Shown: positions 1 through 64,000 of the stretch, piece after piece
Layout of the letters: each line of letters opens with the position of its first letter
Numbering within the stretch: the first letter of the stretch is position 1
Source: Streptomyces peucetius
Lineage (GTDB): Bacteria > Actinomycetota > Actinomycetes > Streptomycetales > Streptomycetaceae
Direction of reading: 5' to 3'
DNA length: 64,000 nucleotides
Assembly: GCF_025854275.1 (NCBI RefSeq)
Contig: NZ_CP107567.1
Span: forward strand, 620,001-684,000
Notes under the pieces: model-generated
What the model was told of the DNA's origin: nothing
Database searches by the model: none
The model's input: only the letters and a program-made list of their open reading frames with translations
Position numbers and translations under genes: made by a program

Positions 1-9
1 TGACCAGCT

Positions 10-80
10 GTTCGAGATTTCGTGCTGCGTCCCTTATTTCGAACCTCTCCAGGCTATGCTCCTCGAAGAAAGGCGGTCAA
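10..80 (-). promoter_or_regulatory. Leftward promoter with tandem operators, for a gene left of the window
   Basis: On the minus strand there is a TTGACC -35 at 75-80 and a TAGCCT -10 at 51-56, 18 bp apart. Downstream of it lie two operator-like 16-mers, at 10-25 (GTTCGAGATTTCGTGC) and 29-44 (GTCCCTTATTTCGAAC), offset by 19 bp. The same arrangement recurs at the other promoters of this cluster. It implies that a co-regulated gene is transcribed leftward, just outside the window. Confidence 0.55.
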
Positions 81-96
81 GGGCGCTCGCGCCCCA

Positions 97-163
97 TTGA
101 CATGCGACGACCTCCATCCTTACTGTCGCGGCAGAATTTCGAACATGTGTCGAGATATCGAAC
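97..163 (+). promoter_or_regulatory. Promoter and tandem operators of the dehydratase operon
   Basis: TTGACA at 97-102 and TACTGT at 121-126 are 18 bp apart. Two bases later come operator 16-mers at 129-144 and 148-163 (TGTCGAGATATCGAAC), again 19 bp apart. The operators cover the expected transcription start, which fits repression by steric block. The IclR protein encoded at 10516-11286 is the obvious candidate regulator; that link is inferred. Confidence 0.65.
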
Positions 164-181
164 ATGACAGGAGCAACTGCC

Positions 182-1342
182 TTGCGCATCACGGGAATCA
201 GCACACATGTGATCGGAACCCCTTGGCGGAACCTCACCTACGTGCAGATCCACACCGACGAGGGGCTCACCGGCATCGGGGAGACCCGCATGCTGGGCCA
301 CACCGACGCCCTCATCGGTTATCTGCGCGAGGCGGAGGCGAACCACATCGCGGGCTCCGACCCGTTCGCCGTCGAGGACCTGGTGCGCCGCATGAAGTAC
401 GGCGACTACGGCCGGGCCGGCGAGATCGTCATGTCGGGCATCGCCTGCGTGGAGATGGCCTGCTGGGACATCAAGGGCAAGGCCCTCGGAGTGCCGGTCT
501 GGCAGCTGCTCGGCGGCAAGGTCCACGACCGGGTCAAGGCGTACGCGAACGGCTGGTACACCACCGAGCGGACCCCGGAGGCGTACCACAAGGCCGCCCG
601 CGCGGTGATGGAGCGCGGCTACCGGGCCCTGAAGATCGACCCGTTCGGCACGGGCCACTACGAGCTGTCGCACGAGGAGACGCTGTACTCGGTGTCGCTG
701 ATCGAGGCGGTCCGGGACGCGATCGGCCCCGATGCCGAGCTGATGCTGGAGATGCACGGCCGCTTCTCCCCGTCCACCGCCGTGCGGCTGGCGGGCGAGC
801 TCGCCCCGTACCGGCCGGCCTGGCTCGAGGAGCCCGTGCCGCCGGAGAATCTCAAGGCGCTCACGAAGGTTGCCGGGAAGGTCGACATGCCGATCGCCAC
901 CGGCGAACGCATCCACGACCGCATCGAGTTCCGTGAGCTGTTCGAGTCGCAGGCGGCCGACATCCTCCAGCCGGACGTCGGCCACATCGGCGGCATCCTG
1001 GAGACCCGCAAGCTCGCCGCCACGGCCGAGACCCACTACATGCTCGTGGCACCGCACAACGTCGGCGGACCCGTTCTGACGGCCGCGTCGCTCCAGGTCG
1101 GCTTCTCCACGCCGAACTTCAAGATCCTCGAGCACTTCAACGACTTCGCCGACGCCGAGATCAAGAAGGTCGTCAAGGGGGCGCCGCAGGTCGTGGACGG
1201 CTACTTCGAGCTGTCCCACGCACCGGGGCTCGGGGTCGAGCTGGACACCGACGCCGCGGCGGAATTCCCGCAGCAGCAGGCCAGGTTCGACCTGTGGGCC
1301 GAGGGCTGGGAGAAGCGCGACCCGACGGGGAAGCAGGCATGA
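182..1342 (+). CDS. Enolase-superfamily sugar-acid dehydratase (galactonate dehydratase-like)
   Basis: Mandelate racemase/muconate lactonizing enzyme family, probably dehydrating an aldonic acid to a 2-keto-3-deoxy acid. Metal-ligand and catalytic candidates are visible: E190 and H192 in LEMHGRF, E216/E217 in WLEEP, E242 in TGER, H292 in APHN and E317 in LEH, a DgoD/ManD-like set. I prefer the TTG start at 182. AGGAG lies 8 bases upstream of it, while the alternative ATG at 164 abuts an operator and would place that ribosome site inside the gene. The gene overlaps the next one by ATGA. The substrate is not determined; galactonate, arabinonate and related acids are all possible. Confidence 0.85.
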   Translation: MRITGISTHVIGTPWRNLTYVQIHTDEGLTGIGETRMLGHTDALIGYLREAEANHIAGSDPFAVEDLVRRMKYGDYGRAGEIVMSGIACVEMACWDIKGKALGVPVWQLLGGKVHDRVKAYANGWYTTERTPEAYHKAARAVMERGYRALKIDPFGTGHYELSHEETLYSVSLIEAVRDAIGPDAELMLEMHGRFSPSTAVRLAGELAPYRPAWLEEPVPPENLKALTKVAGKVDMPIATGERIHDRIEFRELFESQAADILQPDVGHIGGILETRKLAATAETHYMLVAPHNVGGPVLTAASLQVGFSTPNFKILEHFNDFADAEIKKVVKGAPQVVDGYFELSHAPGLGVELDTDAAAEFPQQQARFDLWAEGWEKRDPTGKQA

Positions 1343-2370
1343 CCGCCGGCGGGGCGGACCACCCGTCCCGGGAGATCGTCCTCGACGGTCCCGGCCGGTT
1401 CCGGCAGGCGCGGCACACCCCGCGCCCGCCGGGCCCCGGCGAGGCACAGGTCCGTGTCGCGGCGGTCGGCATCTGCGGCAGTGACCGGGAGGTGTTCCAG
1501 GGCACCCGGCCGGAGGGCTACGTCCGCTACCCCGTCGTACCGGGACACGAGTGGTCGGGCACCGTGGCGGCCGTCGGTGACGGTGTACCCGGCTCCCTCG
1601 TCGGCCGGAAGGTCGTTGGCGAGGGCTTCCGCAACTGCCAGGTCTGCGACCGCTGCCACGCGGGCGAGACCACACTGTGCGGCGCCGGTTACGAGGAGAC
1701 CGGGTTCACCCGGCCCGGGGCGATGGCCTCGACCCTCACCCTCCCGGCCCGGCTGCTGCACCTGCTGCCGGACGACGCCGATCCGGCGGCCGCCGCCCTG
1801 CTCGAGCCGGCGGCGTGTGTCGCCGCCGCGGCGCTCAAGGCGGACGTCCGCCCCGGTGAGCGCGTGGCCGTCGTGGGCACCGGCACGCTGGGCATGCTCG
1901 CCGCGCAGCTCCTCCACGCCTGCTCCCCCGCCGAGTTGCTGATGGTGGGCACCCGGCCCGACCGGGCCGAAACGGCCCGGTCCTTCGGAGCGACGGACTA
2001 CCGCACGGTGGAAGAAGAGCCTCTGCCGGGCGGGGTCGACGTCGTCGTCGAGGCCGCCGGGTCGGCGTCGGCCGCCCGGGCTTCGGCCGCGCTGCTGCGG
2101 CGCGGCGGCCGGCTGGTGCTCACCGGTATTCCCGCGCCCGGCGCCGTCGGGCTGGACCCGACCGATCTCGTGGTGCGCCAGCTGGAGGTGCGGACCGTTT
2201 TCGGCGCGCCGCCGGCCGCCTGGGCCCACGCCGTGCGCGCCTTCGCCGCCGGGCTGCTCACCCCACTGCCGCTGGTCACCCATGAGCTGACGCTCGACGA
2301 GTTCGAGCACGCCATGGACCTGGTGGGCTCCGGCGACCCCGCGGTCGGCAAGGTGCTGCTGCGCCCCTGA
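1339..2370 (+). CDS. Zinc-dependent alcohol/polyol dehydrogenase
   Basis: Medium-chain dehydrogenase of about 343 residues, within the usual 340-360. It has a GHEWSG catalytic-zinc segment, a structural-zinc cysteine lobe (C..C..C followed by a fourth Cys in QVCDRCHAGETTLC), and a Rossmann motif in VGTGTLGMLAAQLL. The ATG start overlaps the dehydratase stop by four bases, so translation is probably coupled and the two enzymes likely share a pathway. Roles that fit are sugar 1-dehydrogenase or oxidation of a keto-deoxy acid intermediate. Sequence alone does not choose between them. Confidence 0.85.
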   Translation: MTAGGADHPSREIVLDGPGRFRQARHTPRPPGPGEAQVRVAAVGICGSDREVFQGTRPEGYVRYPVVPGHEWSGTVAAVGDGVPGSLVGRKVVGEGFRNCQVCDRCHAGETTLCGAGYEETGFTRPGAMASTLTLPARLLHLLPDDADPAAAALLEPAACVAAAALKADVRPGERVAVVGTGTLGMLAAQLLHACSPAELLMVGTRPDRAETARSFGATDYRTVEEEPLPGGVDVVVEAAGSASAARASAALLRRGGRLVLTGIPAPGAVGLDPTDLVVRQLEVRTVFGAPPAAWAHAVRAFAAGLLTPLPLVTHELTLDEFEHAMDLVGSGDPAVGKVLLRP

Positions 2371-2424
2371 GGACACCCACATGAGGGCCGGGCGGCGATC
2401 TGCGCCGCACCGGCCCGCATGCAC

Positions 2425-2459
2425 GACTACGAACTCGAACGACATTCGGTATTTCGAAC
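2425..2459 (+). promoter_or_regulatory. Tandem operators before the first U32-like gene
   Basis: Operator-like 16-mers lie at 2425-2440 (right half CTCGAAC) and 2444-2459 (ATTCGGTATTTCGAAC), 19 bp apart as elsewhere in the cluster. I see no convincing -35/-10 pair just upstream, so transcription may also read through from the dehydratase operon. Confidence 0.55.
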
Positions 2460-2496
2460 AGACCGACACCCCTCATCAGTCAGCCGGAGGAGATCC

Positions 2497-3462
2497 ATGT
2501 CCCCGTCCTCACCCCCGCGCCGCCCCGGCGAGCCCGCCATGACCGCTCTCGGCTTCGGCGGCGCGACCCTCGACCCCGCCGACGCCTCCCCGCACACCTT
2601 TCCCGACGGCGGCCGCTGGCGGGTGGAGATCCCGTCCGTCGAGGGACCGGAGGCGCTGGCCGCCGTGCTCAAGGAATCGACCCGGCTCGACCTTCCCGTG
2701 CACCGCATCAGCCAGGGCAGCGGCGTCTGGATGCTCAGCGACGACGAGATCACCGAGATGGTGGAGGCGACGGCCGAACGGGACATCGAGCTCTGCCTGT
2801 TCACCGGCCCGCGCGGCACCTGGGACATCGGGGCCTCCGCCCGTACCGACTCCCGCGGCGGCGGTCTGCGTGCCCGTGGGCACGACGCGGTCGCCGGCTG
2901 TGTGGAGGACGCCCTGCGCGCCACGGAACTCGGCGTCCGCTGCCTGCTGGTGGCCGACGAGGGGGTGCTGTGGACACTGCACCGGGCCCGGGTCCGGGGT
3001 CTGCTGCCCGCTGACACCACCCTGAAGGTCTCGGCGCTCATCGGCCCGGTCAACCCGGCGGCGTACGCCGTGTACGAGCGCCTCGGCGCCGATTCCCTCA
3101 ACGTGCCCAGCGATCTGACGCCCGCCCACCTCACCGAGATCCGCCGGATCAGCCGTGCCCCGATGGACATGTACGTGGAGGCACCGGACGACCTCGGCGG
3201 CTACGTCCGGATGTACGAGATCGCCGAGCTGATCCGGCGCGGCGCTCCCCTCTACCTCAAGTTCGGGCTCGCCAAGGCCCCGTCCCTCTATCCGTCGGGC
3301 CTGCATCTGCGGGAGACCGTCCTGAGCACGGCCCGTGAGCGGGTACGCCGGGGCAGGCTGGCGCTCGACCTGCTGGCCCGGCACGGGGCCGGCGACCTGA
3401 TGTCGCCGCTCGGTACGCGGCTGCCGGGCGAGCTGCACCGCTTCGGGGACGCCGGCGTCTGA
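2497..3462 (+). CDS. U32-peptidase-like TIM-barrel protein, paralogue 1
   Basis: About 321 residues, no signal peptide. The sequence resembles the barrel of proteins annotated as U32 peptidases (COG0826-like), with conserved stretches [32 protein letters not shown] and YLKFGL. I see no standard protease motif. A close paralogue lies at 11480-12529, and both are beside sugar-acid or sugar-import genes under the same operator type. That context favours a role in carbohydrate metabolism, perhaps aldol cleavage or isomerisation, over proteolysis. The start is the ATG preceded by GGAGGAG. Family assignment is moderate and the function unknown. Confidence 0.7.
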   Translation: MSPSSPPRRPGEPAMTALGFGGATLDPADASPHTFPDGGRWRVEIPSVEGPEALAAVLKESTRLDLPVHRISQGSGVWMLSDDEITEMVEATAERDIELCLFTGPRGTWDIGASARTDSRGGGLRARGHDAVAGCVEDALRATELGVRCLLVADEGVLWTLHRARVRGLLPADTTLKVSALIGPVNPAAYAVYERLGADSLNVPSDLTPAHLTEIRRISRAPMDMYVEAPDDLGGYVRMYEIAELIRRGAPLYLKFGLAKAPSLYPSGLHLRETVLSTARERVRRGRLALDLLARHGAGDLMSPLGTRLPGELHRFGDAGV

Positions 3463-3467
3463 CACCA

Positions 3468-3524
3468 CACACGGAAGGGCCGGGGCGCACCGTTTCACCG
3501 GATGCGCCCCGGCCCTTCCGTGTG
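3468..3524. terminator. Bidirectional terminator between convergent operons
   Basis: A 22-bp perfect inverted repeat (arms 3468-3489 and 3503-3524) with a 13-base loop sits between the stop at 3462 and the stop of the convergent permease gene at 3537. It is very stable and GC-rich, as expected for termination from both sides in this genus. Confidence 0.85.
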
Positions 3525-3536
3525 CGTGGCCGGTGG

Positions 3537-4433
3537 CTACTGGCCGGCGAGGCCCGTGTGCGCGATACCGCGCACGATCTGCCGCTGGAAGAGCATGAAC
3601 ACGATCAGCAGCGGCAGTCCGGCGATCACCAGGGACGCCATGATCTGCGCGTACCGGACACCGAACGACGACTGGACGTTGACCAGACCGACGGGCAGCG
3701 TCATACCGGCGGGGTCCGTGGTCACCAGGAACGGCCACAGGAAGTTGTTCCAGGTGGAGATGAAGGTGAAGATCGCGACGGCGGCGAGTACCGGCCGGGA
3801 CAGCGGCATCACGATCGTCCAGAAGACCCGCCAGCGCCCGGCGCCGTCGACGAAGGCCGCTTCCTCCAGCTCGCGCGGCACCCCTTCGAAGAACTTCACC
3901 AGGATGAAGACCATGGCCGGGACGGCGACCTGAGGCAGGATCACGCCCCAGTAGGTGTCGACCAGACCGAGCTGCACCATCTCGGTGAACAGCGGCGCGA
4001 TCAGCACCTGCGGCGGAACCATGATGCCCGCGAGGACCAGCCCGTAGAGCACCTTGCGGCCGCGGAAGTCGGTGCGGGTGAAGCCGTAGGCGGCCATCGC
4101 GCACGTCAGCACGGTCAGCGCGGTCGTCATGAGGGAGATGAACGCGGAGTTCATCATCCAGCGCGTCAGATCGCCGGACTCCCACACCTTGGTGTACGCG
4201 TCGAGCGTGATGCGGGAGCCGATCCACTGGAGCGGGGTGCTCGTCGTCTCGGCCTCGGGCTTCAGCGAGGTCGCGACGGCCCACGCGAGCGGGACGAGCC
4301 AGGCGGCGGCGAGGACCAGGGCGACCACCAGCAGGGCGATCCGGCCCCCGGTCCAGCGCACTCTGCGGCCGCCGGTCTCGGCGGCGGCGGTCCGGCGCGC
4401 GGAGGCGATCTTGACGGAGACGGAACCGCTCAC
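3537..4433 (-). CDS. Carbohydrate ABC transporter permease (MalG/AraQ-like)
   Basis: About 298 residues with six predicted hydrophobic segments. The EAA loop of binding-protein-dependent permeases is visible near ELEEAAFVDGAGRWRVFWTIVMP. The gene is last in an operon read leftward: GH43, GH51, solute-binding protein, permease 1, permease 2. Its ATG overlaps the stop of permease 1 by four bases. With the GH51 and GH43 genes upstream, the likely cargo is arabino-oligosaccharides. No ATPase is encoded here, so a shared MsiK-type ATPase is expected, as is usual for Streptomyces. Confidence 0.88.
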   Translation of the reverse strand: MSGSVSVKIASARRTAAAETGGRRVRWTGGRIALLVVALVLAAAWLVPLAWAVATSLKPEAETTSTPLQWIGSRITLDAYTKVWESGDLTRWMMNSAFISLMTTALTVLTCAMAAYGFTRTDFRGRKVLYGLVLAGIMVPPQVLIAPLFTEMVQLGLVDTYWGVILPQVAVPAMVFILVKFFEGVPRELEEAAFVDGAGRWRVFWTIVMPLSRPVLAAVAIFTFISTWNNFLWPFLVTTDPAGMTLPVGLVNVQSSFGVRYAQIMASLVIAGLPLLIVFMLFQRQIVRGIAHTGLAGQ

Positions 4434-5392
4434 TTTGCGGCCTCCTCAGCTCGGCGCCGGGACAGCATCGGCTGCACCAGGGAGACGATCAGGATCAGGG
4501 CGAAGAAGATGTAGGAGACGGCCGAGGCGTAGCCGATGCGGTATCCCGTGAATCCCTGCTGGTAGACGTACTGGAGGATCGGCCGGGTGGACTCGTCGGG
4601 GCCGCCGCCGGTCATGATGTAGACCTGGTCGAAGATCTTCAGCGAGGCGAGGACCTGGAGGACCACCACGAGCCCGGTGGTGCGGCGCAGCATCGGCAGC
4701 GTGATGTGCCACAGCCGGTGCCAGGCGCCGGCGCCGTCCAGCTCGGCGGCCTCGTAGAGGTGGGCCGGGACGGCCTGCAGGGCGGCGAGGTAGAGCAGGA
4801 AGTTGAAGCCGACGGTCCACCAGACGGTGGTCGCGACGACGGAGAGCATCGCGTAGCGCTCCTCGCTGAGCCAGCCGATGCCCGGCTCCCGCCCGGCGGA
4901 GGCGAGCATCTGGTCGGCGAGGCCGAAGCCGGACGGGAAGATCATCTGCGCGAAGAGCAGACAGACGACTCCGGACGGCAGCAGGAACGGGGCGAACCAG
5001 CTGAGCCGCCACAGCCACTGCACCACCCGTAGCTGGTGCGCGAGCAGCGCCAGTCCCAGGCCCACGAGGACGAGCGGGACGGTGGACAGCACGGTGAACC
5101 AGACCGTGTTCCACAGCGATGACCAGACGTCGGGGTCGCCGAGGGCCTCGGCGTAGTTGGCGAAGCCGACGAACTCGCCCCCGGTGCCGGTGATGTTCTC
5201 GCTCGTCAGGCTCATGCCGACGCCGGACATCAGCGGCCACACCAGGAACATCGCGTACACGAGCAGGAACGGGGCGACGAACACCAGGCCGTGCTCGGTC
5301 CACCTGCGGTGGACCGAGCGGACCGGCGCCCGGTCCGCGGCGGCGTGGTGCTTCGCCACCGGTGGCGGCGGTGCCGCGGTGGTGGTGGTCAT
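4430..5392 (-). CDS. Carbohydrate ABC transporter permease (MalF/AraP-like)
   Basis: About 320 residues with a short cytoplasmic N-terminus rich in Pro, Ala and His, then six membrane segments. The EAA loop is at LYEAAELDGAGAWHRLWHITLP. It is the first membrane partner of the importer, with four-base overlaps to genes on both sides (the solute-binding protein stop at 5389 and the second permease start at 4433). This supports a stoichiometric complex. Confidence 0.88.
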   Translation of the reverse strand: MTTTTAAPPPPVAKHHAAADRAPVRSVHRRWTEHGLVFVAPFLLVYAMFLVWPLMSGVGMSLTSENITGTGGEFVGFANYAEALGDPDVWSSLWNTVWFTVLSTVPLVLVGLGLALLAHQLRVVQWLWRLSWFAPFLLPSGVVCLLFAQMIFPSGFGLADQMLASAGREPGIGWLSEERYAMLSVVATTVWWTVGFNFLLYLAALQAVPAHLYEAAELDGAGAWHRLWHITLPMLRRTTGLVVVLQVLASLKIFDQVYIMTGGGPDESTRPILQYVYQQGFTGYRIGYASAVSYIFFALILIVSLVQPMLSRRRAEEAAK

Positions 5393-6729
5393 GACGCTGC
5401 TCCGGGAAGGGGGTTGCGGGTGTCGAGGAGGTTCCTGAGGCGGGCCTTGGCCTCGGTCAGGGCACCGCGCGGGCTGCGGGATCCGGTGAGGACACCGGAG
5501 AAGACGGCGCCGAGCTCGATCCACATGCGGGAGGCAGAGCCGGCGAACCACGCGGGCTCGTCGAGGGCCACGTCGTCGATGACACCGCGGTACTCGGACT
5601 GCGGCTTCAGCTCGAGATACGCGGCGTCCTTCAGCACCGGGAGGTACGCCGGCACATGGCCGCCCTCCGCCCAGGCGACGGAGTGGCGCAGCATCCAGGC
5701 GACGAGGGTGTGGGCGGCCTCGTTCGGCGCGCCGCCGCGGCCGGCCTGGTGCGGCAGGACGAAGGCGTGGCAGTCGGCCTGGGCGCTGGGACGGCCGAAG
5801 AGCGCGGGCACGCGGGTCATGGAGAACGGGATCCCGGCTGTCCGGAAGGTGCTGATCTCCCATTCGCCGTTGAGGTGGAAGGCCGTCTTCCCGCCGTTGA
5901 AGATGCCGACGGAGGCGCCGTAGTCGGCGCGGCGCACCATCAGTCCTTCCTCCGCGAGCGAGGCCATGTACGTCAGTACGCGCAGCGCCTTCGCGTCGTC
6001 GAGGGCCATGCGCCTGCCGTCGTCGGACAGGACCTTGCCGCCGGTCTGCGAGTAGAACGTGGCGAACAGCCGCCAGGGGGTGATGCAGTCGGGGCCGAGG
6101 GTCTCCGTCACCAGGCCGGGCAGGCCGGTCGCCTTCTTCGCCGCGCGCAGCGCGTCGGCGAAATCGTCGGCGCCCTCGATGGGCCTCAGCCTGCCGCCCG
6201 TCATGAGCCCGGCCTTCTCGCACACCTCGGTCTGGTAGTAGAGCACCATGGGGTGGGTGTCGAGCGGCACGGCGTACTGCTTGCCGGCCACCTTCCCGCG
6301 TCGCCAGATGTCCGGCGGGAAGTCCTGCTCGCGCACGCCCAGGTCGGCGAGCAGGTCCAGGTCGAACGGGTCCAGGAGCCGGCCGGGGGCGAACCCGGCG
6401 AGCCTGGCGAGGTGCAGCACGGCCAGTTCGGGAGCGCGTCCGCCCGCGCCCGCCATGCCCAGCTTGGTGTAGTAGGGGGCGCCCCACTGGAGCGTCACCG
6501 CTTCCAGCGCCACGTCGGAGTGCTCGGCGCGGAAGTCGTCCAGCATGCCCTGCATGTTGACGCCGTCGCCGCCGCCGAACAGATGCCAGAACCGCAGACG
6601 GGTCTGTCCGGGGCCGGCGGTGGCGGACGGCGCGGCGCAGCCGGACAGGGGCCCCAGGGCCGCGGCGCCGGCGAGGGCGCCGACACCACCGGCGAGGGCT
6701 CGGCGCCGGGTGAGGAGGGAAGGGTGCAT
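5389..6729 (-). CDS. Extracellular solute-binding lipoprotein (arabino-oligosaccharide type)
   Basis: About 446 residues. The N-terminus has TRRRAL followed by a hydrophobic stretch and a lipobox ending at Cys31 (PLSGC), indicating an exported lipoprotein, possibly through Tat. The mature part resembles family 1 sugar-binding proteins: FWHLFGGGDG near the start, PLDTHPMVLYYQ mid-chain and a C-terminal helical lobe. The start at 6729 is chosen because the signal sequence begins there; an in-frame upstream ATG would add 18 residues. It presents the ligand to the two permeases downstream. Confidence 0.88.
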   Translation of the reverse strand: MHPSLLTRRRALAGGVGALAGAAALGPLSGCAAPSATAGPGQTRLRFWHLFGGGDGVNMQGMLDDFRAEHSDVALEAVTLQWGAPYYTKLGMAGAGGRAPELAVLHLARLAGFAPGRLLDPFDLDLLADLGVREQDFPPDIWRRGKVAGKQYAVPLDTHPMVLYYQTEVCEKAGLMTGGRLRPIEGADDFADALRAAKKATGLPGLVTETLGPDCITPWRLFATFYSQTGGKVLSDDGRRMALDDAKALRVLTYMASLAEEGLMVRRADYGASVGIFNGGKTAFHLNGEWEISTFRTAGIPFSMTRVPALFGRPSAQADCHAFVLPHQAGRGGAPNEAAHTLVAWMLRHSVAWAEGGHVPAYLPVLKDAAYLELKPQSEYRGVIDDVALDEPAWFAGSASRMWIELGAVFSGVLTGSRSPRGALTEAKARLRNLLDTRNPLPGAAS

Positions 6730-6867
6730 GGCGGCTCGTCTCTGCGGGAGTTCGGTCGTCGGCTGAGGTTGCGGTAGGGGCACCGGGGGCCGCCCGGCCT
6801 CGGTGCTCCGGGCGACCGGGGGCGGGCGGCGGCTTGTGGGGAAGGGCGGGCCGGCTCGGGCGGTGGG

Positions 6868-8397
6868 TCAGGCGTCGGTGGCCAGGCGGATCACGTTCCA
6901 CGACAGCGGCTCGAGGGTGACCTCGAGGCCCCCGCCGCCGACCCGGGCGCCCTGACCGGCGTGCGGTACGACGCGCTCGGGGTCGGTCAGGGTGTTGCGC
7001 GCGTCCGGGTCTGCGTCGCTGAGCACGCTGTGCTCCACGACACGGCTCACGTCCAGCCCCGACAGGGCCACCTGGAGCGGCAGCGGCCGGCTCTGGCTGC
7101 GGTTCACGGCGAAGACGGTGACGGCGCCGCTCTCCGGGTCGCGTACGGCGGTGGCGTGCAGCAGCGGCACCTCGCCGTAGGCGGCCGTCTCGTACGTGGG
7201 CGACTCGGCCCGTACGTCGAGGACCTCGCCGCGCCCGTACCGGGACGCCTGGGCGAAGGGGAAGAACGTCGTCTGCCGCCAGGCGGGGCCGCCCGGTTCG
7301 GTCATGATCGGGGCGATCACATTGACGAGCTGGGCGAGAGCGGCGACGGTGACCCGGTCGGCGTGGCGCAGCAGTGCGATCAGCAGCGAGCCGAAGACGA
7401 CGGCGTCGGTGACGCTGTAGTTGTCCTCCAGCAGCCGCGGTGCCTCCCGCCAGTCCAGCGGGTTCGCCTCGGTCTCTGCCTGGAAGCGCTTCTGGTACCA
7501 GACGTTCCACTCGTCGAAGGAGAGCTGGATCTTCTTCTTCGACTTGAGCCGGGCACCCACGTGGTCGCAGGTGGCGACGACGTTCTCGATGAAGGACTCC
7601 ATGTCGACGGCGGAGGCGAGGAACGAGTCGCGGTCCCCGTCGAGTTCCTCGTAGTAGGCGTGCAGCGAGATGTGGTCGACCAGGTCGTACGTCTCCTTCA
7701 GGACCGTCGCCTCCCACGCGGCGAAGGTGGGCATGGCCTGGCTGGAACTGCCGCAGGCCACGAGCTCCACCCCGGGGTCGATCTGGCGCATCGCCCGGGC
7801 CGTCTCCGCCGCCAGCCGGCCGTACTCCTCCGCCGTCTTGTGGCCGGTCTGCCAGGGCCCGTCCATCTCGTTGCCGAGACACCACAGACGGATGCCGAAC
7901 GGGTCCTTGTCGCCGTGCGCGATGCGCCGGTCGGACAGTTCGGTGCCGGCCGGGTGGTTGGCGTACTCCTGGAGCTGGAGCGCCTCGGCCACGCCTCGCG
8001 TGCCGAGGTTCACGGCCATCATCGGCTCGGCCTCGGGGCCCGCCTTCTTCAGGAAGGCCATGAACTCGCTCAGCCCGAACCGGTTGGTCTCGGTTGACCG
8101 CCAGGCGAGGTCGAGACGGCGCGGCCGCTCCTCGGCCGGACCGACGGAGTCCTCCCACCGGTAGCCGGAGACGAAGTTGCCGCCGGGGTAGCGGATCACG
8201 GTGACGCCGAGTTCGCGGACCAGTTCCAGGACGTCGGTCCGCAGCCCGGCTTCGTCGGCGGCCGGGTGGCCGGGCTCGAAGATGCCGGTGTAGACACAGC
8301 GGCCCAAGTGCTCGACGAAGGAGCCGAAGAGACGTGGATTCACCTCTCCCACGGTGAAGGCCGGGTCGAGAGTGAAGCGGGCGTTGCTGTCGGGCAT
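6868..8397 (-). CDS. Cytoplasmic alpha-L-arabinofuranosidase, GH51
   Basis: About 509 residues with no signal peptide, matching intracellular GH51 enzymes in length. The acid/base is E177 in LGNEMDGPW and the nucleophile E296 in SFDEWNVWY; RYPGGNFVSGYRWED is also diagnostic. It releases L-arabinose from imported arabino-oligosaccharides. The gene lies between the GH43 arabinanase and the importer genes, so one transcript encodes backbone cutting, uptake and final hydrolysis. Downstream, 6730-6867 holds only imperfect GC-rich hairpins. Confidence 0.93.
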   Translation of the reverse strand: MPDSNARFTLDPAFTVGEVNPRLFGSFVEHLGRCVYTGIFEPGHPAADEAGLRTDVLELVRELGVTVIRYPGGNFVSGYRWEDSVGPAEERPRRLDLAWRSTETNRFGLSEFMAFLKKAGPEAEPMMAVNLGTRGVAEALQLQEYANHPAGTELSDRRIAHGDKDPFGIRLWCLGNEMDGPWQTGHKTAEEYGRLAAETARAMRQIDPGVELVACGSSSQAMPTFAAWEATVLKETYDLVDHISLHAYYEELDGDRDSFLASAVDMESFIENVVATCDHVGARLKSKKKIQLSFDEWNVWYQKRFQAETEANPLDWREAPRLLEDNYSVTDAVVFGSLLIALLRHADRVTVAALAQLVNVIAPIMTEPGGPAWRQTTFFPFAQASRYGRGEVLDVRAESPTYETAAYGEVPLLHATAVRDPESGAVTVFAVNRSQSRPLPLQVALSGLDVSRVVEHSVLSDADPDARNTLTDPERVVPHAGQGARVGGGGLEVTLEPLSWNVIRLATDA

Positions 8398-8423
8398 GGT
8401 GTCCTTCCGAAAGGTGTGGGGCG

Positions 8424-9461
8424 TCAGGGGCCGACGACGGGCCAGCCGTCCGCGCCCCAGGTCAGGGCGTTGAGGCCGAGCTTGGGCCTGCCGCCGTCCT
8501 GGCCGTCGTAGTAGTGGTAGACGAGGACGTCCCGGCCGCGGTCGCGGAGCACGGACTGGCCGCCGGTGCCGATGTGGCGGCCGTGTCCGGCGAGCAGCAA
8601 TTCGCCGCCGCCGTCGGTCATGGCGGTGCCGTCGCGGTCGTAGTAGGGGCCGGTGGGGCTGGTGGACCGGCCGACGCGGATGTTGTACGTCGACTCGGTG
8701 CCGGCGCAGCACCGGTCGTAGGAGACGAAGAGGTAGTAGTGGCGGCCGTGCCGGACGATGTACGGCGCCTCGACGGCGTACGGCGCGTCCGGGCGGGTGG
8801 CGAGGTGCAGCACCTCGGGGTCGGCGGTGGCCGGCTTGCCGGTACGGCGGTCGAGTTCGATCATCCGGATGCCGGTCCAGTACGAGCCGAAGCTCATCCA
8901 GACCCGGCCGTCGGCCTGGATGACGGCTGGATCGATCGCGTTGTAGTGGTCGGAGGTCGTGGTGGCGAAGACGACGCCACGGTCCTGCCACGTGCCGGGC
9001 CTGCCGGAGGGCGAGGTGGCCAGGCCGATGGCGGAGTGGTTGGAGCCGAAGGACGAGACGGCGTAGTAGAGCCAGTGGACGCCGTCGCGGTAGGTGACCT
9101 CCGGTGCCCAGGGGTCGCCTTCGGGCGAGTAGGCGCGCCACCAGTCGGGGATCTCGGTGAAGGCGGACCCGGCGCGCCGCCATGTCCTGCCGTCCTGCGA
9201 GACGCGGGCCTCGATCCTGTTGTGGGTGGAGTAGAGGACGTAGCTGCCGTCCGCCAGACGAATGGCGGACGGGTCGTGGACCTCGGTGTCCCCGGTGACG
9301 GGGCGCGGGTCCGGATACGCGGCGGCGGACGCCGGGGCGCGGGCGGCGCGGTCCGCGGCGTGGCCGGGCAGCGTGCCGGCGCCGCAGAGGGCCGCGGCGA
9401 GGGCGGCGGCGGTCAGGGCGGTCCTGAGGTGCTTGCGGTGTTTGGGTCGCGCGGCGTTCAT
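8424..9461 (-). CDS. Secreted endo-1,5-alpha-L-arabinanase / arabinosidase, GH43
   Basis: About 345 residues with a Sec-type signal peptide (basic start, Ala-rich core, cleavage near HAAD). The five-bladed GH43 catalytic triad can be placed: D63 (VHDPSAI, base), D177 (AIDPAV) and E231 (VEAPYI, acid). SYDRCCAG is typical of arabinan endo-1,5-arabinosidases. I chose the ATG at 9461 because AAGGAG lies nine bases upstream; that sequence overlaps the earlier in-frame ATG at 9479. This is the first gene of the leftward arabinan operon. Confidence 0.92.
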   Translation of the reverse strand: MNAARPKHRKHLRTALTAAALAAALCGAGTLPGHAADRAARAPASAAAYPDPRPVTGDTEVHDPSAIRLADGSYVLYSTHNRIEARVSQDGRTWRRAGSAFTEIPDWWRAYSPEGDPWAPEVTYRDGVHWLYYAVSSFGSNHSAIGLATSPSGRPGTWQDRGVVFATTTSDHYNAIDPAVIQADGRVWMSFGSYWTGIRMIELDRRTGKPATADPEVLHLATRPDAPYAVEAPYIVRHGRHYYLFVSYDRCCAGTESTYNIRVGRSTSPTGPYYDRDGTAMTDGGGELLLAGHGRHIGTGGQSVLRDRGRDVLVYHYYDGQDGGRPKLGLNALTWGADGWPVVGP

Positions 9462-9518
9462 GAAGGGCGGCTCCTTCATCTGACGGGGGGTGGGAAGGGG
9501 AGCACCGCGCCGCCATCT

Positions 9519-9585
9519 GTTCGAAATACCGGCACATGCTCGCCACTTCGAACGGGACCGTAGACGCGGGGAAACGCGCCGTCAA
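9519..9585 (-). promoter_or_regulatory. Promoter and tandem operators of the GH43 operon
   Basis: On the minus strand TTGACG (9580-9585) and TACGGT (9557-9562) are 17 bp apart. Three bases later come the operators 9538-9553 (GCTCGCCACTTCGAAC) and 9519-9534 (GTTCGAAATACCGGCA), offset by 19 bp. The geometry matches that of the dehydratase and ChvE-operon promoters. Confidence 0.65.
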
Positions 9586-9592
9586 TGATTTT

Positions 9593-9627
9593 CGCTGAAA
9601 TGACGAACAACGTTCGATATAGCGAAC
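9593..9627. promoter_or_regulatory. Second tandem operator pair upstream of the GH43 promoter
   Basis: The element at 9612-9627 (GTTCGATATAGCGAAC) is one of the two best palindromes of the series. Its partner at 9593-9608 keeps the right half-site CGAAC and the central AT. The pair lies just upstream of the -35, so this promoter is flanked by two operator pairs, which would allow tighter control or looping. Confidence 0.6.
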
Positions 9628-9667
9628 ATGCGGCGAGCTGCTCACCGCCGCGGGCACCCCCCTCCGC

Positions 9668-10519
9668 TCAGCCCGCGAACGCCGGCTGCGCCAGCCCCTT
9701 TCCGGCATCGGGCAGCACCAGCACCGAGCCCGACAGCGGGTGCGGCGCCGCGAGTCCCTTACGGGCGGTGGTGATGTAGAGGTCCGCGAGGGCCTCGCCG
9801 CCGAACGCACACGCGGTGGGCCGGCGCACCGGAAGCGCGACCACGCGGTCCAGCACGCCCTGCGGCGTGTAGCGCCGCACTGCGCCGCCGTCCCACAGGG
9901 CGACCCAGACACAGCCGTCCGCGTCCACGGTCAGCCCGTCGGGGAACCCCGCGCCCGGCTCGACGACGGCCAGCGGACGGCGGTTCACCGGCAGCGGTTC
10001 ACCGGGGCGCACGTCGAACACGTCGATGCGGCGGGTCGGCGAGTCGATGTAGTACATCCGGCTGCCGTCCGGGCTCCAGCCCGTGCCGTTGCTGACGGCC
10101 ACATCGGTCAGCAGCGGGGCCGCCGCGCCGTCCGGCGCGATCCGGGTCAGCGTCCCGCCTCCGGCTGCCTCGTCGTAGCGCATGGTCCCGGCCCACAGCG
10201 AGCCGTCCGGCGCCACCGCGGCGTCGTTGCCGCGCCGCCCGTCGGCCGCATCCCGGTGCAGCCAGCGGAACGCGCCCCCGGCGTCGTAGAGCCCCACGCC
10301 GTCGCGGAGGTTGACGACCACTCCCCCGCCGGCGCGGGGCTTGGCCGCTCCGACGTGCTGCTCGGTGGCCATGACGGTACGCCGGCCGGTGGCCGGGTCG
10401 TAGGTGTGCACGCGCGCGGAGAGGATGTCGACCCACAGCAGGCGTGCGGCCGACGCGTCCCAGGTGGGCCCCTCGCCCAGTACGGCCTCGTGCCGCACCG
10501 CGATCTCGAGCCCCATCAC
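9668..10519 (-). CDS. SMP-30/gluconolactonase family sugar lactonase
   Basis: About 283 residues, a six-bladed propeller of the SMP-30/regucalcin family. Visible features are GEGPTWDA (metal-binding Glu), NGTGWSPDGSRMYYIDS and FPDGLTVDADG. It would hydrolyse an aldonolactone to the aldonic acid, the step between a sugar 1-dehydrogenase and the enolase-type dehydratase at the left end. The start is GTG at 10519, which shares GTGA with the IclR stop; the adjacent ATG at 10516 is equally possible. Co-transcription with the regulator suggests it belongs to the regulated pathway. Confidence 0.87.
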   Translation of the reverse strand: MMGLEIAVRHEAVLGEGPTWDASAARLLWVDILSARVHTYDPATGRRTVMATEQHVGAAKPRAGGGVVVNLRDGVGLYDAGGAFRWLHRDAADGRRGNDAAVAPDGSLWAGTMRYDEAAGGGTLTRIAPDGAAAPLLTDVAVSNGTGWSPDGSRMYYIDSPTRRIDVFDVRPGEPLPVNRRPLAVVEPGAGFPDGLTVDADGCVWVALWDGGAVRRYTPQGVLDRVVALPVRRPTACAFGGEALADLYITTARKGLAAPHPLSGSVLVLPDAGKGLAQPAFAG

Positions 10520-11286
10520 AGCGCCCGGTGCCCGAGCCGCTCGGACAGGTCCGCGGCGCCCTTGGCGGCCAGCGGCCGCAGCTCGGCGAGGCGTTCCTCG
10601 CTCCAGCGGATCATCGGCACGGAGATGGACAGCGCGGCGACGACCCGGCCGGAGCGGTCGCGCACCGGCGCGGCGACACAGCTCACGTCCGCGTTCGACT
10701 CGCGCTGCTCCAGGGCGATGCCGGCGGACCGGATGTTCGCGAGTTCGGAGCGCAGGACGGCCGGGTCGGTGATGCTGTTCGGCGTCATGGCCACCAGTTC
10801 GGTGCCCGGTGCGAGCCGGGCGTCGAGCTGGTCCTCGGGGAGGGAGGCGAGCAGCATCTTGCCCACGGCGGTGCAGTGGGCCGGCAGGCTCCGGCCCGCG
10901 GCGGAGACCATACGGACGGCGTGGGTGGAGTCGACCTTCGCGACGTAGAGGACCTGGGAGCCGTCCAGGATCGCGACATGGACGGTCTCGCCGCAGGTCT
11001 GCGCGACGGAGCGGGCGACCTCCTGGCCCTCGCGGGCGAGGTCGAGCTGCTCGGCGTAGCGGCTGCCCAGCTGGTAGGTGCGGACGCCGAGCCGGTAGCG
11101 GCCGGACTGGCCCTCGACCGGGACGAGGTAGGACCGGGCCGTGAGCGTGGTGATGAGTTCGTGCACAGTGGTGCGCGGCAGCTGGAGTTTGCGGACGATG
11201 TCGGGTGCCGACAGCGTCCCGTCCCCGTCGAGGAAGAGCTCCAGAATGTCGAGAGCCCGGGTGACAGCGGGCACGTGGCGTCCCAT
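10516..11286 (-). CDS. IclR-family transcriptional regulator
   Basis: About 256 residues: N-terminal winged helix (AVTRALDILELFLDG through TVHELITTL) and a C-terminal effector domain with GETVHVAILDG, LPAHCTAVGKMLLA and SISVPMIRW, all typical of IclR. It starts at the ATG preceded by GGGGGA. Its own promoter carries a tandem operator pair (11299-11333), and the same pair type appears at eight other places between 10 and 17935. I infer that it is the cluster-wide repressor, released by a sugar, lactone or sugar acid. Confidence 0.9.
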   Translation of the reverse strand: MGRHVPAVTRALDILELFLDGDGTLSAPDIVRKLQLPRTTVHELITTLTARSYLVPVEGQSGRYRLGVRTYQLGSRYAEQLDLAREGQEVARSVAQTCGETVHVAILDGSQVLYVAKVDSTHAVRMVSAAGRSLPAHCTAVGKMLLASLPEDQLDARLAPGTELVAMTPNSITDPAVLRSELANIRSAGIALEQRESNADVSCVAAPVRDRSGRVVAALSISVPMIRWSEERLAELRPLAAKGAADLSERLGHRAL

Positions 11287-11298
11287 GACTTCCCCCTT

Positions 11299-11339
11299 GT
11301 TCGAGATATCAACGCTTGACCGACTGAGCGAACAGTCTA
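11299..11339 (-). promoter_or_regulatory. Autoregulatory operators of the IclR-lactonase operon
   Basis: Operators at 11299-11314 (GTTCGAGATATCAACG) and 11318-11333 (GACCGACTGAGCGAAC) are 19 bp apart. A TAGACT hexamer on the minus strand at 11334-11339 abuts the upstream operator and may be the -10. A weak TTACCG -35 candidate lies 17 bp above it. Confidence 0.6.
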
Positions 11340-11397
11340 TCTCCGCAACCGCCCGCCGGTAAGCGTTGCGGATCTGCGGTTTCGGTCGCCAGACCCA

Positions 11398-11464
11398 TTG
11401 ACACCCACCCGGCCCGGTCCTTACCTTCACCACAGAATCTCGAACGACGTCCGAAATGCCGAAC
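11398..11464 (+). promoter_or_regulatory. Promoter and tandem operators of the U32-like/ChvE operon
   Basis: TTGACA (11398-11403) and TACCTT (11422-11427) are 18 bp apart. Two bases later are operators 11430-11445 (CCACAGAATCTCGAAC) and 11449-11464 (GTCCGAAATGCCGAAC). The -35, spacer, -10, gap and operator distances equal those at 97-163 exactly. Confidence 0.7.
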
Positions 11465-11479
11465 AATTGAGGTTTGCTC

Positions 11480-12529
11480 GTGACCCCTCCTCCCGCGCCG
11501 GCCGCCACCGGCAAACGCCGACCCGGTGAAGCGGCACTCGCCGCGCTCGGCCTGGCCGCTCCCGCAGACGACCCGGCGGACGCCTCCCCGCACCGGTTCC
11601 CCGACGGAGGCAGCTGGCGCACCGAGATCCCCTCCTGCGAGGGGCCCGAGACGCTGGCCGTCGTACTCGAGGAGGCCGCCCGGCTGGACCTGCCGATCCA
11701 CCGCATCAGCCAGGGCAGCGGCGTCTGGATGCTGACCGACGGCGAGATCACGGAGATGGCCGGGGCCTGCGCGGAACGCGGCATCGAGCTGTGCCTGTTC
11801 ACCGGACCGCGCGGCAGCTGGGACATCGGCGCGTCGACACGTACCGACTCCGGCGGTTCGGGGCTGCGGGCCCGCGGTCACGACGCGCTGGCCGGCTGCG
11901 TCGAGGACGCCCTGCGCGCCGCCTCCCTCGGCGTCCGGTGTCTGCTGGTCGCGGACGAGGGCGTGCTCTGGAGCCTGCACCGGCTGCGCGAGCAGGGCCT
12001 GCTGCCGGCCGATACGACGTTCAAGGTCTCCGCGCTGGTGGGCCCGGTCAACCCGGCCGCGTACGCGGTCCACGAACGACTCGGCGCCGACTCCGTCAAC
12101 GTCCCTTCCGACCTGACGCTCGCTCACCTCACCGAGATCCGCCGGGTCAGCGGTGCTCCGATGGACCTCTACATCGAGGCGCCCGACGACCTCGGCGGCT
12201 ATGTCCGCATGTACGAGGCGGCGGAGCTCATCCGGCGCGGCGCCCCGCTCTACCTCAAGTTCGGACTGAGCAGGGCTCCCGGCTTTTACCCGTACGGCGC
12301 CCACATGAAGGACACGATGCTGGCGTCGGCGCGCGAACGCGTCCGGCGGGGACGGCTCGTGCTCGACCTGCTGGCCCGGCACGGCGCCGACGCCGGGATG
12401 TCACCGCTCGGCTCCCGCCTGCCCGGCCCTCTCCACCGTTTTCCGGTCACCGACCGGACCGTCACGGATCTGCCCGTGGACCTGCCCGATGCCGCCCCGG
12501 CGGTCATGACCTCACCCCTTAAGGACTGA
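11480..12529 (+). CDS. U32-peptidase-like TIM-barrel protein, paralogue 2
   Basis: About 349 residues, very similar to the protein at 2497-3462 through the barrel core ([39 protein letters not shown]) but with a longer C-terminal tail. The start is GTG at 11480 with GAGG seven bases upstream. It is the first gene of the ChvE/MmsAB importer operon and its stop overlaps the region before the binding-protein start. Keeping two regulated copies beside sugar-acid and sugar-uptake genes points to a metabolic role. No function is established from the sequence. Confidence 0.72.
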
Positions 12530-12534
12530 TGACA

Positions 12535-13641
12535 ATGCGTAACCGCCGAACCATGGTCACCGCCTCCGTCTCCGCCGCGCTGGCGCTGTCCCTCGCCGCC
12601 TGCGGCCAGAACAGCACCGGCGGCAGCAAGGAGGAGCAGAAGGGCGGCAAGGGCGCCACCATCGGCATCGCCATGCCGACGAAGTCGTCCGAGCGGTGGA
12701 TCGCCGACGGCGACAACATGGCGGCCCAGTTCCAGAAGCTGGGCTACAAGACGGATCTGCAGTACGGCGACGACGACGTCGACCGGCAGGTCTCCCAGAT
12801 CGAGAACATGATCACCAAGGGCGCGGACGTCCTCGTCGTCGCCGCCATCGACGGCCGTGCACTCAGCGACGTACTGCGCCAGGCCGGCGAGCGGGGCATC
12901 GAGGTGATCTCCTACGACCGGCTCATCCTCGGCAGTGACAACGTCGACTACTACGCGTCCTTCGACAACGAGAAGGTCGGTGAACTCCAGGCCGGCTACA
13001 TCGTGGAGAAGCTGGGTCTGAAGGACGGCAGCGCCGAAGGCCCGTTCAACATCGAGCTGTTCGCCGGCTCCCCCGACGACAACAACACCCGCTTCTTCTT
13101 CGAGGGCGCGTGGAAGGTCCTCAAGCCCTACATCGACAAGAAGCAGCTGGTGGTCCGCAGCGGGCAGACCCGGCTGGAGCAGATCACCACCCTGCGCTGG
13201 GACGGCGGCACCGCGCAGAAGCGCATGGACGACCTGCTGACCGGCTCGTACTCGTCGGACACCGTGGACGCCGTGCTCTCGCCGTACGACGGGATCTCGA
13301 TCGGCATCCTGTCCGCCCTCAAGTCGGACGGCTACGGCACCAAGGCCAAGCCGTACCCGGTGGTCACCGGGCAGGACGCGGAGGTCGCCTCCGTCAAGTC
13401 CATCATCGCCGGGCAGCAGACGCAGACCGTGTACAAGGACACCCGCGCGCTCGCCAAGCAGGCGGTGCAGATGGCCGACGCCGTGCTGAACGACAAGAAG
13501 CCCGAGGTCAACGACACCACGACCTACAACAACGAGAGGAAGGTCGTGCCCTCCTTCCTGCTCGACCCGGTCAGCGTCGACAAGTCCAACTACAAGAAGA
13601 TCCTCGTCGACTCCGGCTACATCAAGGCGAGCGACCTGTGA
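12535..13641 (+). CDS. Multiple-monosaccharide binding lipoprotein (ChvE type)
   Basis: About 368 residues with a lipoprotein signal ending at Cys23 (LSLAAC). The periplasmic-binding fold of the ChvE/XylF group is recognisable: [38 protein letters not shown] and [14 protein letters not shown]. ChvE proteins bind D-galactose, D-glucose, L-arabinose or D-xylose; the context suggests L-arabinose or galactose here. ATG 12535 is preferred over ATG 12529 because AAGGA is nine bases upstream. The next gene starts inside its stop codon (GTGA). Confidence 0.9.
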
Positions 13642-15194
13642 CCGGCGGCGCCGCACCGATCCTCGAGATGCGCTCGATCGGCAAGTCCTTCCCGGGCGTG
13701 CGGGCGCTGTCGGACGTGACGCTGACCGTGGCGCCCGGCGAGGTGCACGCCATCTGCGGGGAGAACGGCGCGGGCAAGTCGACGCTGATGAAGGTCCTCA
13801 GCGGGGTCCATCCGCACGGCAGTTACGAGGGGGAGATCCTCTTCGAGGGCGAGACGTGCGCCTTCAAGGACATCCGGGCGAGCGAGGACCGCGGCATCGT
13901 CATCATCCACCAGGAGCTCGCGCTGGTGCCGTACCTGTCCATCGCGGAGAACATCTTCCTCGGCAACGAGCACGCCCGGCGGGGCATCATCAGCTGGAAC
14001 GAGACCCTGCGGCACGCCGCCGCCCTGCTGCAGCGCGTCGGTCTCCACGAGCACCCGCAGACCCGCGTCGCGGACATCGGCGTGGGCAAGCAGCAGCTCG
14101 TGGAGATCGCCAAGGCGCTCTCCAAGAAGGTCAGACTGCTCATCCTCGACGAGCCGACGGCCGCGCTCAACGACGAGGACAGCGCCAAACTCCTGGACCT
14201 GATGAAGGAGTTGAAGGAGCAGGGCATGACCTCGATCATCATCTCGCACAAGCTGGGCGAGATCGCCGAGGTCGCCGACTCCGTCACCGTCATCCGCGAC
14301 GGCCGCACCATCGAGACCCTGGACGTCAGGGACGGGAACACGACGGAGGACCGCATCATCCGCGGCATGGTGGGCCGCGATCTGGACCACCGGTTCCCCG
14401 AACGCACGCCGTGGACCGGCGAGCGGGGGGAGCACCCGGCGCTGGAGATCCGGGACTGGACCGTGCACCATCCGATCGACCAGCAGCGCAAGGTGGTCGA
14501 CAAGGTGTCCGTGAACGTCCGCAGGGGCGAGATCGTCGGCATCGCCGGGCTGATGGGCGCCGGACGCACGGAGCTGGCCATGAGCGTCTTCGGCCGCTCG
14601 TACGGGCGCAACATCAGCGGAACGGTGCTCAAGGACGGCAAGGAGATCAGGACCCGCACGGTCCCGGAGGCGGTGGGACACGGGATCGCCTACGTCACCG
14701 AGGACCGCAAGCACTACGGCCTCAACCTCATCGACACCATCGGCCGCAACATCACCATGAGCGCCCTGTCCAAGGTCTCCCGGCGCGGTGTCGTGGACGA
14801 GCACGCGGAACGCCGGGTCGCGGAGTCGTACCGCACCAGCATGAACATCAAGGCTCCGACGGTCTTCGAGCAGGTCGGCCGGCTCTCCGGCGGCAATCAG
14901 CAGAAGGTCGTCCTCAGCAAGTGGATCTTCGCGGGTCCCGACGTACTGATCCTCGACGAGCCCACCCGCGGCATCGACGTGGGCGCCAAGTTCGAGATCT
15001 ACACCGTGATCGACCGGCTCGCGGCCGAGGGCAAGGCCGTCGTCCTCATCTCCTCCGAACTCCCCGAACTGCTCGGCATGTGCGACCGCATCTACACGAT
15101 GTCCGGCGGCCGTCTCACGGGCGAGGTGCCGCGCGGCGAGGCGACCCAGGAAGCCCTCATGCGCCACATGACCGACACCAGCGACAAGAGGTAA
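13638..15194 (+). CDS. Monosaccharide ABC transporter ATP-binding protein (MmsA/GguA type)
   Basis: About 518 residues, two fused ATPase halves as in RbsA, XylG and MmsA. The first half has Walker [10 protein letters not shown] and [12 protein letters not shown]. The second has the degenerate P-loop region [10 protein letters not shown] with signature SGGNQQKV and [11 protein letters not shown]. It powers uptake through the permease that follows. The GTG start shares four bases with the upstream stop. Confidence 0.93.
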
Positions 15195-15199
15195 CAGAC

Positions 15200-16438
15200 A
15201 TGGGCCCGGTCACCACCGACGCCAAGAACAGCCCGCCCCGCCCGGCGCCGCCGGGCGCACGCTCCACCACGAAGACGCTCCTGATGGACGCGGCCCGCCG
15301 CAACATGCGGCAGTACGGGATGCTCGTCGCCCTGGCGCTCATCGTCGTGCTCTTCGAGATATGGACCGACGGCGTCCTGCTGATGCCGAACAACGTCACC
15401 AATCTCGTCCTCCAGAACAGCTACATCCTGGTACTCGGCATCGGCATGATGATCGTCATCATCTCGGGCCACATCGATCTGTCGGTCGGCTCCCTGGCGG
15501 CCCTCGTCTCCGCGGCGTGCGCGGTGATGATGGTCGAGCACGACGTGCCGTGGGTGCTCGCCGTGGTGCTCGCCCTGTGCATCGGCGCGCTCGCGGGCGC
15601 GTGGCAGGGCTTCTGGATCGCGTACGTCGGCATCCCCTCGTTCATCGTCACCCTGGCGGGCATGCTGCTGTTCCGCGGCGGCACCCAGATCCTGCTCGGC
15701 AGCCGGTCGCTCGGGCCGTTCCCGGAGGGGTTCCAGAAGATCTCCACCGGCTATCTGCCGGAGGTCGGCCCGGTCACCAACTACCACAACCTGACCCTGC
15801 TGCTGGGTCTCGCGCTGCTCGCGTTCGCGCTGTGGCAGGAGGTCCGTGACCGTCGCCGGCAGCAGAAGTACGACCTCGACGTGCTGCCGCGGGGCCTGTT
15901 CCTCGCCAAGTGCGCGGCCCTGGCGGCGGCGGTCCTCGCCTTCACCCTGACCCTCGCCAGCTACCGGGGCGCCCCGGTCGTGCTGCTCCTGCTGGCGGCC
16001 CTGCTCGTCGGCTTCGGCTTCGTCATGCGCAACGCGGTCGTGGGCCGCCATGTGTACGCCCTCGGCGGCAACCAGGCGGCGGCCAAGCTGTCGGGCGTGA
16101 AGGACAAGCGCGTCACGTTCCTGGTGTTCGTCAACATGGGTGTGCTGGCGGCGCTGGCGGGCGTGGTGTACGCCGCGCGCCTCAACGCCGGTGTGCCGCA
16201 GGCGGGCGTGAACTTCGAACTCGAGGCCATCGCGGCCGCGTTCATCGGCGGGGCCTCCATGAGCGGCGGCGTCGGGACGGTGCTCGGCGCGGTCATCGGC
16301 GGCCTGGTCCTCGGCGTGCTCAACAACGGCATGTCGCTCGTCGGTATCGGCAGCGACTATCAGCAGGTCATCAAGGGCCTGGTGTTGCTGGCCGCGGTCG
16401 GTTTCGACGTCTGGAACAAGCGCAAGGTCGGTTCCTGA
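15200..16438 (+). CDS. Monosaccharide ABC transporter permease (MmsB/GguB type)
   Basis: About 412 residues with roughly ten membrane segments. The family signature GHIDLSVGSLAALVSA is present, as are GGNQAAAKLSGV and FIGGASMSGGVGTVLGAVIGG near the end. It forms the membrane channel for the ChvE/MmsA complex and is the last gene of the operon, followed at once by a strong terminator. The start ATG lies five bases after the MmsA stop. Confidence 0.93.
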   Translation: MGPVTTDAKNSPPRPAPPGARSTTKTLLMDAARRNMRQYGMLVALALIVVLFEIWTDGVLLMPNNVTNLVLQNSYILVLGIGMMIVIISGHIDLSVGSLAALVSAACAVMMVEHDVPWVLAVVLALCIGALAGAWQGFWIAYVGIPSFIVTLAGMLLFRGGTQILLGSRSLGPFPEGFQKISTGYLPEVGPVTNYHNLTLLLGLALLAFALWQEVRDRRRQQKYDLDVLPRGLFLAKCAALAAAVLAFTLTLASYRGAPVVLLLLAALLVGFGFVMRNAVVGRHVYALGGNQAAAKLSGVKDKRVTFLVFVNMGVLAALAGVVYAARLNAGVPQAGVNFELEAIAAAFIGGASMSGGVGTVLGAVIGGLVLGVLNNGMSLVGIGSDYQQVIKGLVLLAAVGFDVWNKRKVGS

Positions 16439-16446
16439 TCTCCACG

Positions 16447-16481
16447 GGGCCGCCGGTACGGGATCCCCGTACCGGCGGCCC
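16447..16481. terminator. Terminator after the ChvE/MmsAB operon
   Basis: A 16-bp perfect stem (16447-16462 with 16466-16481) and a three-base loop follow the permease stop. A convergent epimerase gene ends at 16547, so it may serve both directions. Confidence 0.85.
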
Positions 16482-16546
16482 TTGTGCTGTGCGGGGGCCG
16501 GCACCGCGGCGCGGAACCGGCCCCCTGTGCTGTCCTGCACCCGGTT

Positions 16547-17740
16547 TCAGAAGGTCCCGAAGGAGTGCACGGTCGAGGACCGGTACGTCTGCCCGGGGCG
16601 GAGCACGGTCGAGGGGAAGCCGGCCTGGTTGGGTGAGTCGGGGAAGTGCTGGGTCTCGAGACAGAAGCCGTCGCCCTGGCGATAGACCCGTCCGGAGGTG
16701 CCCATCAGCGTGCCGTCGAGGAAGTTCCCGCTGTAGAACTGCACTCCGGGCTCGGTGGTGGCGATCCTCATGATCCGTCCGGATGCCGGGTCCGCCACCG
16801 TGACCACCTGCTCCGGGGACGCGGTGATGCCCTTGTCGAGCACGAAGTTGTGGTCGTATCCCTGCCCCAGCAGGATCTGCTCGTGTCCGTCACGCAGGTC
16901 CTCACCGATGGGCTTGCCGTGCCGGAAGTCGAAGGGTGTCCGTGCGACCGGCGCCCTTTCGCCGGTCGGGATGAGGCCGGCGTCGACGGGTGTGTAGCGG
17001 GAGGCGTCGATCCGCAGCCGGTGGTCGTGGACCGTGCCGCTGCCCTCCCCCGCGAGGTTGAAGTACGTGTGGTGGGTGAGGTTGACGACGGTGGCCCGGT
17101 CCGTGGTCGCCTCGTAGTCGATGCGGAAGTCGCCGCGCGGGGTGAGCACGTAGTCGACGCGGACCGTCAGCGTGCCCGGGTAGCCCATCTCGCCGTGCGG
17201 GCTCACGCGGCGCAGGGTGAGCCCGGTGTCGGCACCCCTCCGGTACGGCTCGACGTCCCAGACCCGCTTGTCGAAGCCCCGGTCCCCGCCGTGGAGGCTG
17301 TTGGTCCCGTCGTTGGCCGGAAGCCGGTACTCCGTCCCGTCGAGGGTGAACCGCGCGCCGGCTATCCGGTTCCCGTAACGGCCGATGAGAGCGCCGAAGT
17401 ACGGGCTCTTCGCGACGTAGCCCGCCAGATCGGCGAAGCCGAGGGACACGTTCGCCGGCCGGCCCCGGCGGTCGGGGATCTCGAGCACCTGGACGATGCC
17501 TCCGTACGACAGAACGCGCAACCGGGTGCCGCCGGCCGCGACCGTCCAGCGATCGACGGGGGTGCCGTCGTCCAATGTGCCGAAGTGCTCGCGCTCCGGG
17601 CCCCGCCGGCCGGCGGTCCGCGGGGAGTCCGTGGCCGCCGCCGGGCCGGTGGCCGGCGTGGCCGCCGCCGCTGTCGTCGTGGCCGCGGCGGCCGCGGCGC
17701 CCGCGGCCGCCGCCAGGACCGTGCGCCTGCTGGTCGTCAT
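16547..17740 (-). CDS. Exported aldose 1-epimerase (galactose mutarotase family)
   Basis: About 397 residues. SRR near the N-terminus followed by a long Ala-rich core suggests Tat export. GalM landmarks are present: NSLHGG, NLTHHTYFNLAG with the catalytic His, and LETQHFPDSPN with the catalytic Glu. It equilibrates sugar anomers, probably outside the membrane, to feed an anomer-specific transporter or dehydrogenase. The ATG at 17740 follows AAGGAG by eleven bases. It is divergent from the exported GH51 gene, and each promoter has its own operator pair. Confidence 0.9.
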   Translation of the reverse strand: MTTSRRTVLAAAAGAAAAAATTTAAAATPATGPAAATDSPRTAGRRGPEREHFGTLDDGTPVDRWTVAAGGTRLRVLSYGGIVQVLEIPDRRGRPANVSLGFADLAGYVAKSPYFGALIGRYGNRIAGARFTLDGTEYRLPANDGTNSLHGGDRGFDKRVWDVEPYRRGADTGLTLRRVSPHGEMGYPGTLTVRVDYVLTPRGDFRIDYEATTDRATVVNLTHHTYFNLAGEGSGTVHDHRLRIDASRYTPVDAGLIPTGERAPVARTPFDFRHGKPIGEDLRDGHEQILLGQGYDHNFVLDKGITASPEQVVTVADPASGRIMRIATTEPGVQFYSGNFLDGTLMGTSGRVYRQGDGFCLETQHFPDSPNQAGFPSTVLRPGQTYRSSTVHSFGTF

Positions 17741-17779
17741 GGTTCTTCTCACTCCTTGTCGGCCGCTGGACAGCGGCAT

Positions 17780-17845
17780 GTTCGAAATATCGATCAACGT
17801 TCGGAAGAGTGGCGTAAGTCAACGACCGCGTCCGCGCCGTGTCAA
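17780..17845 (-). promoter_or_regulatory. Tandem operators and -35 of the epimerase promoter
   Basis: Operators lie at 17780-17795 (GTTCGAAATATCGATC) and 17799-17814 (left half GTTCG). A perfect TTGACA is on the minus strand at 17840-17845. The -10 is not clear, although GACTTA at 17815-17820 is in the right place. Confidence 0.55.
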
Positions 17846-17866
17846 CAGCCCGCACGGACCCGCATA

Positions 17867-17935
17867 TTGACGCGCCCGGAGGGACTCCCCCATGCTCGCC
17901 ATGCGCAATTTCGCACAACGTTCGACATCTCGAAC
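17867..17935 (+). promoter_or_regulatory. Promoter and tandem operators of the exported GH51 gene
   Basis: TTGACG (17867-17872) and CATGCT (17891-17896) are 18 bp apart. Operators follow at 17901-17916 and 17920-17935 (GTTCGACATCTCGAAC, the second near-perfect palindrome). The gap between -10 and operator is four bases, against two or three elsewhere. Confidence 0.65.
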
Positions 17936-17957
17936 TCATTGTCCTGAGGAGAGCCCC

Positions 17958-20546
17958 ATGGCAACCCGCCCGACAAGCACGCGTGCGCCGTCCCGACGCC
18001 CATGGACCAAACCTTGGCCCCGTCTGTGCACGGGCATCCTGCTGGCCTGCACCCTCGGCGCCGGGCCGGCCACCGCCTCGGACGTGTCCGGCACGTCCGC
18101 CGCGCCCGTCACCGACTACACCCTCACCGTCGACCCCTCCGGTCGCGGCCCCTCGATCGACGACTCGATGTACGGGATCTTCTACGAGGACATCAACCGC
18201 GCCGCGGACGGCGGTCTGTACGCCGAGCTCGTGCAGAACCGCTCCTTCGAGTACGACCGTGCGGACAACGCCTCCTACACCCCGCTCACCTCCTGGGCCA
18301 CGGCCACCGCCGGGTCCGCCGCCGCGGAAGTCGTCGACGACGACGGCCGCTTGGGCGAACGCAACAGGCGCTATCTGCGGGTGGCGCTCGACGGCCCCGA
18401 CGCCGGCGTCCGGCTCACCAACAGCGGCTACAACTCCGGCGTGGCCGTACAGGCCGGGCAGCGGTACGACTTCTCGGTGTGGGCGCGCACCGACCGGGCC
18501 GCCGGCACCCCGCTGACGGTCTCCCTGGACGACGCGTCAGGAGCCCTCGCCGAGCCGCTGGACGTCAAGGTCGAAAGCGACCGCTGGACCCGCTACACAG
18601 GCACCCTCACCGCGAGCCGCACCAGCACCGAGGGCCGGCTCACCGTCAGTGCCGGCGGCTCCGGGACGCTCCGGCTCGACATGGTCTCGCTCTTCCCGGA
18701 GAACACGTACAAGAACCGGCCGAACGGCATGCGTGAGGACCTGGCGCGGAAGATCGCCGCCTTGAAGCCCGGTTTCCTGCGCTTTCCCGGCGGCTGCCTC
18801 GTCAACACCGGGAGCCATGAGGCCTACGAGGCACCGGACTGGGAGCGCAGCCGCTCCTACCAGTGGAAGGACACGATCGGCCCCGTCGAGGAGCGCGCGA
18901 CCAACGCCAACTTCTGGGGCTACAACCAGTCCTACGGCCTCGGGTACTACGAGTACTTCCAGTTCGCCGAGGACATCGGCGCCATGCCCGTGCCCGTCGT
19001 GCCCGCACTCGTCACCGGCTGCGGCCAGAACCGCGCCACCGATGACCCCGAACTGCTGCGGCGGCACATCCAGGACACCCTGGACCTGATCGAGTTCGCC
19101 AACGGACCCAGGACCTCCACCTGGGGAGCGAAGCGTGCTGCGATGGGCCACCCGAAGCCGTTCGGCCTCACCCACCTCGCGGTCGGCAACGAGGAGAACC
19201 TGCCCGACGAGTTCCTCGCCCGCTTCACGCAGTTCCGGGACGCCATCGAGGAGCGGTACCCGGACATCACGGTCATCAGCAACTCGGGCCCGGACGACAC
19301 GGGTGCCGTGTTCGACCGCGCCTGGGAGCTCAACCGGGCGGCCGGTGTCGCCATGGTCGACGAGCACTACTACAACAACCCGTCGTGGTTCCTGGAGAAC
19401 AACGACCGCTACGACTCGTACGACCGCGAGGGCCCCAAGGTGTTCCTCGGCGAGTACGCCTCCAGGGACAACCGCTTCCGCAACGCCCTGGCGGAGGCCG
19501 CGTTCATGACCGGCCTCGAACGCAACGCGGACATCGTCAAGATGGCCTCCTACGCCCCGCTGCTCGCCAACGAGGACTATGTGCAGTGGCAGCCCGACAT
19601 GATCTGGTTCGACAACCACCGCTCATGGGGCTCGGCCAACTACGAGATGCAGAAGCTCTTCATGAACAACGTCGGCGACCGCGTCGTGCCCAGCGAGGCG
19701 TCCGGAACGCCGGCGGCCGAGGCCGGCATCACCGGCGCGGTCGGGCTGTCGACCTGGGCGACCAGCGCCTCGTACGACGACGTCTCCGTCACCTCCGCCC
19801 ACGGCCGCACGCTGCTCCGGGACGACTTCTCCGGGACCGACTCCCAGTGGACCAGGGCGGCGGGCCGCGGCTCCTGGCAGATCCAGGACGGTGCGTTCGT
19901 CCAGTCCGACACCACGGCGGAGGACACCATGGTCACCGCCGGCGACCCGCGGTGGCAGAACTACGACCTGCGGGTGAGGGCCACGAAGAAGTCGGGCCGC
20001 GAGGGCTTCCTGGTCGCCTTCGGCGTCAAGGACACCGGCAACTACTACTGGTGGAACCTCGGCGGCTGGGGCAACACCCGTTCCGCCGTGGAACAGGCCG
20101 AGCACGGCGCGAAGAACGTCGTGATCGAGGACGGCACGACGATCACCACGGGCCAGGAGTACGACCTGCGGGTACAGATCCGCGGCCGGCAGGTGACGCT
20201 GTTCCTGGACGGCAAGGAGTGGGGCAGCTTCACGGACAAGCCGGCGGAGCCCTTCCGCCAGGTCGTGACGTACGACCAGGCCCGTGGTGAGCTCGTCGTC
20301 AAGGTCGTCAACGCACAGGACGCGGCGGCCCGGACCCGTGTCGACCTCGGGCGGAGGACCGACGTCCCGCCGGTCGCGCGCCTGACGACGCTCGCCGGCG
20401 ACCCGGACGCGGTCAACACCGCCTCGGCCACGCCGATCAGCCCGCAGCGGTCGGTGCTGCGCGGTGTGGACAACACCTTCAGCCACACGTTCCCGCCGAA
20501 CTCCGTGACGTTCATGCGGATCAAGACCAGGACGCCCGGCTCCTGA
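17958..20546 (+). CDS. Exported multidomain alpha-L-arabinofuranosidase, GH51
   Basis: About 862 residues with a signal peptide (basic WPRLCTG, hydrophobic core, ATAS). After it come a carbohydrate-binding-like beta domain (roughly 75-250) and the GH51 catalytic barrel with RFPGGCLVNTG, acid/base E412 in VGNEENLP and nucleophile E499 in LGEYASRD. A laminin-G/3-keto-disaccharide-hydrolase-like beta domain (LLRDDFSGTDSQW to about residue 790) is inserted before the C-terminal arabinofuranosidase domain. The start follows GAGGAGA. It would strip arabinose from extracellular arabinan or arabinoxylan. Confidence 0.9.
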   Translation: MATRPTSTRAPSRRPWTKPWPRLCTGILLACTLGAGPATASDVSGTSAAPVTDYTLTVDPSGRGPSIDDSMYGIFYEDINRAADGGLYAELVQNRSFEYDRADNASYTPLTSWATATAGSAAAEVVDDDGRLGERNRRYLRVALDGPDAGVRLTNSGYNSGVAVQAGQRYDFSVWARTDRAAGTPLTVSLDDASGALAEPLDVKVESDRWTRYTGTLTASRTSTEGRLTVSAGGSGTLRLDMVSLFPENTYKNRPNGMREDLARKIAALKPGFLRFPGGCLVNTGSHEAYEAPDWERSRSYQWKDTIGPVEERATNANFWGYNQSYGLGYYEYFQFAEDIGAMPVPVVPALVTGCGQNRATDDPELLRRHIQDTLDLIEFANGPRTSTWGAKRAAMGHPKPFGLTHLAVGNEENLPDEFLARFTQFRDAIEERYPDITVISNSGPDDTGAVFDRAWELNRAAGVAMVDEHYYNNPSWFLENNDRYDSYDREGPKVFLGEYASRDNRFRNALAEAAFMTGLERNADIVKMASYAPLLANEDYVQWQPDMIWFDNHRSWGSANYEMQKLFMNNVGDRVVPSEASGTPAAEAGITGAVGLSTWATSASYDDVSVTSAHGRTLLRDDFSGTDSQWTRAAGRGSWQIQDGAFVQSDTTAEDTMVTAGDPRWQNYDLRVRATKKSGREGFLVAFGVKDTGNYYWWNLGGWGNTRSAVEQAEHGAKNVVIEDGTTITTGQEYDLRVQIRGRQVTLFLDGKEWGSFTDKPAEPFRQVVTYDQARGELVVKVVNAQDAAARTRVDLGRRTDVPPVARLTTLAGDPDAVNTASATPISPQRSVLRGVDNTFSHTFPPNSVTFMRIKTRTPGS

Positions 20547-20568
20547 TCCGACGGGGACCCCGCGTGCC

Positions 20569-20596
20569 GCGGCCCGCCGCTCGACCGGCGGGCCGC
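20569..20596. terminator. Terminator after the GH51 gene
   Basis: An 11-bp perfect stem (20569-20579 with 20586-20596) and a six-base loop begin 23 bases after the stop codon. Confidence 0.8.
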
Positions 20597-21132
20597 TGCG
20601 TGCCACCTACACGCTGGGCGAGGATCTCGTCGTCACGATGACCGTCACCGCCCCGGCCGCGTAGGAGCGCAAAGCAGGAGTGGCGAAGGCCTCCGTGTGT
20701 GGTGGAGGTGTCGAATCTTCACCGCACGGAGGCTTCCGGCGGCGGTCGGGGCAGGCGGCCCGGCCGTGGATTCGCCGGCCGCCGCCCCCGGGTACGAGGG
20801 ACGCGGACCAGCAGCAACACGCCTCATGTCCTCATCGGGCCGACCTCCGCTTGGACCCCCGCTCGGCCCTTTGGCCGCTTCGTCAATCGCCGCTGCCGTC
20901 CGCCGTTCGGCGGCGCGGGGCACGGGCGGGCCATGATGCCGTGGCCGGCCGGCCGTGCGCCCCGGCGCCACCGGCCGGAACGCCCATCGGCACGACAGAC
21001 AGGACAGCAAATAGGGAATTACCGCATGTTTCCGGCATCGTGCTCCATGCTGGTCCTGCCGCGCCGGGCCCCACCCGGGGTGCCGCCCCTGGCCCGGGGC
21101 GGGATGCGCGCATGTGCGACGACCGGAGGACC
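20597..21132 (+). other. Intergenic stretch with a possible gene remnant
   Basis: No intact gene is visible. At 20600-20663 a short open segment reads TYTLGEDLVVTMTVTAPAA and then stops; it has the look of a truncated C-terminal beta domain but I cannot name its parent. An imperfect inverted repeat around GAAGGCCTCCGTG and its complement (about 20684-20736) could be a second terminator. The multicopper oxidase promoter must lie in the remainder; I see no convincing hexamers. Confidence 0.4.
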
Positions 21133-22836
21133 ATGTACTGGCAGGATCACCCCCGTCCGACCTCTGCCACGCGGCGTGCCGTACTCGGTGCCGGGATCGC
21201 CGCAGCGGGATCCGCGCTGCTCACCGCCTGTTCGGGCAGCGGCGCGGACTCCACAGCCGGCGCCGGGAAGGGGGCCGCCGGACCACAGGGCGCCGTCTCC
21301 GCGGACGACAAGGAGGTCCGGCCCACATGGACACCCAGCCCCGAAGGCAAGCTCCGCGGCCTCACCTTCACCGCCACACCGGCCACGGTCGAGATCGGCG
21401 GCGGACGCACCGTCAGGACCATGACCTACAACGGCGAACTGCCCGGCAAGGAGGTACGGATCACCGCCGGCGACACCCTCAAGTTGACGCTCGCCAACCA
21501 CCTGCCCGAATCCACCACGGTCCACTGGCACGGCATCGCCCTGCGCAACGAGATGGACGGCGTGCCCGACGTGACGCAGCCGCCCATCAAGCCGGGTAGA
21601 ACGTTCACGTACCGCTTCCAGGCGCCGCACCCCGGCACATACTGGTTCCACCCCCACCTGGGCCTGCAGGTCGACCGCGGAATGTACGCGCCGCTGATCG
21701 TCGACGACCCCAACGAGCCCCTCTCCTACGACGCGGAATGGATCGTCCTGCTCGACGACTGGATCGACGGGGTCGACGGCTCCAGCCCCGACGACGTCTT
21801 CGACCAGCTCCGCAAGGGCAAGCCCGCCATGGGCCACGGCTCCGCGCACCAGCGCGGGCACGACCGTGGCACCCGGCCCTCCAAACCCTCCGGAGGAATC
21901 GCGGCCGGATACGGCCCGCCGGGTGCGCACGCGCCACAGCCCGGCGACGCGCCGGCACGCGAGGAGGCGTCGCCCTCACCGAAGCCGGGGGGAGGCCCCA
22001 GCCGGCTGATGACCGGCGCCGACAGCCCGCTGCTCGGCGGCCACACCGGCGACGTCGCCTACCCGTACTACCTGATCAACGGACGCACACCCGACGACCC
22101 GACCCAGTTCCGCGCCAAACCCGGCGACCGGATCCGGCTGCGCATCATCAACGCGGGCGCCGAGACCCCGTTCCGAGTAGCCCTCGGCGGACACCGGATG
22201 ACAATCACCCACAGCGACGGCTTCCCCGTACGCCACCACCGGACCGACTCCCTGCTCCTCGGCATGGGCGAACGCTACGACGTACTGATCACCGCCAAGG
22301 ACGGCGTCTTCCCGCTCACCGCGCTCGCCGAAGGCAAGAACGGCGCCGCCATGGCCGTCCTGCGCACAGCGAGTGGTGCGCTCCCCGGCCCCGCGACCCG
22401 CCCCGCCGAACTCCGGCGCGCCGTTTTGCCCTCGGCGCGCCGGCTCAGGCCACACGAATCCGTCGAGCTCGACCGGCGCAGGCCCGACCGGATCGTCAGA
22501 ATCACCCTCACCGGCGGTATGGAGAAATTCGACTGGGGCATCGACCACCGCCCCTACTCACCCGACCGCGTCCACCGCATCGAACGCGGCGAACGCGTAC
22601 GGCTGGTCGTCGTCAACGCCACCGACATGTGGCACCCCGTCCACCTGCACGGCCACACCTACGCCCTCGCCGGCATCGACTCCAACGGCGCCCGCAAGGA
22701 CACCGCCACCGTCCTGCCCCACAACAAACTCGTCCTCGACTTCGACGCCGACAACCCCGGCGACTGGATGCTCCACTGCCACAACACCTACCACTCGGAA
22801 TCCGGCATGATGACCACCGTCGTCTACGACGCATAA
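21133..22836 (+). CDS. Tat/lipoprotein multicopper oxidase
   Basis: About 567 residues. The N-terminus combines twin arginines (ATRRAVLG) with a lipobox (LLTAC), so the protein is probably exported folded and lipid-anchored. All four copper motifs are present: HWHG at 131, HPH at 173, HPVHLHGH at 501 and HCHNTYH at 548, the last followed by a Met in the type 1 axial position. Between domains 1 and 2, residues about 235-295 form a His-, Gly- and Pro-rich insert lacking obvious structure. An ATG at 21112 is an alternative start; GGAGG is close to 21133. The substrate is unknown: copper, phenolics and lignin-like compounds are options. Confidence 0.88.
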   Translation: MYWQDHPRPTSATRRAVLGAGIAAAGSALLTACSGSGADSTAGAGKGAAGPQGAVSADDKEVRPTWTPSPEGKLRGLTFTATPATVEIGGGRTVRTMTYNGELPGKEVRITAGDTLKLTLANHLPESTTVHWHGIALRNEMDGVPDVTQPPIKPGRTFTYRFQAPHPGTYWFHPHLGLQVDRGMYAPLIVDDPNEPLSYDAEWIVLLDDWIDGVDGSSPDDVFDQLRKGKPAMGHGSAHQRGHDRGTRPSKPSGGIAAGYGPPGAHAPQPGDAPAREEASPSPKPGGGPSRLMTGADSPLLGGHTGDVAYPYYLINGRTPDDPTQFRAKPGDRIRLRIINAGAETPFRVALGGHRMTITHSDGFPVRHHRTDSLLLGMGERYDVLITAKDGVFPLTALAEGKNGAAMAVLRTASGALPGPATRPAELRRAVLPSARRLRPHESVELDRRRPDRIVRITLTGGMEKFDWGIDHRPYSPDRVHRIERGERVRLVVVNATDMWHPVHLHGHTYALAGIDSNGARKDTATVLPHNKLVLDFDADNPGDWMLHCHNTYHSESGMMTTVVYDA

Positions 22837-22869
22837 CCCCACCATCAGGGGCGGCGGAGTTCGGGACTG

Positions 22870-23093
22870 TAAATCGTCCGGTGCAACTCCCGATCACGGA
22901 AGATCCATCGGTGACGAGTGAGAACGTGTATGCGTCTGAGGCCGTCGAGCCCACGAAGGCTGCGTCGGCGAGGGCAGTGGACGACCAGTTGATCGACGAG
23001 CCGGTGGGCCGTGGGGAGGGGCCGGGAGATCGTCGGCTCAAGAGATCCTTCAAGGGCCACCCGTACGGCGTACGGCTGTTGAAGGATTCCTGA
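22870..23093 (+). pseudogene. IS256-family transposase remnant
   Basis: From the GTG at 22912 the reading MTSENV.ASEAVEP..ASARAVDDQLIDE.VGR matches the N-terminus of Streptomyces IS256 transposases. The match is lost after about 35 residues, and the frame ends at 23093. The catalytic DDE region is absent. The bases just before it (about 22866-22890) may be the left end of the element, which I cannot confirm. This marks a past insertion between the multicopper oxidase and the peptidase gene. Confidence 0.7.
23045..23087. repeat. Nested inverted repeat at the IS256 relic edge
   Basis: A 9-bp perfect outer stem (ATCCTTCAA at 23045-23053, TTGAAGGAT at 23079-23087) encloses a 6-bp inner stem (CCGTAC at 23061-23066, GTACGG at 23070-23075) with a three-base loop. 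It sits where transposase similarity ends and could be a terminator or a recombination scar. Confidence 0.6.
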
Positions 23094-23122
23094 AGCGGGC
23101 CGCCGCAGACTGCCGTCGATCG

Positions 23123-23620
23123 GTGTCGCACGGCTCGGAGGGCGGAATTCTGGACGAGGTGCCCCCGCCCTACCCCGAACCGGCCGCGGTCCCGGTGCGC
23201 GAATGCGGCGAAAGGCTGGTCGACCTGCGGGACGTGCCCGCCCTGCGGACCGCGACGCCCGGATCCGTCCTGCTGCGGCTGGGCGTGGTGGACCGCCTGG
23301 TCACAGCGCAGACGATGCTGCCCGAGGGGCTGCGGCTGCTGGTGCTGGGCGCCTACCGGCCCTCCCCCGGACTCCGGTGCACCGGGCACGAGACGGGTGC
23401 GGCAGCCGACTTGACGTTGTGCCGGGCCGACGGCGTCGAGCTGTGGCCGGGCGCGACCGATCCGGTGGCCGCTGAGCAACGACACACCCTGAGCGAAGCG
23501 TTGAGCGTCGTGGGACTGAGCAACTACCCTGCGGCGTGGTGGCATTGGTCCCACGGCGACTGTTCCTGGGCGTATCTGCGGGGTGCCGGTCATGCGCGAT
23601 ATGGCCCGGTAAGGCGCTGA
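23123..23620 (+). CDS. Degenerate D-Ala-D-Ala dipeptidase-like protein (VanX family, M15D)
   Basis: About 165 residues, shorter than the roughly 200-plus typical of the family. The zinc ligands can be placed: H89 and D96 in HETGAAAD and H141 in AWWHW. The catalytic Glu normally found in EWWH is Ala here (residue 138), and the helical stretch between the YRP motif and the zinc-binding His is largely missing. VanX-type hydrolysis is therefore unlikely. It may be a decaying gene or a zinc protein with another role. The GTG start has no strong ribosome site. Confidence 0.65.
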   Translation: MSHGSEGGILDEVPPPYPEPAAVPVRECGERLVDLRDVPALRTATPGSVLLRLGVVDRLVTAQTMLPEGLRLLVLGAYRPSPGLRCTGHETGAAADLTLCRADGVELWPGATDPVAAEQRHTLSEALSVVGLSNYPAAWWHWSHGDCSWAYLRGAGHARYGPVRR

Positions 23621-23674
23621 GTGACGAACCGCCCGTCGGCGCCTGCCGCCTCACAGCGTCGTTGAGGGGGCAAC

Positions 23675-26600
23675 ATGCTGCACTTGAGACTGCTCGGGCC
23701 CGTCGAGGCCGTGGCGGCGGAAGGCCGGATCGATCTCGGCGGGGCGAAACCCCGCGCTCTGCTGGCCGCCCTGGCACTGGAGCCCGGCCGGGTCGTGTCC
23801 GCCACACGACTCGTGGACGTGGTGTGGTCCGAGAACCCGCCGGCCAGCGCCCGCGCCCTCATCCAGACCTACGTCTCCACCCTGCGCCGGTCCTTCGCCG
23901 AAGCCGGGCACCCCGACATCATCGTCACCCGCGCTCCCGGCTACGCGCTGCGCGCCGACGCCGCCGTGGTGGACGCCGACCGGTTCGCCCGCCTGCTGGA
24001 CCGTTCCAGGGAGGCCGCCGCCGCACGGGACTTCGCCGGAGCGGCGGGGCTGCTGCGCGAGGCCAGGGCCCTGTGGCAGGGACCCGCGCTCTCCGGGCTC
24101 GCGGACTCGCTGCTCGCCGGGGAGGCCCGGCGCCTGGACGAACTGCGGATCGCGGCCGCCGAGGAGCTGTACGCCGCCGAGCTGGCTCTGGGCCGCCTGG
24201 ACCACCTGGCGGAGCTGACCGCCCTGGTCGAGACACACCCCGTCAACGAGCGGCTGCGCGGTCAGCTGATGGTCACCCTCTACCGTCTGGGCCGCCAGGC
24301 CGACGCCCTGGCCTGCTTCCGGGCGGGCCGGGACTCGCTCGTCGAGGAGCTGGGCATCGAGCCCGGTCCGGAACTGAGCGAGCTGCACGAATCCGTCCTG
24401 CGGGGCGACGACGACCGGCTGCCCGGCAGCCCGGCCCGCGCACCGGCCGCCGGGAACCACCGGCCGCCGGCCCATTTGCCGCCCCGCCTGTCCGACTTCA
24501 CCGGCAGACGCGAGGAACTGCGTCTGCTCACCGCGGGTCTGACGTCCACGCCGGTGCATGTCGTCGCCGGACCCGGCGGCAGCGGCAAGTCCGCCCTTGC
24601 CGTGCACGCCGCGCACCAGGTGACGGCCCACTTCCCGGACGGACAGCTGTATGCAGAACTACGAGGCATGACCGAGTCCCCGGCCACCGCGGCCGAGACC
24701 CTCGGCGGCTTCCTGCGCGCGCTGGGCGTGCCGGACCAGCAACTGCCGGACTCCGCCCAGGCCAGGGTCGAGCTCTATCGCACCCTGCTCGCGGAGCGGC
24801 GGCTGCTCATCCTGCTCGACGACGCCGCGAACGAACGGCAGGTACGTCCGCTGCTTCCGGCGGGCAGCGCGTGCGCCGTGCTGATCACCGCGCGCGACCG
24901 GCTGGGCGGGCTCGCGGGAGCCCGGCTGACCGAACTGGACGTGCTGGTGCCGGACGAGGCGATGGACCTGTTCACGACCATAGTCGGCGCGGACCGGGTG
25001 CAGGCGGAGCCGGAGGCGGCGGCCCGCATCCTCACCGCGTGCAATCATCTGCCGCTGGCCATCCGCATCGCCGGGGCCCGCCTGGCGATGCGCCGCCGGC
25101 TGCCGCTGGCCACGCTGGCGGACCGGCTGGACGACGAACGCCGTCGGCTCGACGAACTGCGCGTCGGTGACCTCGCGGTGCGCTCCACCATCAGCCTCAG
25201 CTTCGAGGCCCTGGACGAGCAGACCCGCACGGCGCTGGGCCGCCTCGGCCACCTGGGGCTGCCGGACTTCTCCAGCTGGGTCGTCGGCCGGCTGCTGGGG
25301 CTGCCGGAATCCGAAGCGCAGCGGCTGCTGGAGGGACTCGTCGACGCCCAGTTGGTGGACTTCGCCGGGGTGGACACCGCGGGCGTGGACCGCTACCGGC
25401 TCCACGACCTGGTACGGATCTTCGCCCGGGAGCACGCGGAGGAGACGGAACCGGCCGACGTCCTGCGGTCCACCGTCGAGGCGCCACTGCACGGCTGGCT
25501 GTCGCTGCTGCGTGCCGTGGCGGCGAGCCGGCCGCCCGCAGAGATGATCTGGCAACCGCGTGCCACCGCGCCCGAGCCCGAGCCACCCGAGGAGCACACC
25601 CGGCGCGTCCTCGCCGACGTCGCCGGCTGGCTGACGAGTGAGGAGCCCGCGCTGGCCCACGCCGTCGAACGCGCCGCCGAGCTCGGACTCGACCGGCTGG
25701 TGTGCGAGGTGCTGTCGGCCCATACGGCCGTCGAACTGGGCAACAGCCGCTATGAGTTCCGCGAGCGGATCATCTCCCTCGGCGTCGCGGCCGCGCGGCG
25801 TGTCGGGGACCAGCGCACCAAGGCCGCCATGCACGCCGAACTCGCCCGGCTCCGTTTCGCCCAGGACAGGTTCGCCGAGGCCCGCGCGCACTACGGCGAG
25901 GCGCTCAGCGGCTTCCGGATCGAGCGCGACGTGCGGGCCCAGGCCGCCGCGCTGGCCGGTCTGGGCACCGCCTGCCGCGAGCCCGGGCACCTCACCGAGG
26001 CCCTGCACTTCCTGGACCAGGCCGGCGTCCTGGTGCAGGCCATGGGCGACCCGCGCGGAATGGGCTACGTCCATCGCATCCGCGGCTCGGTCCGACTGGA
26101 GCAGGGGGACTACGCGGGCGCCAAGAGCGACCTCGACGTGGCGTTGTCGGGGTACCGCGAGGCCGGCAGCCGCCGCGGCATCGCCCTGGCACTGCGTACC
26201 GAGGGGCTGTACCACCGGGCCCGCGGTGACTATGAGGAGGCGCTGCGCACCTGTGCCGAGGCCGCGGACATCTTCGCCGGGCTCGGCGACCGGCTGATGC
26301 GCTCCTATGCCGTGCGGGCCCATGCCAAGGTGCAGTTCAGGCTCGGCATGGATCACGGTGTGCTGCCTCGGCTGGAGTGGGCGCTGAGCGTGGCGAGCGC
26401 GGCCGACGACCGTTTCGGGCAGGCGGTGACGCTGCGGACGATCGGGCAGCTGCATCTGACGGAGGGGCGGCTCGATTCCGCGCTGAGGTGCCTGGACTCC
26501 GCGATGACGCTGTGGGAGGCGATGGACGTCCAGGTGTGGAGGGCGCGTACCGAATACGACCTGTCGCTCGTTCACGCCGCCCGCGGTGACGCGACGGCCG

Positions 26601-26713
26601 CGCAGGCCTGCCGCACTCATGCGATGGGCGTGTTCCAGGAGTACGGAGCCCGGGAGTTCGCCGAACTCAACGGCGCTGCAAAGGTCGGTGCAGAGCAACT
26701 GAAGCACGGTTGA
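23675..26713 (+). CDS. AfsR-type SARP regulator with NB-ARC and TPR domains
   Basis: About 1012 residues, the size of AfsR. The N-terminal winged helix (about 1-90, with GGAKPRALLAALAL) and bacterial transcriptional activation domain (about 95-240) define a SARP. An NB-ARC ATPase follows, with P-loop GPGGSGKS at 299-306 and LLILLDDA. TPR repeats fill residues about 690-1000. Such proteins activate secondary metabolism or stress genes, with ATP binding tuning the switch. The start follows GAGGGGG. The next gene begins 60 bases downstream on the same strand and may be co-transcribed or a target. Confidence 0.9.
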   Translation: MLHLRLLGPVEAVAAEGRIDLGGAKPRALLAALALEPGRVVSATRLVDVVWSENPPASARALIQTYVSTLRRSFAEAGHPDIIVTRAPGYALRADAAVVDADRFARLLDRSREAAAARDFAGAAGLLREARALWQGPALSGLADSLLAGEARRLDELRIAAAEELYAAELALGRLDHLAELTALVETHPVNERLRGQLMVTLYRLGRQADALACFRAGRDSLVEELGIEPGPELSELHESVLRGDDDRLPGSPARAPAAGNHRPPAHLPPRLSDFTGRREELRLLTAGLTSTPVHVVAGPGGSGKSALAVHAAHQVTAHFPDGQLYAELRGMTESPATAAETLGGFLRALGVPDQQLPDSAQARVELYRTLLAERRLLILLDDAANERQVRPLLPAGSACAVLITARDRLGGLAGARLTELDVLVPDEAMDLFTTIVGADRVQAEPEAAARILTACNHLPLAIRIAGARLAMRRRLPLATLADRLDDERRRLDELRVGDLAVRSTISLSFEALDEQTRTALGRLGHLGLPDFSSWVVGRLLGLPESEAQRLLEGLVDAQLVDFAGVDTAGVDRYRLHDLVRIFAREHAEETEPADVLRSTVEAPLHGWLSLLRAVAASRPPAEMIWQPRATAPEPEPPEEHTRRVLADVAGWLTSEEPALAHAVERAAELGLDRLVCEVLSAHTAVELGNSRYEFRERIISLGVAAARRVGDQRTKAAMHAELARLRFAQDRFAEARAHYGEALSGFRIERDVRAQAAALAGLGTACREPGHLTEALHFLDQAGVLVQAMGDPRGMGYVHRIRGSVRLEQGDYAGAKSDLDVALSGYREAGSRRGIALALRTEGLYHRARGDYEEALRTCAEAADIFAGLGDRLMRSYAVRAHAKVQFRLGMDHGVLPRLEWALSVASAADDRFGQAVTLRTIGQLHLTEGRLDSALRCLDSAMTLWEAMDVQVWRARTEYDLSLVHAARGDATAAQACRTHAMGVFQEYGAREFAELNGAAKVGAEQLKHG

Positions 26714-26773
26714 AGCGGGTGCGCCCAGTGTGGTCGGCGTCATGAACGGCCGACTCCCCAGGGGGAATTCACC

Positions 26774-28057
26774 ATGCGTATCAGCCTGCGTCGCCCGGTC
26801 TCCGCACTCACCGGTGTCCTCACCGCTTCGGCTCTCGGCCTCACGGCCACCGTCGTCACCGAGGTGGCCGCCCCGGGCACCGCGCACGCCTCCTCGGTCG
26901 GCGGGTCGATCAGCCGCAACGAGATCCTGAACCGGGCGGAGTGGTGGATCGACAACTACGGCGCCATCTACAGCCAGGACCAGGCTGACGCCAAGCCGTC
27001 CGTCACGGGGGAGAAGTACCGCCCGGACTGCTCCGGCTTCGTCTCCATGGCCTGGCGCCTGCCCAAGGACGGCGGCTGGGACCGCAGCACCCGGAGCCTC
27101 ACCTCGTACGGGGACACCGACTACATCTCCCTGGACTCCCTCAAGCCGGGCGACGCGATCCTCGACTCCGTCGACGGCCATGTCGCCCTGTTCCACAAGT
27201 GGACCGACTCCAGCAAGAGCCAGATGTGGGTCTACGAGGAGTACAGCACCGGTGACCCGGGCCGGCACGTCGTCAAGTCCAAGTCGGCCTACGAGAACTC
27301 CGGCTACCGGGGCGTCAGCTACGACGAGGTCGTCGGCTCCACCGGCTCCGCCTCCGTCTACGGCACCCTGAGTGACGGCCGGCTGACCTACACCCGGATC
27401 GACACCGAGACCGGTCGGCGGAGCCACGGCGCGGTGGCCTCCACGGCGAAGCTGGGCTTCACCCCCAAGGCCATGGCGACGCTCAACTTCAACACCGTCC
27501 TGGTGACCTCCACCTCCGGTTACCTGTACCGGGTCGACGTCATCACCAACAACAACTCGCTGGAGTTCGATACCCCGGTCCGCCTGGGCAGCGGCTGGAC
27601 CCACGACCTGCTCACCTATGACGGCAGCGGCCACCTCTACGGCATAGCCGACGGCACCCTGCGCCGCTACACCATCGGGGCCGCCAAGCCCACCGCCTCG
27701 AACATCACCGGGAACACCCTCATCGACACCGGCTTCGCCCTGCAGACGCTCACCTCCACCGGGCCGGACTGGCTGCTGGGCACGACGAGCGGCGGCGAGC
27801 TGCTCTCGTACCGGATCCGTGGCGCCGGTGACTGGAGCCGCTACGAGCTGCGGTCGTCGACCTGGCAGACCATGGACAACCTGATCGCCCCCGGCGGCGG
27901 CGCGTTCTACGGCCACCGGGCGGAGGGCTCGCTGCACGCCTACCTCGACACCCTGCCGGACAACGGCAGCGGCGCCGACCTGACCGGCACCGGCACCGTC
28001 GACACCAGTGGCTGGACGCAGATCCTGCTGTCCGCCCAGCCCCGCACCGCTCAGTAA
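26774..28057 (+). CDS. Secreted NlpC/P60-like protein with a tachylectin-type propeller
   Basis: About 427 residues with a signal peptide ending near AHAS. Residues about 45-190 are an NlpC/P60-like cysteine peptidase domain: Cys86 in PDCSGFVSMAW and His136 in DGHVALFHKW. The remainder contains repeats such as YLYRVDVI, HLYGIADGTLRRYTI and GELLSYRIRGAGDW, which look like a tachylectin-2-style beta-propeller for sugar binding. A cell-wall hydrolase targeted by a lectin module is the natural reading. The ATG follows GGGGGA. Confidence 0.82.
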   Translation: MRISLRRPVSALTGVLTASALGLTATVVTEVAAPGTAHASSVGGSISRNEILNRAEWWIDNYGAIYSQDQADAKPSVTGEKYRPDCSGFVSMAWRLPKDGGWDRSTRSLTSYGDTDYISLDSLKPGDAILDSVDGHVALFHKWTDSSKSQMWVYEEYSTGDPGRHVVKSKSAYENSGYRGVSYDEVVGSTGSASVYGTLSDGRLTYTRIDTETGRRSHGAVASTAKLGFTPKAMATLNFNTVLVTSTSGYLYRVDVITNNNSLEFDTPVRLGSGWTHDLLTYDGSGHLYGIADGTLRRYTIGAAKPTASNITGNTLIDTGFALQTLTSTGPDWLLGTTSGGELLSYRIRGAGDWSRYELRSSTWQTMDNLIAPGGGAFYGHRAEGSLHAYLDTLPDNGSGADLTGTGTVDTSGWTQILLSAQPRTAQ

Positions 28058-28071
28058 CCGCCCCGCCGAAC

Positions 28072-28102
28072 GCGCTGCCGGATCCCTGTGGTCCGGCAGC
28101 GC
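28072..28102. terminator. Terminator after the NlpC/P60 gene
   Basis: An 11-bp perfect stem (28072-28082 with 28092-28102) and a nine-base loop begin 14 bases after the stop codon. Confidence 0.85.
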
Positions 28103-28253
28103 AGCGGTGTCGGACACAGAGGCCGGGTCTCCGCCGCAGTGCTCGTGCATGAGCGAGCCGAAGCCTCGGACGTGCACCGTCGTGCCCCGGGCGGGTCCGC
28201 GCATCGGCGGCGCCTTGTCCCGGCGCGGGCCGGACCCGTAAAGTGACCGGCCA

Positions 28254-28265
28254 GCAAGCGCTTTC
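28254..28265. promoter_or_regulatory. LacI-type operator before the Gfo/Idh gene
   Basis: GCAAGCGCTTTC contains the AAGCGCTT core of LacI/GalR operators. The identical 12-mer, in the opposite orientation, occurs at 36946-36957 before the solute-binding protein gene. One LacI-family repressor probably controls both ends of the rhamnogalacturonan module. Confidence 0.65.
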
Positions 28266-28290
28266 TACGCTCTCCACGAGGAGCAACTCC

Positions 28291-29433
28291 ATGTCTCGCC
28301 CCCCAAGCCGTCTGCGTGCCGCCGTCGTCGGCACCGGAGCCATCGCCCACGGCAGCCATCTGCCCGCCCTGGCCGACCACGCCGACGCCGTGGAACTCGT
28401 CGCCGCCGTCGACGTGGACAAGGCGCGGCTCGACGCGTTCTGCTCCGCCGCCGGCGCAGGGGTCGAAGGCTACGACCGCCTCGATGCGATGCTGGCCGCC
28501 GCCCGGCCCGATCTGGTGCTGCTCGCGTCGCCGCCCGCGTTCCACCGCGAACAGAGCGTCGAGGCCCTGCGGGCCGGCGCCTGGGTGCTGTGCGAGAAGC
28601 CGCTGTGCCTGTCGCTCGCCGAGTACGACGCCATCGCCGCGGCCGAGGGCCGGGACGGGTCGGGCGGTCCCCACGTGTCCGTCATCTTCCAGCACCGCTA
28701 CGGCTCCGGCGCCGCCCACGCCCGCGAACTGCTGACCTCCGGAGCACTCGGCACGCCGCTCGTCGCCCACTGCCAGACCACCTGGTACCGCGACACGGAC
28801 TACTACGCCGTGCCCTGGCGCGGCCGCTGGGCCAGCGAAGGCGGCGGCCCCTCCATGGGGCACGGCATCCACCAGATCGACCTGCTGCTGCATCTGCTGG
28901 GCGAGTGGACCGAGATCCGCGCCATGGCGGGCCGGCTGGTGCACGACGTGGAGAGCGAGGACGTCTCCACGGCGCTGGTGCGCTTCGCGAACGGCGCGAT
29001 GGCCACCGTCGTCAACAGCGTCGTGTCGCCGCAGGAGGTCAGCCGGATCCGGATCGACTGCGCCGACGCCACCGTCGAACTCACCCACCTGTACGGCCAC
29101 TCCAACGACGACTGGCGCTACACCCCCGCCCCGCACGCCGCCGCCGACGGGCCGCGCGTCGAGACGTGGCGCACGCCCGCCGCCGAGCTGCCGAGCTCGC
29201 ACTCGGCCCAGCTGACCGGTGTCCTGGCGGCGATGCGCGCCGGGACGCGGCCTCCCGGCGGCGGGCCCGACGCCCGCCGGACCCTGGAGTTCGTCGCCGC
29301 TTTGTACAAGGCCGCCTTCACCGGACTCCCGGTACGGGCCGGTGAGATCACCCCCGGGGACCCGTACTACTCCGCCATGCACGGCGGTCACCCCGACTGG
29401 GCACCGGTGGACGCGAGCGGCGGCGGCCGGTGA
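28291..29433 (+). CDS. Gfo/Idh/MocA-family oxidoreductase
   Basis: About 380 residues: an N-terminal Rossmann domain with VVGTGAIAHGSHLPAL, the family CEKP motif in WVLCEKPL, and a C-terminal domain with GGGPSMGHGIHQIDLLLHLLG. Members are NAD(P)-dependent sugar or sugar-acid dehydrogenases or epimerases. The gene overlaps the DUF6807 gene by GTGA, and it faces the PL26-type lyase gene across that partner. Processing of an unsaturated or oxidised galacturonate product is plausible but inferred. The ATG at 28291 follows CGAGGAG. Confidence 0.87.
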   Translation: MSRPPSRLRAAVVGTGAIAHGSHLPALADHADAVELVAAVDVDKARLDAFCSAAGAGVEGYDRLDAMLAAARPDLVLLASPPAFHREQSVEALRAGAWVLCEKPLCLSLAEYDAIAAAEGRDGSGGPHVSVIFQHRYGSGAAHARELLTSGALGTPLVAHCQTTWYRDTDYYAVPWRGRWASEGGGPSMGHGIHQIDLLLHLLGEWTEIRAMAGRLVHDVESEDVSTALVRFANGAMATVVNSVVSPQEVSRIRIDCADATVELTHLYGHSNDDWRYTPAPHAAADGPRVETWRTPAAELPSSHSAQLTGVLAAMRAGTRPPGGGPDARRTLEFVAALYKAAFTGLPVRAGEITPGDPYYSAMHGGHPDWAPVDASGGGR

Positions 29434-30359
29434 GCGCCCCCGTCTCCCTCACGCACACGCACGGCGAGAAGGTCGTCGTCTCCTGCGCGGGGGTGGACCT
29501 GATGACGTACGTCTACCGGCCCGATCCCGAGGCGTTCGAGTCCCGCAAACCGTACGTCCATCCGCTGCGCACCCTCTCCGGCCGCGTCGTCACGGGCTAC
29601 CGGCCCAGCGACCACCGCTGGCACAAGGGTCTGCAGATGACGGCGAGCCATCTGTCCGGGCAGAACTTCTGGGGCGGCAACTCCTATGTGCACGGCGAGG
29701 GTTATCTGCCGCTGCGCGACCGGATCGGCTGGATGCGGCACGACGGTTTCGACGCCCTCACGGCGGAGGACGACCGGCTCACCCTGGCCGAGAAGCTCAC
29801 CTGGATCGAGAACGGCGGGGCCGAGTGGGCCCGGGAACAGCGCCGCCTCACCGTGCACTCCGCGGAACCGGACCAGGGGTCGTGGGCGCTCGACTGGTCC
29901 ATCCACCTCACCAACGTCCATGACGAGCCGCTGCGCTTCGGCTCGCCGACGACCGCCGGGCGGGAGGCGGCCGGCTACACCGGGCTGCACTGGCGCGGGC
30001 CGCGCGACTTCACCGGCGGCCGGGTCTTCGGCCCGGACGGGCCGGGAAGAGACGGAGAGGCGGGCGCCGCCGCCCTGATGGGCCGCCGCACGCCATGGCT
30101 GGCCTTCACCGGCGTGCACGACGAGGTCGACGCGTGCAGCACCCTGGTCTTCGCCCACGCACCGGAGAACGAACACGCCGTCCATCCGTCGCACTGGTTC
30201 GTACGGTCGGAACCGACCCCGACGGTCGCCTTCTCCTGGGCGTTCCACGAGGAGTTCGCACTGCCGCCGGGGGCGAGCTTCGCCTACCGCTACCGGATCG
30301 TGGTGGCCGACGGCGCACCGGACCGCAGGGGGATCGAGTCGCACCTGCGGTCCTGGTGA
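29430..30359 (+). CDS. DUF6807 (PmoA-like) protein
   Basis: About 309 residues, no signal peptide. Diagnostic stretches are YVHPLRTLSGRVVTGYRPSD.HRWHKGL near the N-terminus and GRRTPWLAFTGVHDE with HPSHWFVRSEP later. The many conserved His and Asp residues suggest a metal-dependent beta-sandwich enzyme. The biochemical role is not known to me. It is translationally coupled to the Gfo/Idh/MocA gene, a frequent partner in actinobacterial sugar clusters, which suggests the two act on consecutive intermediates. Confidence 0.8.
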   Translation: MSAPVSLTHTHGEKVVVSCAGVDLMTYVYRPDPEAFESRKPYVHPLRTLSGRVVTGYRPSDHRWHKGLQMTASHLSGQNFWGGNSYVHGEGYLPLRDRIGWMRHDGFDALTAEDDRLTLAEKLTWIENGGAEWAREQRRLTVHSAEPDQGSWALDWSIHLTNVHDEPLRFGSPTTAGREAAGYTGLHWRGPRDFTGGRVFGPDGPGRDGEAGAAALMGRRTPWLAFTGVHDEVDACSTLVFAHAPENEHAVHPSHWFVRSEPTPTVAFSWAFHEEFALPPGASFAYRYRIVVADGAPDRRGIESHLRSW

Positions 30360-30381
30360 CGCTGCTGATCAAGGAAGGGCT

Positions 30382-33123
30382 TTACGGCATGCGGTCGCCG
30401 AGCAGCGCCAGGTTCTCGATCGCGGCGAGGCCGTACAGCGCCGTGTCGTTGGTGTGGACCCAGTTCGCCTCGCTGCCCGGCACCAGCGTGACCGGTCCGC
30501 CGACCTCTTCCGTGGCCCAGGGGGCCGACTCCTTGTAGCCGTCGCTGTTGTAGAACTTCTCCCACGCGCGCCGGGCCAGCTTCTCGTCGCCGGTCTGCAC
30601 GGCGGCGTACGCGTCGAGCCGCGAGTGGCCCTGGAAGAGGATCAGCGAGCCGAAGTGCGAGCCGTAGCGCGCGGCCTGCTCGGCCTTGGTTGCGTTGAAG
30701 GACCGGCAGTAGTCGAGGTACGCCTCCTTGAACTCCGGCATGTCCACCAGGTCGATCAGCTCGGCGCACAGCTCGTTCAGTCCGAAGACCGCGGAGAGGT
30801 GCGAGACACCGACCTTGGGCTCCTTGTCGATCGCGAACCGGCCGGTGTCGAGGTCGTACAGTCCACTGCCCTGGACGAAGCCGTTGGGCTGGGCGGCGAT
30901 CGTCTCCATCGTGGACAGGACCCTGGCCTTCGCCTTCGCCGCCTTGGGGCCGCCGCGCTCCCATTCGGTGAGCCAGGCGGAGACCAGTCCGCTCCAGTCG
31001 GTGCCGAAACCGATGGACAGCGCGTGGCGGTCGGGGGTGTACGGCTCGGTGCGGATCTTCCGGATCGGGTCGAGGGCGAGGAAGGTCTCGTCGGAGTCGA
31101 CATTGGCGTGCATCAGGTCGCCGGTGCGTTCGTCGGCGGTGAGGTAGTAGTAGAAGCGGCGGTAGGTGGTGTTGGCGATGCGCTGCTGCTTGGCGCTGTC
31201 GGCGTAGTGCTGGATGCCGTGCCGGGTACCGAGGCCCGCCCATTCGCCCAGGTGGTAGACGTCGACCTCGCCGGTGTGGCGGGTCATGGCCTCGGCGAAG
31301 CGGAAGATGTCGGCGCGGCCCGAGCGCAGATAGGCGTACCAGAGCCAGAGGTCGGGCGAGAGTTCGGAGTTGTCCCAGGCGTAGCCGCCGACGTCGTAGC
31401 GCCACTGATGCCTGGCCGGGTCGTAGCTGTGCATGATGTCGCCGTAGTCCCAGAAGCCGTACCAGCGCCGCATGTCCACCTGGTCGCGGTAGTAGGAGAA
31501 CAGGAAGTCGAGGTGGTCCTCGATCCTGGCCTTGGCGGGGGTGGAGCGGTCCGGTTCGGCGAACAGTCCGCCGAAGACCTTGGCCGACACCAGATGGGCG
31601 GGCGGGGCGGCGAGCTGGGGCGGGGTGCGGACGGCGGCCGTCTCCTTCGCCAGGGTGCCGGCGCCGGGTGTGGAGTCGTGGGCCCAGAAGAGGAGTTCGC
31701 TGGTGCGGGCGATGCCGTAGGGGGTGCCGAAGCCGGGCTCGTAGTCCTCGTACGTGATGTTCAGCCCTTCGAGCTGTTCCTCGTACGTGTCCTGGCCCAT
31801 GCCGTCGTGGTAGAAGCGCAGGTCCATCGGCTGGGCCTCGGGCGACCAGAGCCAGAGGGTGACCTCCGCGCTGTCGGTGTGGGCGTCACGGATGTCGAGT
31901 CCGGCGGGGTGCTTCTCCCAGAAGTCGCGCAGCCCGAAGGACAGGCCGCCGCTCGCGCCGCCGACGTAGCCGAAGCCGGAGGCTCGCCGGCCGCCGCCGG
32001 CGGCGATCCAGCCGTGGCCCTTCTTGGTGCGCTTGCGCACGGTGAAGCCGTCGGCGGAGAGCTGGCTGAGGGTGTAGTCGCCCCAGTCCGGGACCAGATG
32101 GAGCCGGCTGGTGACGCGCTGGTCCCAGGTGGCCGGGTCGGGCAGCTTGCGGCCCTCGAACTGGGCGGCCTGGACGGCGGCTCCCGGGTCGCGGCGCAGT
32201 CCCGTGACACCCTTGACGGCCTCGCGGAGCATGCCGGTGCCGTCGCCGCCGAGCCGGATGTGCCGGTCGTACGCCGGGTCCCGCATCGGCACGGTGAAGC
32301 GGACGCCGAGTCCGCGGATGAAGTCGCCGCTCGCCTTGCCCGGCTCCTGGGTGCCGTCGTAGGTGATGGTGTGCACCATGCGGAAGGACTCGGCGCCCGC
32401 GTAGAAGTAGAGGCGTACGGAGAAGGGCAGCCAGCTGCGGTTGCCCCGGCGGTGCTTGCCGTCGATGCGGACGACGGCGCGTACGGGGCCGTCCTGTTCG
32501 ACCCGGGTCTCCCGGATGACGCTCTCGAAGCGTTCGTACGTCTCCCTGCCCTGGTCGCCGTCCTCGATCTCGCCCTGGCGGAGCAGTACCAGCCGTCCGT
32601 CCCTGGCGATCTCGGTGGTGCCGCGGGTGACGGACTTGACCAGGCTGGATCCGCTCCTGCCGAGTTTCGCGGTGATGACGCCGGTGGAGACCTCGATCGT
32701 GCCGCCCCTGGTGGTGACGGCGACCCGGCGGGCAGGAGCAGCGGCGGGGCGGCCCGCCGTGAGGGTGAAGCTGTCCGCGGTCGTCTCGGGGCCGATGGCG
32801 TGCGCGGTCCACTTCAAGGACCCGTCGGGCCACTGGGCGAGCGGCCAGGTCTGGACCGGAACCTCCTTGCCGTCGGGGGTGGCGAGCGAGAAGGTCTGGT
32901 CCTCGGCGTGGAGGCCCTTGGGCCAGGGCACGCCGAGTGTGGTGCCCGGGGCGGCGCCGAGCCCGTCGGCCTCGAGCCACTTGAGGGTCACCGGCTGGGG
33001 GCCGGCGGCCGCGGCCCGGGGTGCCGCCTGGGCGCTGCTGCTGCCGAGGGCCCAGCTGAACTGGGCGGCCGCGCCTGCGGCCGCGGCCGCCGAGAGCAGG
33101 GATCTGCGGGAGATGGGGGACAT
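30382..33123 (-). CDS. Exported rhamnogalacturonan exolyase-like protein (PcRGLX/YetA, PL26 type)
   Basis: About 913 residues with a Tat-like start (ISRRSLLSAAAAAGAAAQ). The N-terminal RIFT-barrel-like region (about 45-400) is followed by an alpha/alpha-barrel-like region containing MRRWYGFWDYGDIMHSYD and EVDVYHLGEWAGLGTRHGIQHY, as in the PcRGLX/YetA family. Such enzymes remove disaccharide units from the RG-I backbone by beta-elimination. It is the most downstream gene of the leftward importer operon and ends 22 bases from the convergent DUF6807 stop. Confidence 0.82.
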   Translation of the reverse strand: MSPISRRSLLSAAAAAGAAAQFSWALGSSSAQAAPRAAAAGPQPVTLKWLEADGLGAAPGTTLGVPWPKGLHAEDQTFSLATPDGKEVPVQTWPLAQWPDGSLKWTAHAIGPETTADSFTLTAGRPAAAPARRVAVTTRGGTIEVSTGVITAKLGRSGSSLVKSVTRGTTEIARDGRLVLLRQGEIEDGDQGRETYERFESVIRETRVEQDGPVRAVVRIDGKHRRGNRSWLPFSVRLYFYAGAESFRMVHTITYDGTQEPGKASGDFIRGLGVRFTVPMRDPAYDRHIRLGGDGTGMLREAVKGVTGLRRDPGAAVQAAQFEGRKLPDPATWDQRVTSRLHLVPDWGDYTLSQLSADGFTVRKRTKKGHGWIAAGGGRRASGFGYVGGASGGLSFGLRDFWEKHPAGLDIRDAHTDSAEVTLWLWSPEAQPMDLRFYHDGMGQDTYEEQLEGLNITYEDYEPGFGTPYGIARTSELLFWAHDSTPGAGTLAKETAAVRTPPQLAAPPAHLVSAKVFGGLFAEPDRSTPAKARIEDHLDFLFSYYRDQVDMRRWYGFWDYGDIMHSYDPARHQWRYDVGGYAWDNSELSPDLWLWYAYLRSGRADIFRFAEAMTRHTGEVDVYHLGEWAGLGTRHGIQHYADSAKQQRIANTTYRRFYYYLTADERTGDLMHANVDSDETFLALDPIRKIRTEPYTPDRHALSIGFGTDWSGLVSAWLTEWERGGPKAAKAKARVLSTMETIAAQPNGFVQGSGLYDLDTGRFAIDKEPKVGVSHLSAVFGLNELCAELIDLVDMPEFKEAYLDYCRSFNATKAEQAARYGSHFGSLILFQGHSRLDAYAAVQTGDEKLARRAWEKFYNSDGYKESAPWATEEVGGPVTLVPGSEANWVHTNDTALYGLAAIENLALLGDRMP

Positions 33124-33178
33124 GACAAATTCCTTCCGTACGACCGTGCGGGCGGGAAGAAGCGGGGAAACAGGGGAA

Positions 33179-33766
33179 TCAGCGGGCGGCGTACCGTGTC
33201 TCGACGGCCACCGCGGCCGCCGCGACGGCGCCGGTCACCGGGACGGCCAGCGGCGCCATGAACCAGGCGGAGGCCGCCACCACGGCGAACCCTCCGACGA
33301 GCAGCAGCGATCCGGCGGGGTCGCGGACGGTACGCCGGGCCGCCGCGCGCAGCAGGTCGCGCCAGCGTGCGCCGGGGTGCCAGGCGGCCGCCGCGCGCAG
33401 CACCGCGACGACGGCGGCGATGAAGGTGAGGACGCAGACGGCGCCGGTGAACGACCCGCCGGGCAGTCCGGCCCGTACGGCGGCGAGGTTCAGCCAGAGC
33501 AGCCACAGCGCGGCGAGGCCGGACAGGCCGACCAGCCAGCCGCCGCGCGCCGCGGTGGCGAAGTCGGCCGCGAACAGACGCCACCCGGACGCCTCGTCGC
33601 GCAGATGGCGCCGCAGGTGACGGCTCCCGGCGGCGAAGGCCGCCGGGGCCGTCAGCAGCGGCAGTGCGGCAAGAGTCATCCACACCCCGGTGAGCAGGCA
33701 CTCGGCGAAGACACCGAAGCCGGTGGCGAGCCGGGACGGCCGGTGCGTTGCGGATCGCGCGGCCAC
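33179..33766 (-). CDS. YesL-family (DUF624) membrane protein
   Basis: About 195 residues with four to five hydrophobic helices (ECLLTGVWMTLAALPLL, GWLVGLSGLAALWLLWLNL, TGAVCVLTFIAAVVAVL, GSLLLVGGFAVVAASAWFMAPL). In Bacillus subtilis YesL is encoded in the rhamnogalacturonan yes operon with an ABC importer, and the same association appears here. A role in assembly or function of the importer is inferred; no biochemical activity is known to me. Confidence 0.75.
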   Translation of the reverse strand: MAARSATHRPSRLATGFGVFAECLLTGVWMTLAALPLLTAPAAFAAGSRHLRRHLRDEASGWRLFAADFATAARGGWLVGLSGLAALWLLWLNLAAVRAGLPGGSFTGAVCVLTFIAAVVAVLRAAAAWHPGARWRDLLRAAARRTVRDPAGSLLLVGGFAVVAASAWFMAPLAVPVTGAVAAAAVAVETRYAAR

Positions 33767-33772
33767 GGGCGG

Positions 33773-34633
33773 TCAGCCCTTCAGTCCGGAGGTCGCCATG
33801 CCGTCGATCAGATAGCGCTGGAAGGCCAGGAAGAAGGCCAGCACGGGCAGCAGTGCGACGAGCGACATCGCGATCATGCCGCCGTAGTCCGCGACGGCGT
33901 CCTGGTCGATGAACATCTTCAGGCCCAGCGAGACGGTGTACTTCTCCGGCTCGTTCAGATAGATCAGCGGCCCCATGAAGTCGTTCCAGGCGTTGATGAA
34001 GGTGAAGATGGCGCTGGTGATGAGGGCGGGCCGGCACAGCGGCAGCACGATCGACCAGTAGATGCGCAGATGGCCGCAGCCGTCGAGCCTGGCGGCCTCG
34101 TCCAGTTCCTTCGGCAGGTTCCGCATGAACTGGAGCATGAGGAAGACGAAGAAGGCGTCGGTGGCGAGGTACTTGCCGAGCAGCAGCGGCACATAGGTGT
34201 TGATCAGTTCCAGCTTCTGGAACAGCACGTACTGCGGGATCAGGATCACGTGGTACGGCAGCAGCAGGGTGCCGATCATCAGCGCGAACATCAGGTTCCG
34301 TCCGGGGAACCGGATCTTGGCGAAGGCATAGGCGGCGAGCGAGCAGGACAGGAGCACGCCGGCCACGGAACCGACCGCCAGCAGTGTGGAGTTCAGGAAG
34401 AAGGTGGAGATCGGAATGTCGGCGATGCCCTCGGTCAGCCGCCGGTAGTTGTCGGCGATCGGCTCGGCGGGGAACAGGTCGAGACTGCCGACGATGTCAC
34501 CGCTCGGCTTGAGCGAACCGCCGATGACCCAGGCGACGGGATAGAGCACGACGGCCAGCAGTGCCAGTGAGCCGAAGTGCCAGAGCAGCGAGCCGCTGCG
34601 ACGCCGCCGGACGGTGGTGAGTGTGCCGCTCAT
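33773..34633 (-). CDS. Carbohydrate ABC transporter permease (YesQ/MalG-like)
   Basis: About 286 residues, six membrane segments, with the EAA loop at LDEAARLDGCGHLRIYWSIVLP. Its ATG overlaps the stop of the preceding permease by four bases. The product should be the second channel subunit of the RG-oligosaccharide importer and needs an ATPase encoded elsewhere. Confidence 0.88.
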   Translation of the reverse strand: MSGTLTTVRRRRSGSLLWHFGSLALLAVVLYPVAWVIGGSLKPSGDIVGSLDLFPAEPIADNYRRLTEGIADIPISTFFLNSTLLAVGSVAGVLLSCSLAAYAFAKIRFPGRNLMFALMIGTLLLPYHVILIPQYVLFQKLELINTYVPLLLGKYLATDAFFVFLMLQFMRNLPKELDEAARLDGCGHLRIYWSIVLPLCRPALITSAIFTFINAWNDFMGPLIYLNEPEKYTVSLGLKMFIDQDAVADYGGMIAMSLVALLPVLAFFLAFQRYLIDGMATSGLKG

Positions 34634-35613
34634 CGGGCCGCCTCCTCGTAGTGCACCCAGCGCCGCTGGGACCAGAACAGCACCGCGGTGACCAGGCCGA
34701 CCGCGAGCAGCAGCATCCAGGCCATGGCGGAGGCGAGGCCCATCCGGCTGTTCTCGAAGCCTTGTTGGTACAGGTAGCAGGTGTAGACGAGCGTGGCGTC
34801 CGCGGGGCCGCAGGTGCCGTTGCTGATGATGTACGCGGACCCGAAGATCTGGAAGGAGTGGATCGTCTCCAGCAGGACGTTGAAGAACATCACCGGCGAG
34901 ATCATCGGCAGTGTGATGTTCCAGAACCGCCGCCAGGGCCCGGCGCCGTCGACCTGGGCCGCCTCGTACAGTTCCCGCGGCACCTGCTTGAGTCCCGCCA
35001 GGAAGATCACCATCGGCGCTCCGAACTGCCAGACGGTGAGCGCCACCAGGCTGTAGATGACCCACTCGGGGTCGCCGATCCAGCCGCCCACGTCCATGCC
35101 GAGGAACGACTGGGCCTTGTCCACCACGGCGTCGTCGGAGAAGAGCGCACGCCACACGATGGCGACGGAGACGCTGGCGCCGACCAGCGAGGGCGCGTAG
35201 AACGCGGCCCGGTAGAACGCCTGTCCGCGCCGGCTCTGGGCCAGCAGGAGCGCGACGCCGAGGGCCAGCAGCAGCTTCAGCGGGGTCCCGATCAGGACGT
35301 ACTTGACGGTCACCTCGACGGAGGTCCGCCAGCGCGGGTCGGCGAACATCTCCGAGAAGTTGCCGAGGCCGATCCACTTCGGGGAGGCGAAGAGGTCGTA
35401 GTCGGTGAAGGCGAAGTAGAGCGAGGCGACCATCGGGCCGGCGGTGAGCAGCAGGAAGCCGGCGATCCAGGGCGACATGAACAGATAGCCGACCAGGCCG
35501 TCCCGCCGGCCGCGGCCCCGGGCGGCGGGCGGGGCCGTGCCACGGGCCGGGAGCGGCGCGGCGCCCGCCTGCCGTTCGGCCGGCTCGGGCTTCATCACGG
35601 TGGGGCTTCCCAT
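34630..35613 (-). CDS. Carbohydrate ABC transporter permease (YesP/MalF-like)
   Basis: About 327 residues. A hydrophilic N-terminus of some 35 residues precedes six membrane segments; the EAA loop is at LYEAAQVDGAGPWRRFWNITLP. The start ATG overlaps the solute-binding stop in TGATG, and an internal Met at residue 7 is an alternative. It is the first channel subunit of the importer. Confidence 0.88.
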   Translation of the reverse strand: MGSPTVMKPEPAERQAGAAPLPARGTAPPAARGRGRRDGLVGYLFMSPWIAGFLLLTAGPMVASLYFAFTDYDLFASPKWIGLGNFSEMFADPRWRTSVEVTVKYVLIGTPLKLLLALGVALLLAQSRRGQAFYRAAFYAPSLVGASVSVAIVWRALFSDDAVVDKAQSFLGMDVGGWIGDPEWVIYSLVALTVWQFGAPMVIFLAGLKQVPRELYEAAQVDGAGPWRRFWNITLPMISPVMFFNVLLETIHSFQIFGSAYIISNGTCGPADATLVYTCYLYQQGFENSRMGLASAMAWMLLLAVGLVTAVLFWSQRRWVHYEEAAR

Positions 35614-36896
35614 CAGGAGTCCAGAGCCGTCTTCGCCTCGGTGAAGAACTGCTTCACGGAGTCCTCGACGGGGGCCTTGCCGAGCGACATGTCGCCGGCG
35701 ATCCGCAGGAAGGCCGCCTCCACGACGTCGGCGCCGGCGGGGTGCGGGGTGATGGGCTCCAGCACACCGGCGTCGGCTATCTGCTGCTCGTAGGCGGCGA
35801 TCTTCTTGCTGACCGGGTCGGTGGGCCGGAATGCCTCGAACTGCTCGGTGGTGGAGAGCACGCCGCGGTCGTATCCCATGATCCGGCCGGCCTCGGGGTC
35901 GTGCACCATGAAGCTGATGAAGGTGGCGACCTCGGCGGGGTGCTTGGTGCGGGCGCTGCCACTGAGCATCAGCGACCCGAGGTACTGGGCGGTGCGCTTG
36001 CCGTCCGTGGTGGGGATGGGTGCGATGGCGTACGAACTGTCGCCCTCAGCGGTGTAGCGCGCGGTGAAGTTGTCCCAGGTGAACTCGCCGCCTGCCAGGC
36101 CCTGGGCGAGAGCGGACTTGGGCTTGATCTGCTCGACCTTCTTCGGGTCGGCGTACAGCCCGGACTTGACGCGCTTCATCGCCTCCGTCCAGTACGGGAC
36201 GAGGTCGCTCTCGGTGAATCCGAGCCCGTTCTCGGTGAAGAACGCCTTGCCGTTCTGGCGGAGTATCAGGTCGTAGAGGTACATGACGCCGTGGGGCCCG
36301 GAGTCGCCGGCCCTCCCGGCCTTGTCGTGGATCCTGATGAGGGCGTCGTCCCAGTCCTCCCAGGTCCAGCCGGTCTCCGGAGTGACGCCCGCCTTCTCGT
36401 AGACCCTCTCGTCGATGATGTAGCCCATCGAGTTGGACCCGACGGGGACGCCGAGGAGCTTGCCGTCGATCTCGCCGAACTTCTCCAGGCCCGCCCGGAA
36501 GTTCGCCAGGTCCAGGTTGCCCTTCTTTGCCTGCGGGCCGAGGTCGAGGAGCACACGCTTGGCGTCGTACTTGCGCAGGAAGCCGACGGCGTTCTGGAAG
36601 ACGTCGGGCGGGTTGCCGCCCGCGGCCTGGGTGTTGAACTTCTTCCAGAAGTCGCCGTACTGCTGGAAGTCCGTCTTGACCTTGATCTTCGGGTGCTTCT
36701 TCTCGAAGAGGGCGATGGTCCGGTTGATCTTCTCGGCCCGGTCGTCCGCGCCCCACCATGCGTAGCGGATGGTCACGGGGCCGCCGGACGAGCCGCTGCC
36801 CGCGCCGCAGCCGGCGGCGGTGAGACCGACACCGGCAAGGGACGCGCCGGCCGCCTTGAGGAAGGTCCGCCTCTCCACATGCCTCGACATACGCAT
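35613..36896 (-). CDS. Extracellular solute-binding lipoprotein (rhamnogalacturonan importer)
   Basis: About 427 residues. ERRTFLK followed by a hydrophobic stretch and Cys30 (LTAAGC) suggests a Tat-exported lipoprotein. The mature chain has family 1 sugar-binding features: IRYAWWGADDRAEKI near the start, GVPVGSNSMGYIIDE, and TGWTWEDWDDAL. GAGAGGG lies six bases before the start. It is the first gene of the operon ending with the exolyase and is preceded by two adjoining LacI-type operators. Confidence 0.9.
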   Translation of the reverse strand: MRMSRHVERRTFLKAAGASLAGVGLTAAGCGAGSGSSGGPVTIRYAWWGADDRAEKINRTIALFEKKHPKIKVKTDFQQYGDFWKKFNTQAAGGNPPDVFQNAVGFLRKYDAKRVLLDLGPQAKKGNLDLANFRAGLEKFGEIDGKLLGVPVGSNSMGYIIDERVYEKAGVTPETGWTWEDWDDALIRIHDKAGRAGDSGPHGVMYLYDLILRQNGKAFFTENGLGFTESDLVPYWTEAMKRVKSGLYADPKKVEQIKPKSALAQGLAGGEFTWDNFTARYTAEGDSSYAIAPIPTTDGKRTAQYLGSLMLSGSARTKHPAEVATFISFMVHDPEAGRIMGYDRGVLSTTEQFEAFRPTDPVSKKIAAYEQQIADAGVLEPITPHPAGADVVEAAFLRIAGDMSLGKAPVEDSVKQFFTEAKTALDS

Positions 36897-36932
36897 GATG
36901 CACCCTCTCGCCGTGATGACTGAAGAAATGAA

Positions 36933-36958
36933 TGAATCGTTTCAGGAAAGCGCTTGCC
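36933..36958. promoter_or_regulatory. Two abutting LacI-type operators before the importer operon
   Basis: TGAATCGTTTCA (36933-36944) is immediately followed by GGAAAGCGCTTGCC (36945-36958). The second shares 12 bases with the site at 28254-28265. The first resembles the perfect palindrome at 37362-37375. Two different LacI-family repressors may converge here. Confidence 0.65.
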
Positions 36959-37003
36959 ACGAAATGTAGGGGCGCGGCGAGAGCGCGTCAACGGTTTGGG
37001 CGA

Positions 37004-37039
37004 CGCCGAATTTCCGACCGCTCGTCCGGGATACCGAAC
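37004..37039. promoter_or_regulatory. Outlying IclR-type operator pair
   Basis: GTCCGGGATACCGAAC (37024-37039) fits the GTTCGANATNNCGAAC pattern of the arabinan cluster at most fixed positions. A weaker copy lies at 37004-37019, here offset by 20 rather than 19 bp. It may link control of the RG-I importer to the arabinan regulator. Confidence 0.4.
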
Positions 37040-37361
37040 GCCATGCGGCATGCCGGACGCTGCACGACCGTAACGGACCACCGGGGTGTGCGCCAGCCTC
37101 CATGGGCGCGCGATCCGCCGGGCACGCACGCCGGCGGCTCCGCCGCCTCGACCCGAAGAGCCCCACGACCCGGGAACGCCGGACGGCCGCCGTCCGCACG
37201 GCCGGCTCCACGACGGCGATCGCGGAGCCGGCGGCCGGCTCCGCAGCGCCGGTCGCGGCCCGATGCCGAAGGGACGACGATCGGGCGCGGCGCTTGCGGC
37301 GAGGGCAGGAACCGCTTCCGAAACACACTCACCTGCCGCCGGCCGCCGCCCCGGGAAGAAC

Positions 37362-37375
37362 GTGAATCGATTCAC
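37362..37375. promoter_or_regulatory. Perfect 14-bp LacI-type palindrome
   Basis: GTGAATCGATTCAC is a perfect palindrome lying between the importer operon (start 36896, leftward) and the 3' end of the GH53 gene. It is about 430 bp from the related TGAATCGTTTCA site, a distance compatible with looping. Apart from these operators, 36961-37476 contains no gene that I can support. Confidence 0.6.
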
Positions 37376-37476
37376 CATCCCTGCCGAGTGGCCCGGCCTC
37401 CTCCACCGACGCGTGGCACCCCGCCACCGGTCGCGGCACACGTTCGCGGGCCGGCCGCCGAGGACACACCCCGTGC

Positions 37477-39045
37477 TCAGCGGTGCTCGAACCAGGCCGC
37501 CGCGGGCAGCAGCTTTTCGTCGTAGCCGAAGAGCGCCTGGTTCTCCCACGCGTTGCCGGACGACGGGTCGGCCGGGTCCCAGCCGTTGCCGGTGACCGCC
37601 GTCCAGGTCGGGTCCCAGTAGATGACGCCCAGTCCGCGCCCGCCGGGCACGGCCTCCACGACGTTCATCACATCCCGGACCCAGGCCGCCTGGCCGGCGG
37701 GGCTCGCCGGGTATCCGGCGACCAGTTCGGCGGGGAGGTCGATGATGTTCTCGTGGCCGTCCTTGCTGTCGAGACGGAAGGGATAGGCGGTCTCGGCCAC
37801 CATGACCGGCTTGCCGTAGCGGGCGGAGATGTCGTCGAGATTTGTCTGCAGGTCGGACAGCGCTCCGTGCCAGTAGCCGTAGAAGGACAGGGCGATGACG
37901 TCGAACTCGACGCCCTGCGCGGTGGCGTTGTCGAACCACCACCGGTAGAGGCCGTTGTCCCCGCCGTTGGCCAGGTGCAGGGCGATCCGGGTGGAGGGGT
38001 CGACCGCCTTCGCTGCGGCGATTCCGGACTTCAGCAGCCCGGCGGTGCGGCTCCAGTTGTCCGTGGAGCCCTCGGGCCAGAGCATGCCGGTGTTGATCTC
38101 GTTGCCGATCTGCACCATGTCGGCGGTGGTGCCCTGCGCCTCGAGGGCGTTCAGGACGTCGTACGTGTGGTCGTACACGTCCTTCCTCAGCCCGTCGTAC
38201 GAGTGCGAGGCCCAGGCGGCCGGTTTGGTCTGGGCGCCGGGGTCGGCCCAGACGTCGGAGTAGTGGAAGTCGACCAGCAGCTTCATGCCCTGCTGCTTGA
38301 TGTGCTGGGCCATCTGCAGCAAGCGCCTCTTGTCGTTGTAGCCGTCGGCCGGGTCGACCCAGACCTTGAGCCGGCCGTAGTTCGCGCCCGCGGATTCGAG
38401 GATGCCGAGCGCGTCTCCGGTCCTGCCGCCGCTGTCGCGGTAGGTGCCGCCGAAGTCCTCGCTCTTCTTGAGCATGGAGACGTCGACGCCCTTGACGCCG
38501 AGCCCCGACGAGCCGGGGGTGAAGGCGAGGTCGTCGACGTTGATCCAGTTCCCGGCCCTGGCGTCGGAGTTGATGCTGACGGTGCACTGCCCGCCGGTCA
38601 CGCGGACGGAGGTGACGAGGCGTATCCACTTCCCGTCGGGTGTGGGCGGCAGATCGGTCCGCTGCTCGGCCGATCCGCAGTTGCGCAGGGCGAGGTACGC
38701 GGACCTCTGCCCGCCGCTGGAGCGCACCCAGGCGCTGAGCCGGTAGGTGCCGCTGCTGAGGCCGGTCAGGTACTGGTACGTCTCCACCTTGTACGCGGAG
38801 GACGACCAGTGGCTGAGGCGGCTGCTGCCGCTGCGGCCGCCGGCCTCGGTGTACGAGGCCGTGTCCTGGCCCGTGGCGGAGTAGCTGGACCAGCCGGACG
38901 TGCCGGATTCGAAACCGGTGTTGGTGAGGGCGGATGCCGCGCCCGCCTGCTGGGCGGGCAGCGCGGCGAACAGCAGGGCGCCGAGCGCGGGCAGGACCGC
39001 GGCTCTCATCAGTGTGCGGGAGGTGCGTCGTGCCTGGACATGCAT
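37477..39045 (-). CDS. Secreted endo-beta-1,4-galactanase, GH53, with N-terminal CBM61-like domain
   Basis: About 522 residues. A signal peptide (to about residue 37) precedes a galactan-binding beta domain (about 38-170, FESGTSGWSSY to WINVDDLAFTPG) and the GH53 barrel (GVDVSMLKKSED onward). Acid/base E316 in QIGNEINTG and nucleophile E418 in VAETAYPF are in place, and YWDPTWTAV is typical. It cuts type I arabinogalactan side chains of pectin. The ATG at 39045 follows GAAGGGA. The beta-galactosidase that would finish the job lies just upstream but is truncated. Confidence 0.92.
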   Translation of the reverse strand: MHVQARRTSRTLMRAAVLPALGALLFAALPAQQAGAASALTNTGFESGTSGWSSYSATGQDTASYTEAGGRSGSSRLSHWSSSAYKVETYQYLTGLSSGTYRLSAWVRSSGGQRSAYLALRNCGSAEQRTDLPPTPDGKWIRLVTSVRVTGGQCTVSINSDARAGNWINVDDLAFTPGSSGLGVKGVDVSMLKKSEDFGGTYRDSGGRTGDALGILESAGANYGRLKVWVDPADGYNDKRRLLQMAQHIKQQGMKLLVDFHYSDVWADPGAQTKPAAWASHSYDGLRKDVYDHTYDVLNALEAQGTTADMVQIGNEINTGMLWPEGSTDNWSRTAGLLKSGIAAAKAVDPSTRIALHLANGGDNGLYRWWFDNATAQGVEFDVIALSFYGYWHGALSDLQTNLDDISARYGKPVMVAETAYPFRLDSKDGHENIIDLPAELVAGYPASPAGQAAWVRDVMNVVEAVPGGRGLGVIYWDPTWTAVTGNGWDPADPSSGNAWENQALFGYDEKLLPAAAWFEHR

Positions 39046-39267
39046 CGTCGAGTCCCTTCGACGGTGGTGGGCGAGGACGGATGGTGCACCTGCCGGGGGC
39101 GGCTGCTTCCTATGGCTCACTTCCCTGCGGGCGCTCGATGCCGGTGTCGACGTTCCTCGGCCCGCGGTCGCTTCGCTCCCTCGGCCTCGTCGCTTTCGAC
39201 ACCGCCGCGCCCTCCGGTCCGTTCGCGGCAGGCTCGGCGGCCGCCCCCGGAGTTCTGGTCCCGGTCG

Positions 39268-40965
39268 TCAGGCGTCGAGCCGTACGACCCTCACGGCGCC
39301 GGCCGGGACGGTGAGTTGTCCGGCGGCGCGTTCGCCGCCGAGGAGTTCGGTGCCGGGGGCCTGCAGCGGCACCTTGGCGTCGTGTTCCGTGTGGTTGACG
39401 GCGAAGAGGTAGTCGCCGCTCTCGCCGGAGCGACGCACCACCTCGTCACGCGGGATTCCGGTACGCGGCGCGATGCCCGCGTCCTCACAGGCGCCGGCGA
39501 GGACCGTGTCCAGCGCGCCCGGGCCCAGCCGGGTGGAGACGTACCAGGCGGTCCCCCGGCCGAGGCCGTGCCGGGTGACGGCCGGGCCCCCAGCGGCCGG
39601 CCCGTCGGCGTACGTCCACACGGTCTCGGCGCCGCGCGGGACGACGAACTCGGTCCAGACGTCGGCGGTGAGCGGCGTCTGCCCGGGGCCGGTGATGCGT
39701 ACGCTCTCGCCCTCCCCGAGCGGCGACCACTCCTCGACCGTGAGGCCGAGCACGTCGCGCAGCACCCCCGGGTGGGCACCGGGGTGCACGGCGTCGTGTT
39801 CGTCGACGATGCCGGAGAAGTACGAGACGACGAGCGTGCCGCCCTTCTCCACGTACGCGCGCAGATTGCGTCCCGCTTCCGCGGTCGCAAGGTACAGGGC
39901 GGGGACGACGACCAGCGGGTAGGCCGACAGATCGGCCTCGGGGTGGGCGAAGTCGACGGTCAGGTGCCCGTCGTAGAGCGCCTCGTAGAAGCTGTCGGCG
40001 CGCTCGCGGGCGTCGTGGTCCTCGCTGGGGCGCCACTCGAGGCTCTGCGCCCACCAGGACTGCCAGTCCCACACCATGGCCGCGTCGGCGACGGTACGGG
40101 TGCCGTTCAGCGGGGCCAGCGAGCCGATGTCGGCGCCGAGGCGGACGACCTCGCGCCAGACGCGGGAGTCGGTGCCGGCGTGGGGCAGCATCGCGGAGTG
40201 GAACTTCTCCGCACCCTTCCGGGACTGGCGCCACTGGAAGAACATGGCGCCCTCCGAGCCGCGGGCCACGTGGGCGAGGGAGTTGCGGGCCATCTCACCG
40301 GGGCGCTTGGCGGGGTTGCGGGGCTGCCAGCTGACGCCGCTGGTGGAGTGCTCGAGCAGCAGCCAGGGCCCGCCACCGGCGACGGAGCGGGTGAGGTCGG
40401 CGGCCATCGCCAGGTTGACGTGAGTGCGGCGGCCGTCGGTCATCAGATAGTGGTCGTTGGTGACGAGGTCGACCTCGCGGCCCCAGGCCCAGTAGTCGAC
40501 GGTGTCGCACTGGCTGAGCGCGGTCATGAAGTTGGTGGTCACGGGAACGCCGGGAGCGTGGCGGTGCAGGATGTCCCGTTCCATGCGGAAGTTCTCGCGC
40601 ATGGTGTCGTCGGCGAAGCGGCGGTAGTCCAGCTGCTGGGCGGGGTTGCCGGCGGTGGGGGTCAGCCGCGGCGGGTCGATCTCGTCGAGCGAACCGTAGC
40701 GCAGCCCCCAGAAGGTGGTTCCCCAGGCGTCGTTGACCGCCTCGACCGAGCCGTAGCGGGCCCGGAGCCAGCGCCGGAAGTGGGCGGCGCAGTTGTCGCA
40801 GAAGCAGGCGCTGACGGGCACGCCGTACTCGTTGTGGACGTGCCACATGGCGAGGGCAGGGTGCCCGGCGTAGCGCTCGGCGAGCCGGGTGGTGATCGCG
40901 GCGGCGGCCTCGCGGTAGGCGGGGCTGCTGTGGCAGATGGCCGCGCGTGAGCCGAAGGCGTGGCG
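39268..40965 (-). pseudogene. 5'-truncated GH42 beta-galactosidase
   Basis: Recognisable GH42 sequence runs from FGSRAAICHSSPAYRE to the C-terminus, including acid/base NE in HVHNEYGVP and the nucleophile region WLLLEHSTSGVSW. The first 110 or so residues, which supply the first strands of the barrel, are missing. Upstream of about 40960 the frame reads only the antisense of a solute-binding protein gene. The remaining open frame begins with about ten non-GH42 residues. Without its N-terminal strands the enzyme should not fold normally. It would have hydrolysed galacto-oligosaccharides made by GH53. Confidence 0.85.
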
Positions 40966-41269
40966 CACGCTGCTCGTGAAGGAGAGCGGCATCTACCCGG
41001 CCGCCACGTCCGCCCAGACCAGCGGCATCCTCGTCCAGGCCCCGGAGTTCTTCGCCGACCAGCCCGACTTCTACAGCCGCGCCGCCGACATCGCGAAGAC
41101 CGCCGCCCCCGCCCACTGGGGGCCCAACGTGAACGTCGCCTACGCCACCTTCAAGGACGAGTTCGGCAAGGCGGCCAAGGCCAGGTCCGGCTTCGGCGCT
41201 GCCCTTGGCCGGATGCAGGACGCCACCGTCGCCGACCTGGAGAAGCAGGGCTTCGAGGTCGCGAAGTGA
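40955..41269 (+). pseudogene. 5'-truncated solute-binding protein of a galacto-oligosaccharide importer
   Basis: From AWRTLLVKESGIYPAATSAQ to the end (EKQGFEVAK) this is the C-terminal lobe of a family 1 sugar-binding protein, about the last 100 of some 420 residues. No signal peptide or N-lobe remains; the frame starts within the GH42 remnant. The two permease genes follow with intact spacing (GTGA overlap), so the operon is whole from this point on. The binding protein has lost its ligand site, and the importer should be inactive unless another protein substitutes. Confidence 0.85.
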
Positions 41270-42213
41270 GCATGTCCCCCGCCGCCCGACGGACATCCGG
41301 GCGCCGGACGCCGAGCGGGGTGAGGACCGCCCCGTACGGATTCCTCCTGCCGGCCGTCGTGCTCTTCGCCCTGTTCTTCGCACTGCCCGTCGGGTACGCG
41401 CTCTGGCTCAGCCTGCACAAGGTCGACGTCCAGGGCCTCGGCCTGGGCAGGAACGCCCGGACCGAGGTCTGGGCGGGCCTGGAGAACTACATCGCCGCAC
41501 TCACCGACTCCGAGCTCGGGTACGGCGCCCTGCGGGTCCTCGGCTACGGGGCGATCGTCGTCCCTGTCATGCTGGGCCTCGCGCTGCTGTTCGCGCTGCT
41601 GCTGGACACCGAGCGGGTCCGGGCACGGTCCTTCTCCCGGCTGACGATCTTCCTCCCGTACGCCATCCCCGGCGTGGTCGCGGCGCTGCTGTGGGGCTTT
41701 CTGTACCTGCCGGACGTCAGCCCCTTCCACCACGTCCTCGAGCGGCTGGGACTGCCGCAGCCCGATCTCCTCGACGGCGGACCGCTGTTCGTGGCCCTGG
41801 CGAACATCGCGGTGTGGGGCGGCACCGGCTTCAACATGATCGTGATCTACACCTCGCTGCGGTCCGTCCCGGCGGAGGTGTACGAGGCGGCGAAGCTCGA
41901 CGGTGCGACACCGCTGCAGATCGCCCTCCGGATCAAGATCCCGATGGTGGTCCCCTCGCTGGTGCTGACCTTCTTCTTCTCGGTCATCGCCACCCTCCAG
42001 GTCTTCAGCGAGCCGACCACCCTCAAGCCGCTGACCAACGGCATCTCCACCACCTGGAGCCCGCTGATGAAGGTGTACAACGACGCCTTCGTGGCGGGGA
42101 ACGTGTACGCGGCCTCGGCCACCGCCGTGGTCCTCGCCGCCGCGACGTTCCTCCTCTCGTTCTCCCTGCTGCGGGCCTCCGACTCCCGTGCCAAGCGCCA
42201 AGGAACCCGATGA
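41266..42213 (+). CDS. Carbohydrate ABC transporter permease (MalF-like)
   Basis: About 315 residues with six membrane segments and the EAA loop at VYEAAKLDGATPLQIALRIKIP. I chose the GTG at 41266 because GAGG is seven bases upstream and it overlaps the truncated binding-protein stop; ATG 41272 is the alternative. The gene looks intact although its partner binding protein is truncated. Confidence 0.87.
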   Translation: MSMSPAARRTSGRRTPSGVRTAPYGFLLPAVVLFALFFALPVGYALWLSLHKVDVQGLGLGRNARTEVWAGLENYIAALTDSELGYGALRVLGYGAIVVPVMLGLALLFALLLDTERVRARSFSRLTIFLPYAIPGVVAALLWGFLYLPDVSPFHHVLERLGLPQPDLLDGGPLFVALANIAVWGGTGFNMIVIYTSLRSVPAEVYEAAKLDGATPLQIALRIKIPMVVPSLVLTFFFSVIATLQVFSEPTTLKPLTNGISTTWSPLMKVYNDAFVAGNVYAASATAVVLAAATFLLSFSLLRASDSRAKRQGTR

Positions 42214-43127
42214 GCACGCCCACCGCATCTCTGCGGCCCCGCAGGACCGCCCCGGCCGCCGGCACCACCCCCGGCACCTCCCAGGGACCGCCGCACCACC
42301 GCCGGGTCGCCCTGCTGCCCACCGCGGCGCTGCTGCTCGGCGCCCTCTACTGCCTGCTGCCGGTCGCCTGGGTCCTCGTCGCCTCAACCAAGTCCGGCGC
42401 GGAACTCTTCTCCACCTTCACCTTCCTGCCCGGCAGCGGCTTCGGTGACAACCTCACCGACCTCAACGCCTACCGCGACGGCATCTACTGGCGCTGGATG
42501 GCCAACTCCGCCCTATACGCGGGCCTGGGGGCCGTACTGTCCACGATGGTCTCCGCCGTCTCCGGCTACGCGCTCGCGGTCTACCGCTTCCGCGGCCGCG
42601 AGGCCCTCTTCAACGTGCTGCTCGCCGGCGTGCTCATGCCGCCGGTCATCCTCGCCATCCCCCAGTACCTGCTGATGGCGAAGGCCGACATGACGGACTC
42701 CTACCTGTCCGTGCTGCTGCCGCTGATCCTCTCCCCGTACGGCGTCTACCTCGGGCGCATCTACGCCCAGGCGGCCATCCCCATGGAGCTCGTCGAGGCC
42801 GGCCGGATGGACGGCGCCGGCGAATGGCGGATCTTCCTCAGGGTGGGCGTCCCGATGATGTCCTCCGGGCTGGTGACGATCTTCCTCTTCCAGTTCGTGG
42901 CCATCTGGAACAACTTCCTGCTGCCGTACATCATGCTCAGCGACGACGAGAAGTTCCCCATGACCGTGGGCCTGTTCACCCTGCTCGCCCAGGGCAGCAG
43001 CACGCCCGCCCTCTACACCCTGGTGATCACCGGCGCGCTGCTCGCCATCGTCCCGCTCATCGCGCTCTTCCTGGTCGTCCAACGGTTCTGGAGCCTGGAC
43101 CTGCTGTCCGGAGCCGTAAAGTCTTGA
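42210..43127 (+). CDS. Carbohydrate ABC transporter permease (MalG-like)
   Basis: About 305 residues. A 30-residue Pro/Thr-rich cytoplasmic start precedes six membrane segments, with the EAA loop at LVEAGRMDGAGEWRIFLRVGVP. It overlaps the first permease by ATGA. It is the last transport gene before the LacI regulator, and intact. Confidence 0.88.
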   Translation: MSTPTASLRPRRTAPAAGTTPGTSQGPPHHRRVALLPTAALLLGALYCLLPVAWVLVASTKSGAELFSTFTFLPGSGFGDNLTDLNAYRDGIYWRWMANSALYAGLGAVLSTMVSAVSGYALAVYRFRGREALFNVLLAGVLMPPVILAIPQYLLMAKADMTDSYLSVLLPLILSPYGVYLGRIYAQAAIPMELVEAGRMDGAGEWRIFLRVGVPMMSSGLVTIFLFQFVAIWNNFLLPYIMLSDDEKFPMTVGLFTLLAQGSSTPALYTLVITGALLAIVPLIALFLVVQRFWSLDLLSGAVKS

Positions 43128-43152
43128 GGGCAGGGGAACGAGGGGACACGAC

Positions 43153-44181
43153 ATGAACCGCGGCCCGGACGGCAGGCGCAGGCCGGTGACGATCCACGAC
43201 GTGGCGCGCGAGGCGGGAGTCTCACGCGGCACCGTCTCCCGGGTGCTCAACGGCGGGCACTACGTCAGCCCGGCCGCGCAGACGGCCGTCAACAACGCGA
43301 TCCGCAGGACGGGCTACGTCGTCAACCGGCACGCCCGGTCACTGATCACCGGAAAGTCCGACTCGGTGGCGTTCCTGCTGACCGAGCCCCAGGAGCGCTT
43401 CTTCGAGGACCCCAACTTCAACGTCCTGCTGCGCTCCTGCACCCAGGCACTCGCCGCCCAGGACATCCCGCTGCTGTTGATGATCGCCGGCAGCGACGAC
43501 GAACGGCGCCGCAACCTGCGGTACATCGAGGCCGGTCACGTGGACGGCGTGCTGCTGGTCTCCAGCCACTCCGGCGACCCGGTGGCCGGTGAACTCCAGG
43601 CCGCGGGCGTACCCGTGGTCGCCTGCGGCAAGCCCATCGGCCGGCAGGCCAGGGTCAGTTACGTGGCGGCCGACGACCGGGAAGGCGCCCGGGACATGGT
43701 CCGCTACCTGCACGACCGCGGCCGCCGGCGGATCGCCACGGTCACCGGCCCGCTGGACACGCCCGGCGGGGTGGAGCGCCTCGCCGGCTACCGCGAGACG
43801 CTGGCCGAATGCGGCCTGCCCGCCGACGAGTCGCTGATCGCGACGGGCGACTACAGCAGGGCGAGCGGCGAACAGGCCGCCGAACTGCTGCTGGAACGCG
43901 CCCCCGACCTCGACGCGGTGTTCGTGGCGTCGGACCTGATGGCCCAGGGAGTCGTCGACGCCCTGGGCCGTGCCGGCCGCACGGTGCCCGAGGACGTGGC
44001 CGTGGGCGGCTTCGACGACTCGCCCGCCGCACTGTCGACCCGGCCCCCGCTCACCACGATCCGCCAGCCGTGGGACCGGATCAGCAGGGAGATGGTGCGG
44101 ATGCTGCTGGCCAGGATCAGCGGCGAGGACCCTGCGGCCGTCATCCTCCCGACAGAGCTGGTCCGCCGCGACTCGGCCTGA
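43153..44181 (+). CDS. LacI-family transcriptional regulator (galactan module)
   Basis: About 342 residues: helix-turn-helix VTIHDVAREAGVSRGTVSRVLNGG with hinge helix, then a sugar-binding core (VAFLLTEPQERFFEDPNF, DGVLLVSSHSG, VGGFDDSPAALSTRPPLTTIRQP). It follows the permeases by 25 bases in the same direction. The natural operator would have been in the GH42/binding-protein intergenic region that is now missing, so the regulator may have lost its local target. It remains a candidate for the TGAATCGATTCA-type sites. Confidence 0.9.
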   Translation: MNRGPDGRRRPVTIHDVAREAGVSRGTVSRVLNGGHYVSPAAQTAVNNAIRRTGYVVNRHARSLITGKSDSVAFLLTEPQERFFEDPNFNVLLRSCTQALAAQDIPLLLMIAGSDDERRRNLRYIEAGHVDGVLLVSSHSGDPVAGELQAAGVPVVACGKPIGRQARVSYVAADDREGARDMVRYLHDRGRRRIATVTGPLDTPGGVERLAGYRETLAECGLPADESLIATGDYSRASGEQAAELLLERAPDLDAVFVASDLMAQGVVDALGRAGRTVPEDVAVGGFDDSPAALSTRPPLTTIRQPWDRISREMVRMLLARISGEDPAAVILPTELVRRDSA

Positions 44182-44297
44182 CGCCGGGGCGCGGGCCCGC
44201 GGACGGTCACGGACCGGCGGGGTGGGCGGGCCAGAGGCTCACGATCATTCGGCCCCGCGGGCGATGCCCCCGACCCACTGAACGACGCCCCCCGTCA

Positions 44298-46078
<1,781 letters not shown>

Positions 46079-46249
46079 CGAGTGCTCCTTCCTTCCGCGC
46101 GAGGAGGCACTCGTCCGGTGCTCCGGCGCTGGAGTCAGCCGATCACCCGATGCCTGTCTGGGCTTCCCGCCTGACCCAAAGGAGCGAGGCGCCTCCCCCG
46201 CACAGCCGACCGGCGACCGGCAGAAAGAGGCGGGGGAAGCGGTCCGGCG

Positions 46250-46475
46250 GTCCATCCCGGCGTCGATCCGGCCGGTCTCCTGTGCCTGCCGCACTGCCGC
46301 GATCTTGCCCTGGTAGGACGTCGCTTCGGTTTCCGTGGAACCCGGACGCTCCAGTTGCTTCCACAGCATCAGACGCATCAGCTCCGGCCGCCCGACAAGG
46401 TGGTCGAAGACAGCGCCCGCGTAGGCGGGCAGATCCCCGTGGCCCCGCACGGCGTGGTCTCGGGCGACCGCTACG
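46250..46475 (-). pseudogene. TetR-family regulator C-terminal fragment
   Basis: Minus-strand reading gives DLPAYAGAVFDHLVGRPELMRLMLWKQLERPGSTE and AAVRQAQETGRIDAGM, typical of TetR-family ligand-binding domains. No helix-turn-helix coding sequence precedes it, and the frame degenerates at both ends. The rest of 46079-46655 holds no other gene I can support. Confidence 0.65.
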
Positions 46476-46655
46476 CCCCCGGAGCTGATGAAGTCGCTGA
46501 ACGGCTGACCGGTCACCGAGCGGTGGACAGGCCTCGTGCGGGCGCCGATGGCCCTGCGGACGGCTCGGGTCGCCGCGGCTCGGGCGCGTTCGGAGGCCGA
46601 GCAGGAAGTATGGCTCCAGGGACTGAACGCACACGAGGCACAGAGAGGCTGCGAC

Positions 46656-47144
46656 ATGGTGTCAGTGGCCAGGTTCACGGCTCTGCTCGACCCACCGGTG
46701 TACATCGTGACGGCTGCCGCGGACGGGCAAAGGGCCGGCTGCCTGGTGGGGTTCGCCTCCCAGTCGTCGCTGGACCCGGTGCGGTTCGTGGTGTGGCTGT
46801 CCAAGGTGAACCACACGTACCGGGTGGCGCGCCACGCCCCGTTCCTCGGCGTGCATCTGCTCCACCGCGACCGGACCGAGGTCGCCAGGCTGTTCGGCGG
46901 CGAGACCGGCGACCGGGTCGACAAGTTCGCACGGGCCCGCTGGGAGCCGAGGGGCGAGGGCGTTCCGGTGCTCGGGGATGCGTGCGCCTGGTTCATCGGC
47001 CGGGTGGAGGAGCGGGCCGACTGGGGGGATCATGTCGGTTTCTGCCTGACACCGGTCGACGGGTCGGCCGAGTCCCTGCCGCGCGGATCGCTGCTCACCC
47101 TGGGAGATGTCACCGATCTGCGGCCCGGCCACCCGGCGCCCTGA
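46656..47144 (+). CDS. Flavin reductase-like (FMN-binding split barrel) protein
   Basis: About 162 residues, the normal length for the DIM6/NTAB family. Features are TALLDPPVYIVTAAADGQRAGCLVGFASQSSLDPVRFVVWLSKVNHTYR, the usual FMN-binding start, and DHVGFCLTPVDG near the end. It probably reduces flavin for a monooxygenase or acts as an independent oxidoreductase. The ATG follows AGAGG by seven bases. It is isolated among relics and no partner monooxygenase is visible. Confidence 0.8.
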   Translation: MVSVARFTALLDPPVYIVTAAADGQRAGCLVGFASQSSLDPVRFVVWLSKVNHTYRVARHAPFLGVHLLHRDRTEVARLFGGETGDRVDKFARARWEPRGEGVPVLGDACAWFIGRVEERADWGDHVGFCLTPVDGSAESLPRGSLLTLGDVTDLRPGHPAP

Positions 47145-47876
47145 CCGTCGGCGCGACCTGCCCCCGGCGAGCGCGGCGGCGCGGCCGCAGCCCGGGACGG
47201 CCGACCCGGCAGCGTGCCGCCCGGCAGCCGTCCACGGCGGGAAACACCGTCTCGGCGGGGTGGCTGCGATCCGCTGAGTCGGCACGTCGGCCACCGCGCC
47301 GTGCCGCGGCCCCGCCACACGCCGACAGCACGTTCGCCCACCGGCTCCCGCCCGTCGGTGGCGACCGCGCCGAGAGGGTGTCAGTGCCGGCGCGAGCCGA
47401 CCCGGGCCCGCAGGACGTCGAAGAGCCGACGGCCGACAGCCGTGGTCGAGATGCCGTGCGGTCCCCTCCCGAGCCGGGAGGGCGGGTCGGGCTGCCGGCG
47501 CGGCGCGATCCCGTGCCGCCGCATGCGGCGTACGACGGTGCTCAGTTTCGAAGTCACTGTGGAGCTCCCTCCGTATCGGGGTCGGGGGGGTCGGCCCCCA
47601 CACATCGCCTGCCCTTCGGGGCGAGCCGCATGCCCAAAAACGCGCTCCTGGCATCCATGGGCCGATCCACGGCCGGACTTCGAGGACAACCGCGGTGTGC
47701 ATGACGACGCGATCCGCCGGCCTCCGGCACTGCCTTCACCACCGCGCTGGAGATGAAGCTCCGCGACGCGCGTCGACGAGGGCCTCCCAGTGGTGGAGAA
47801 CTGGAACAGCGCCGATCATGACCTGTCCTGCGGGGGGACGGCGATCCGCCCGGTTCGGGCAAGCCCCGGCTCCGGT
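47145..47876 (+). mobile_element. Gene-poor stretch with a Tn3-family transposase remnant
   Basis: At about 47735-47840 the sequence reads TTALEMKLRD in one frame and RVDEGLPVVENWNSADHDL in another. Together these match the C-terminal core of Tn3-family transposases (RIDEGL.VVENWNSA). The frame change and missing flanks show that it is dead. No terminal repeats are visible. The remaining part, 47145-47700, has no gene I can support. Confidence 0.65.
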
Positions 47877-48575
47877 CTACGTCCGCTCGGTGGGCTGCTC
47901 GGCGGCCTCGCGTTCACCCGCGCTGACCAGCCCTGTCTCGTAGGCGACGATGACGGCCTGGACACGATCACGGAGCCCGAGCTTGGCGAGGATGCGGGCG
48001 ACGTGCGTCTTGACCGTCGCCTCGGCCAGGTGGAGGCGGGTGGCGAGTTCGGCGTTGCTCAGCCCTCGGGCCAGCAGGCCGAGGACCTCCAGTTCGCGCG
48101 GGGTGAGCGAGGCGAGGTCGCGGTGGAGGGCGGCCGTGTCGCTGCCGCGCCGGGTGAACCGCTCCACGAGGCGGCGGGTGATGGCGGGCGCGAGCAGAGC
48201 GTCGCCGGTACGGACCGTGCGGACGGCCGCGGTCAGATGCTCGGGGGTGACGTCCTTGAGGAGAAAGCCGCTGGCCCCGGCGGACAGAGCCGCGTAGACG
48301 TATCGGTCGAGGTCGAAGGTGGTCAGGATGATGACGCGGGGTTCGTCGGGGGCGCCGGTGAGGATGCGGCGGGTTGCCTCCAGGCCGTCCATCTCGGGCA
48401 TCCGGACGTCCATCAGGACCACGTCGGGGCGTGTGCGACGGACCGCTTCGACCGCTTCGGTTCCGTTGGTCGCCTCGGCGACGACGTCGATGCCGTCGGC
48501 GCCGAGGATCAACCGGAATCCGGTGCGGACCAGGGTCTGGTCGTCGGCGAGGAGCACACGCAGTGGCTCGGTCAC
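47877..48575 (-). CDS. NarL/LuxR-type response regulator
   Basis: About 232 residues. The receiver domain has the acidic pair DD at 11-12 and phospho-acceptor D56 in LMDVRMPEMDG. The C-terminal LuxR helix-turn-helix begins at LTPRELEVLGLLARG. Its ATG overlaps the kinase stop by four bases. It likely activates the divergent ABC genes that begin at 50072, a common arrangement in actinobacteria. Confidence 0.93.
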   Translation of the reverse strand: MTEPLRVLLADDQTLVRTGFRLILGADGIDVVAEATNGTEAVEAVRRTRPDVVLMDVRMPEMDGLEATRRILTGAPDEPRVIILTTFDLDRYVYAALSAGASGFLLKDVTPEHLTAAVRTVRTGDALLAPAITRRLVERFTRRGSDTAALHRDLASLTPRELEVLGLLARGLSNAELATRLHLAEATVKTHVARILAKLGLRDRVQAVIVAYETGLVSAGEREAAEQPTERT

Positions 48576-49909
48576 GGTGTCTCCAAGGGGATCAGGGCCT
48601 CCACACGGTAGCCGCCGGTCAGGCGTCGGCCGGTGTTCAGGGTTCCGTCGTAGACGGCGAGGCGCTCGCGCAGGCCGATCAGGCCCCGGCCGCTTCCGGC
48701 GGCCCCGGCCGGGTGTCCACCGGTGTCGGTGACTTCCACCCGGAGCCGCCGCGGGCCGTATTCGACGGTCACGGCGGCGGTGGCGCCGGACGCGTGCTTC
48801 ACGGTGTTGGTGAGGGCTTCCTGGACCACGCGGTAGGCGGCGAGTTCGAGACCGGGCGGGAGGGCACGGGGTGGTCCTGTCACGGTCAGGTCGACGCGCA
48901 GTCCGGTGTCCCGGACCCGTCCGACCAGCGCTTCCAGCTGGTTCAGGCCGGGTTGCGGGGTCAGCTCCGCCGCCGTGTCCGTCCCCTCGCCCTCGTCGGT
49001 CATGGTGAGCAGTCCCATGACGTGGCGCAGCTCGGCCATCGCCGCGCGCCCGCCCGCCTCGACGGCGAGCAGCGCCTCGCCGGCCTGCTCCGGGGAGGTG
49101 TTCATGATCTTGCGGGCGGCGCCCGCCTGGATGATCATCACGCTGACGTTGTGCGTGACGACGTCGTGCAGTTCGCGGGCGATCCTGGCCCGCTCGTGCT
49201 CGACGGCCCGGCGCAGCGCCTCCGCCTGTTCGCGCTTCAGGGCGGAGAGCCGGGCTCGGCCCTCGTCGGTCCGGAGCTTCCAGGTGCGCAGGCCGACGGC
49301 GGCCACGGCCATCGGGGCCAGGATCAGCAGGGCGATGTATTCGTTGGGGACGATCGGTGTCACCGAGTTCCCCGAAGTGCCGACCAGAACGACCGACACC
49401 GGCAGCGCCGCCAGGGTCGCCACCCGGTAGGGGCTGTACACGGCGGCGCTGTAGACGGCGATGACGAACGCGTAGAAGGTCAGCCGCAGGACACTCTGCG
49501 GTGTCGCCAGAGTCGCGGCCGTCGCGATGCAGAGCACGGCGAGCGGGTAGCGGCGGCGCAGCGCCAGGGCACCCGAGGCGATGACCGCGAGGGTCACCAT
49601 GAGAACCAGGCCGCCGAGGCCGGACGGGCGTGGAAAGGCGCGCTCCACGCCGGGTGCGATCTCACGCACCACGACGTTGTCGACGTTGTCGACGCCGTAG
49701 TAGACGGTGGCGATTCCGAGTCCCAGTGCCACCAGCGCGTCGAACTGCCAGGCGCGCCGGGTGGGCCGCAGCGGTGGACCGGTCGGAAGCCTGGCATCGC
49801 GGATCGTCCGGCGGACGGTTTCCCGCAGCCGCGCCGGCGTCGTACGTACGTCCGTCACCGGTTCATTGTCGCCGTCGCGCGGACCCGCGGGGTCCGCCCC
49901 GGTGGTCAT
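48572..49909 (-). CDS. Sensor histidine kinase of the NarL-partner (HPK7) class
   Basis: About 445 residues from the ATG at 49909; GTG 49915 or a GTG near 49857 are possible starts. Five or so membrane segments (about 45-190) with short loops form a small sensor. The phospho-acceptor is in ERARIARELHDVVTHNVSVM, and the ATPase domain includes ALTNTVKHA and GRGLIGLRER. It probably senses membrane or envelope stress, as the neighbouring MacB/FtsX-type transporter suggests; this is inferred. Confidence 0.9.
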   Translation of the reverse strand: MTTGADPAGPRDGDNEPVTDVRTTPARLRETVRRTIRDARLPTGPPLRPTRRAWQFDALVALGLGIATVYYGVDNVDNVVVREIAPGVERAFPRPSGLGGLVLMVTLAVIASGALALRRRYPLAVLCIATAATLATPQSVLRLTFYAFVIAVYSAAVYSPYRVATLAALPVSVVLVGTSGNSVTPIVPNEYIALLILAPMAVAAVGLRTWKLRTDEGRARLSALKREQAEALRRAVEHERARIARELHDVVTHNVSVMIIQAGAARKIMNTSPEQAGEALLAVEAGGRAAMAELRHVMGLLTMTDEGEGTDTAAELTPQPGLNQLEALVGRVRDTGLRVDLTVTGPPRALPPGLELAAYRVVQEALTNTVKHASGATAAVTVEYGPRRLRVEVTDTGGHPAGAAGSGRGLIGLRERLAVYDGTLNTGRRLTGGYRVEALIPLETP

Positions 49910-50071
49910 TCCCACGACACCGGATACATCACCCGCCTACATCGCAGGGATGACGTTTCCGGGGCCTCGTCCCGGCGCGGTACCGCAATGGGTTCGGGCG
50001 GGCGACGCGTGTGGGCCGGGCCCGCTCCTAGCGTTCACGCAACCCGACTGCCCGTACCTGAGGAGCCGTTC

Positions 50072-50779
50072 ATGACCATGCCGGTGATCGAATTGCGCGA
50101 GGTGAGCCGCCGATACGACGACGGCCCGCCCGCTCTGCACGAGGCGTCGCTGACCGTGCAGCGCGGCGAAGCCGTCGCGATCCTCGGCCCTTCCGGCAGC
50201 GGCAAGTCCACGCTGCTCAATCTGATCGCGGGCCTGGACCGGCCCGACGCGGGGACCGTCACCGTGGACGGGGTGCGGGTGGACCGGCTGGGCGAAGCCG
50301 GATCGGCGCGCTACCGGCGGTCGAAGATCGGCATGGTCTTCCAGTTCTTCAACCTGCTCGACGATCTGACCGTCGCCGACAATGTCACCCTGCCCGCACG
50401 CCTCGCGGGCACGGCACGTCGCGAGGCGGAGCGCCGGGCGGCGGAACTCCTGGAAGTGCTGGGCATCGACCGGCACGCCCGCGCCTACCCGGGGCGGCTG
50501 TCCGGCGGCGAGCGGCAACGCGTCGCGGTGGCCCGGGCGTTGATGAACCGGCCGACGCTGCTCCTGGCCGACGAACCGACCGGGGCCCTGGACACGGCCG
50601 CCGGACAGGACGTCAGCAGGCTGCTCAGCGGCCTCAACGCCGAGGGCCAGACCGTCGTCGTGGTCACCCACGACCTGGCTCTGGCCCGGTCCTGCACGAA
50701 CCGTACGGTCGAGATCGCCGACGGCCGGATCATCGCGGACGTCCGGTCGCAGGCCGTCGTGCCCCAGGCCGTCCGATGA
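50072..50779 (+). CDS. ABC transporter ATP-binding protein (MacB/LolD type)
   Basis: About 235 residues. Walker A GPSGSGKS at 39-46, signature LSGGERQRVAVARALMNRP and Walker B LLLADEPTGALD are all present. Q-loop context MVFQFFNLLDDLTVADNV is typical of the FtsX-partner group. GAGGAG precedes the ATG. It is coupled to the permease (ATGA) and divergent from the two-component genes. Confidence 0.94.
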   Translation: MTMPVIELREVSRRYDDGPPALHEASLTVQRGEAVAILGPSGSGKSTLLNLIAGLDRPDAGTVTVDGVRVDRLGEAGSARYRRSKIGMVFQFFNLLDDLTVADNVTLPARLAGTARREAERRAAELLEVLGIDRHARAYPGRLSGGERQRVAVARALMNRPTLLLADEPTGALDTAAGQDVSRLLSGLNAEGQTVVVVTHDLALARSCTNRTVEIADGRIIADVRSQAVVPQAVR

Positions 50780-53124
50780 GCACGCTCGGCAAGGTGGTGC
50801 GCTCGGGGGTGGGACGACGCCGGGTGCAGACGCTGGTTGTCGGGCTCACCACGATGATGGCGGTGGCCGCCTGCGTCCTCGGCGGATCGCTCCTCGTGGT
50901 GTCCGGCGCGCCCTTCGACGACGCCTTCGCCAAGCAGCACGGCGCTCATCTGTCCGTGCAGTTCGACGCGGGCCGAGTGAGTGCCGGGCAGTTGTCGAAG
51001 TCCAAGGACGCCGAAGGAGTGAGCAGTGCGGCCGGGCCGTTCCGTACGGCGACGGTCACCCCGCGGTCGGACGGGGCGGGCCCCGCGTGGCCGATGACCG
51101 TGGTCGGCCGGGGCGATCCCGGGCAGGACGTGGACAAGGTGGCACTGCTCGACGGGCGGTGGCCCACGCGCTCCGGCGAGATCGTGCTGTCCGCCGACTC
51201 CTCGCTCCTCCCGACCATGGGCATGCAGATCGCCTTCCCCGATCTGTCCGGCGGTCCGACCCTCACCGTGGTCGGTGTGGCCCGCTCGGTCACGCGGACC
51301 GCCGACGCGTGGGTGGTTCCGTCCCAGATGCCGGCGCTCACCGCTCCCGGCAGCGGCGGACACCAGATGCTCTACCGCTTCGCCGACGCGGGCACCGACG
51401 CGCAGATCAGCGCGGGGGGCGAGGCCGTGACGGCATCCCTGCCGCGGGGGACGGCCGTCGGCGAACAGTCCTGGCTCACCGTCAAGAAGGGCGCCGAGCG
51501 CGACACCGCCGTCTACGTCCCCTTCCTCATCGCGTTCGGCGTCCTGGGCCTGGTCATGTCGGTGCTCGTCGTCGGCAACGTCGTCGCGTCGGCCGTCGGC
51601 ACGGGAACGCGCCGTATCGGCATCCTCAAGTCGGTCGGCTTCACCCCGGCCCAGGTCGTGCGAGCCTACGTGGGTCAGGCGCTGGTCCCGGCCGCCGTCG
51701 GCACGGCCCTCGGTGTTCTCGCCGGACACCTGCTCGCCGTGCCCGTACTGGCCGAGACCGAGGAGGTCTACGGCACCTCGTCCCTGGCCATCGCCCCCTG
51801 GGTCGACGTGGCGGTGATCGCCGGGCTGCTCGGTCTGGTGGCGGCGACCGCGTGGGCGAGCGCCTGGCGGGCCGGCCGGCTGCGTACGGTCGATGCGCTC
51901 GCCGTCGGGCGTACCGCTTCGGCGGGGCGCGGCCGGTGGGCCGCCCGCCTGGCCGGACAGCTGCCGTTGCCGCAGCCGGTCGCCCTGGGGCTGGCCCGGC
52001 CCTTCGCGCGGCCCGCCCGCGCGCTGGCCATGGGCACGGCGATCCTGTTCGGCGCCATCGCCGTCACGTTCGCCGTGGGGATGGGCGCCTCGCTCGGCGA
52101 GGTGATGAAAGCAAAGGCCCACGACGCCGCCGATGTCGTCGTGCCCGCGCCCCTCCCGGACTTCGGGCCCCGAGGTTCTGGAGCCGGGACGCAGCCCAAG
52201 GCCGATCTCCCCGCAGTCGCCGCGGCCGTCGAGGCCGCCGCCGGGACCGGGAAGTACTACAGGGCCGCGACGGTACGGGCGACCATGTCCGGCCTGACCG
52301 GCATCATCGACGTGATCGCCTTCACCGGCGACGCCTCCTGGGGCGGCTACACGATGGTCTCGGGCCGCTGGATCGACAAGCCGGGCGAGGCCGTGGTCCC
52401 GACCCCCTTCCTGGCCGCCACCGGCACCCGCATCGGCGACACCGTCACCCTGAACGGCCTGGCCGAGCCGGTCACGGTCCGGATCGTCGGCGAGGTCCTC
52501 GACCCCCGCAACGACGGCAGGCAGGTCTTCACCGACGCCACGACCCTCACGGCCGCACATCCCGACCTGACGGAAACGAGCCATCACATCGCGGTCGTGC
52601 CAGGCACCGACGTGTCCGGCTACGTCGCCGCGCTGAACTCGGACCTGGCACCGCTGGGTGTCACCGCGCGGGCCGGCGGGCTCGACGCGGGCGGCGACAT
52701 GGTCGTCACGCTCAACGCGCTGTCCGTGATCCTCACGCTGATGCTCGTCGTCGTCGCCGCGCTCGGCGTGCTGAACGGCGTGCTGCTCGACACCCGCGAG
52801 CGGGTCCGGGAGATCGGTGTGCACAAGGCGCTCGGCATGACCCCCCGGCAGACCATCGCGATGGTCCTCACCTCGGTCGTCGTGACCGGACTGGTCGCAG
52901 GCGCTCTGGGCGTGCCGCTCGGCGTGGCCCTGCACGGCTGGGTCATCCCCGCGATGGGCGACAGCGTGGGGCTCCGCCTCCCCGGTTCCGTCATCGCCGT
53001 CTACCACGGGGCCGAACTGCTCCCGCTCTCACTCGGCGGCCTGCTCATCGCCACCCTGGGCGCTCTCCTGCCCGCCGGCTCGGCCGCCACGGCCCGAACC
53101 GCCACGGCCCTGCGCACCGAATAG
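50776..53124 (+). CDS. FtsX-like ABC transporter permease
   Basis: About 782 residues with two FtsX permease modules. Each has a large extracellular domain after an N-terminal helix and three C-terminal helices (about 250-370 and 640-775). Typical motifs are GTRRIGILKSVGFTPAQVVRAYVGQA and RVREIGVHKALGMTPRQTIAMV. Such systems move lipids, peptides or antibiotics out of the membrane, or act as mechanotransmitters. With the adjacent kinase and response regulator it forms a likely envelope-stress or antimicrobial-resistance module. Confidence 0.92.
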   Translation: MSTLGKVVRSGVGRRRVQTLVVGLTTMMAVAACVLGGSLLVVSGAPFDDAFAKQHGAHLSVQFDAGRVSAGQLSKSKDAEGVSSAAGPFRTATVTPRSDGAGPAWPMTVVGRGDPGQDVDKVALLDGRWPTRSGEIVLSADSSLLPTMGMQIAFPDLSGGPTLTVVGVARSVTRTADAWVVPSQMPALTAPGSGGHQMLYRFADAGTDAQISAGGEAVTASLPRGTAVGEQSWLTVKKGAERDTAVYVPFLIAFGVLGLVMSVLVVGNVVASAVGTGTRRIGILKSVGFTPAQVVRAYVGQALVPAAVGTALGVLAGHLLAVPVLAETEEVYGTSSLAIAPWVDVAVIAGLLGLVAATAWASAWRAGRLRTVDALAVGRTASAGRGRWAARLAGQLPLPQPVALGLARPFARPARALAMGTAILFGAIAVTFAVGMGASLGEVMKAKAHDAADVVVPAPLPDFGPRGSGAGTQPKADLPAVAAAVEAAAGTGKYYRAATVRATMSGLTGIIDVIAFTGDASWGGYTMVSGRWIDKPGEAVVPTPFLAATGTRIGDTVTLNGLAEPVTVRIVGEVLDPRNDGRQVFTDATTLTAAHPDLTETSHHIAVVPGTDVSGYVAALNSDLAPLGVTARAGGLDAGGDMVVTLNALSVILTLMLVVVAALGVLNGVLLDTRERVREIGVHKALGMTPRQTIAMVLTSVVVTGLVAGALGVPLGVALHGWVIPAMGDSVGLRLPGSVIAVYHGAELLPLSLGGLLIATLGALLPAGSAATARTATALRTE

Positions 53125-53261
53125 GAGGCCGGGTTCGCAGCTCGTGCCTCCGGCCCCCGGCGCAAGGAGGACACTGTTGGCGAATTTCCTGTGCCAACGG
53201 AGGTTGTTGATCAGTAGGTTTGTGCCATCAAGGTTGTAACGGCCTGCTCGGAGGGGTGAAC

Positions 53262-53747
53262 GTGGAGGACTCGCAGGTCGCCTTCCGCTTGGAGCTGGGT
53301 GTAACCGGGTTCCGCGACTGGAGTGACCCGCCCCTGCCGAGTACTGATCCCAGGACATGCCGTGCCGCCTGGCATGCCGCGGCGCGGGCTGCGGCGCGGG
53401 CTGCGGGCGGGCAGGTCGAGGACTTCACGGAGCAGGAATACCCGCAGAACTTCCACAGCGCCAGGATCAGCGATCGGGACGGCACACACAGCGCGCTGTT
53501 CCACGCTCACCACCCGCTGATTGCCTTCGTCGGAGACCGGCGCTACTGGTACACCGACGAGTTCCAGGAACCTCCCGCTTGGGCCACCGTCCTCACCGAC
53601 GTCGGCTTTGTCGTCTTGAGCGCAGCACAGCTCCTGTTGCCGCTGACGGAGTCGGACACCTCTGCTCTGTCTGCGACGGAGTGGCGTCAGATCAAGCACT
53701 GGCGGCCGGAGACCCTTGGCGCAACACTCTTCAACTCATGGGACTGA
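53262..53747 (+). CDS. Small protein of unknown function
   Basis: About 161 residues from GTG 53262, preceded by GAGGGG. It is soluble, with no signal peptide or membrane helix. An Ala-rich helix (WHAAARAAARAAGGQ) sits near residue 50, and VGDRRYWYTDEFQEPPAW mid-chain resembles stretches in uncharacterised Streptomyces proteins. I do not recognise a family. No operon partner is evident. Confidence 0.6.
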   Translation: MEDSQVAFRLELGVTGFRDWSDPPLPSTDPRTCRAAWHAAARAAARAAGGQVEDFTEQEYPQNFHSARISDRDGTHSALFHAHHPLIAFVGDRRYWYTDEFQEPPAWATVLTDVGFVVLSAAQLLLPLTESDTSALSATEWRQIKHWRPETLGATLFNSWD

Positions 53748-53831
53748 TGGCCCGGGCCACCCGAGCCGTCTCCTCAGGAACCCCGCCAACCTTCCTGGCG
53801 TGCAACGACACCGACACCCTCCCCGAACGCA

Positions 53832-53873
53832 ACGTCGGCCTTCACGACCACAACGGGTCATGAAGGCCGACGT
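53832..53873. repeat. 13-bp perfect inverted repeat
   Basis: Arms ACGTCGGCCTTCA (53832-53844) and its complement (53861-53873) flank a 16-base loop, between the orphan gene and the convergent amidotransferase. It is probably a bidirectional terminator, although the distance of 84 bases from the stop is long. The rest of 53748-54096 shows no gene I can support. Confidence 0.55.
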
Positions 53874-54096
53874 CACGTCCAGCCCTGGATTCGCCAACAG
53901 TGTCCAAGGAGCGGTGGGGGTCGGTCGGCTGGTTGGCTGCCAACTGGCGCGGGACACGGGAGTTCCGAAGCTCCTTCACCTCCGGTACGTGGTTGCAGAG
54001 CCTGTCGGCGGCGGCGCGGAGTACGGGGCCGGGCAGGCACGCCCCGGCCCCGCAGACCCGGTGAACGAGACCGGTTCCGAGGAGCGCCGACGGAGG

Positions 54097-54960
54097 TCAG
54101 CGCAGCGCGTGGTGCGGCAGTTCGCCGTCCGCCGTCAGCGGGACGAAGTCCTGTACGAAGTCCGCGCCCGCGCCGACGAGACCGCAGCTGCTCTCGGGAA
54201 ACTCGTTCCACGCTCCCTGGAGGCCGCTGAGCGGTTCCGACACCACGAGGCGTGTCTCGGGGGACAGCCCGCTCAGGAACTCCAGATCGGGGTGCAGCGC
54301 GCGGAGTGTGTCGACCTCGGCGCTGTAGTAGAGGGACCGCGAGCGCCGCTCGCTGGAGTACCGGAAGGCCCAGAGCTGCTCCCCGTCCGTCACCGCGACG
54401 GTCATCTGGAGCGGGTGATCCACGCCGTGCCGGCGGCCCAGCTGCTCCACGTGTCCCGCCATGCGGGCCACGGCCGTCAGTGGGTCCTGGTCAAGGCCGA
54501 AGGTGAGCGCCAGGAAGAACATGACCTCGGAGTCGGTGGAGCCCTCGATGTCGGCGAACAGCGACGGGTCGATGACCAGGCACAGGTCACGGCGCAGCCG
54601 GTGGAAGTCGGCGATCGCCCCGTTGTGCATCCACAGCCAACGCCCGTGCCGGAAGGGGTGGCAGTTGGTCTGCTGGATGGCCGAACCGGTCGACGCCCTG
54701 ATGTGGGCGAAGAACAGGTGGGAGCGGACGTGTGCCGAGATCTCGCGGAGGTTGCGGTTGTTCCACGCGGGGCCCGTCTCCCGGATCACGGCCGGGGTGT
54801 CCATGCCGGGGCTGTACCAACCGATGCCGAAGCCGTCACCGTTGGTCGTCTCGACGCCCATCCTGGCGTGCAGGCTCTGGTCGATGAGGGAGTGGGCGGG
54901 GCGGTAGAGCACGGAGTCGAGCAGCACGGGCGTCCCCGTGTAGGCAAGCCACCGGCACAT
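54097..54960 (-). CDS. Class II glutamine amidotransferase (EgtC/YafJ-like)
   Basis: About 287 residues starting MCRWLAYTG, so that Cys2 becomes the N-terminal nucleophile after Met removal. Other glutaminase landmarks are GDGFGIGWYS, FAHIRASTGSAIQQTNCHPF and WMHNGAIADF. Standalone members include EgtC of ergothioneine synthesis and YafJ-like proteins. The other egt genes are not nearby, so an EgtC role cannot be assumed. The start is fixed by the catalytic Cys; a longer upstream frame is spurious. Confidence 0.87.
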   Translation of the reverse strand: MCRWLAYTGTPVLLDSVLYRPAHSLIDQSLHARMGVETTNGDGFGIGWYSPGMDTPAVIRETGPAWNNRNLREISAHVRSHLFFAHIRASTGSAIQQTNCHPFRHGRWLWMHNGAIADFHRLRRDLCLVIDPSLFADIEGSTDSEVMFFLALTFGLDQDPLTAVARMAGHVEQLGRRHGVDHPLQMTVAVTDGEQLWAFRYSSERRSRSLYYSAEVDTLRALHPDLEFLSGLSPETRLVVSEPLSGLQGAWNEFPESSCGLVGAGADFVQDFVPLTADGELPHHALR

Positions 54961-55229
54961 CTGGGACCACCACTCCTCTCCGCCCCCGGCCGCCGACCCG
55001 GGCTCCTGGGCCGGGAGCAACACGGGCCGGCCCCTCCATCGTCGCCTGCCCCGCGGGGTGATCGCCACGCAGGACCCGGGTCGAGGGCCTACGGGAACCG
55101 GGTCGACGGCCATGCGGCGCCCGGGTGGATCGCATACGGGACCCGGAGCGGTGGGTGCCCGGCTGATGCTCCGCCAGGGGCGCGGAAGGCCCCGACGGGA
55201 ACCCGGCGCGCCTCCCTCCGCAAAAGTTC

Positions 55230-55247
55230 AGGCTTAAAGGCAAGCCT
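55230..55247. repeat. AT-richer inverted repeat upstream of the GH55 promoter
   Basis: AGGCTT (55230-55235) and AAGCCT (55242-55247) flank AAAGGC in an unusually AT-rich patch. It faintly resembles an actinobacterial iron box but the spacing differs. It could also be a hairpin or part of a leftward promoter for the amidotransferase gene. Confidence 0.35.
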
Positions 55248-55270
55248 AAAGAAAAGGCGTGTCGCATGTA

Positions 55271-55322
55271 TTGACCACACCCGGCGGCGACAGGCAGTCT
55301 CTCCGACCGGAGAGCGCTCTCC
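55271..55322 (+). promoter_or_regulatory. Promoter and LacI operator of the GH55 gene
   Basis: TTGACC (55271-55276) and CAGTCT (55295-55300) are 18 bp apart. The perfect palindrome GGAGAGCGCTCTCC (55309-55322) lies eight bases downstream. The same 14-mer occurs before the GH3 remnant at 59485-59498. The LacI protein encoded at 57790-58830 is the likely repressor. Confidence 0.72.
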
Positions 55323-55359
55323 CATCACAAGCTCCGACCAAGCCTGAGGAGAACGGTTC

Positions 55360-57555
55360 ATGCCCGCAGCCGGCACACCGGTCGCGCCGACGCGACCGAG
55401 ACCACCCGACACCACCTGGCGGCGAGGCCTCACGGGGGCGGTCGTCACCGCGCTGGTGGCCACCCTGCTCGCCTTCGCACCCGCCACCACCGCACACGCC
55501 GCACCCGTGCTGCTCTCCCAGGGCAAGCCGGTCACCACCTCCAGCCAGGAACACAACGGCACACCGGCGGCGCACGCCGTCGACGGCGACAACGGCACCC
55601 GGTGGTCGAGCGCCCACTCCGATCCGCAGTGGATCCAGGTGGACCTGGGCGCACCGGCGGCGCTCAGCCAGGTCGAACTGCGCTGGGAGACCGCGTACGC
55701 CGAGGCTTACCGCATCGAGCTGTCGACGGACGGGAACACCTGGTCGACGGCCTACTCGACCACGAGCGGGGGCGGCGGCACGGAGACCGTCGACATCTCC
55801 GGTACGGCCCGTCATGTGCGGATGACAGGCACCGCGCGCGCCACGCAATGGGGCTACTCGCTCTGGGAGTTCAAGGTGTTCGGCTCGACCGGCGGGGACG
55901 GCCCGGTCATCCCGGGCGGCGGCGACCTGGGCCCGAACGTCCATGTCTTCGACCCGTCGACACCGGGCATCCAGGCCAAGCTCGACGAGGTGTTCCGGCA
56001 GCAGGAGTCGGCCCAGTTCGGCTCCGGCCGCCATGCCTTCTTCTTCAAGCCGGGCACGTACAACGGCCTCAACGCGCAGATCGGCTTCTACACCCAGATC
56101 GCGGGCCTCGGCCTGAGGCCGGACGACACCACCATCAACGGGGACGTGACCGTCGACGCCGGTTGGTTCGAGGGCAATGCCACCCAGAACTTCTGGCGGG
56201 CCGCGGAGAACCTCGCCCTGAACCCGGTCAGCGGGACCAACCGCTGGGCCGTGTCACAGGCGGCCTCGTTCCGCCGTATGCACGTCAAGGGCGGGCTCAA
56301 CCTCGCACCGAGCGGGTACGGCTGGGCCAGCGGCGGCTACATCGCCGACAGCAAGATCGACGGTACCGTCGGGCCGTACTCGCAGCAGCAGTGGTACACC
56401 CGCGACAGCTCGGTCGGCGGCTGGACCAACGGCGTGTGGAACATGACGTTCTCGGGCGTGGAGGGCGCCCCCGCCACCGGCTTCCCCGACCCGCCGTACA
56501 CGACGCTCGACACGACGCCGATCTCCCGCGAGAAGCCGTTCCTCTACCTGGACGGCGACACGTACAAGGTGTTCGCCCCGGACAAGCGGACCGGCGCCCG
56601 CGGCACCACCTGGGCCTCCGGCACCCCGCAGGGCCGGTCGGTTCCGCTGGACCAGTTCTACGTCGTCAAGCCCGGCGCCACCGCCGCCACCATCAACGCG
56701 GCGCTCGCGCAGGGCCTGCACCTGCTCTTCACCCCCGGTGTCTACCACGTGGACCGGACGATCGAGGTCAACCGCCCGGGCACGATCGTGCTGGGCCTCG
56801 GGCTGGCCACGATCATCCCCGACAACGGCGTCACCGCCATGAAGGTCGCCGACGTCGACGGCGTCCGCCTCGCGGGCTTCCTGATCGACGCAGGGCCGGT
56901 CAACTCGCCCACCCTGCTGGAGGTCGGCGGCGAGAACGCCACCGCCGACCACGCCGCCGACCCGACGACGGTGCAGGACGTCTACATCCGCATCGGCGGG
57001 GCGGGTCCCGGCAAGGCGACCACCAGCATCGTGGTCAACAGCGACGACGTCATCATCGACCACACCTGGGTGTGGCGCGCCGACCACGGCGAGGGCGTCG
57101 GCTGGGAGACCAACCGGGCCGACTACGGCGTCCGCGTCAACGGTGACGACGTGCTGGCCACGGGCCTGTTCGTGGAGCACTTCAACAAGTACGACGTGGA
57201 GTGGTACGGCGAGCGCGGCCGGACGATCTTCTTCCAGAACGAGAAGGCGTACGACGCGCCGAACCAGGCGGCCATCCAGAACGGCAGCACCAAGGGTTAC
57301 GCCGCCTACCGCGTCGACGACTCGGTCGACACCCACGAGGGGTGGGGCATGGGCAGCTACTGCTACTACAACGTCGACCCCACCATCCGTCAGGAGCATG
57401 GCTTCCGGGCCCCGGTGAAGCCGGGCGTGAGGTTCCACCATCTGCTGGTGGTCTCGCTCGGCGGAAACGGCCACTACGAGCATGTGATCAACCAGACGGG
57501 TTCACCGACCTCCGGCACGTCCACCGTGCCGTCCACGGTCGTCTCGTTCCCCTGA
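55360..57555 (+). CDS. Secreted exo-beta-1,3-glucanase, GH55, with F5/8 C (CBM32-like) domain
   Basis: About 731 residues. A signal peptide ends near THAA. A discoidin/F5-8 type C domain (about 50-165: GKPVTTSSQEHNGTPAAHAVDGD) is joined by a Gly-rich linker to a double beta-helix domain (about 185-731). That part closely resembles Streptomyces laminarin-active GH55 enzymes: DLGPNVHVFDPSTP, FKPGTYNGLNAQIGFYTQIAGLGL, VWRADHGEGVGWETN and YEHVIN near the end. I have not assigned the catalytic Glu. GAGGAG precedes the ATG. Confidence 0.88.
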   Translation: MPAAGTPVAPTRPRPPDTTWRRGLTGAVVTALVATLLAFAPATTAHAAPVLLSQGKPVTTSSQEHNGTPAAHAVDGDNGTRWSSAHSDPQWIQVDLGAPAALSQVELRWETAYAEAYRIELSTDGNTWSTAYSTTSGGGGTETVDISGTARHVRMTGTARATQWGYSLWEFKVFGSTGGDGPVIPGGGDLGPNVHVFDPSTPGIQAKLDEVFRQQESAQFGSGRHAFFFKPGTYNGLNAQIGFYTQIAGLGLRPDDTTINGDVTVDAGWFEGNATQNFWRAAENLALNPVSGTNRWAVSQAASFRRMHVKGGLNLAPSGYGWASGGYIADSKIDGTVGPYSQQQWYTRDSSVGGWTNGVWNMTFSGVEGAPATGFPDPPYTTLDTTPISREKPFLYLDGDTYKVFAPDKRTGARGTTWASGTPQGRSVPLDQFYVVKPGATAATINAALAQGLHLLFTPGVYHVDRTIEVNRPGTIVLGLGLATIIPDNGVTAMKVADVDGVRLAGFLIDAGPVNSPTLLEVGGENATADHAADPTTVQDVYIRIGGAGPGKATTSIVVNSDDVIIDHTWVWRADHGEGVGWETNRADYGVRVNGDDVLATGLFVEHFNKYDVEWYGERGRTIFFQNEKAYDAPNQAAIQNGSTKGYAAYRVDDSVDTHEGWGMGSYCYYNVDPTIRQEHGFRAPVKPGVRFHHLLVVSLGGNGHYEHVINQTGSPTSGTSTVPSTVVSFP

Positions 57556-57749
57556 CCGCGCCTGCGGCCGGTCCCTGGTCCCGCCGACCGGGGGCCGGCC
57601 AAGGTCCGTGCATGGCGCGCACCGAACTGGAGGCGCAGTGCAACGTGCACCTGCTACACGACGCCGTGCATCGTCACCGAGGGCGCCCCGGCCCGGGCCG
57701 GGGCGGCGCTGAACGCGCAGTACGAGCTGCCGTGAGCCGTATGCGGCAA
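57556..57749 (+). other. Short intergenic region with a possible C-terminal gene remnant
   Basis: A short segment (about 57645-57735) reads TPCIVTEGAPARAGAALNAQYELP and then stops. It has coding-like composition, but no start or parent gene is identifiable. GC-rich repeats just after the GH55 stop may be a terminator. Confidence 0.3.
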
Positions 57750-57781
57750 GGGGCCGTTCCGGCCGCGGCGGAACGGGCCCC
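57750..57781. terminator. Terminator at the end of the LacI gene
   Basis: GGGGCC-GTTCC (57750-57760) pairs with GGAAC-G-GGCCCC (57770-57781), leaving one bulged base. It lies just beyond the LacI stop at 57790 on the minus strand. Confidence 0.65.
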
Positions 57782-57789
57782 GCACAGCA

Positions 57790-58830
57790 CTACGCGGAAT
57801 CCCGGATCACCAGCTCCGCGTCGAAGACGACGGAGGTGGGCTCGGTCCGGATGCCCTCGATCTGTTCCTGGAGCAGCCGGGCCATGGTGGCCGCCATCTC
57901 CTGCACCGGCTGCCGGACCGTGGTCAGCGGCGGCCGGCAGGCGAGGGCCGCACTGGAGTCGTCGAAGCCGATGACCGCCACGTCGTCCGGCACCCGGCGG
58001 CCGCTCTCGCGCAGCGCCTCGCACGCGCCCTGGGCCATCAGGTCGTTGGCCGCGAAGACACCGTCGATGTCGGGGTGCTCGCTCAGCAGCCGGTTCATGG
58101 CGGCGGCACCGCTGTCGACGGTGAACCGTCCCTCGGCGACGGGTATCCAGGGCCGGCCGTGGCGGGCCATGGTGTCGCGGAAACCGGCCAGCCGGTCCTG
58201 GGCGGCGGGCAGTTCCAGCGGTCCGGCCACCGTGGCGATCCGCCGGCAGCCGCGCCCCAGCAGATGCTCGGCGGCCAGCTGCGCTCCCTCGCGGTGCGCG
58301 ACGTCGACGAAACTGACGGGCGCCTGCGGCAGCGGACGGGCGAACAGCGCGCAGGGCAGGCCCTCGGACGCGAGGAGCGCGGGCAGAGGGTCCTCGGCAC
58401 GGGTGGAGAAGACGAGCGCGCCGTCCGCGCTGCCCTGGCGCAGATACGCCACCACCTGCTGACGGGCGGCCTCCGTCTCCGCGAACATCAGCACCGGGTA
58501 CATGGACCGTGGCCGCAGGAAGCCGACGACGCCGCTGACGACGCGGCCGAAGAAGGGGTCGGCCAGTGCCCGCGCCGCGAACGCGTTCTGCTCGGTCTCC
58601 GAGTCGTCCCCGGCGCCGGAGACGACCAGCGCGATGGTCTCGGCGCGGCGGGTCACCAGGGAACGCGCCGCACGGTTGGGGGCGTAGCCGGTGCTGCGGA
58701 TCGCGGTGCGTACGGCGTCCTGGATGGCGGGGTCCACGTTGCGGACGCCGTTGACGACACGGGAGACGGTGGCGCGGGAGACTCCCGCCTCGCGGGCCAC
58801 GTCCTCCAGGGTGGGCGCCTGTCTGGTCAT
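57790..58830 (-). CDS. LacI-family transcriptional regulator (beta-glucan module)
   Basis: About 346 residues: helix-turn-helix PTLEDVAREAGVSRATVSRVVNGVRNV and a LacI sugar-binding core with VSGAGDDSETEQNAFAARALADPFFG, DGALVFSTRAED and VIGFDDSSAALACRPPLTTVRQP. It lies between the GH55 gene and the GH3 remnant, both preceded by GGAGAGCGCTCTCC, so it is the probable repressor of both. Inducer candidates are laminaribiose, gentiobiose or cellobiose. The ATG at 58830 lies ten bases from the GH3 remnant stop, so the gene is likely the second cistron of that operon. Confidence 0.9.
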   Translation of the reverse strand: MTRQAPTLEDVAREAGVSRATVSRVVNGVRNVDPAIQDAVRTAIRSTGYAPNRAARSLVTRRAETIALVVSGAGDDSETEQNAFAARALADPFFGRVVSGVVGFLRPRSMYPVLMFAETEAARQQVVAYLRQGSADGALVFSTRAEDPLPALLASEGLPCALFARPLPQAPVSFVDVAHREGAQLAAEHLLGRGCRRIATVAGPLELPAAQDRLAGFRDTMARHGRPWIPVAEGRFTVDSGAAAMNRLLSEHPDIDGVFAANDLMAQGACEALRESGRRVPDDVAVIGFDDSSAALACRPPLTTVRQPVQEMAATMARLLQEQIEGIRTEPTSVVFDAELVIRDSA

Positions 58831-58840
58831 GCACCGCACC

Positions 58841-59462
58841 CTATCGGCCGAGGCGGCCGGCCTCCGCGGCGGTGACGGCGAGCGTGCTGGTCAGCGGCAG
58901 GTCCCCGGCGGACCGGCCCGGACGGCGGCCTCGAAGGGGGCCAGGTACACCTCCCGCAGGGCACGCGCGTCGACGCGTACGTCGACCGTGAGGCGTTGGA
59001 TCTCGGAGTCGCCTGCGACGTAGTGCTCGGCGGTGGCGGCGACGCCGTGCGCCTGGATGCCCCGGATCAGGGCGGCTCCGGTGCGGCCCGCGAGCAGCGG
59101 GTCCTCCGAGAAGCACACGAAGTGGCGGCCGCCGAGGGGCGACCGGTGCAGATTGAGGGTGGCGCGAGGAGCACGTGCACGCCCTTGCGCCTCGCCTCGG
59201 CGGCCAGCAGCCCGCCGAGGCGTCCGACGAGGTCGTCGTCCCACATCGCGCCGAGCGCGGAGGCAGAGGGCGGCAGGGCGGAGGTGTTCCGCTCGTCCCA
59301 GGAGTCTCCGCGCCCGCCCGCCGGGCCGTCGGAGGGGGTGAGGGCGGCCAGGCCGGCCGCCGACTCCGCGTGGGTGTCCCAGGTGGTCGCCCCCGTGAGC
59401 AGGCGGATCTTCTGCCGGGTGTCCAGTTTGTCGATCAGCCGGGCCAGGCCGTCCTCGGCCAT
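58841..59462 (-). pseudogene. GH3 beta-glucosidase gene with frameshift and large internal deletion
   Basis: From ATG 59462 the frame reads LDTRQKIRLLTGATTWDTHAESA, SDGPAGGRGDSWDERN and AAEARRKGVHVLLAP, typical of the GH3 N-terminus. A missing C near 59161 shifts the frame; the next frame continues TLNLHRSPLGGRHFVCFSEDPLLAGR and AHGVAATAEHYVAGDSE to FEAAVRAG. There the GH3 sequence stops and a short tail, GDLPLTSTLAVTAAEAGRLGR, ends at 58841. Some 600 central codons, including the nucleophile Asp region, are gone. No active enzyme can be made. Confidence 0.85.
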
Positions 59463-59483
59463 GTGGTGTTCCCCCCACACCGC

Positions 59484-59528
59484 CGGAGAGCGCTCTCCGA
59501 GACGGGGAACACCACTGCGACCTGTCAA
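59484..59528 (-). promoter_or_regulatory. Promoter and LacI operator of the GH3/LacI transcript
   Basis: On the minus strand TTGACA (59523-59528) and CCGTCT (59500-59505) are 17 bp apart. A 16-bp palindrome, CGGAGAGCGCTCTCCG (59484-59499), follows directly. The control region is intact although the GH3 gene is not, which makes sense if it still drives the LacI gene. The -35 overlaps the 3' end of the ROK gene. Confidence 0.72.
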
Positions 59529-60814
59529 TGGACCGCTCGTCCCTCCAGGGCGGCCCGCCAGGCCGGCGCGACGATCTCGCGGGCCGGCCTGGCTCTTCGG
59601 CCGCCGGCCGCGAGGAAGTGGGCGAGCGGCAGGGTCGCCGCGCCCAGCGTCACCGCGTCGGGTCCCAGGGCGCCGAGATCGATCGTCACGCGTCCGGCCG
59701 GGTAGCCCAGCGAGTACGCGGTGGCGTACTCGCGCACGGCGGCGAGGAACCGGGGGCCGAGTTCGAGCCCGGCCCAGCCGCCCATGAGGATCCGTTCGGG
59801 CTGGAAGAGATTGATGAGGCCGGAGAGCCCGGCGCCCAGGTACTCGGCCGTCTCCTGGAGCACCGCCAGCGCCACGGGATCGGCGGCCCCTTCTCCGGCC
59901 GGATACGCCGCGGCCAGCAGGGCCCCGAGCGCGGTCTCCTCGTCGGAGCCCTCCGGGGGGCATCCGCCGGCCTCCCGCCACCGTTCCAGCAGCGCCTCCG
60001 CGCCCGCGTACGCCTCCAGGCACCCGAGGGCGCCACAACGGCACCTGCGCCCCTGCACCTTGACGGTGAGGTGGCCCCATTCGAGGGCGCGGCCCTGTTC
60101 GGCCACGTCCGTCACGTGGCAGGCGCCCACACCCGAACCGAAGAGGATCACGGCCACGCTCTGCGCACCGCGTCCGGCCCCGAACCACATCTCCGCCTGC
60201 CCCAGCGTCCTGGCGCCGTTCTCGATGAAGTACGGCACGGTGTCCGGCAGTCCGCACGCGTCGCGCAGCAGCGCCTCCAGCGGCACGGCGTCCCAGCCGA
60301 TGGTCTGGCCGTGGACGACCGCCCCGTCCTGCGGCGTCCGGGCCACGATGCCCGGCACGCCCACACCGACGCCGACGAGGTGTCCGGCGGTCGTCCCCGC
60401 GTGGCGCAGCACGTCGCCGATGGCGTCGCGGATGTGTTCCACGATGACGCCGACGTCGTACCCGTGGCCGGTCAGCACCCGTTCGGCGCGCGCGAGTTCG
60501 GTGAGGGTCAGGTCGAAGAGTTCGACGCGCACCCGGGTCTCGCCGACGTCGACGCCGATCAGATGGCCGCTCGCGGGGACGATGCGCAGCAGCGTGCGCG
60601 GACGGCCGCCGCCGGAGTCGACACTGCCGGCCTCCTCCACCAGGCCGTCCGCGGCGAGTTCACCGACGACGTTGCTGATGGTGCCGGAGCTGAGCCCGGT
60701 TGCGGGCCCGAGCGCCTGGCGGCTCATCGACCCGTCGAAGTACAACCGTTGCAGTACCGCGGCACGGTTGCTCCGCCGCAGGTCGTTGACCGTCCGTCCG
60801 GCCTGTCCAGCCAT
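59525..60814 (-). CDS. ROK-family transcriptional regulator
   Basis: About 429 residues. The N-terminal helix-turn-helix is around LYFDGSMSRQALGPATGLSSGTISNVVGEL. The ROK domain follows (GHLIGVDVGETRVRVELFDL), with the zinc motif CRCGALGCLEAY and the sugar-binding region ALEWGHLTV. XylR/NagC-type proteins of this kind respond to sugars. It is divergent from the ABC operon starting at 60997 and separated by an AT-richer inverted repeat, so it probably controls that importer. GAGGAG precedes the ATG. Confidence 0.9.
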   Translation of the reverse strand: MAGQAGRTVNDLRRSNRAAVLQRLYFDGSMSRQALGPATGLSSGTISNVVGELAADGLVEEAGSVDSGGGRPRTLLRIVPASGHLIGVDVGETRVRVELFDLTLTELARAERVLTGHGYDVGVIVEHIRDAIGDVLRHAGTTAGHLVGVGVGVPGIVARTPQDGAVVHGQTIGWDAVPLEALLRDACGLPDTVPYFIENGARTLGQAEMWFGAGRGAQSVAVILFGSGVGACHVTDVAEQGRALEWGHLTVKVQGRRCRCGALGCLEAYAGAEALLERWREAGGCPPEGSDEETALGALLAAAYPAGEGAADPVALAVLQETAEYLGAGLSGLINLFQPERILMGGWAGLELGPRFLAAVREYATAYSLGYPAGRVTIDLGALGPDAVTLGAATLPLAHFLAAGGRRARPAREIVAPAWRAALEGRAVH

Positions 60815-60884
60815 GCAGTGCTCCTCGGATCCGCGCGCTCGGACGTCACCTTCGCGCCAGCCCTTGACGCGGTCGCCCCCAGAA

Positions 60885-60909
60885 GCTTAACTCACGTCCT
60901 AAATTAAGC
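60885..60909. promoter_or_regulatory. Inverted repeat between ROK and ABC operon
   Basis: GCTTAA (60885-60890) and TTAAGC (60904-60909) are separated by 13 bases in a notably AT-rich patch for this genome. The position between the divergent ROK and solute-binding genes fits a ROK operator. Confidence 0.55.
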
Positions 60910-60996
60910 CGTGAGGTCATCCAGGAGTCGTGCCGCGTTCCGCCGGCCCCCTGCCCGCGGCGCCCGATGCTCCCGATGGAAGGGACACCTGGAGCC

Positions 60997-62313
60997 ATGC
61001 ACAGATTCAGAGCCGTAGCCCGTGGTGCGATCGCCGTCTCCCTGCTCGCCACCGCCACCGCCTGCGGCGGCGGCTCACCGACCGGTGGTGGCTCCGACGC
61101 GTCCCCGAAGACCCTCACCTACTGGGCGTCCAACCAGGGCCCCGACCTCGAGGCCGACAAGAAGATCCTGGAACCCGAGCTGAAGAAGTTCGAGGAGCGG
61201 ACCGGCATCGAGGTCGAACTCGAAGTCGTCCCCTGGTCCGACCTCCTCACCCGGATCATGACCGCCACCACCTCCGGTCAGGGCCCCGACGTACTCAACA
61301 TCGGCAACACCTGGTCGGCGTCCCTCCAGTCGACCGGGGCGCTGCTGCCGTGGGACGAGAAGAACCTCGCGAAGATCGGCGGCAGGGACCGGTTCGTCGA
61401 AGCGGCCCTCGCCTCCACCGGCGCGACCGGCTCCGACCCGGCGGCCGTGCCGCTGTACTCGATGTCGTACGCCCTCTACTACAACAAGAAGATGTTCGCC
61501 GACGCGGGCATCGAGAAGCCGCCGGCCACCTGGGACGAGCTGGTCGCCACCGGCAAGAAGCTGTCCCGGGACGGCAAGTGGGCGCTCGGCGCGGAGGGCG
61601 CCAACCTGTCCAACAACATCCACCAGGTGTTCGTCCTCGGCAAGCAGCACGGCGCCGAGTTCTTCGACGCCTCCGGCGAGGCCGACTTCACCTCCGACGG
61701 CGCGGTGGCGGCCGTCAAGCAGTACGTGGACTTCATGGCCACCGACAAGATCGTCGCCCCGGGCAACGCCGAGTACGCCCAGAACCAGTCGCTCAGCGAC
61801 TTCGCCAACGACAAGACGGCGATGGTGCTGTGGCAGGCAGCCGCCTCCACCTTCAAGTCCCAGGGCATGAGCGACGACGAGTGGGGCGTGGCCCCGGTGC
61901 CCGTGCAGTCCGGCACGCCCGGCCAGGGCCGGCAGGTCAACTCCATGGTCGCCGGCATCAACATGGCCGTCTTCAAGAACACCGACAACCTCGACGGCGC
62001 CCTCGAGTTCATGAAGTTCATGACCAGCGACGAGGAGCAGCGGATCCTCTGCACGACGTACGGCTCGATACCGCCGGTCAAGGCCGCCCAGAACGACCCT
62101 GCCTTCGACCGCCCCGAGCTGAAGGTGCTCCGCGACACCCTCGCCACCAGCGCCGCCCCGCTCCCCCAGGTGCCGAGCGAGTCGCAGTTCGAGACCGTCG
62201 TCGGCACCGCGGTCAAGAATCTGTTCGCCGCGGCCGCCGGCGGCAAGCCGGTGACCACCGAGTCCGTCAAGGCCGAACTGGCCAAGGCGCAGCAGCAGAT
62301 GCCGCAGCAGTGA
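60997..62313 (+). CDS. Extracellular solute-binding lipoprotein (sugar ABC importer)
   Basis: About 438 residues; the lipobox ends at Cys23 (TATAC). Family 1 sugar-binding features are present: LTYWASNQGPDLEADKK, VVPWSDLLTRIMTATTSGQGPDVLNIGNTW, and PLYSMSYALYYNKKMFADAGI. ATG 60997 is chosen because the signal peptide starts there; ATGs at 60967 and 60976 are alternatives. It lies between the beta-glucan module and two permeases, so a beta-glucoside ligand is plausible but not shown. Confidence 0.88.
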   Translation: MHRFRAVARGAIAVSLLATATACGGGSPTGGGSDASPKTLTYWASNQGPDLEADKKILEPELKKFEERTGIEVELEVVPWSDLLTRIMTATTSGQGPDVLNIGNTWSASLQSTGALLPWDEKNLAKIGGRDRFVEAALASTGATGSDPAAVPLYSMSYALYYNKKMFADAGIEKPPATWDELVATGKKLSRDGKWALGAEGANLSNNIHQVFVLGKQHGAEFFDASGEADFTSDGAVAAVKQYVDFMATDKIVAPGNAEYAQNQSLSDFANDKTAMVLWQAAASTFKSQGMSDDEWGVAPVPVQSGTPGQGRQVNSMVAGINMAVFKNTDNLDGALEFMKFMTSDEEQRILCTTYGSIPPVKAAQNDPAFDRPELKVLRDTLATSAAPLPQVPSESQFETVVGTAVKNLFAAAAGGKPVTTESVKAELAKAQQQMPQQ

Positions 62314-63320
62314 GTGACACCCTCATGAACACGACCGTCGACCCGGAAGTGCGGGAGCGGGCCGTGCGCAAGGACACCCCCGGGGCGGCGCGTGGCCCGC
62401 GCCGCCCCGGGCGGCTGCGGCGCTCCGCACTGCCGTACCTCCTGCTGCTCCCGGCCCTTCTCCTGGAACTCCTGATCCATCTGGTGCCGATCGCCCTCGG
62501 TATCGCGATGAGCTTCAAGGAGCTGACCCAGTTCCACCTCCGCGACTGGGGGGCGGCCCCTTGGTCCGGGCTGGACAACTTCGAGGTCGCCGTCGACTTC
62601 GACGCCCCCGTAGGCGAGGCCCTGCTCACATCGTTCGTCACCACGTGCCTGTTCACCGTCCTGTCGGTCGCGCTGTGCTGGCTGCTGGGGACCGCCGCCG
62701 CGGTCTGCATGCAGGAGAGCTTCAAGGGCCGCGGCTACCTGCGGGCGCTGTTCCTCGTCCCGTACGCGCTGCCCGTCTACGCCGCCGTGATCACCTGGGC
62801 GTTCATGTTCCAGCGCGACAACGGCCTGATCAACCATGTGCTGCACGACCAGTTGGGCCTCACCGACAGCCCGTCGTTCTGGCTGATCGGCGACAACAGC
62901 TTCTGGGCGCTGCTGATCGTCTCCGTGTGGAAGGGCTGGCCGTTCGCCTTCCTCATCGTGATGGCGGGTCTCCAGAACATCCCGCGGGAGCTGTACGAGG
63001 CCGCTGCCCTCGACGGGGCGGGTGTGTGGCAGCAGATCCGGCGGATCACCCTGCCGTCGCTGCGGCCGGTCAACCAGGTGCTGGTGCTGGTGCTGTTCCT
63101 GTGGACGTTCAACGACTTCAACACGCCGTTCGTGCTCTTCGGCAAGGCGGCGCCGGAGGCGGCGAACCTCATCTCCATCCACATCTACCAGTCGTCGTTC
63201 GCCACCTGGAACTTCGGCACGGGCTCCGCCATGTCCGTGCTGCTGCTGGGCTTCCTGCTGCTGGTGACCGCCGTGTACCTGGTTGTCACCTCGCGCGGGA
63301 GGAAGGCGTCCGATGTCTAG
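62310..63320 (+). CDS. Carbohydrate ABC transporter permease (MalF-like)
   Basis: About 336 residues from GTG 62310, which overlaps the binding-protein stop as GTGA; ATG 62325 is the alternative. Six membrane segments, with the EAA loop at LYEAAALDGAGVWQQIRRITLP. It is the first channel subunit. Confidence 0.88.
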   Translation: MSDTLMNTTVDPEVRERAVRKDTPGAARGPRRPGRLRRSALPYLLLLPALLLELLIHLVPIALGIAMSFKELTQFHLRDWGAAPWSGLDNFEVAVDFDAPVGEALLTSFVTTCLFTVLSVALCWLLGTAAAVCMQESFKGRGYLRALFLVPYALPVYAAVITWAFMFQRDNGLINHVLHDQLGLTDSPSFWLIGDNSFWALLIVSVWKGWPFAFLIVMAGLQNIPRELYEAAALDGAGVWQQIRRITLPSLRPVNQVLVLVLFLWTFNDFNTPFVLFGKAAPEAANLISIHIYQSSFATWNFGTGSAMSVLLLGFLLLVTAVYLVVTSRGRKASDV

Positions 63321-64000
63321 CACCACGACGCACCGGCCGACGGCCGACGCCACGGCACACCGGCCCCGGGTGCACCGGTCCCCGATGGCAGCGCCGCGTT
63401 CGTTCCTGTGGACGCGCCGGGTCTTCCTGACCCTGCTGACCGGCTTCGTGCTGCTGCCCGTCTACGTCATGGTCTCCAGCTCACTCAAACCGCTGGAGGA
63501 CGTCTCGGGCGAGTTCCGCTGGATGCCGAGCGGGCTGACGATCCGCCCCTACGTCGACATCTGGGGGACCGTCCCGCTGGCCAGGTACTTCATGAACTCG
63601 CTGATCGTGGCGGGCGCGGCCACCGTCTGCTCGGTCGTCATCGCCGTCTTCGCGGCGTACGCCGTCAGCCGCTACCGCTTCCGGGGCAAAAGGCTGTTCA
63701 CCGTCTCCGTGCTGTCGACACAGATGTTCCCGGGCATCCTGTTCCTGCTGCCGCTCTTCCTCATCTTCGTCAACATCGGCAACACGACCGGCGTCGCCCT
63801 CTTCGGCTCGCGCGGCGGGCTGATCCTCACCTACCTGACGTTCTCGCTCCCCTTCTCCATCTGGATGCTGATCGGCTACTTCGACTCGGTCCCCAGGGAG
63901 CTGGACGAGGCCGCGCTCGTCGACGGCTGCGGACCGGTGAAGGCACTGTTCCGTGTCGTCGTGCCGGCCGCCGTCCCGGGGATCGTCGCCGTCGCCGTCT
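63314..64000 (+). CDS. Carbohydrate ABC transporter permease (MalG-like), runs off the right edge
   Basis: The ATG at 63314 overlaps the preceding stop by seven bases and has AGGAAGG upstream. The visible 229 residues include the N-terminal membrane helix LTLLTGFVLLPVYVMVSSSLKPL, AYAVSRYRFRGKRLF and the EAA loop LDEAALVDGCGPVKALFRVVVP. The C-terminal membrane segments lie beyond the window. Confidence 0.88.

Follow-up and report, generated by a model that had tools for sequence, protein, structure and literature searches.

The window, meaning the whole stretch of 64,000 nucleotides from Streptomyces peucetius that was analyzed, carries predicted sugar genes interspersed with putative composite operators of 35 bp. 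Operator scores are those of the weight matrix described below. The first operator (10..44; score 35.8) is located upstream of an aldehyde dehydrogenase gene (PF00171) left of the window on the reverse strand (L115:6455-7984). The second (129..163; score 17.0) has three arms, the upstream arm missing, with TTGACA-N18-TACTGT just upstream, and precedes the forward-strand gene for a mandelate racemase/enolase-type (MR/MLE) sugar-acid dehydratase (164..1342; PF13378 and PF02746, the nearest NCBIfam models being below cut-off). A zinc-dependent dehydrogenase, perhaps a sugar dehydrogenase, is encoded next on the same strand (1339..2370; PF08240, PF00107). A third operator with three arms (2425..2459) has the lowest score of the ten, 9.3. 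In the closest relative found, G129, a site of similar sequence occupies the corresponding position. It precedes the first of two paralogous genes (2539..3462 and 11474..12529, both forward strand) whose products are 81% identical over 284 residues. The label "U32-like" given to them by an earlier, sequence-only reading was not borne out, as neither protein matches Pfam or NCBIfam.

On the reverse strand follow genes for the GH51 arabinosylfuranosidase ArfA (6868..8397; NF051901 above cut-off, PF06964) and a GH43 enzyme that is exported judging by its N-terminus (8424..9479; PF04616). The operator adjoining the GH43 promoter (9519..9553) is the best in the window (score 37.9), and a TTGACG...TACGGT promoter ends 3 bp upstream of it. 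Upstream of this promoter, 74 bp from 9519 and likewise 74 bp away in G129, lies an operator with three arms (9593..9627; score 20.3). An SMP-30-type lactonase (9668..10519, reverse strand; PF08450) is encoded in an operon with the IclR-family regulator proposed as ligand (10516..11286, reverse strand; PF09339, PF01614). The operator before iclR (11299..11333; score 22.0) is proposed to serve autoregulation. The second paralogue is preceded by an operator with three arms (11430..11464; score 10.8) and TTGACA-N18-TACCTT just upstream of that, and directly followed by the gene for a ChvE-type sugar-binding protein (12529-13641; NF040907 above cut-off). Further operators are found before a reverse-strand aldose 1-epimerase gene (operator 17780..17814, score 15.8, three arms; gene 16547..17740, PF01263) and before a forward-strand gene for a second GH51 (operator 17901..17935, score 28.0; gene 17958..20546; PF22848, PF06964, PF02018), an arabinofuranosidase with a carbohydrate-binding domain that is exported judging by its N-terminus. 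The tenth operator (37024..37058) precedes a reverse-strand gene for a sugar-binding protein (35613-36896), which adjoins a GH53 galactanase gene (37477-39120; PF07745).

Ten Composite Elements of One Kind

The sequence-only reading had listed nine tandem pairs of a dyad. All nine were confirmed when the positions were read directly, and the offset was 19 nt in 9/9 window pairs. With at most three mismatches, the pattern GTTCGANATNNCGAAC matched 12 of the 18 pair members; those at 129, 2425, 9593, 11318, 11430, and 17799 gave no match at this threshold. Since these six rest on the offset, an independent test was needed. A 35-bp weight matrix was built from 60 other Streptomyces genomes, with the window excluded from training and with the stricter 75 hits, representing 63 distinct sequences, as input. 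Scored with this held-out matrix, the nine pairs took ranks 1-7, 9, and 10 among all window positions, at 37.9 to 9.3. Rank 8 was taken by the element at 37024 (score 13.5), which the earlier list had missed. The top window position overlapping no site scored -3.3, leaving a clear gap below the ten. One hundred Markov-1 sequences of 64 kb held 5 positions with a score of at least 9 in total, compared to 10 in the window alone. The nine pairs and 37024 are one kind of 35-bp element. The training set consisted of elements with perfect outer arms, so the matrix favors the form with strong outer arms. The spacings between neighboring elements (74, 119, 121, and 131) led us to reject a fixed helical phase between them, by arithmetic only.

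Offset and Arrangement of Arms

Of 150 genomes searched, 102 matched the IclR protein at E <= 1e-60. For 60 of these 102 we retrieved stretches of up to 20 kb. Pairs were scored by plain identity to the earlier dyad completed to a palindrome, with a maximal summed score of 28. In the 60 relatives, a summed score of at least 22 was reached by 80 pairs at offset 19; no other offset between 10 and 60 gave more than 2. At a score of at least 20 there were 114 pairs at offset 19 compared to at most 11 elsewhere in the same range. Offset 19 is therefore enriched in the relatives, as expected from the sequence-only reading, whose constant offset and paired occupancy are supported.

For the exact arms GTTCG...CGAAC, the spacing of the outermost pair gave 91 matches, which came from 54/60 stretches and represent 78 distinct 35-mers. 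Exact five-letter arms occurred 5 times at the spacing of one dyad, 17 times in the same orientation 19 bp apart, and 4 times as the inner pair. The outer-arm spacing alone stands out: for arms in the same orientation other spacings give counts of up to 29, and for inward-facing arms up to 18. This count of exact arms is free of the bias of the matrix. The element is a 35-bp four-arm palindrome, GTTCGaNATnnCGan(c)-N3-(g)ntCGnnATNtCGAAC.

Arms were classified in 121 distinct elements (from the window, G129, the relatives, and position 971219 in the window's own genome), a strong arm having at least 5/6 letters. Both outermost arms were strong in 93/121, and the commonest form was strong-weak-weak-strong (56/121). 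The iclR-promoter element is represented by 40 distinct sequences. Compared with GTTCGA, their outer arms agree at 5-6 of 6 letters and their inner arms mostly at 3-4. With strong outer and weak inner arms, neither palindrome is complete in most elements. This arm pattern suggests that one IclR tetramer would fill the whole element.

The earlier model differs in having two independent IclR dimers on two separate 16-bp palindromes, with contacts between neighbors helping the weaker. It finds support in the 42/121 elements that do contain a dyad with two strong arms, and it fits the window better, where 4/10 elements have one (9593, 11430, 17780, and 17901). It is at odds with the 79/121 elements lacking such a dyad, with the poor inner arms of the 40 distinct iclR operators, and with lone strong dyads being fewer than those inside composites in the stretches scanned (12 versus 63). 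We regard separate dimers as improbable. From the exact-arm spacing counts and the arm census, the notion that a strong dyad rescues a weak one was rejected as a general rule, while it still describes part of the window.

A single tetramer on the whole element is thus the reading that we prefer. A more specific version, in which the protein reads DNA only as a preformed tetramer with its main contacts at the outermost half-sites 30 bp apart, is put forward tentatively. Weak inner arms would then serve to prevent a stable complex of one dimer with DNA, and promoters might tune repression by which of the four arms is dropped.

The window is more mixed than the whole set, and both outer arms are strong in 3/10 elements (10, 9519, and 11299). 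Five window elements are without one outer arm. This was seen after the fact to be the promoter-side arm each time, that is, in five of the five sites with three arms; at 2425 no promoter was recognized, and the promoter-side arm there means the one on the upstream side.

Position Relative to Promoters

For 119 elements we found 62 TTGAC words inside the element or within 100 bp on either side, of which 53 begin 31-36 bp ahead of it. A TAnnnT follows each of these 53 at a distance of 17-19 bp, which places the end of the -10 box about 2-7 bp before the element. Among the 27 GH43 promoters that carry the element, 26 have a TTGAC beginning at -35 or -36. At about half of the elements (53/119) the element hence covers the likely transcription start, which favors repression where the promoter is recognizable. 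That the regulator represses the arabinose genes is predicted from this promoter overlap.

The IclR family includes activators, e.g., PcaU and PobR, and the regulator might likewise activate at some of these promoters. The element at 9593 lies upstream of the GH43 -35 sequence, and a TTGAC in the usual position is missing from 66/119 elements; both observations would suit an activator. A protein bound just past the -10 box and over the start in the other 53 would obstruct transcription rather than activate it. Activation is therefore considered rather unlikely, and repression remains the preferred reading.

Co-occurrence with the IclR Protein

The regulator belongs to the IclR family, as it exceeds the cut-offs of PF09339 (49.4 bits) and PF01614 (165.9 bits). 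Among PDB sequences, 21 were matched at E <= 1e-5, with 1mkm as the top match (E 8.1e-33). It scored below the cut-offs for the PcaR/PcaU/PobR subfamily (TIGR02431, 145.2 bits versus 284.75), for the pectin regulator KdgR (NF011671, 164.1 versus 275), and for BhcR (NF045644, 174.5 versus 350), although the last was the best NCBIfam match. TtgV of Pseudomonas putida (2xrn, 2xro), also of the IclR family, was matched over residues 7-227 (E 1.7e-19). TtgV controls solvent efflux and not, as predicted here, arabinose genes. The likeness is one of protein sequence. According to a reference title in PMC8222616, TtgV binds its operator as a cooperative tetramer.

A strict form of the element was found in 82/102 genomes with an IclR orthologue (E <= 1e-60) compared to 1/48 without in the first draw of genomes, and in 134/155 with an orthologue (E <= 1e-75) compared to 0/90 without among 245 genomes of the order. 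The two draws share 27 genomes, 19 of which are iclR-positive. A control pattern, the element read backwards, had no match in any genome row searched. The strict form was absent from 20/102 and 21/155 of the iclR-carrying genomes. Seven other genera were represented in the order draw by 18 genomes, none of which gave a match to the element or to iclR. The one iclR-negative genome with the element, G102, is a draft of 1420 contigs that holds two elements and, at 37% identity for the best match, lacks a close iclR.

Upstream of iclR, the element was located within 250 bp in all 60 relatives from which stretches were retrieved, at a distance of 45-138 bp to where the match begins, and within 200 bp in 80/80 named loci with 40 distinct sequences; these two sets share genomes, and many of their iclR-upstream sites were also used to build the matrix. 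Because sites adjacent to iclR are linked to it, some of the co-occurrence is trivial, and p-values are not to be taken literally since the genomes are related. Unlinked sites are the better evidence for the link to IclR. The co-occurrence in both draws supports the earlier proposal of one regulon with the adjacent IclR as its likely ligand.

Alternatively, another regulator, e.g., of the LacI family, could own the elements, with iclR a bystander. Binding by IclR is a prediction, and a LacI-like palindrome seen by eye near 36940 makes LacI control nearby plausible. The co-occurrence with this particular IclR, the element before iclR in all 60 relatives, and a motif and spacing typical of IclR proteins make such ownership very unlikely. 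Chance pairing by eye of TTCGAA-like words in GC-rich DNA, for which one could cite the 93 exact TCGAAC...TCGAAC pairs that the whole genome of the strain has at many offsets (19 is not generally in excess, with 2/93, both in this cluster), was rejected as practically negligible given the held-out matrix, the Markov-1 controls, and the offset-19 peak in the relatives.

Sites Unlinked to iclR and the Closest Relative

Promoters were fetched for 34 of 38 GH43 relatives with at least 65% identity (G102, G130, G119, and G139 were left out), and 27/34 carried the element upstream. Among the seven that lacked it were the six with the lowest similarity. Six of 39 less similar matches served as controls, and 0/6 of their promoters had the element. 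As 37/38 of the matches with at least 65% identity lie in iclR-positive genomes, no matched promoter without iclR could be compared.

A scan of the window's own genome with model R1, in which 150 of 1656 candidates were scored, gave E-values from 0.0015 to 0.63. It returned neither 11299 nor 37024, so absence from that scan means little. Of two GH43 frames, the first has an element at its 5' end (971219), and the true start of that gene is therefore probably further in. The candidate at 1257882 was rejected as a regulon member because it lies inside a long reading frame, and a near-perfect dyad at 2971982 was found to have no composite element. In G067 one element adjoins an alpha-galactosidase gene.

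Counterparts of the first seven window sites were identified in G129 by spacing and sequence. The element spacings in the window and G129 are 119/118, 74/74, and 131/132. The epimerase/GH51 pair is less clear, with one strong and one weak site 85 bp apart in G129 compared to 121 in the window. G129 also has two elements (scores 22.9 and 23.9) before the gene for a binding protein 89% identical to the product of 35613-36896.

Content of the Predicted Regulon

Pfam and NCBIfam matches identify ArfA, the second GH51, GH43, the SMP-30 lactonase, the MR/MLE dehydratase, and the zinc dehydrogenase, and further the ChvE-type binding protein, the aldose epimerase, and the aldehyde dehydrogenase. Judging by these families, the targets iclR-lactonase, GH43/GH51, sugar-acid dehydratase, aldehyde dehydrogenase, and epimerase are a predicted L-arabinose/arabinan regulon, and a galactan transporter is probably an additional target. 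Dehydrogenase, lactonase, dehydratase, and aldehyde dehydrogenase would fit an oxidative, non-phosphorylating route of L-arabinose. A lactonase homologue was present within the fetched stretch in 58/60 relatives, an intracellular-type GH51 in 34, and the dehydratase in 9.

Discussion

We hold it very probable that the 35-bp four-arm element is the operator of the neighboring IclR, placed on the transcription start of arabinan and L-arabinose genes, and that it serves their repression. The IclR-family protein would bind the whole element, most likely as a tetramer with two dimers side by side and four helix-turn-helix domains, and would block RNA polymerase at the start point. A sugar or sugar acid of the pathway would release it; L-arabinose, its lactone, or L-arabonate are guesses. 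Through the same kind of element iclR would repress itself.

The main text of Suvorova and Gelfand (2021; PMC8222616) describes tandem palindromes for 94 of 181 IclR groups, the distance between centers being 18-22 nt, and proposes a tetramer with the dimers on one side of the DNA. The window pairs (19 nt in 9/9) and the 80-to-2 peak in the relatives belong to this class. Sugar genes are frequent in its subgroup NGT-12-ACN, whose consensus NGTYCRAW4TYGRACN fits GTTCGANATNTCGAAC here when compared by eye. With the consensus taken from the relatives, the elements are members of this subgroup, the outer two W4 positions being unconstrained and the inner arms often sub-consensus. Since motif type and tandem spacing are the same, the architecture was already known. 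The tandem sites described there differ from most elements here, which have strong outer and weak inner arms. This arm pattern, the regulator, and its targets are the additions made here. The word stem "arabin" is absent from that main text, and the regulator may appear in the supplementary tables. Our searches of an open-access collection of papers returned no description of this regulon, judged from titles and opening abstract lines.

The IclR-family proteins PcaU, PobR, and HmgR have three-box operators, in which a palindrome is flanked by one more half-site (PMC8222616, main text). Their boxes alternate between two palindrome types, whereas here four arms stand at fixed steps and one is sometimes missing. 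According to excerpts of PMC4666351 and PMC5928203, AraR of gut bacteria likewise controls L-arabinose and arabino-oligosaccharide genes, but in other hosts, and the Bacteroides AraR belongs to the NrtR family, not to IclR. An excerpt of PMC12772271 names the IclR-like SACTE_5479 as a protein recovered in pull-downs with the promoters of xylose isomerase and of two xylanases; we do not equate it with the IclR studied here.

With the elements, about 120 naturally occurring operator variants are at hand for one protein, and this series could show which half-sites an IclR tetramer needs. The main text of PMC8222616 predicts tandem and three-box binding and states that alternative dimerization needs experimental validation. 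For Streptomyces, the analysis provides a testable genus-wide regulon for the use of arabinan and L-arabinose, and it marks the two paralogues without family match as probable members of the arabinose pathway.

The tenth element of the window, at 37024-37058, precedes a sugar ABC binding protein gene with a GH53 galactanase gene adjoining, and through it the use of arabinan and galactan may be connected. A LacI-like palindrome close to the sugar transporter promoter (window ~36930-36960) was spotted by eye.

The products of 2539-3462 and 11474-12529 were found to be 81% identical to each other, and neither had a Pfam or NCBIfam match. Each gene is immediately preceded by an element. The two proteins are likely to be unknown pathway enzymes.

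Remote from the cluster around iclR, the same genome carries a strong element (score 35.8) at G000:C1:971219 (5220-5254 of the fetched stretch L114). Of the two GH43 genes there, the first has this element at its 5' end. The weak inner arm GACAGAT differs from the consensus arm and is itself conserved in many GH43 elements (L245-L272, upstream of GH43 relatives in other genomes). All five three-arm window elements (129, 2425, 9593, 11430, and 17780) lacked the promoter-side arm, a pattern seen after the fact; for 2425, where no promoter was recognised, this means the upstream side.
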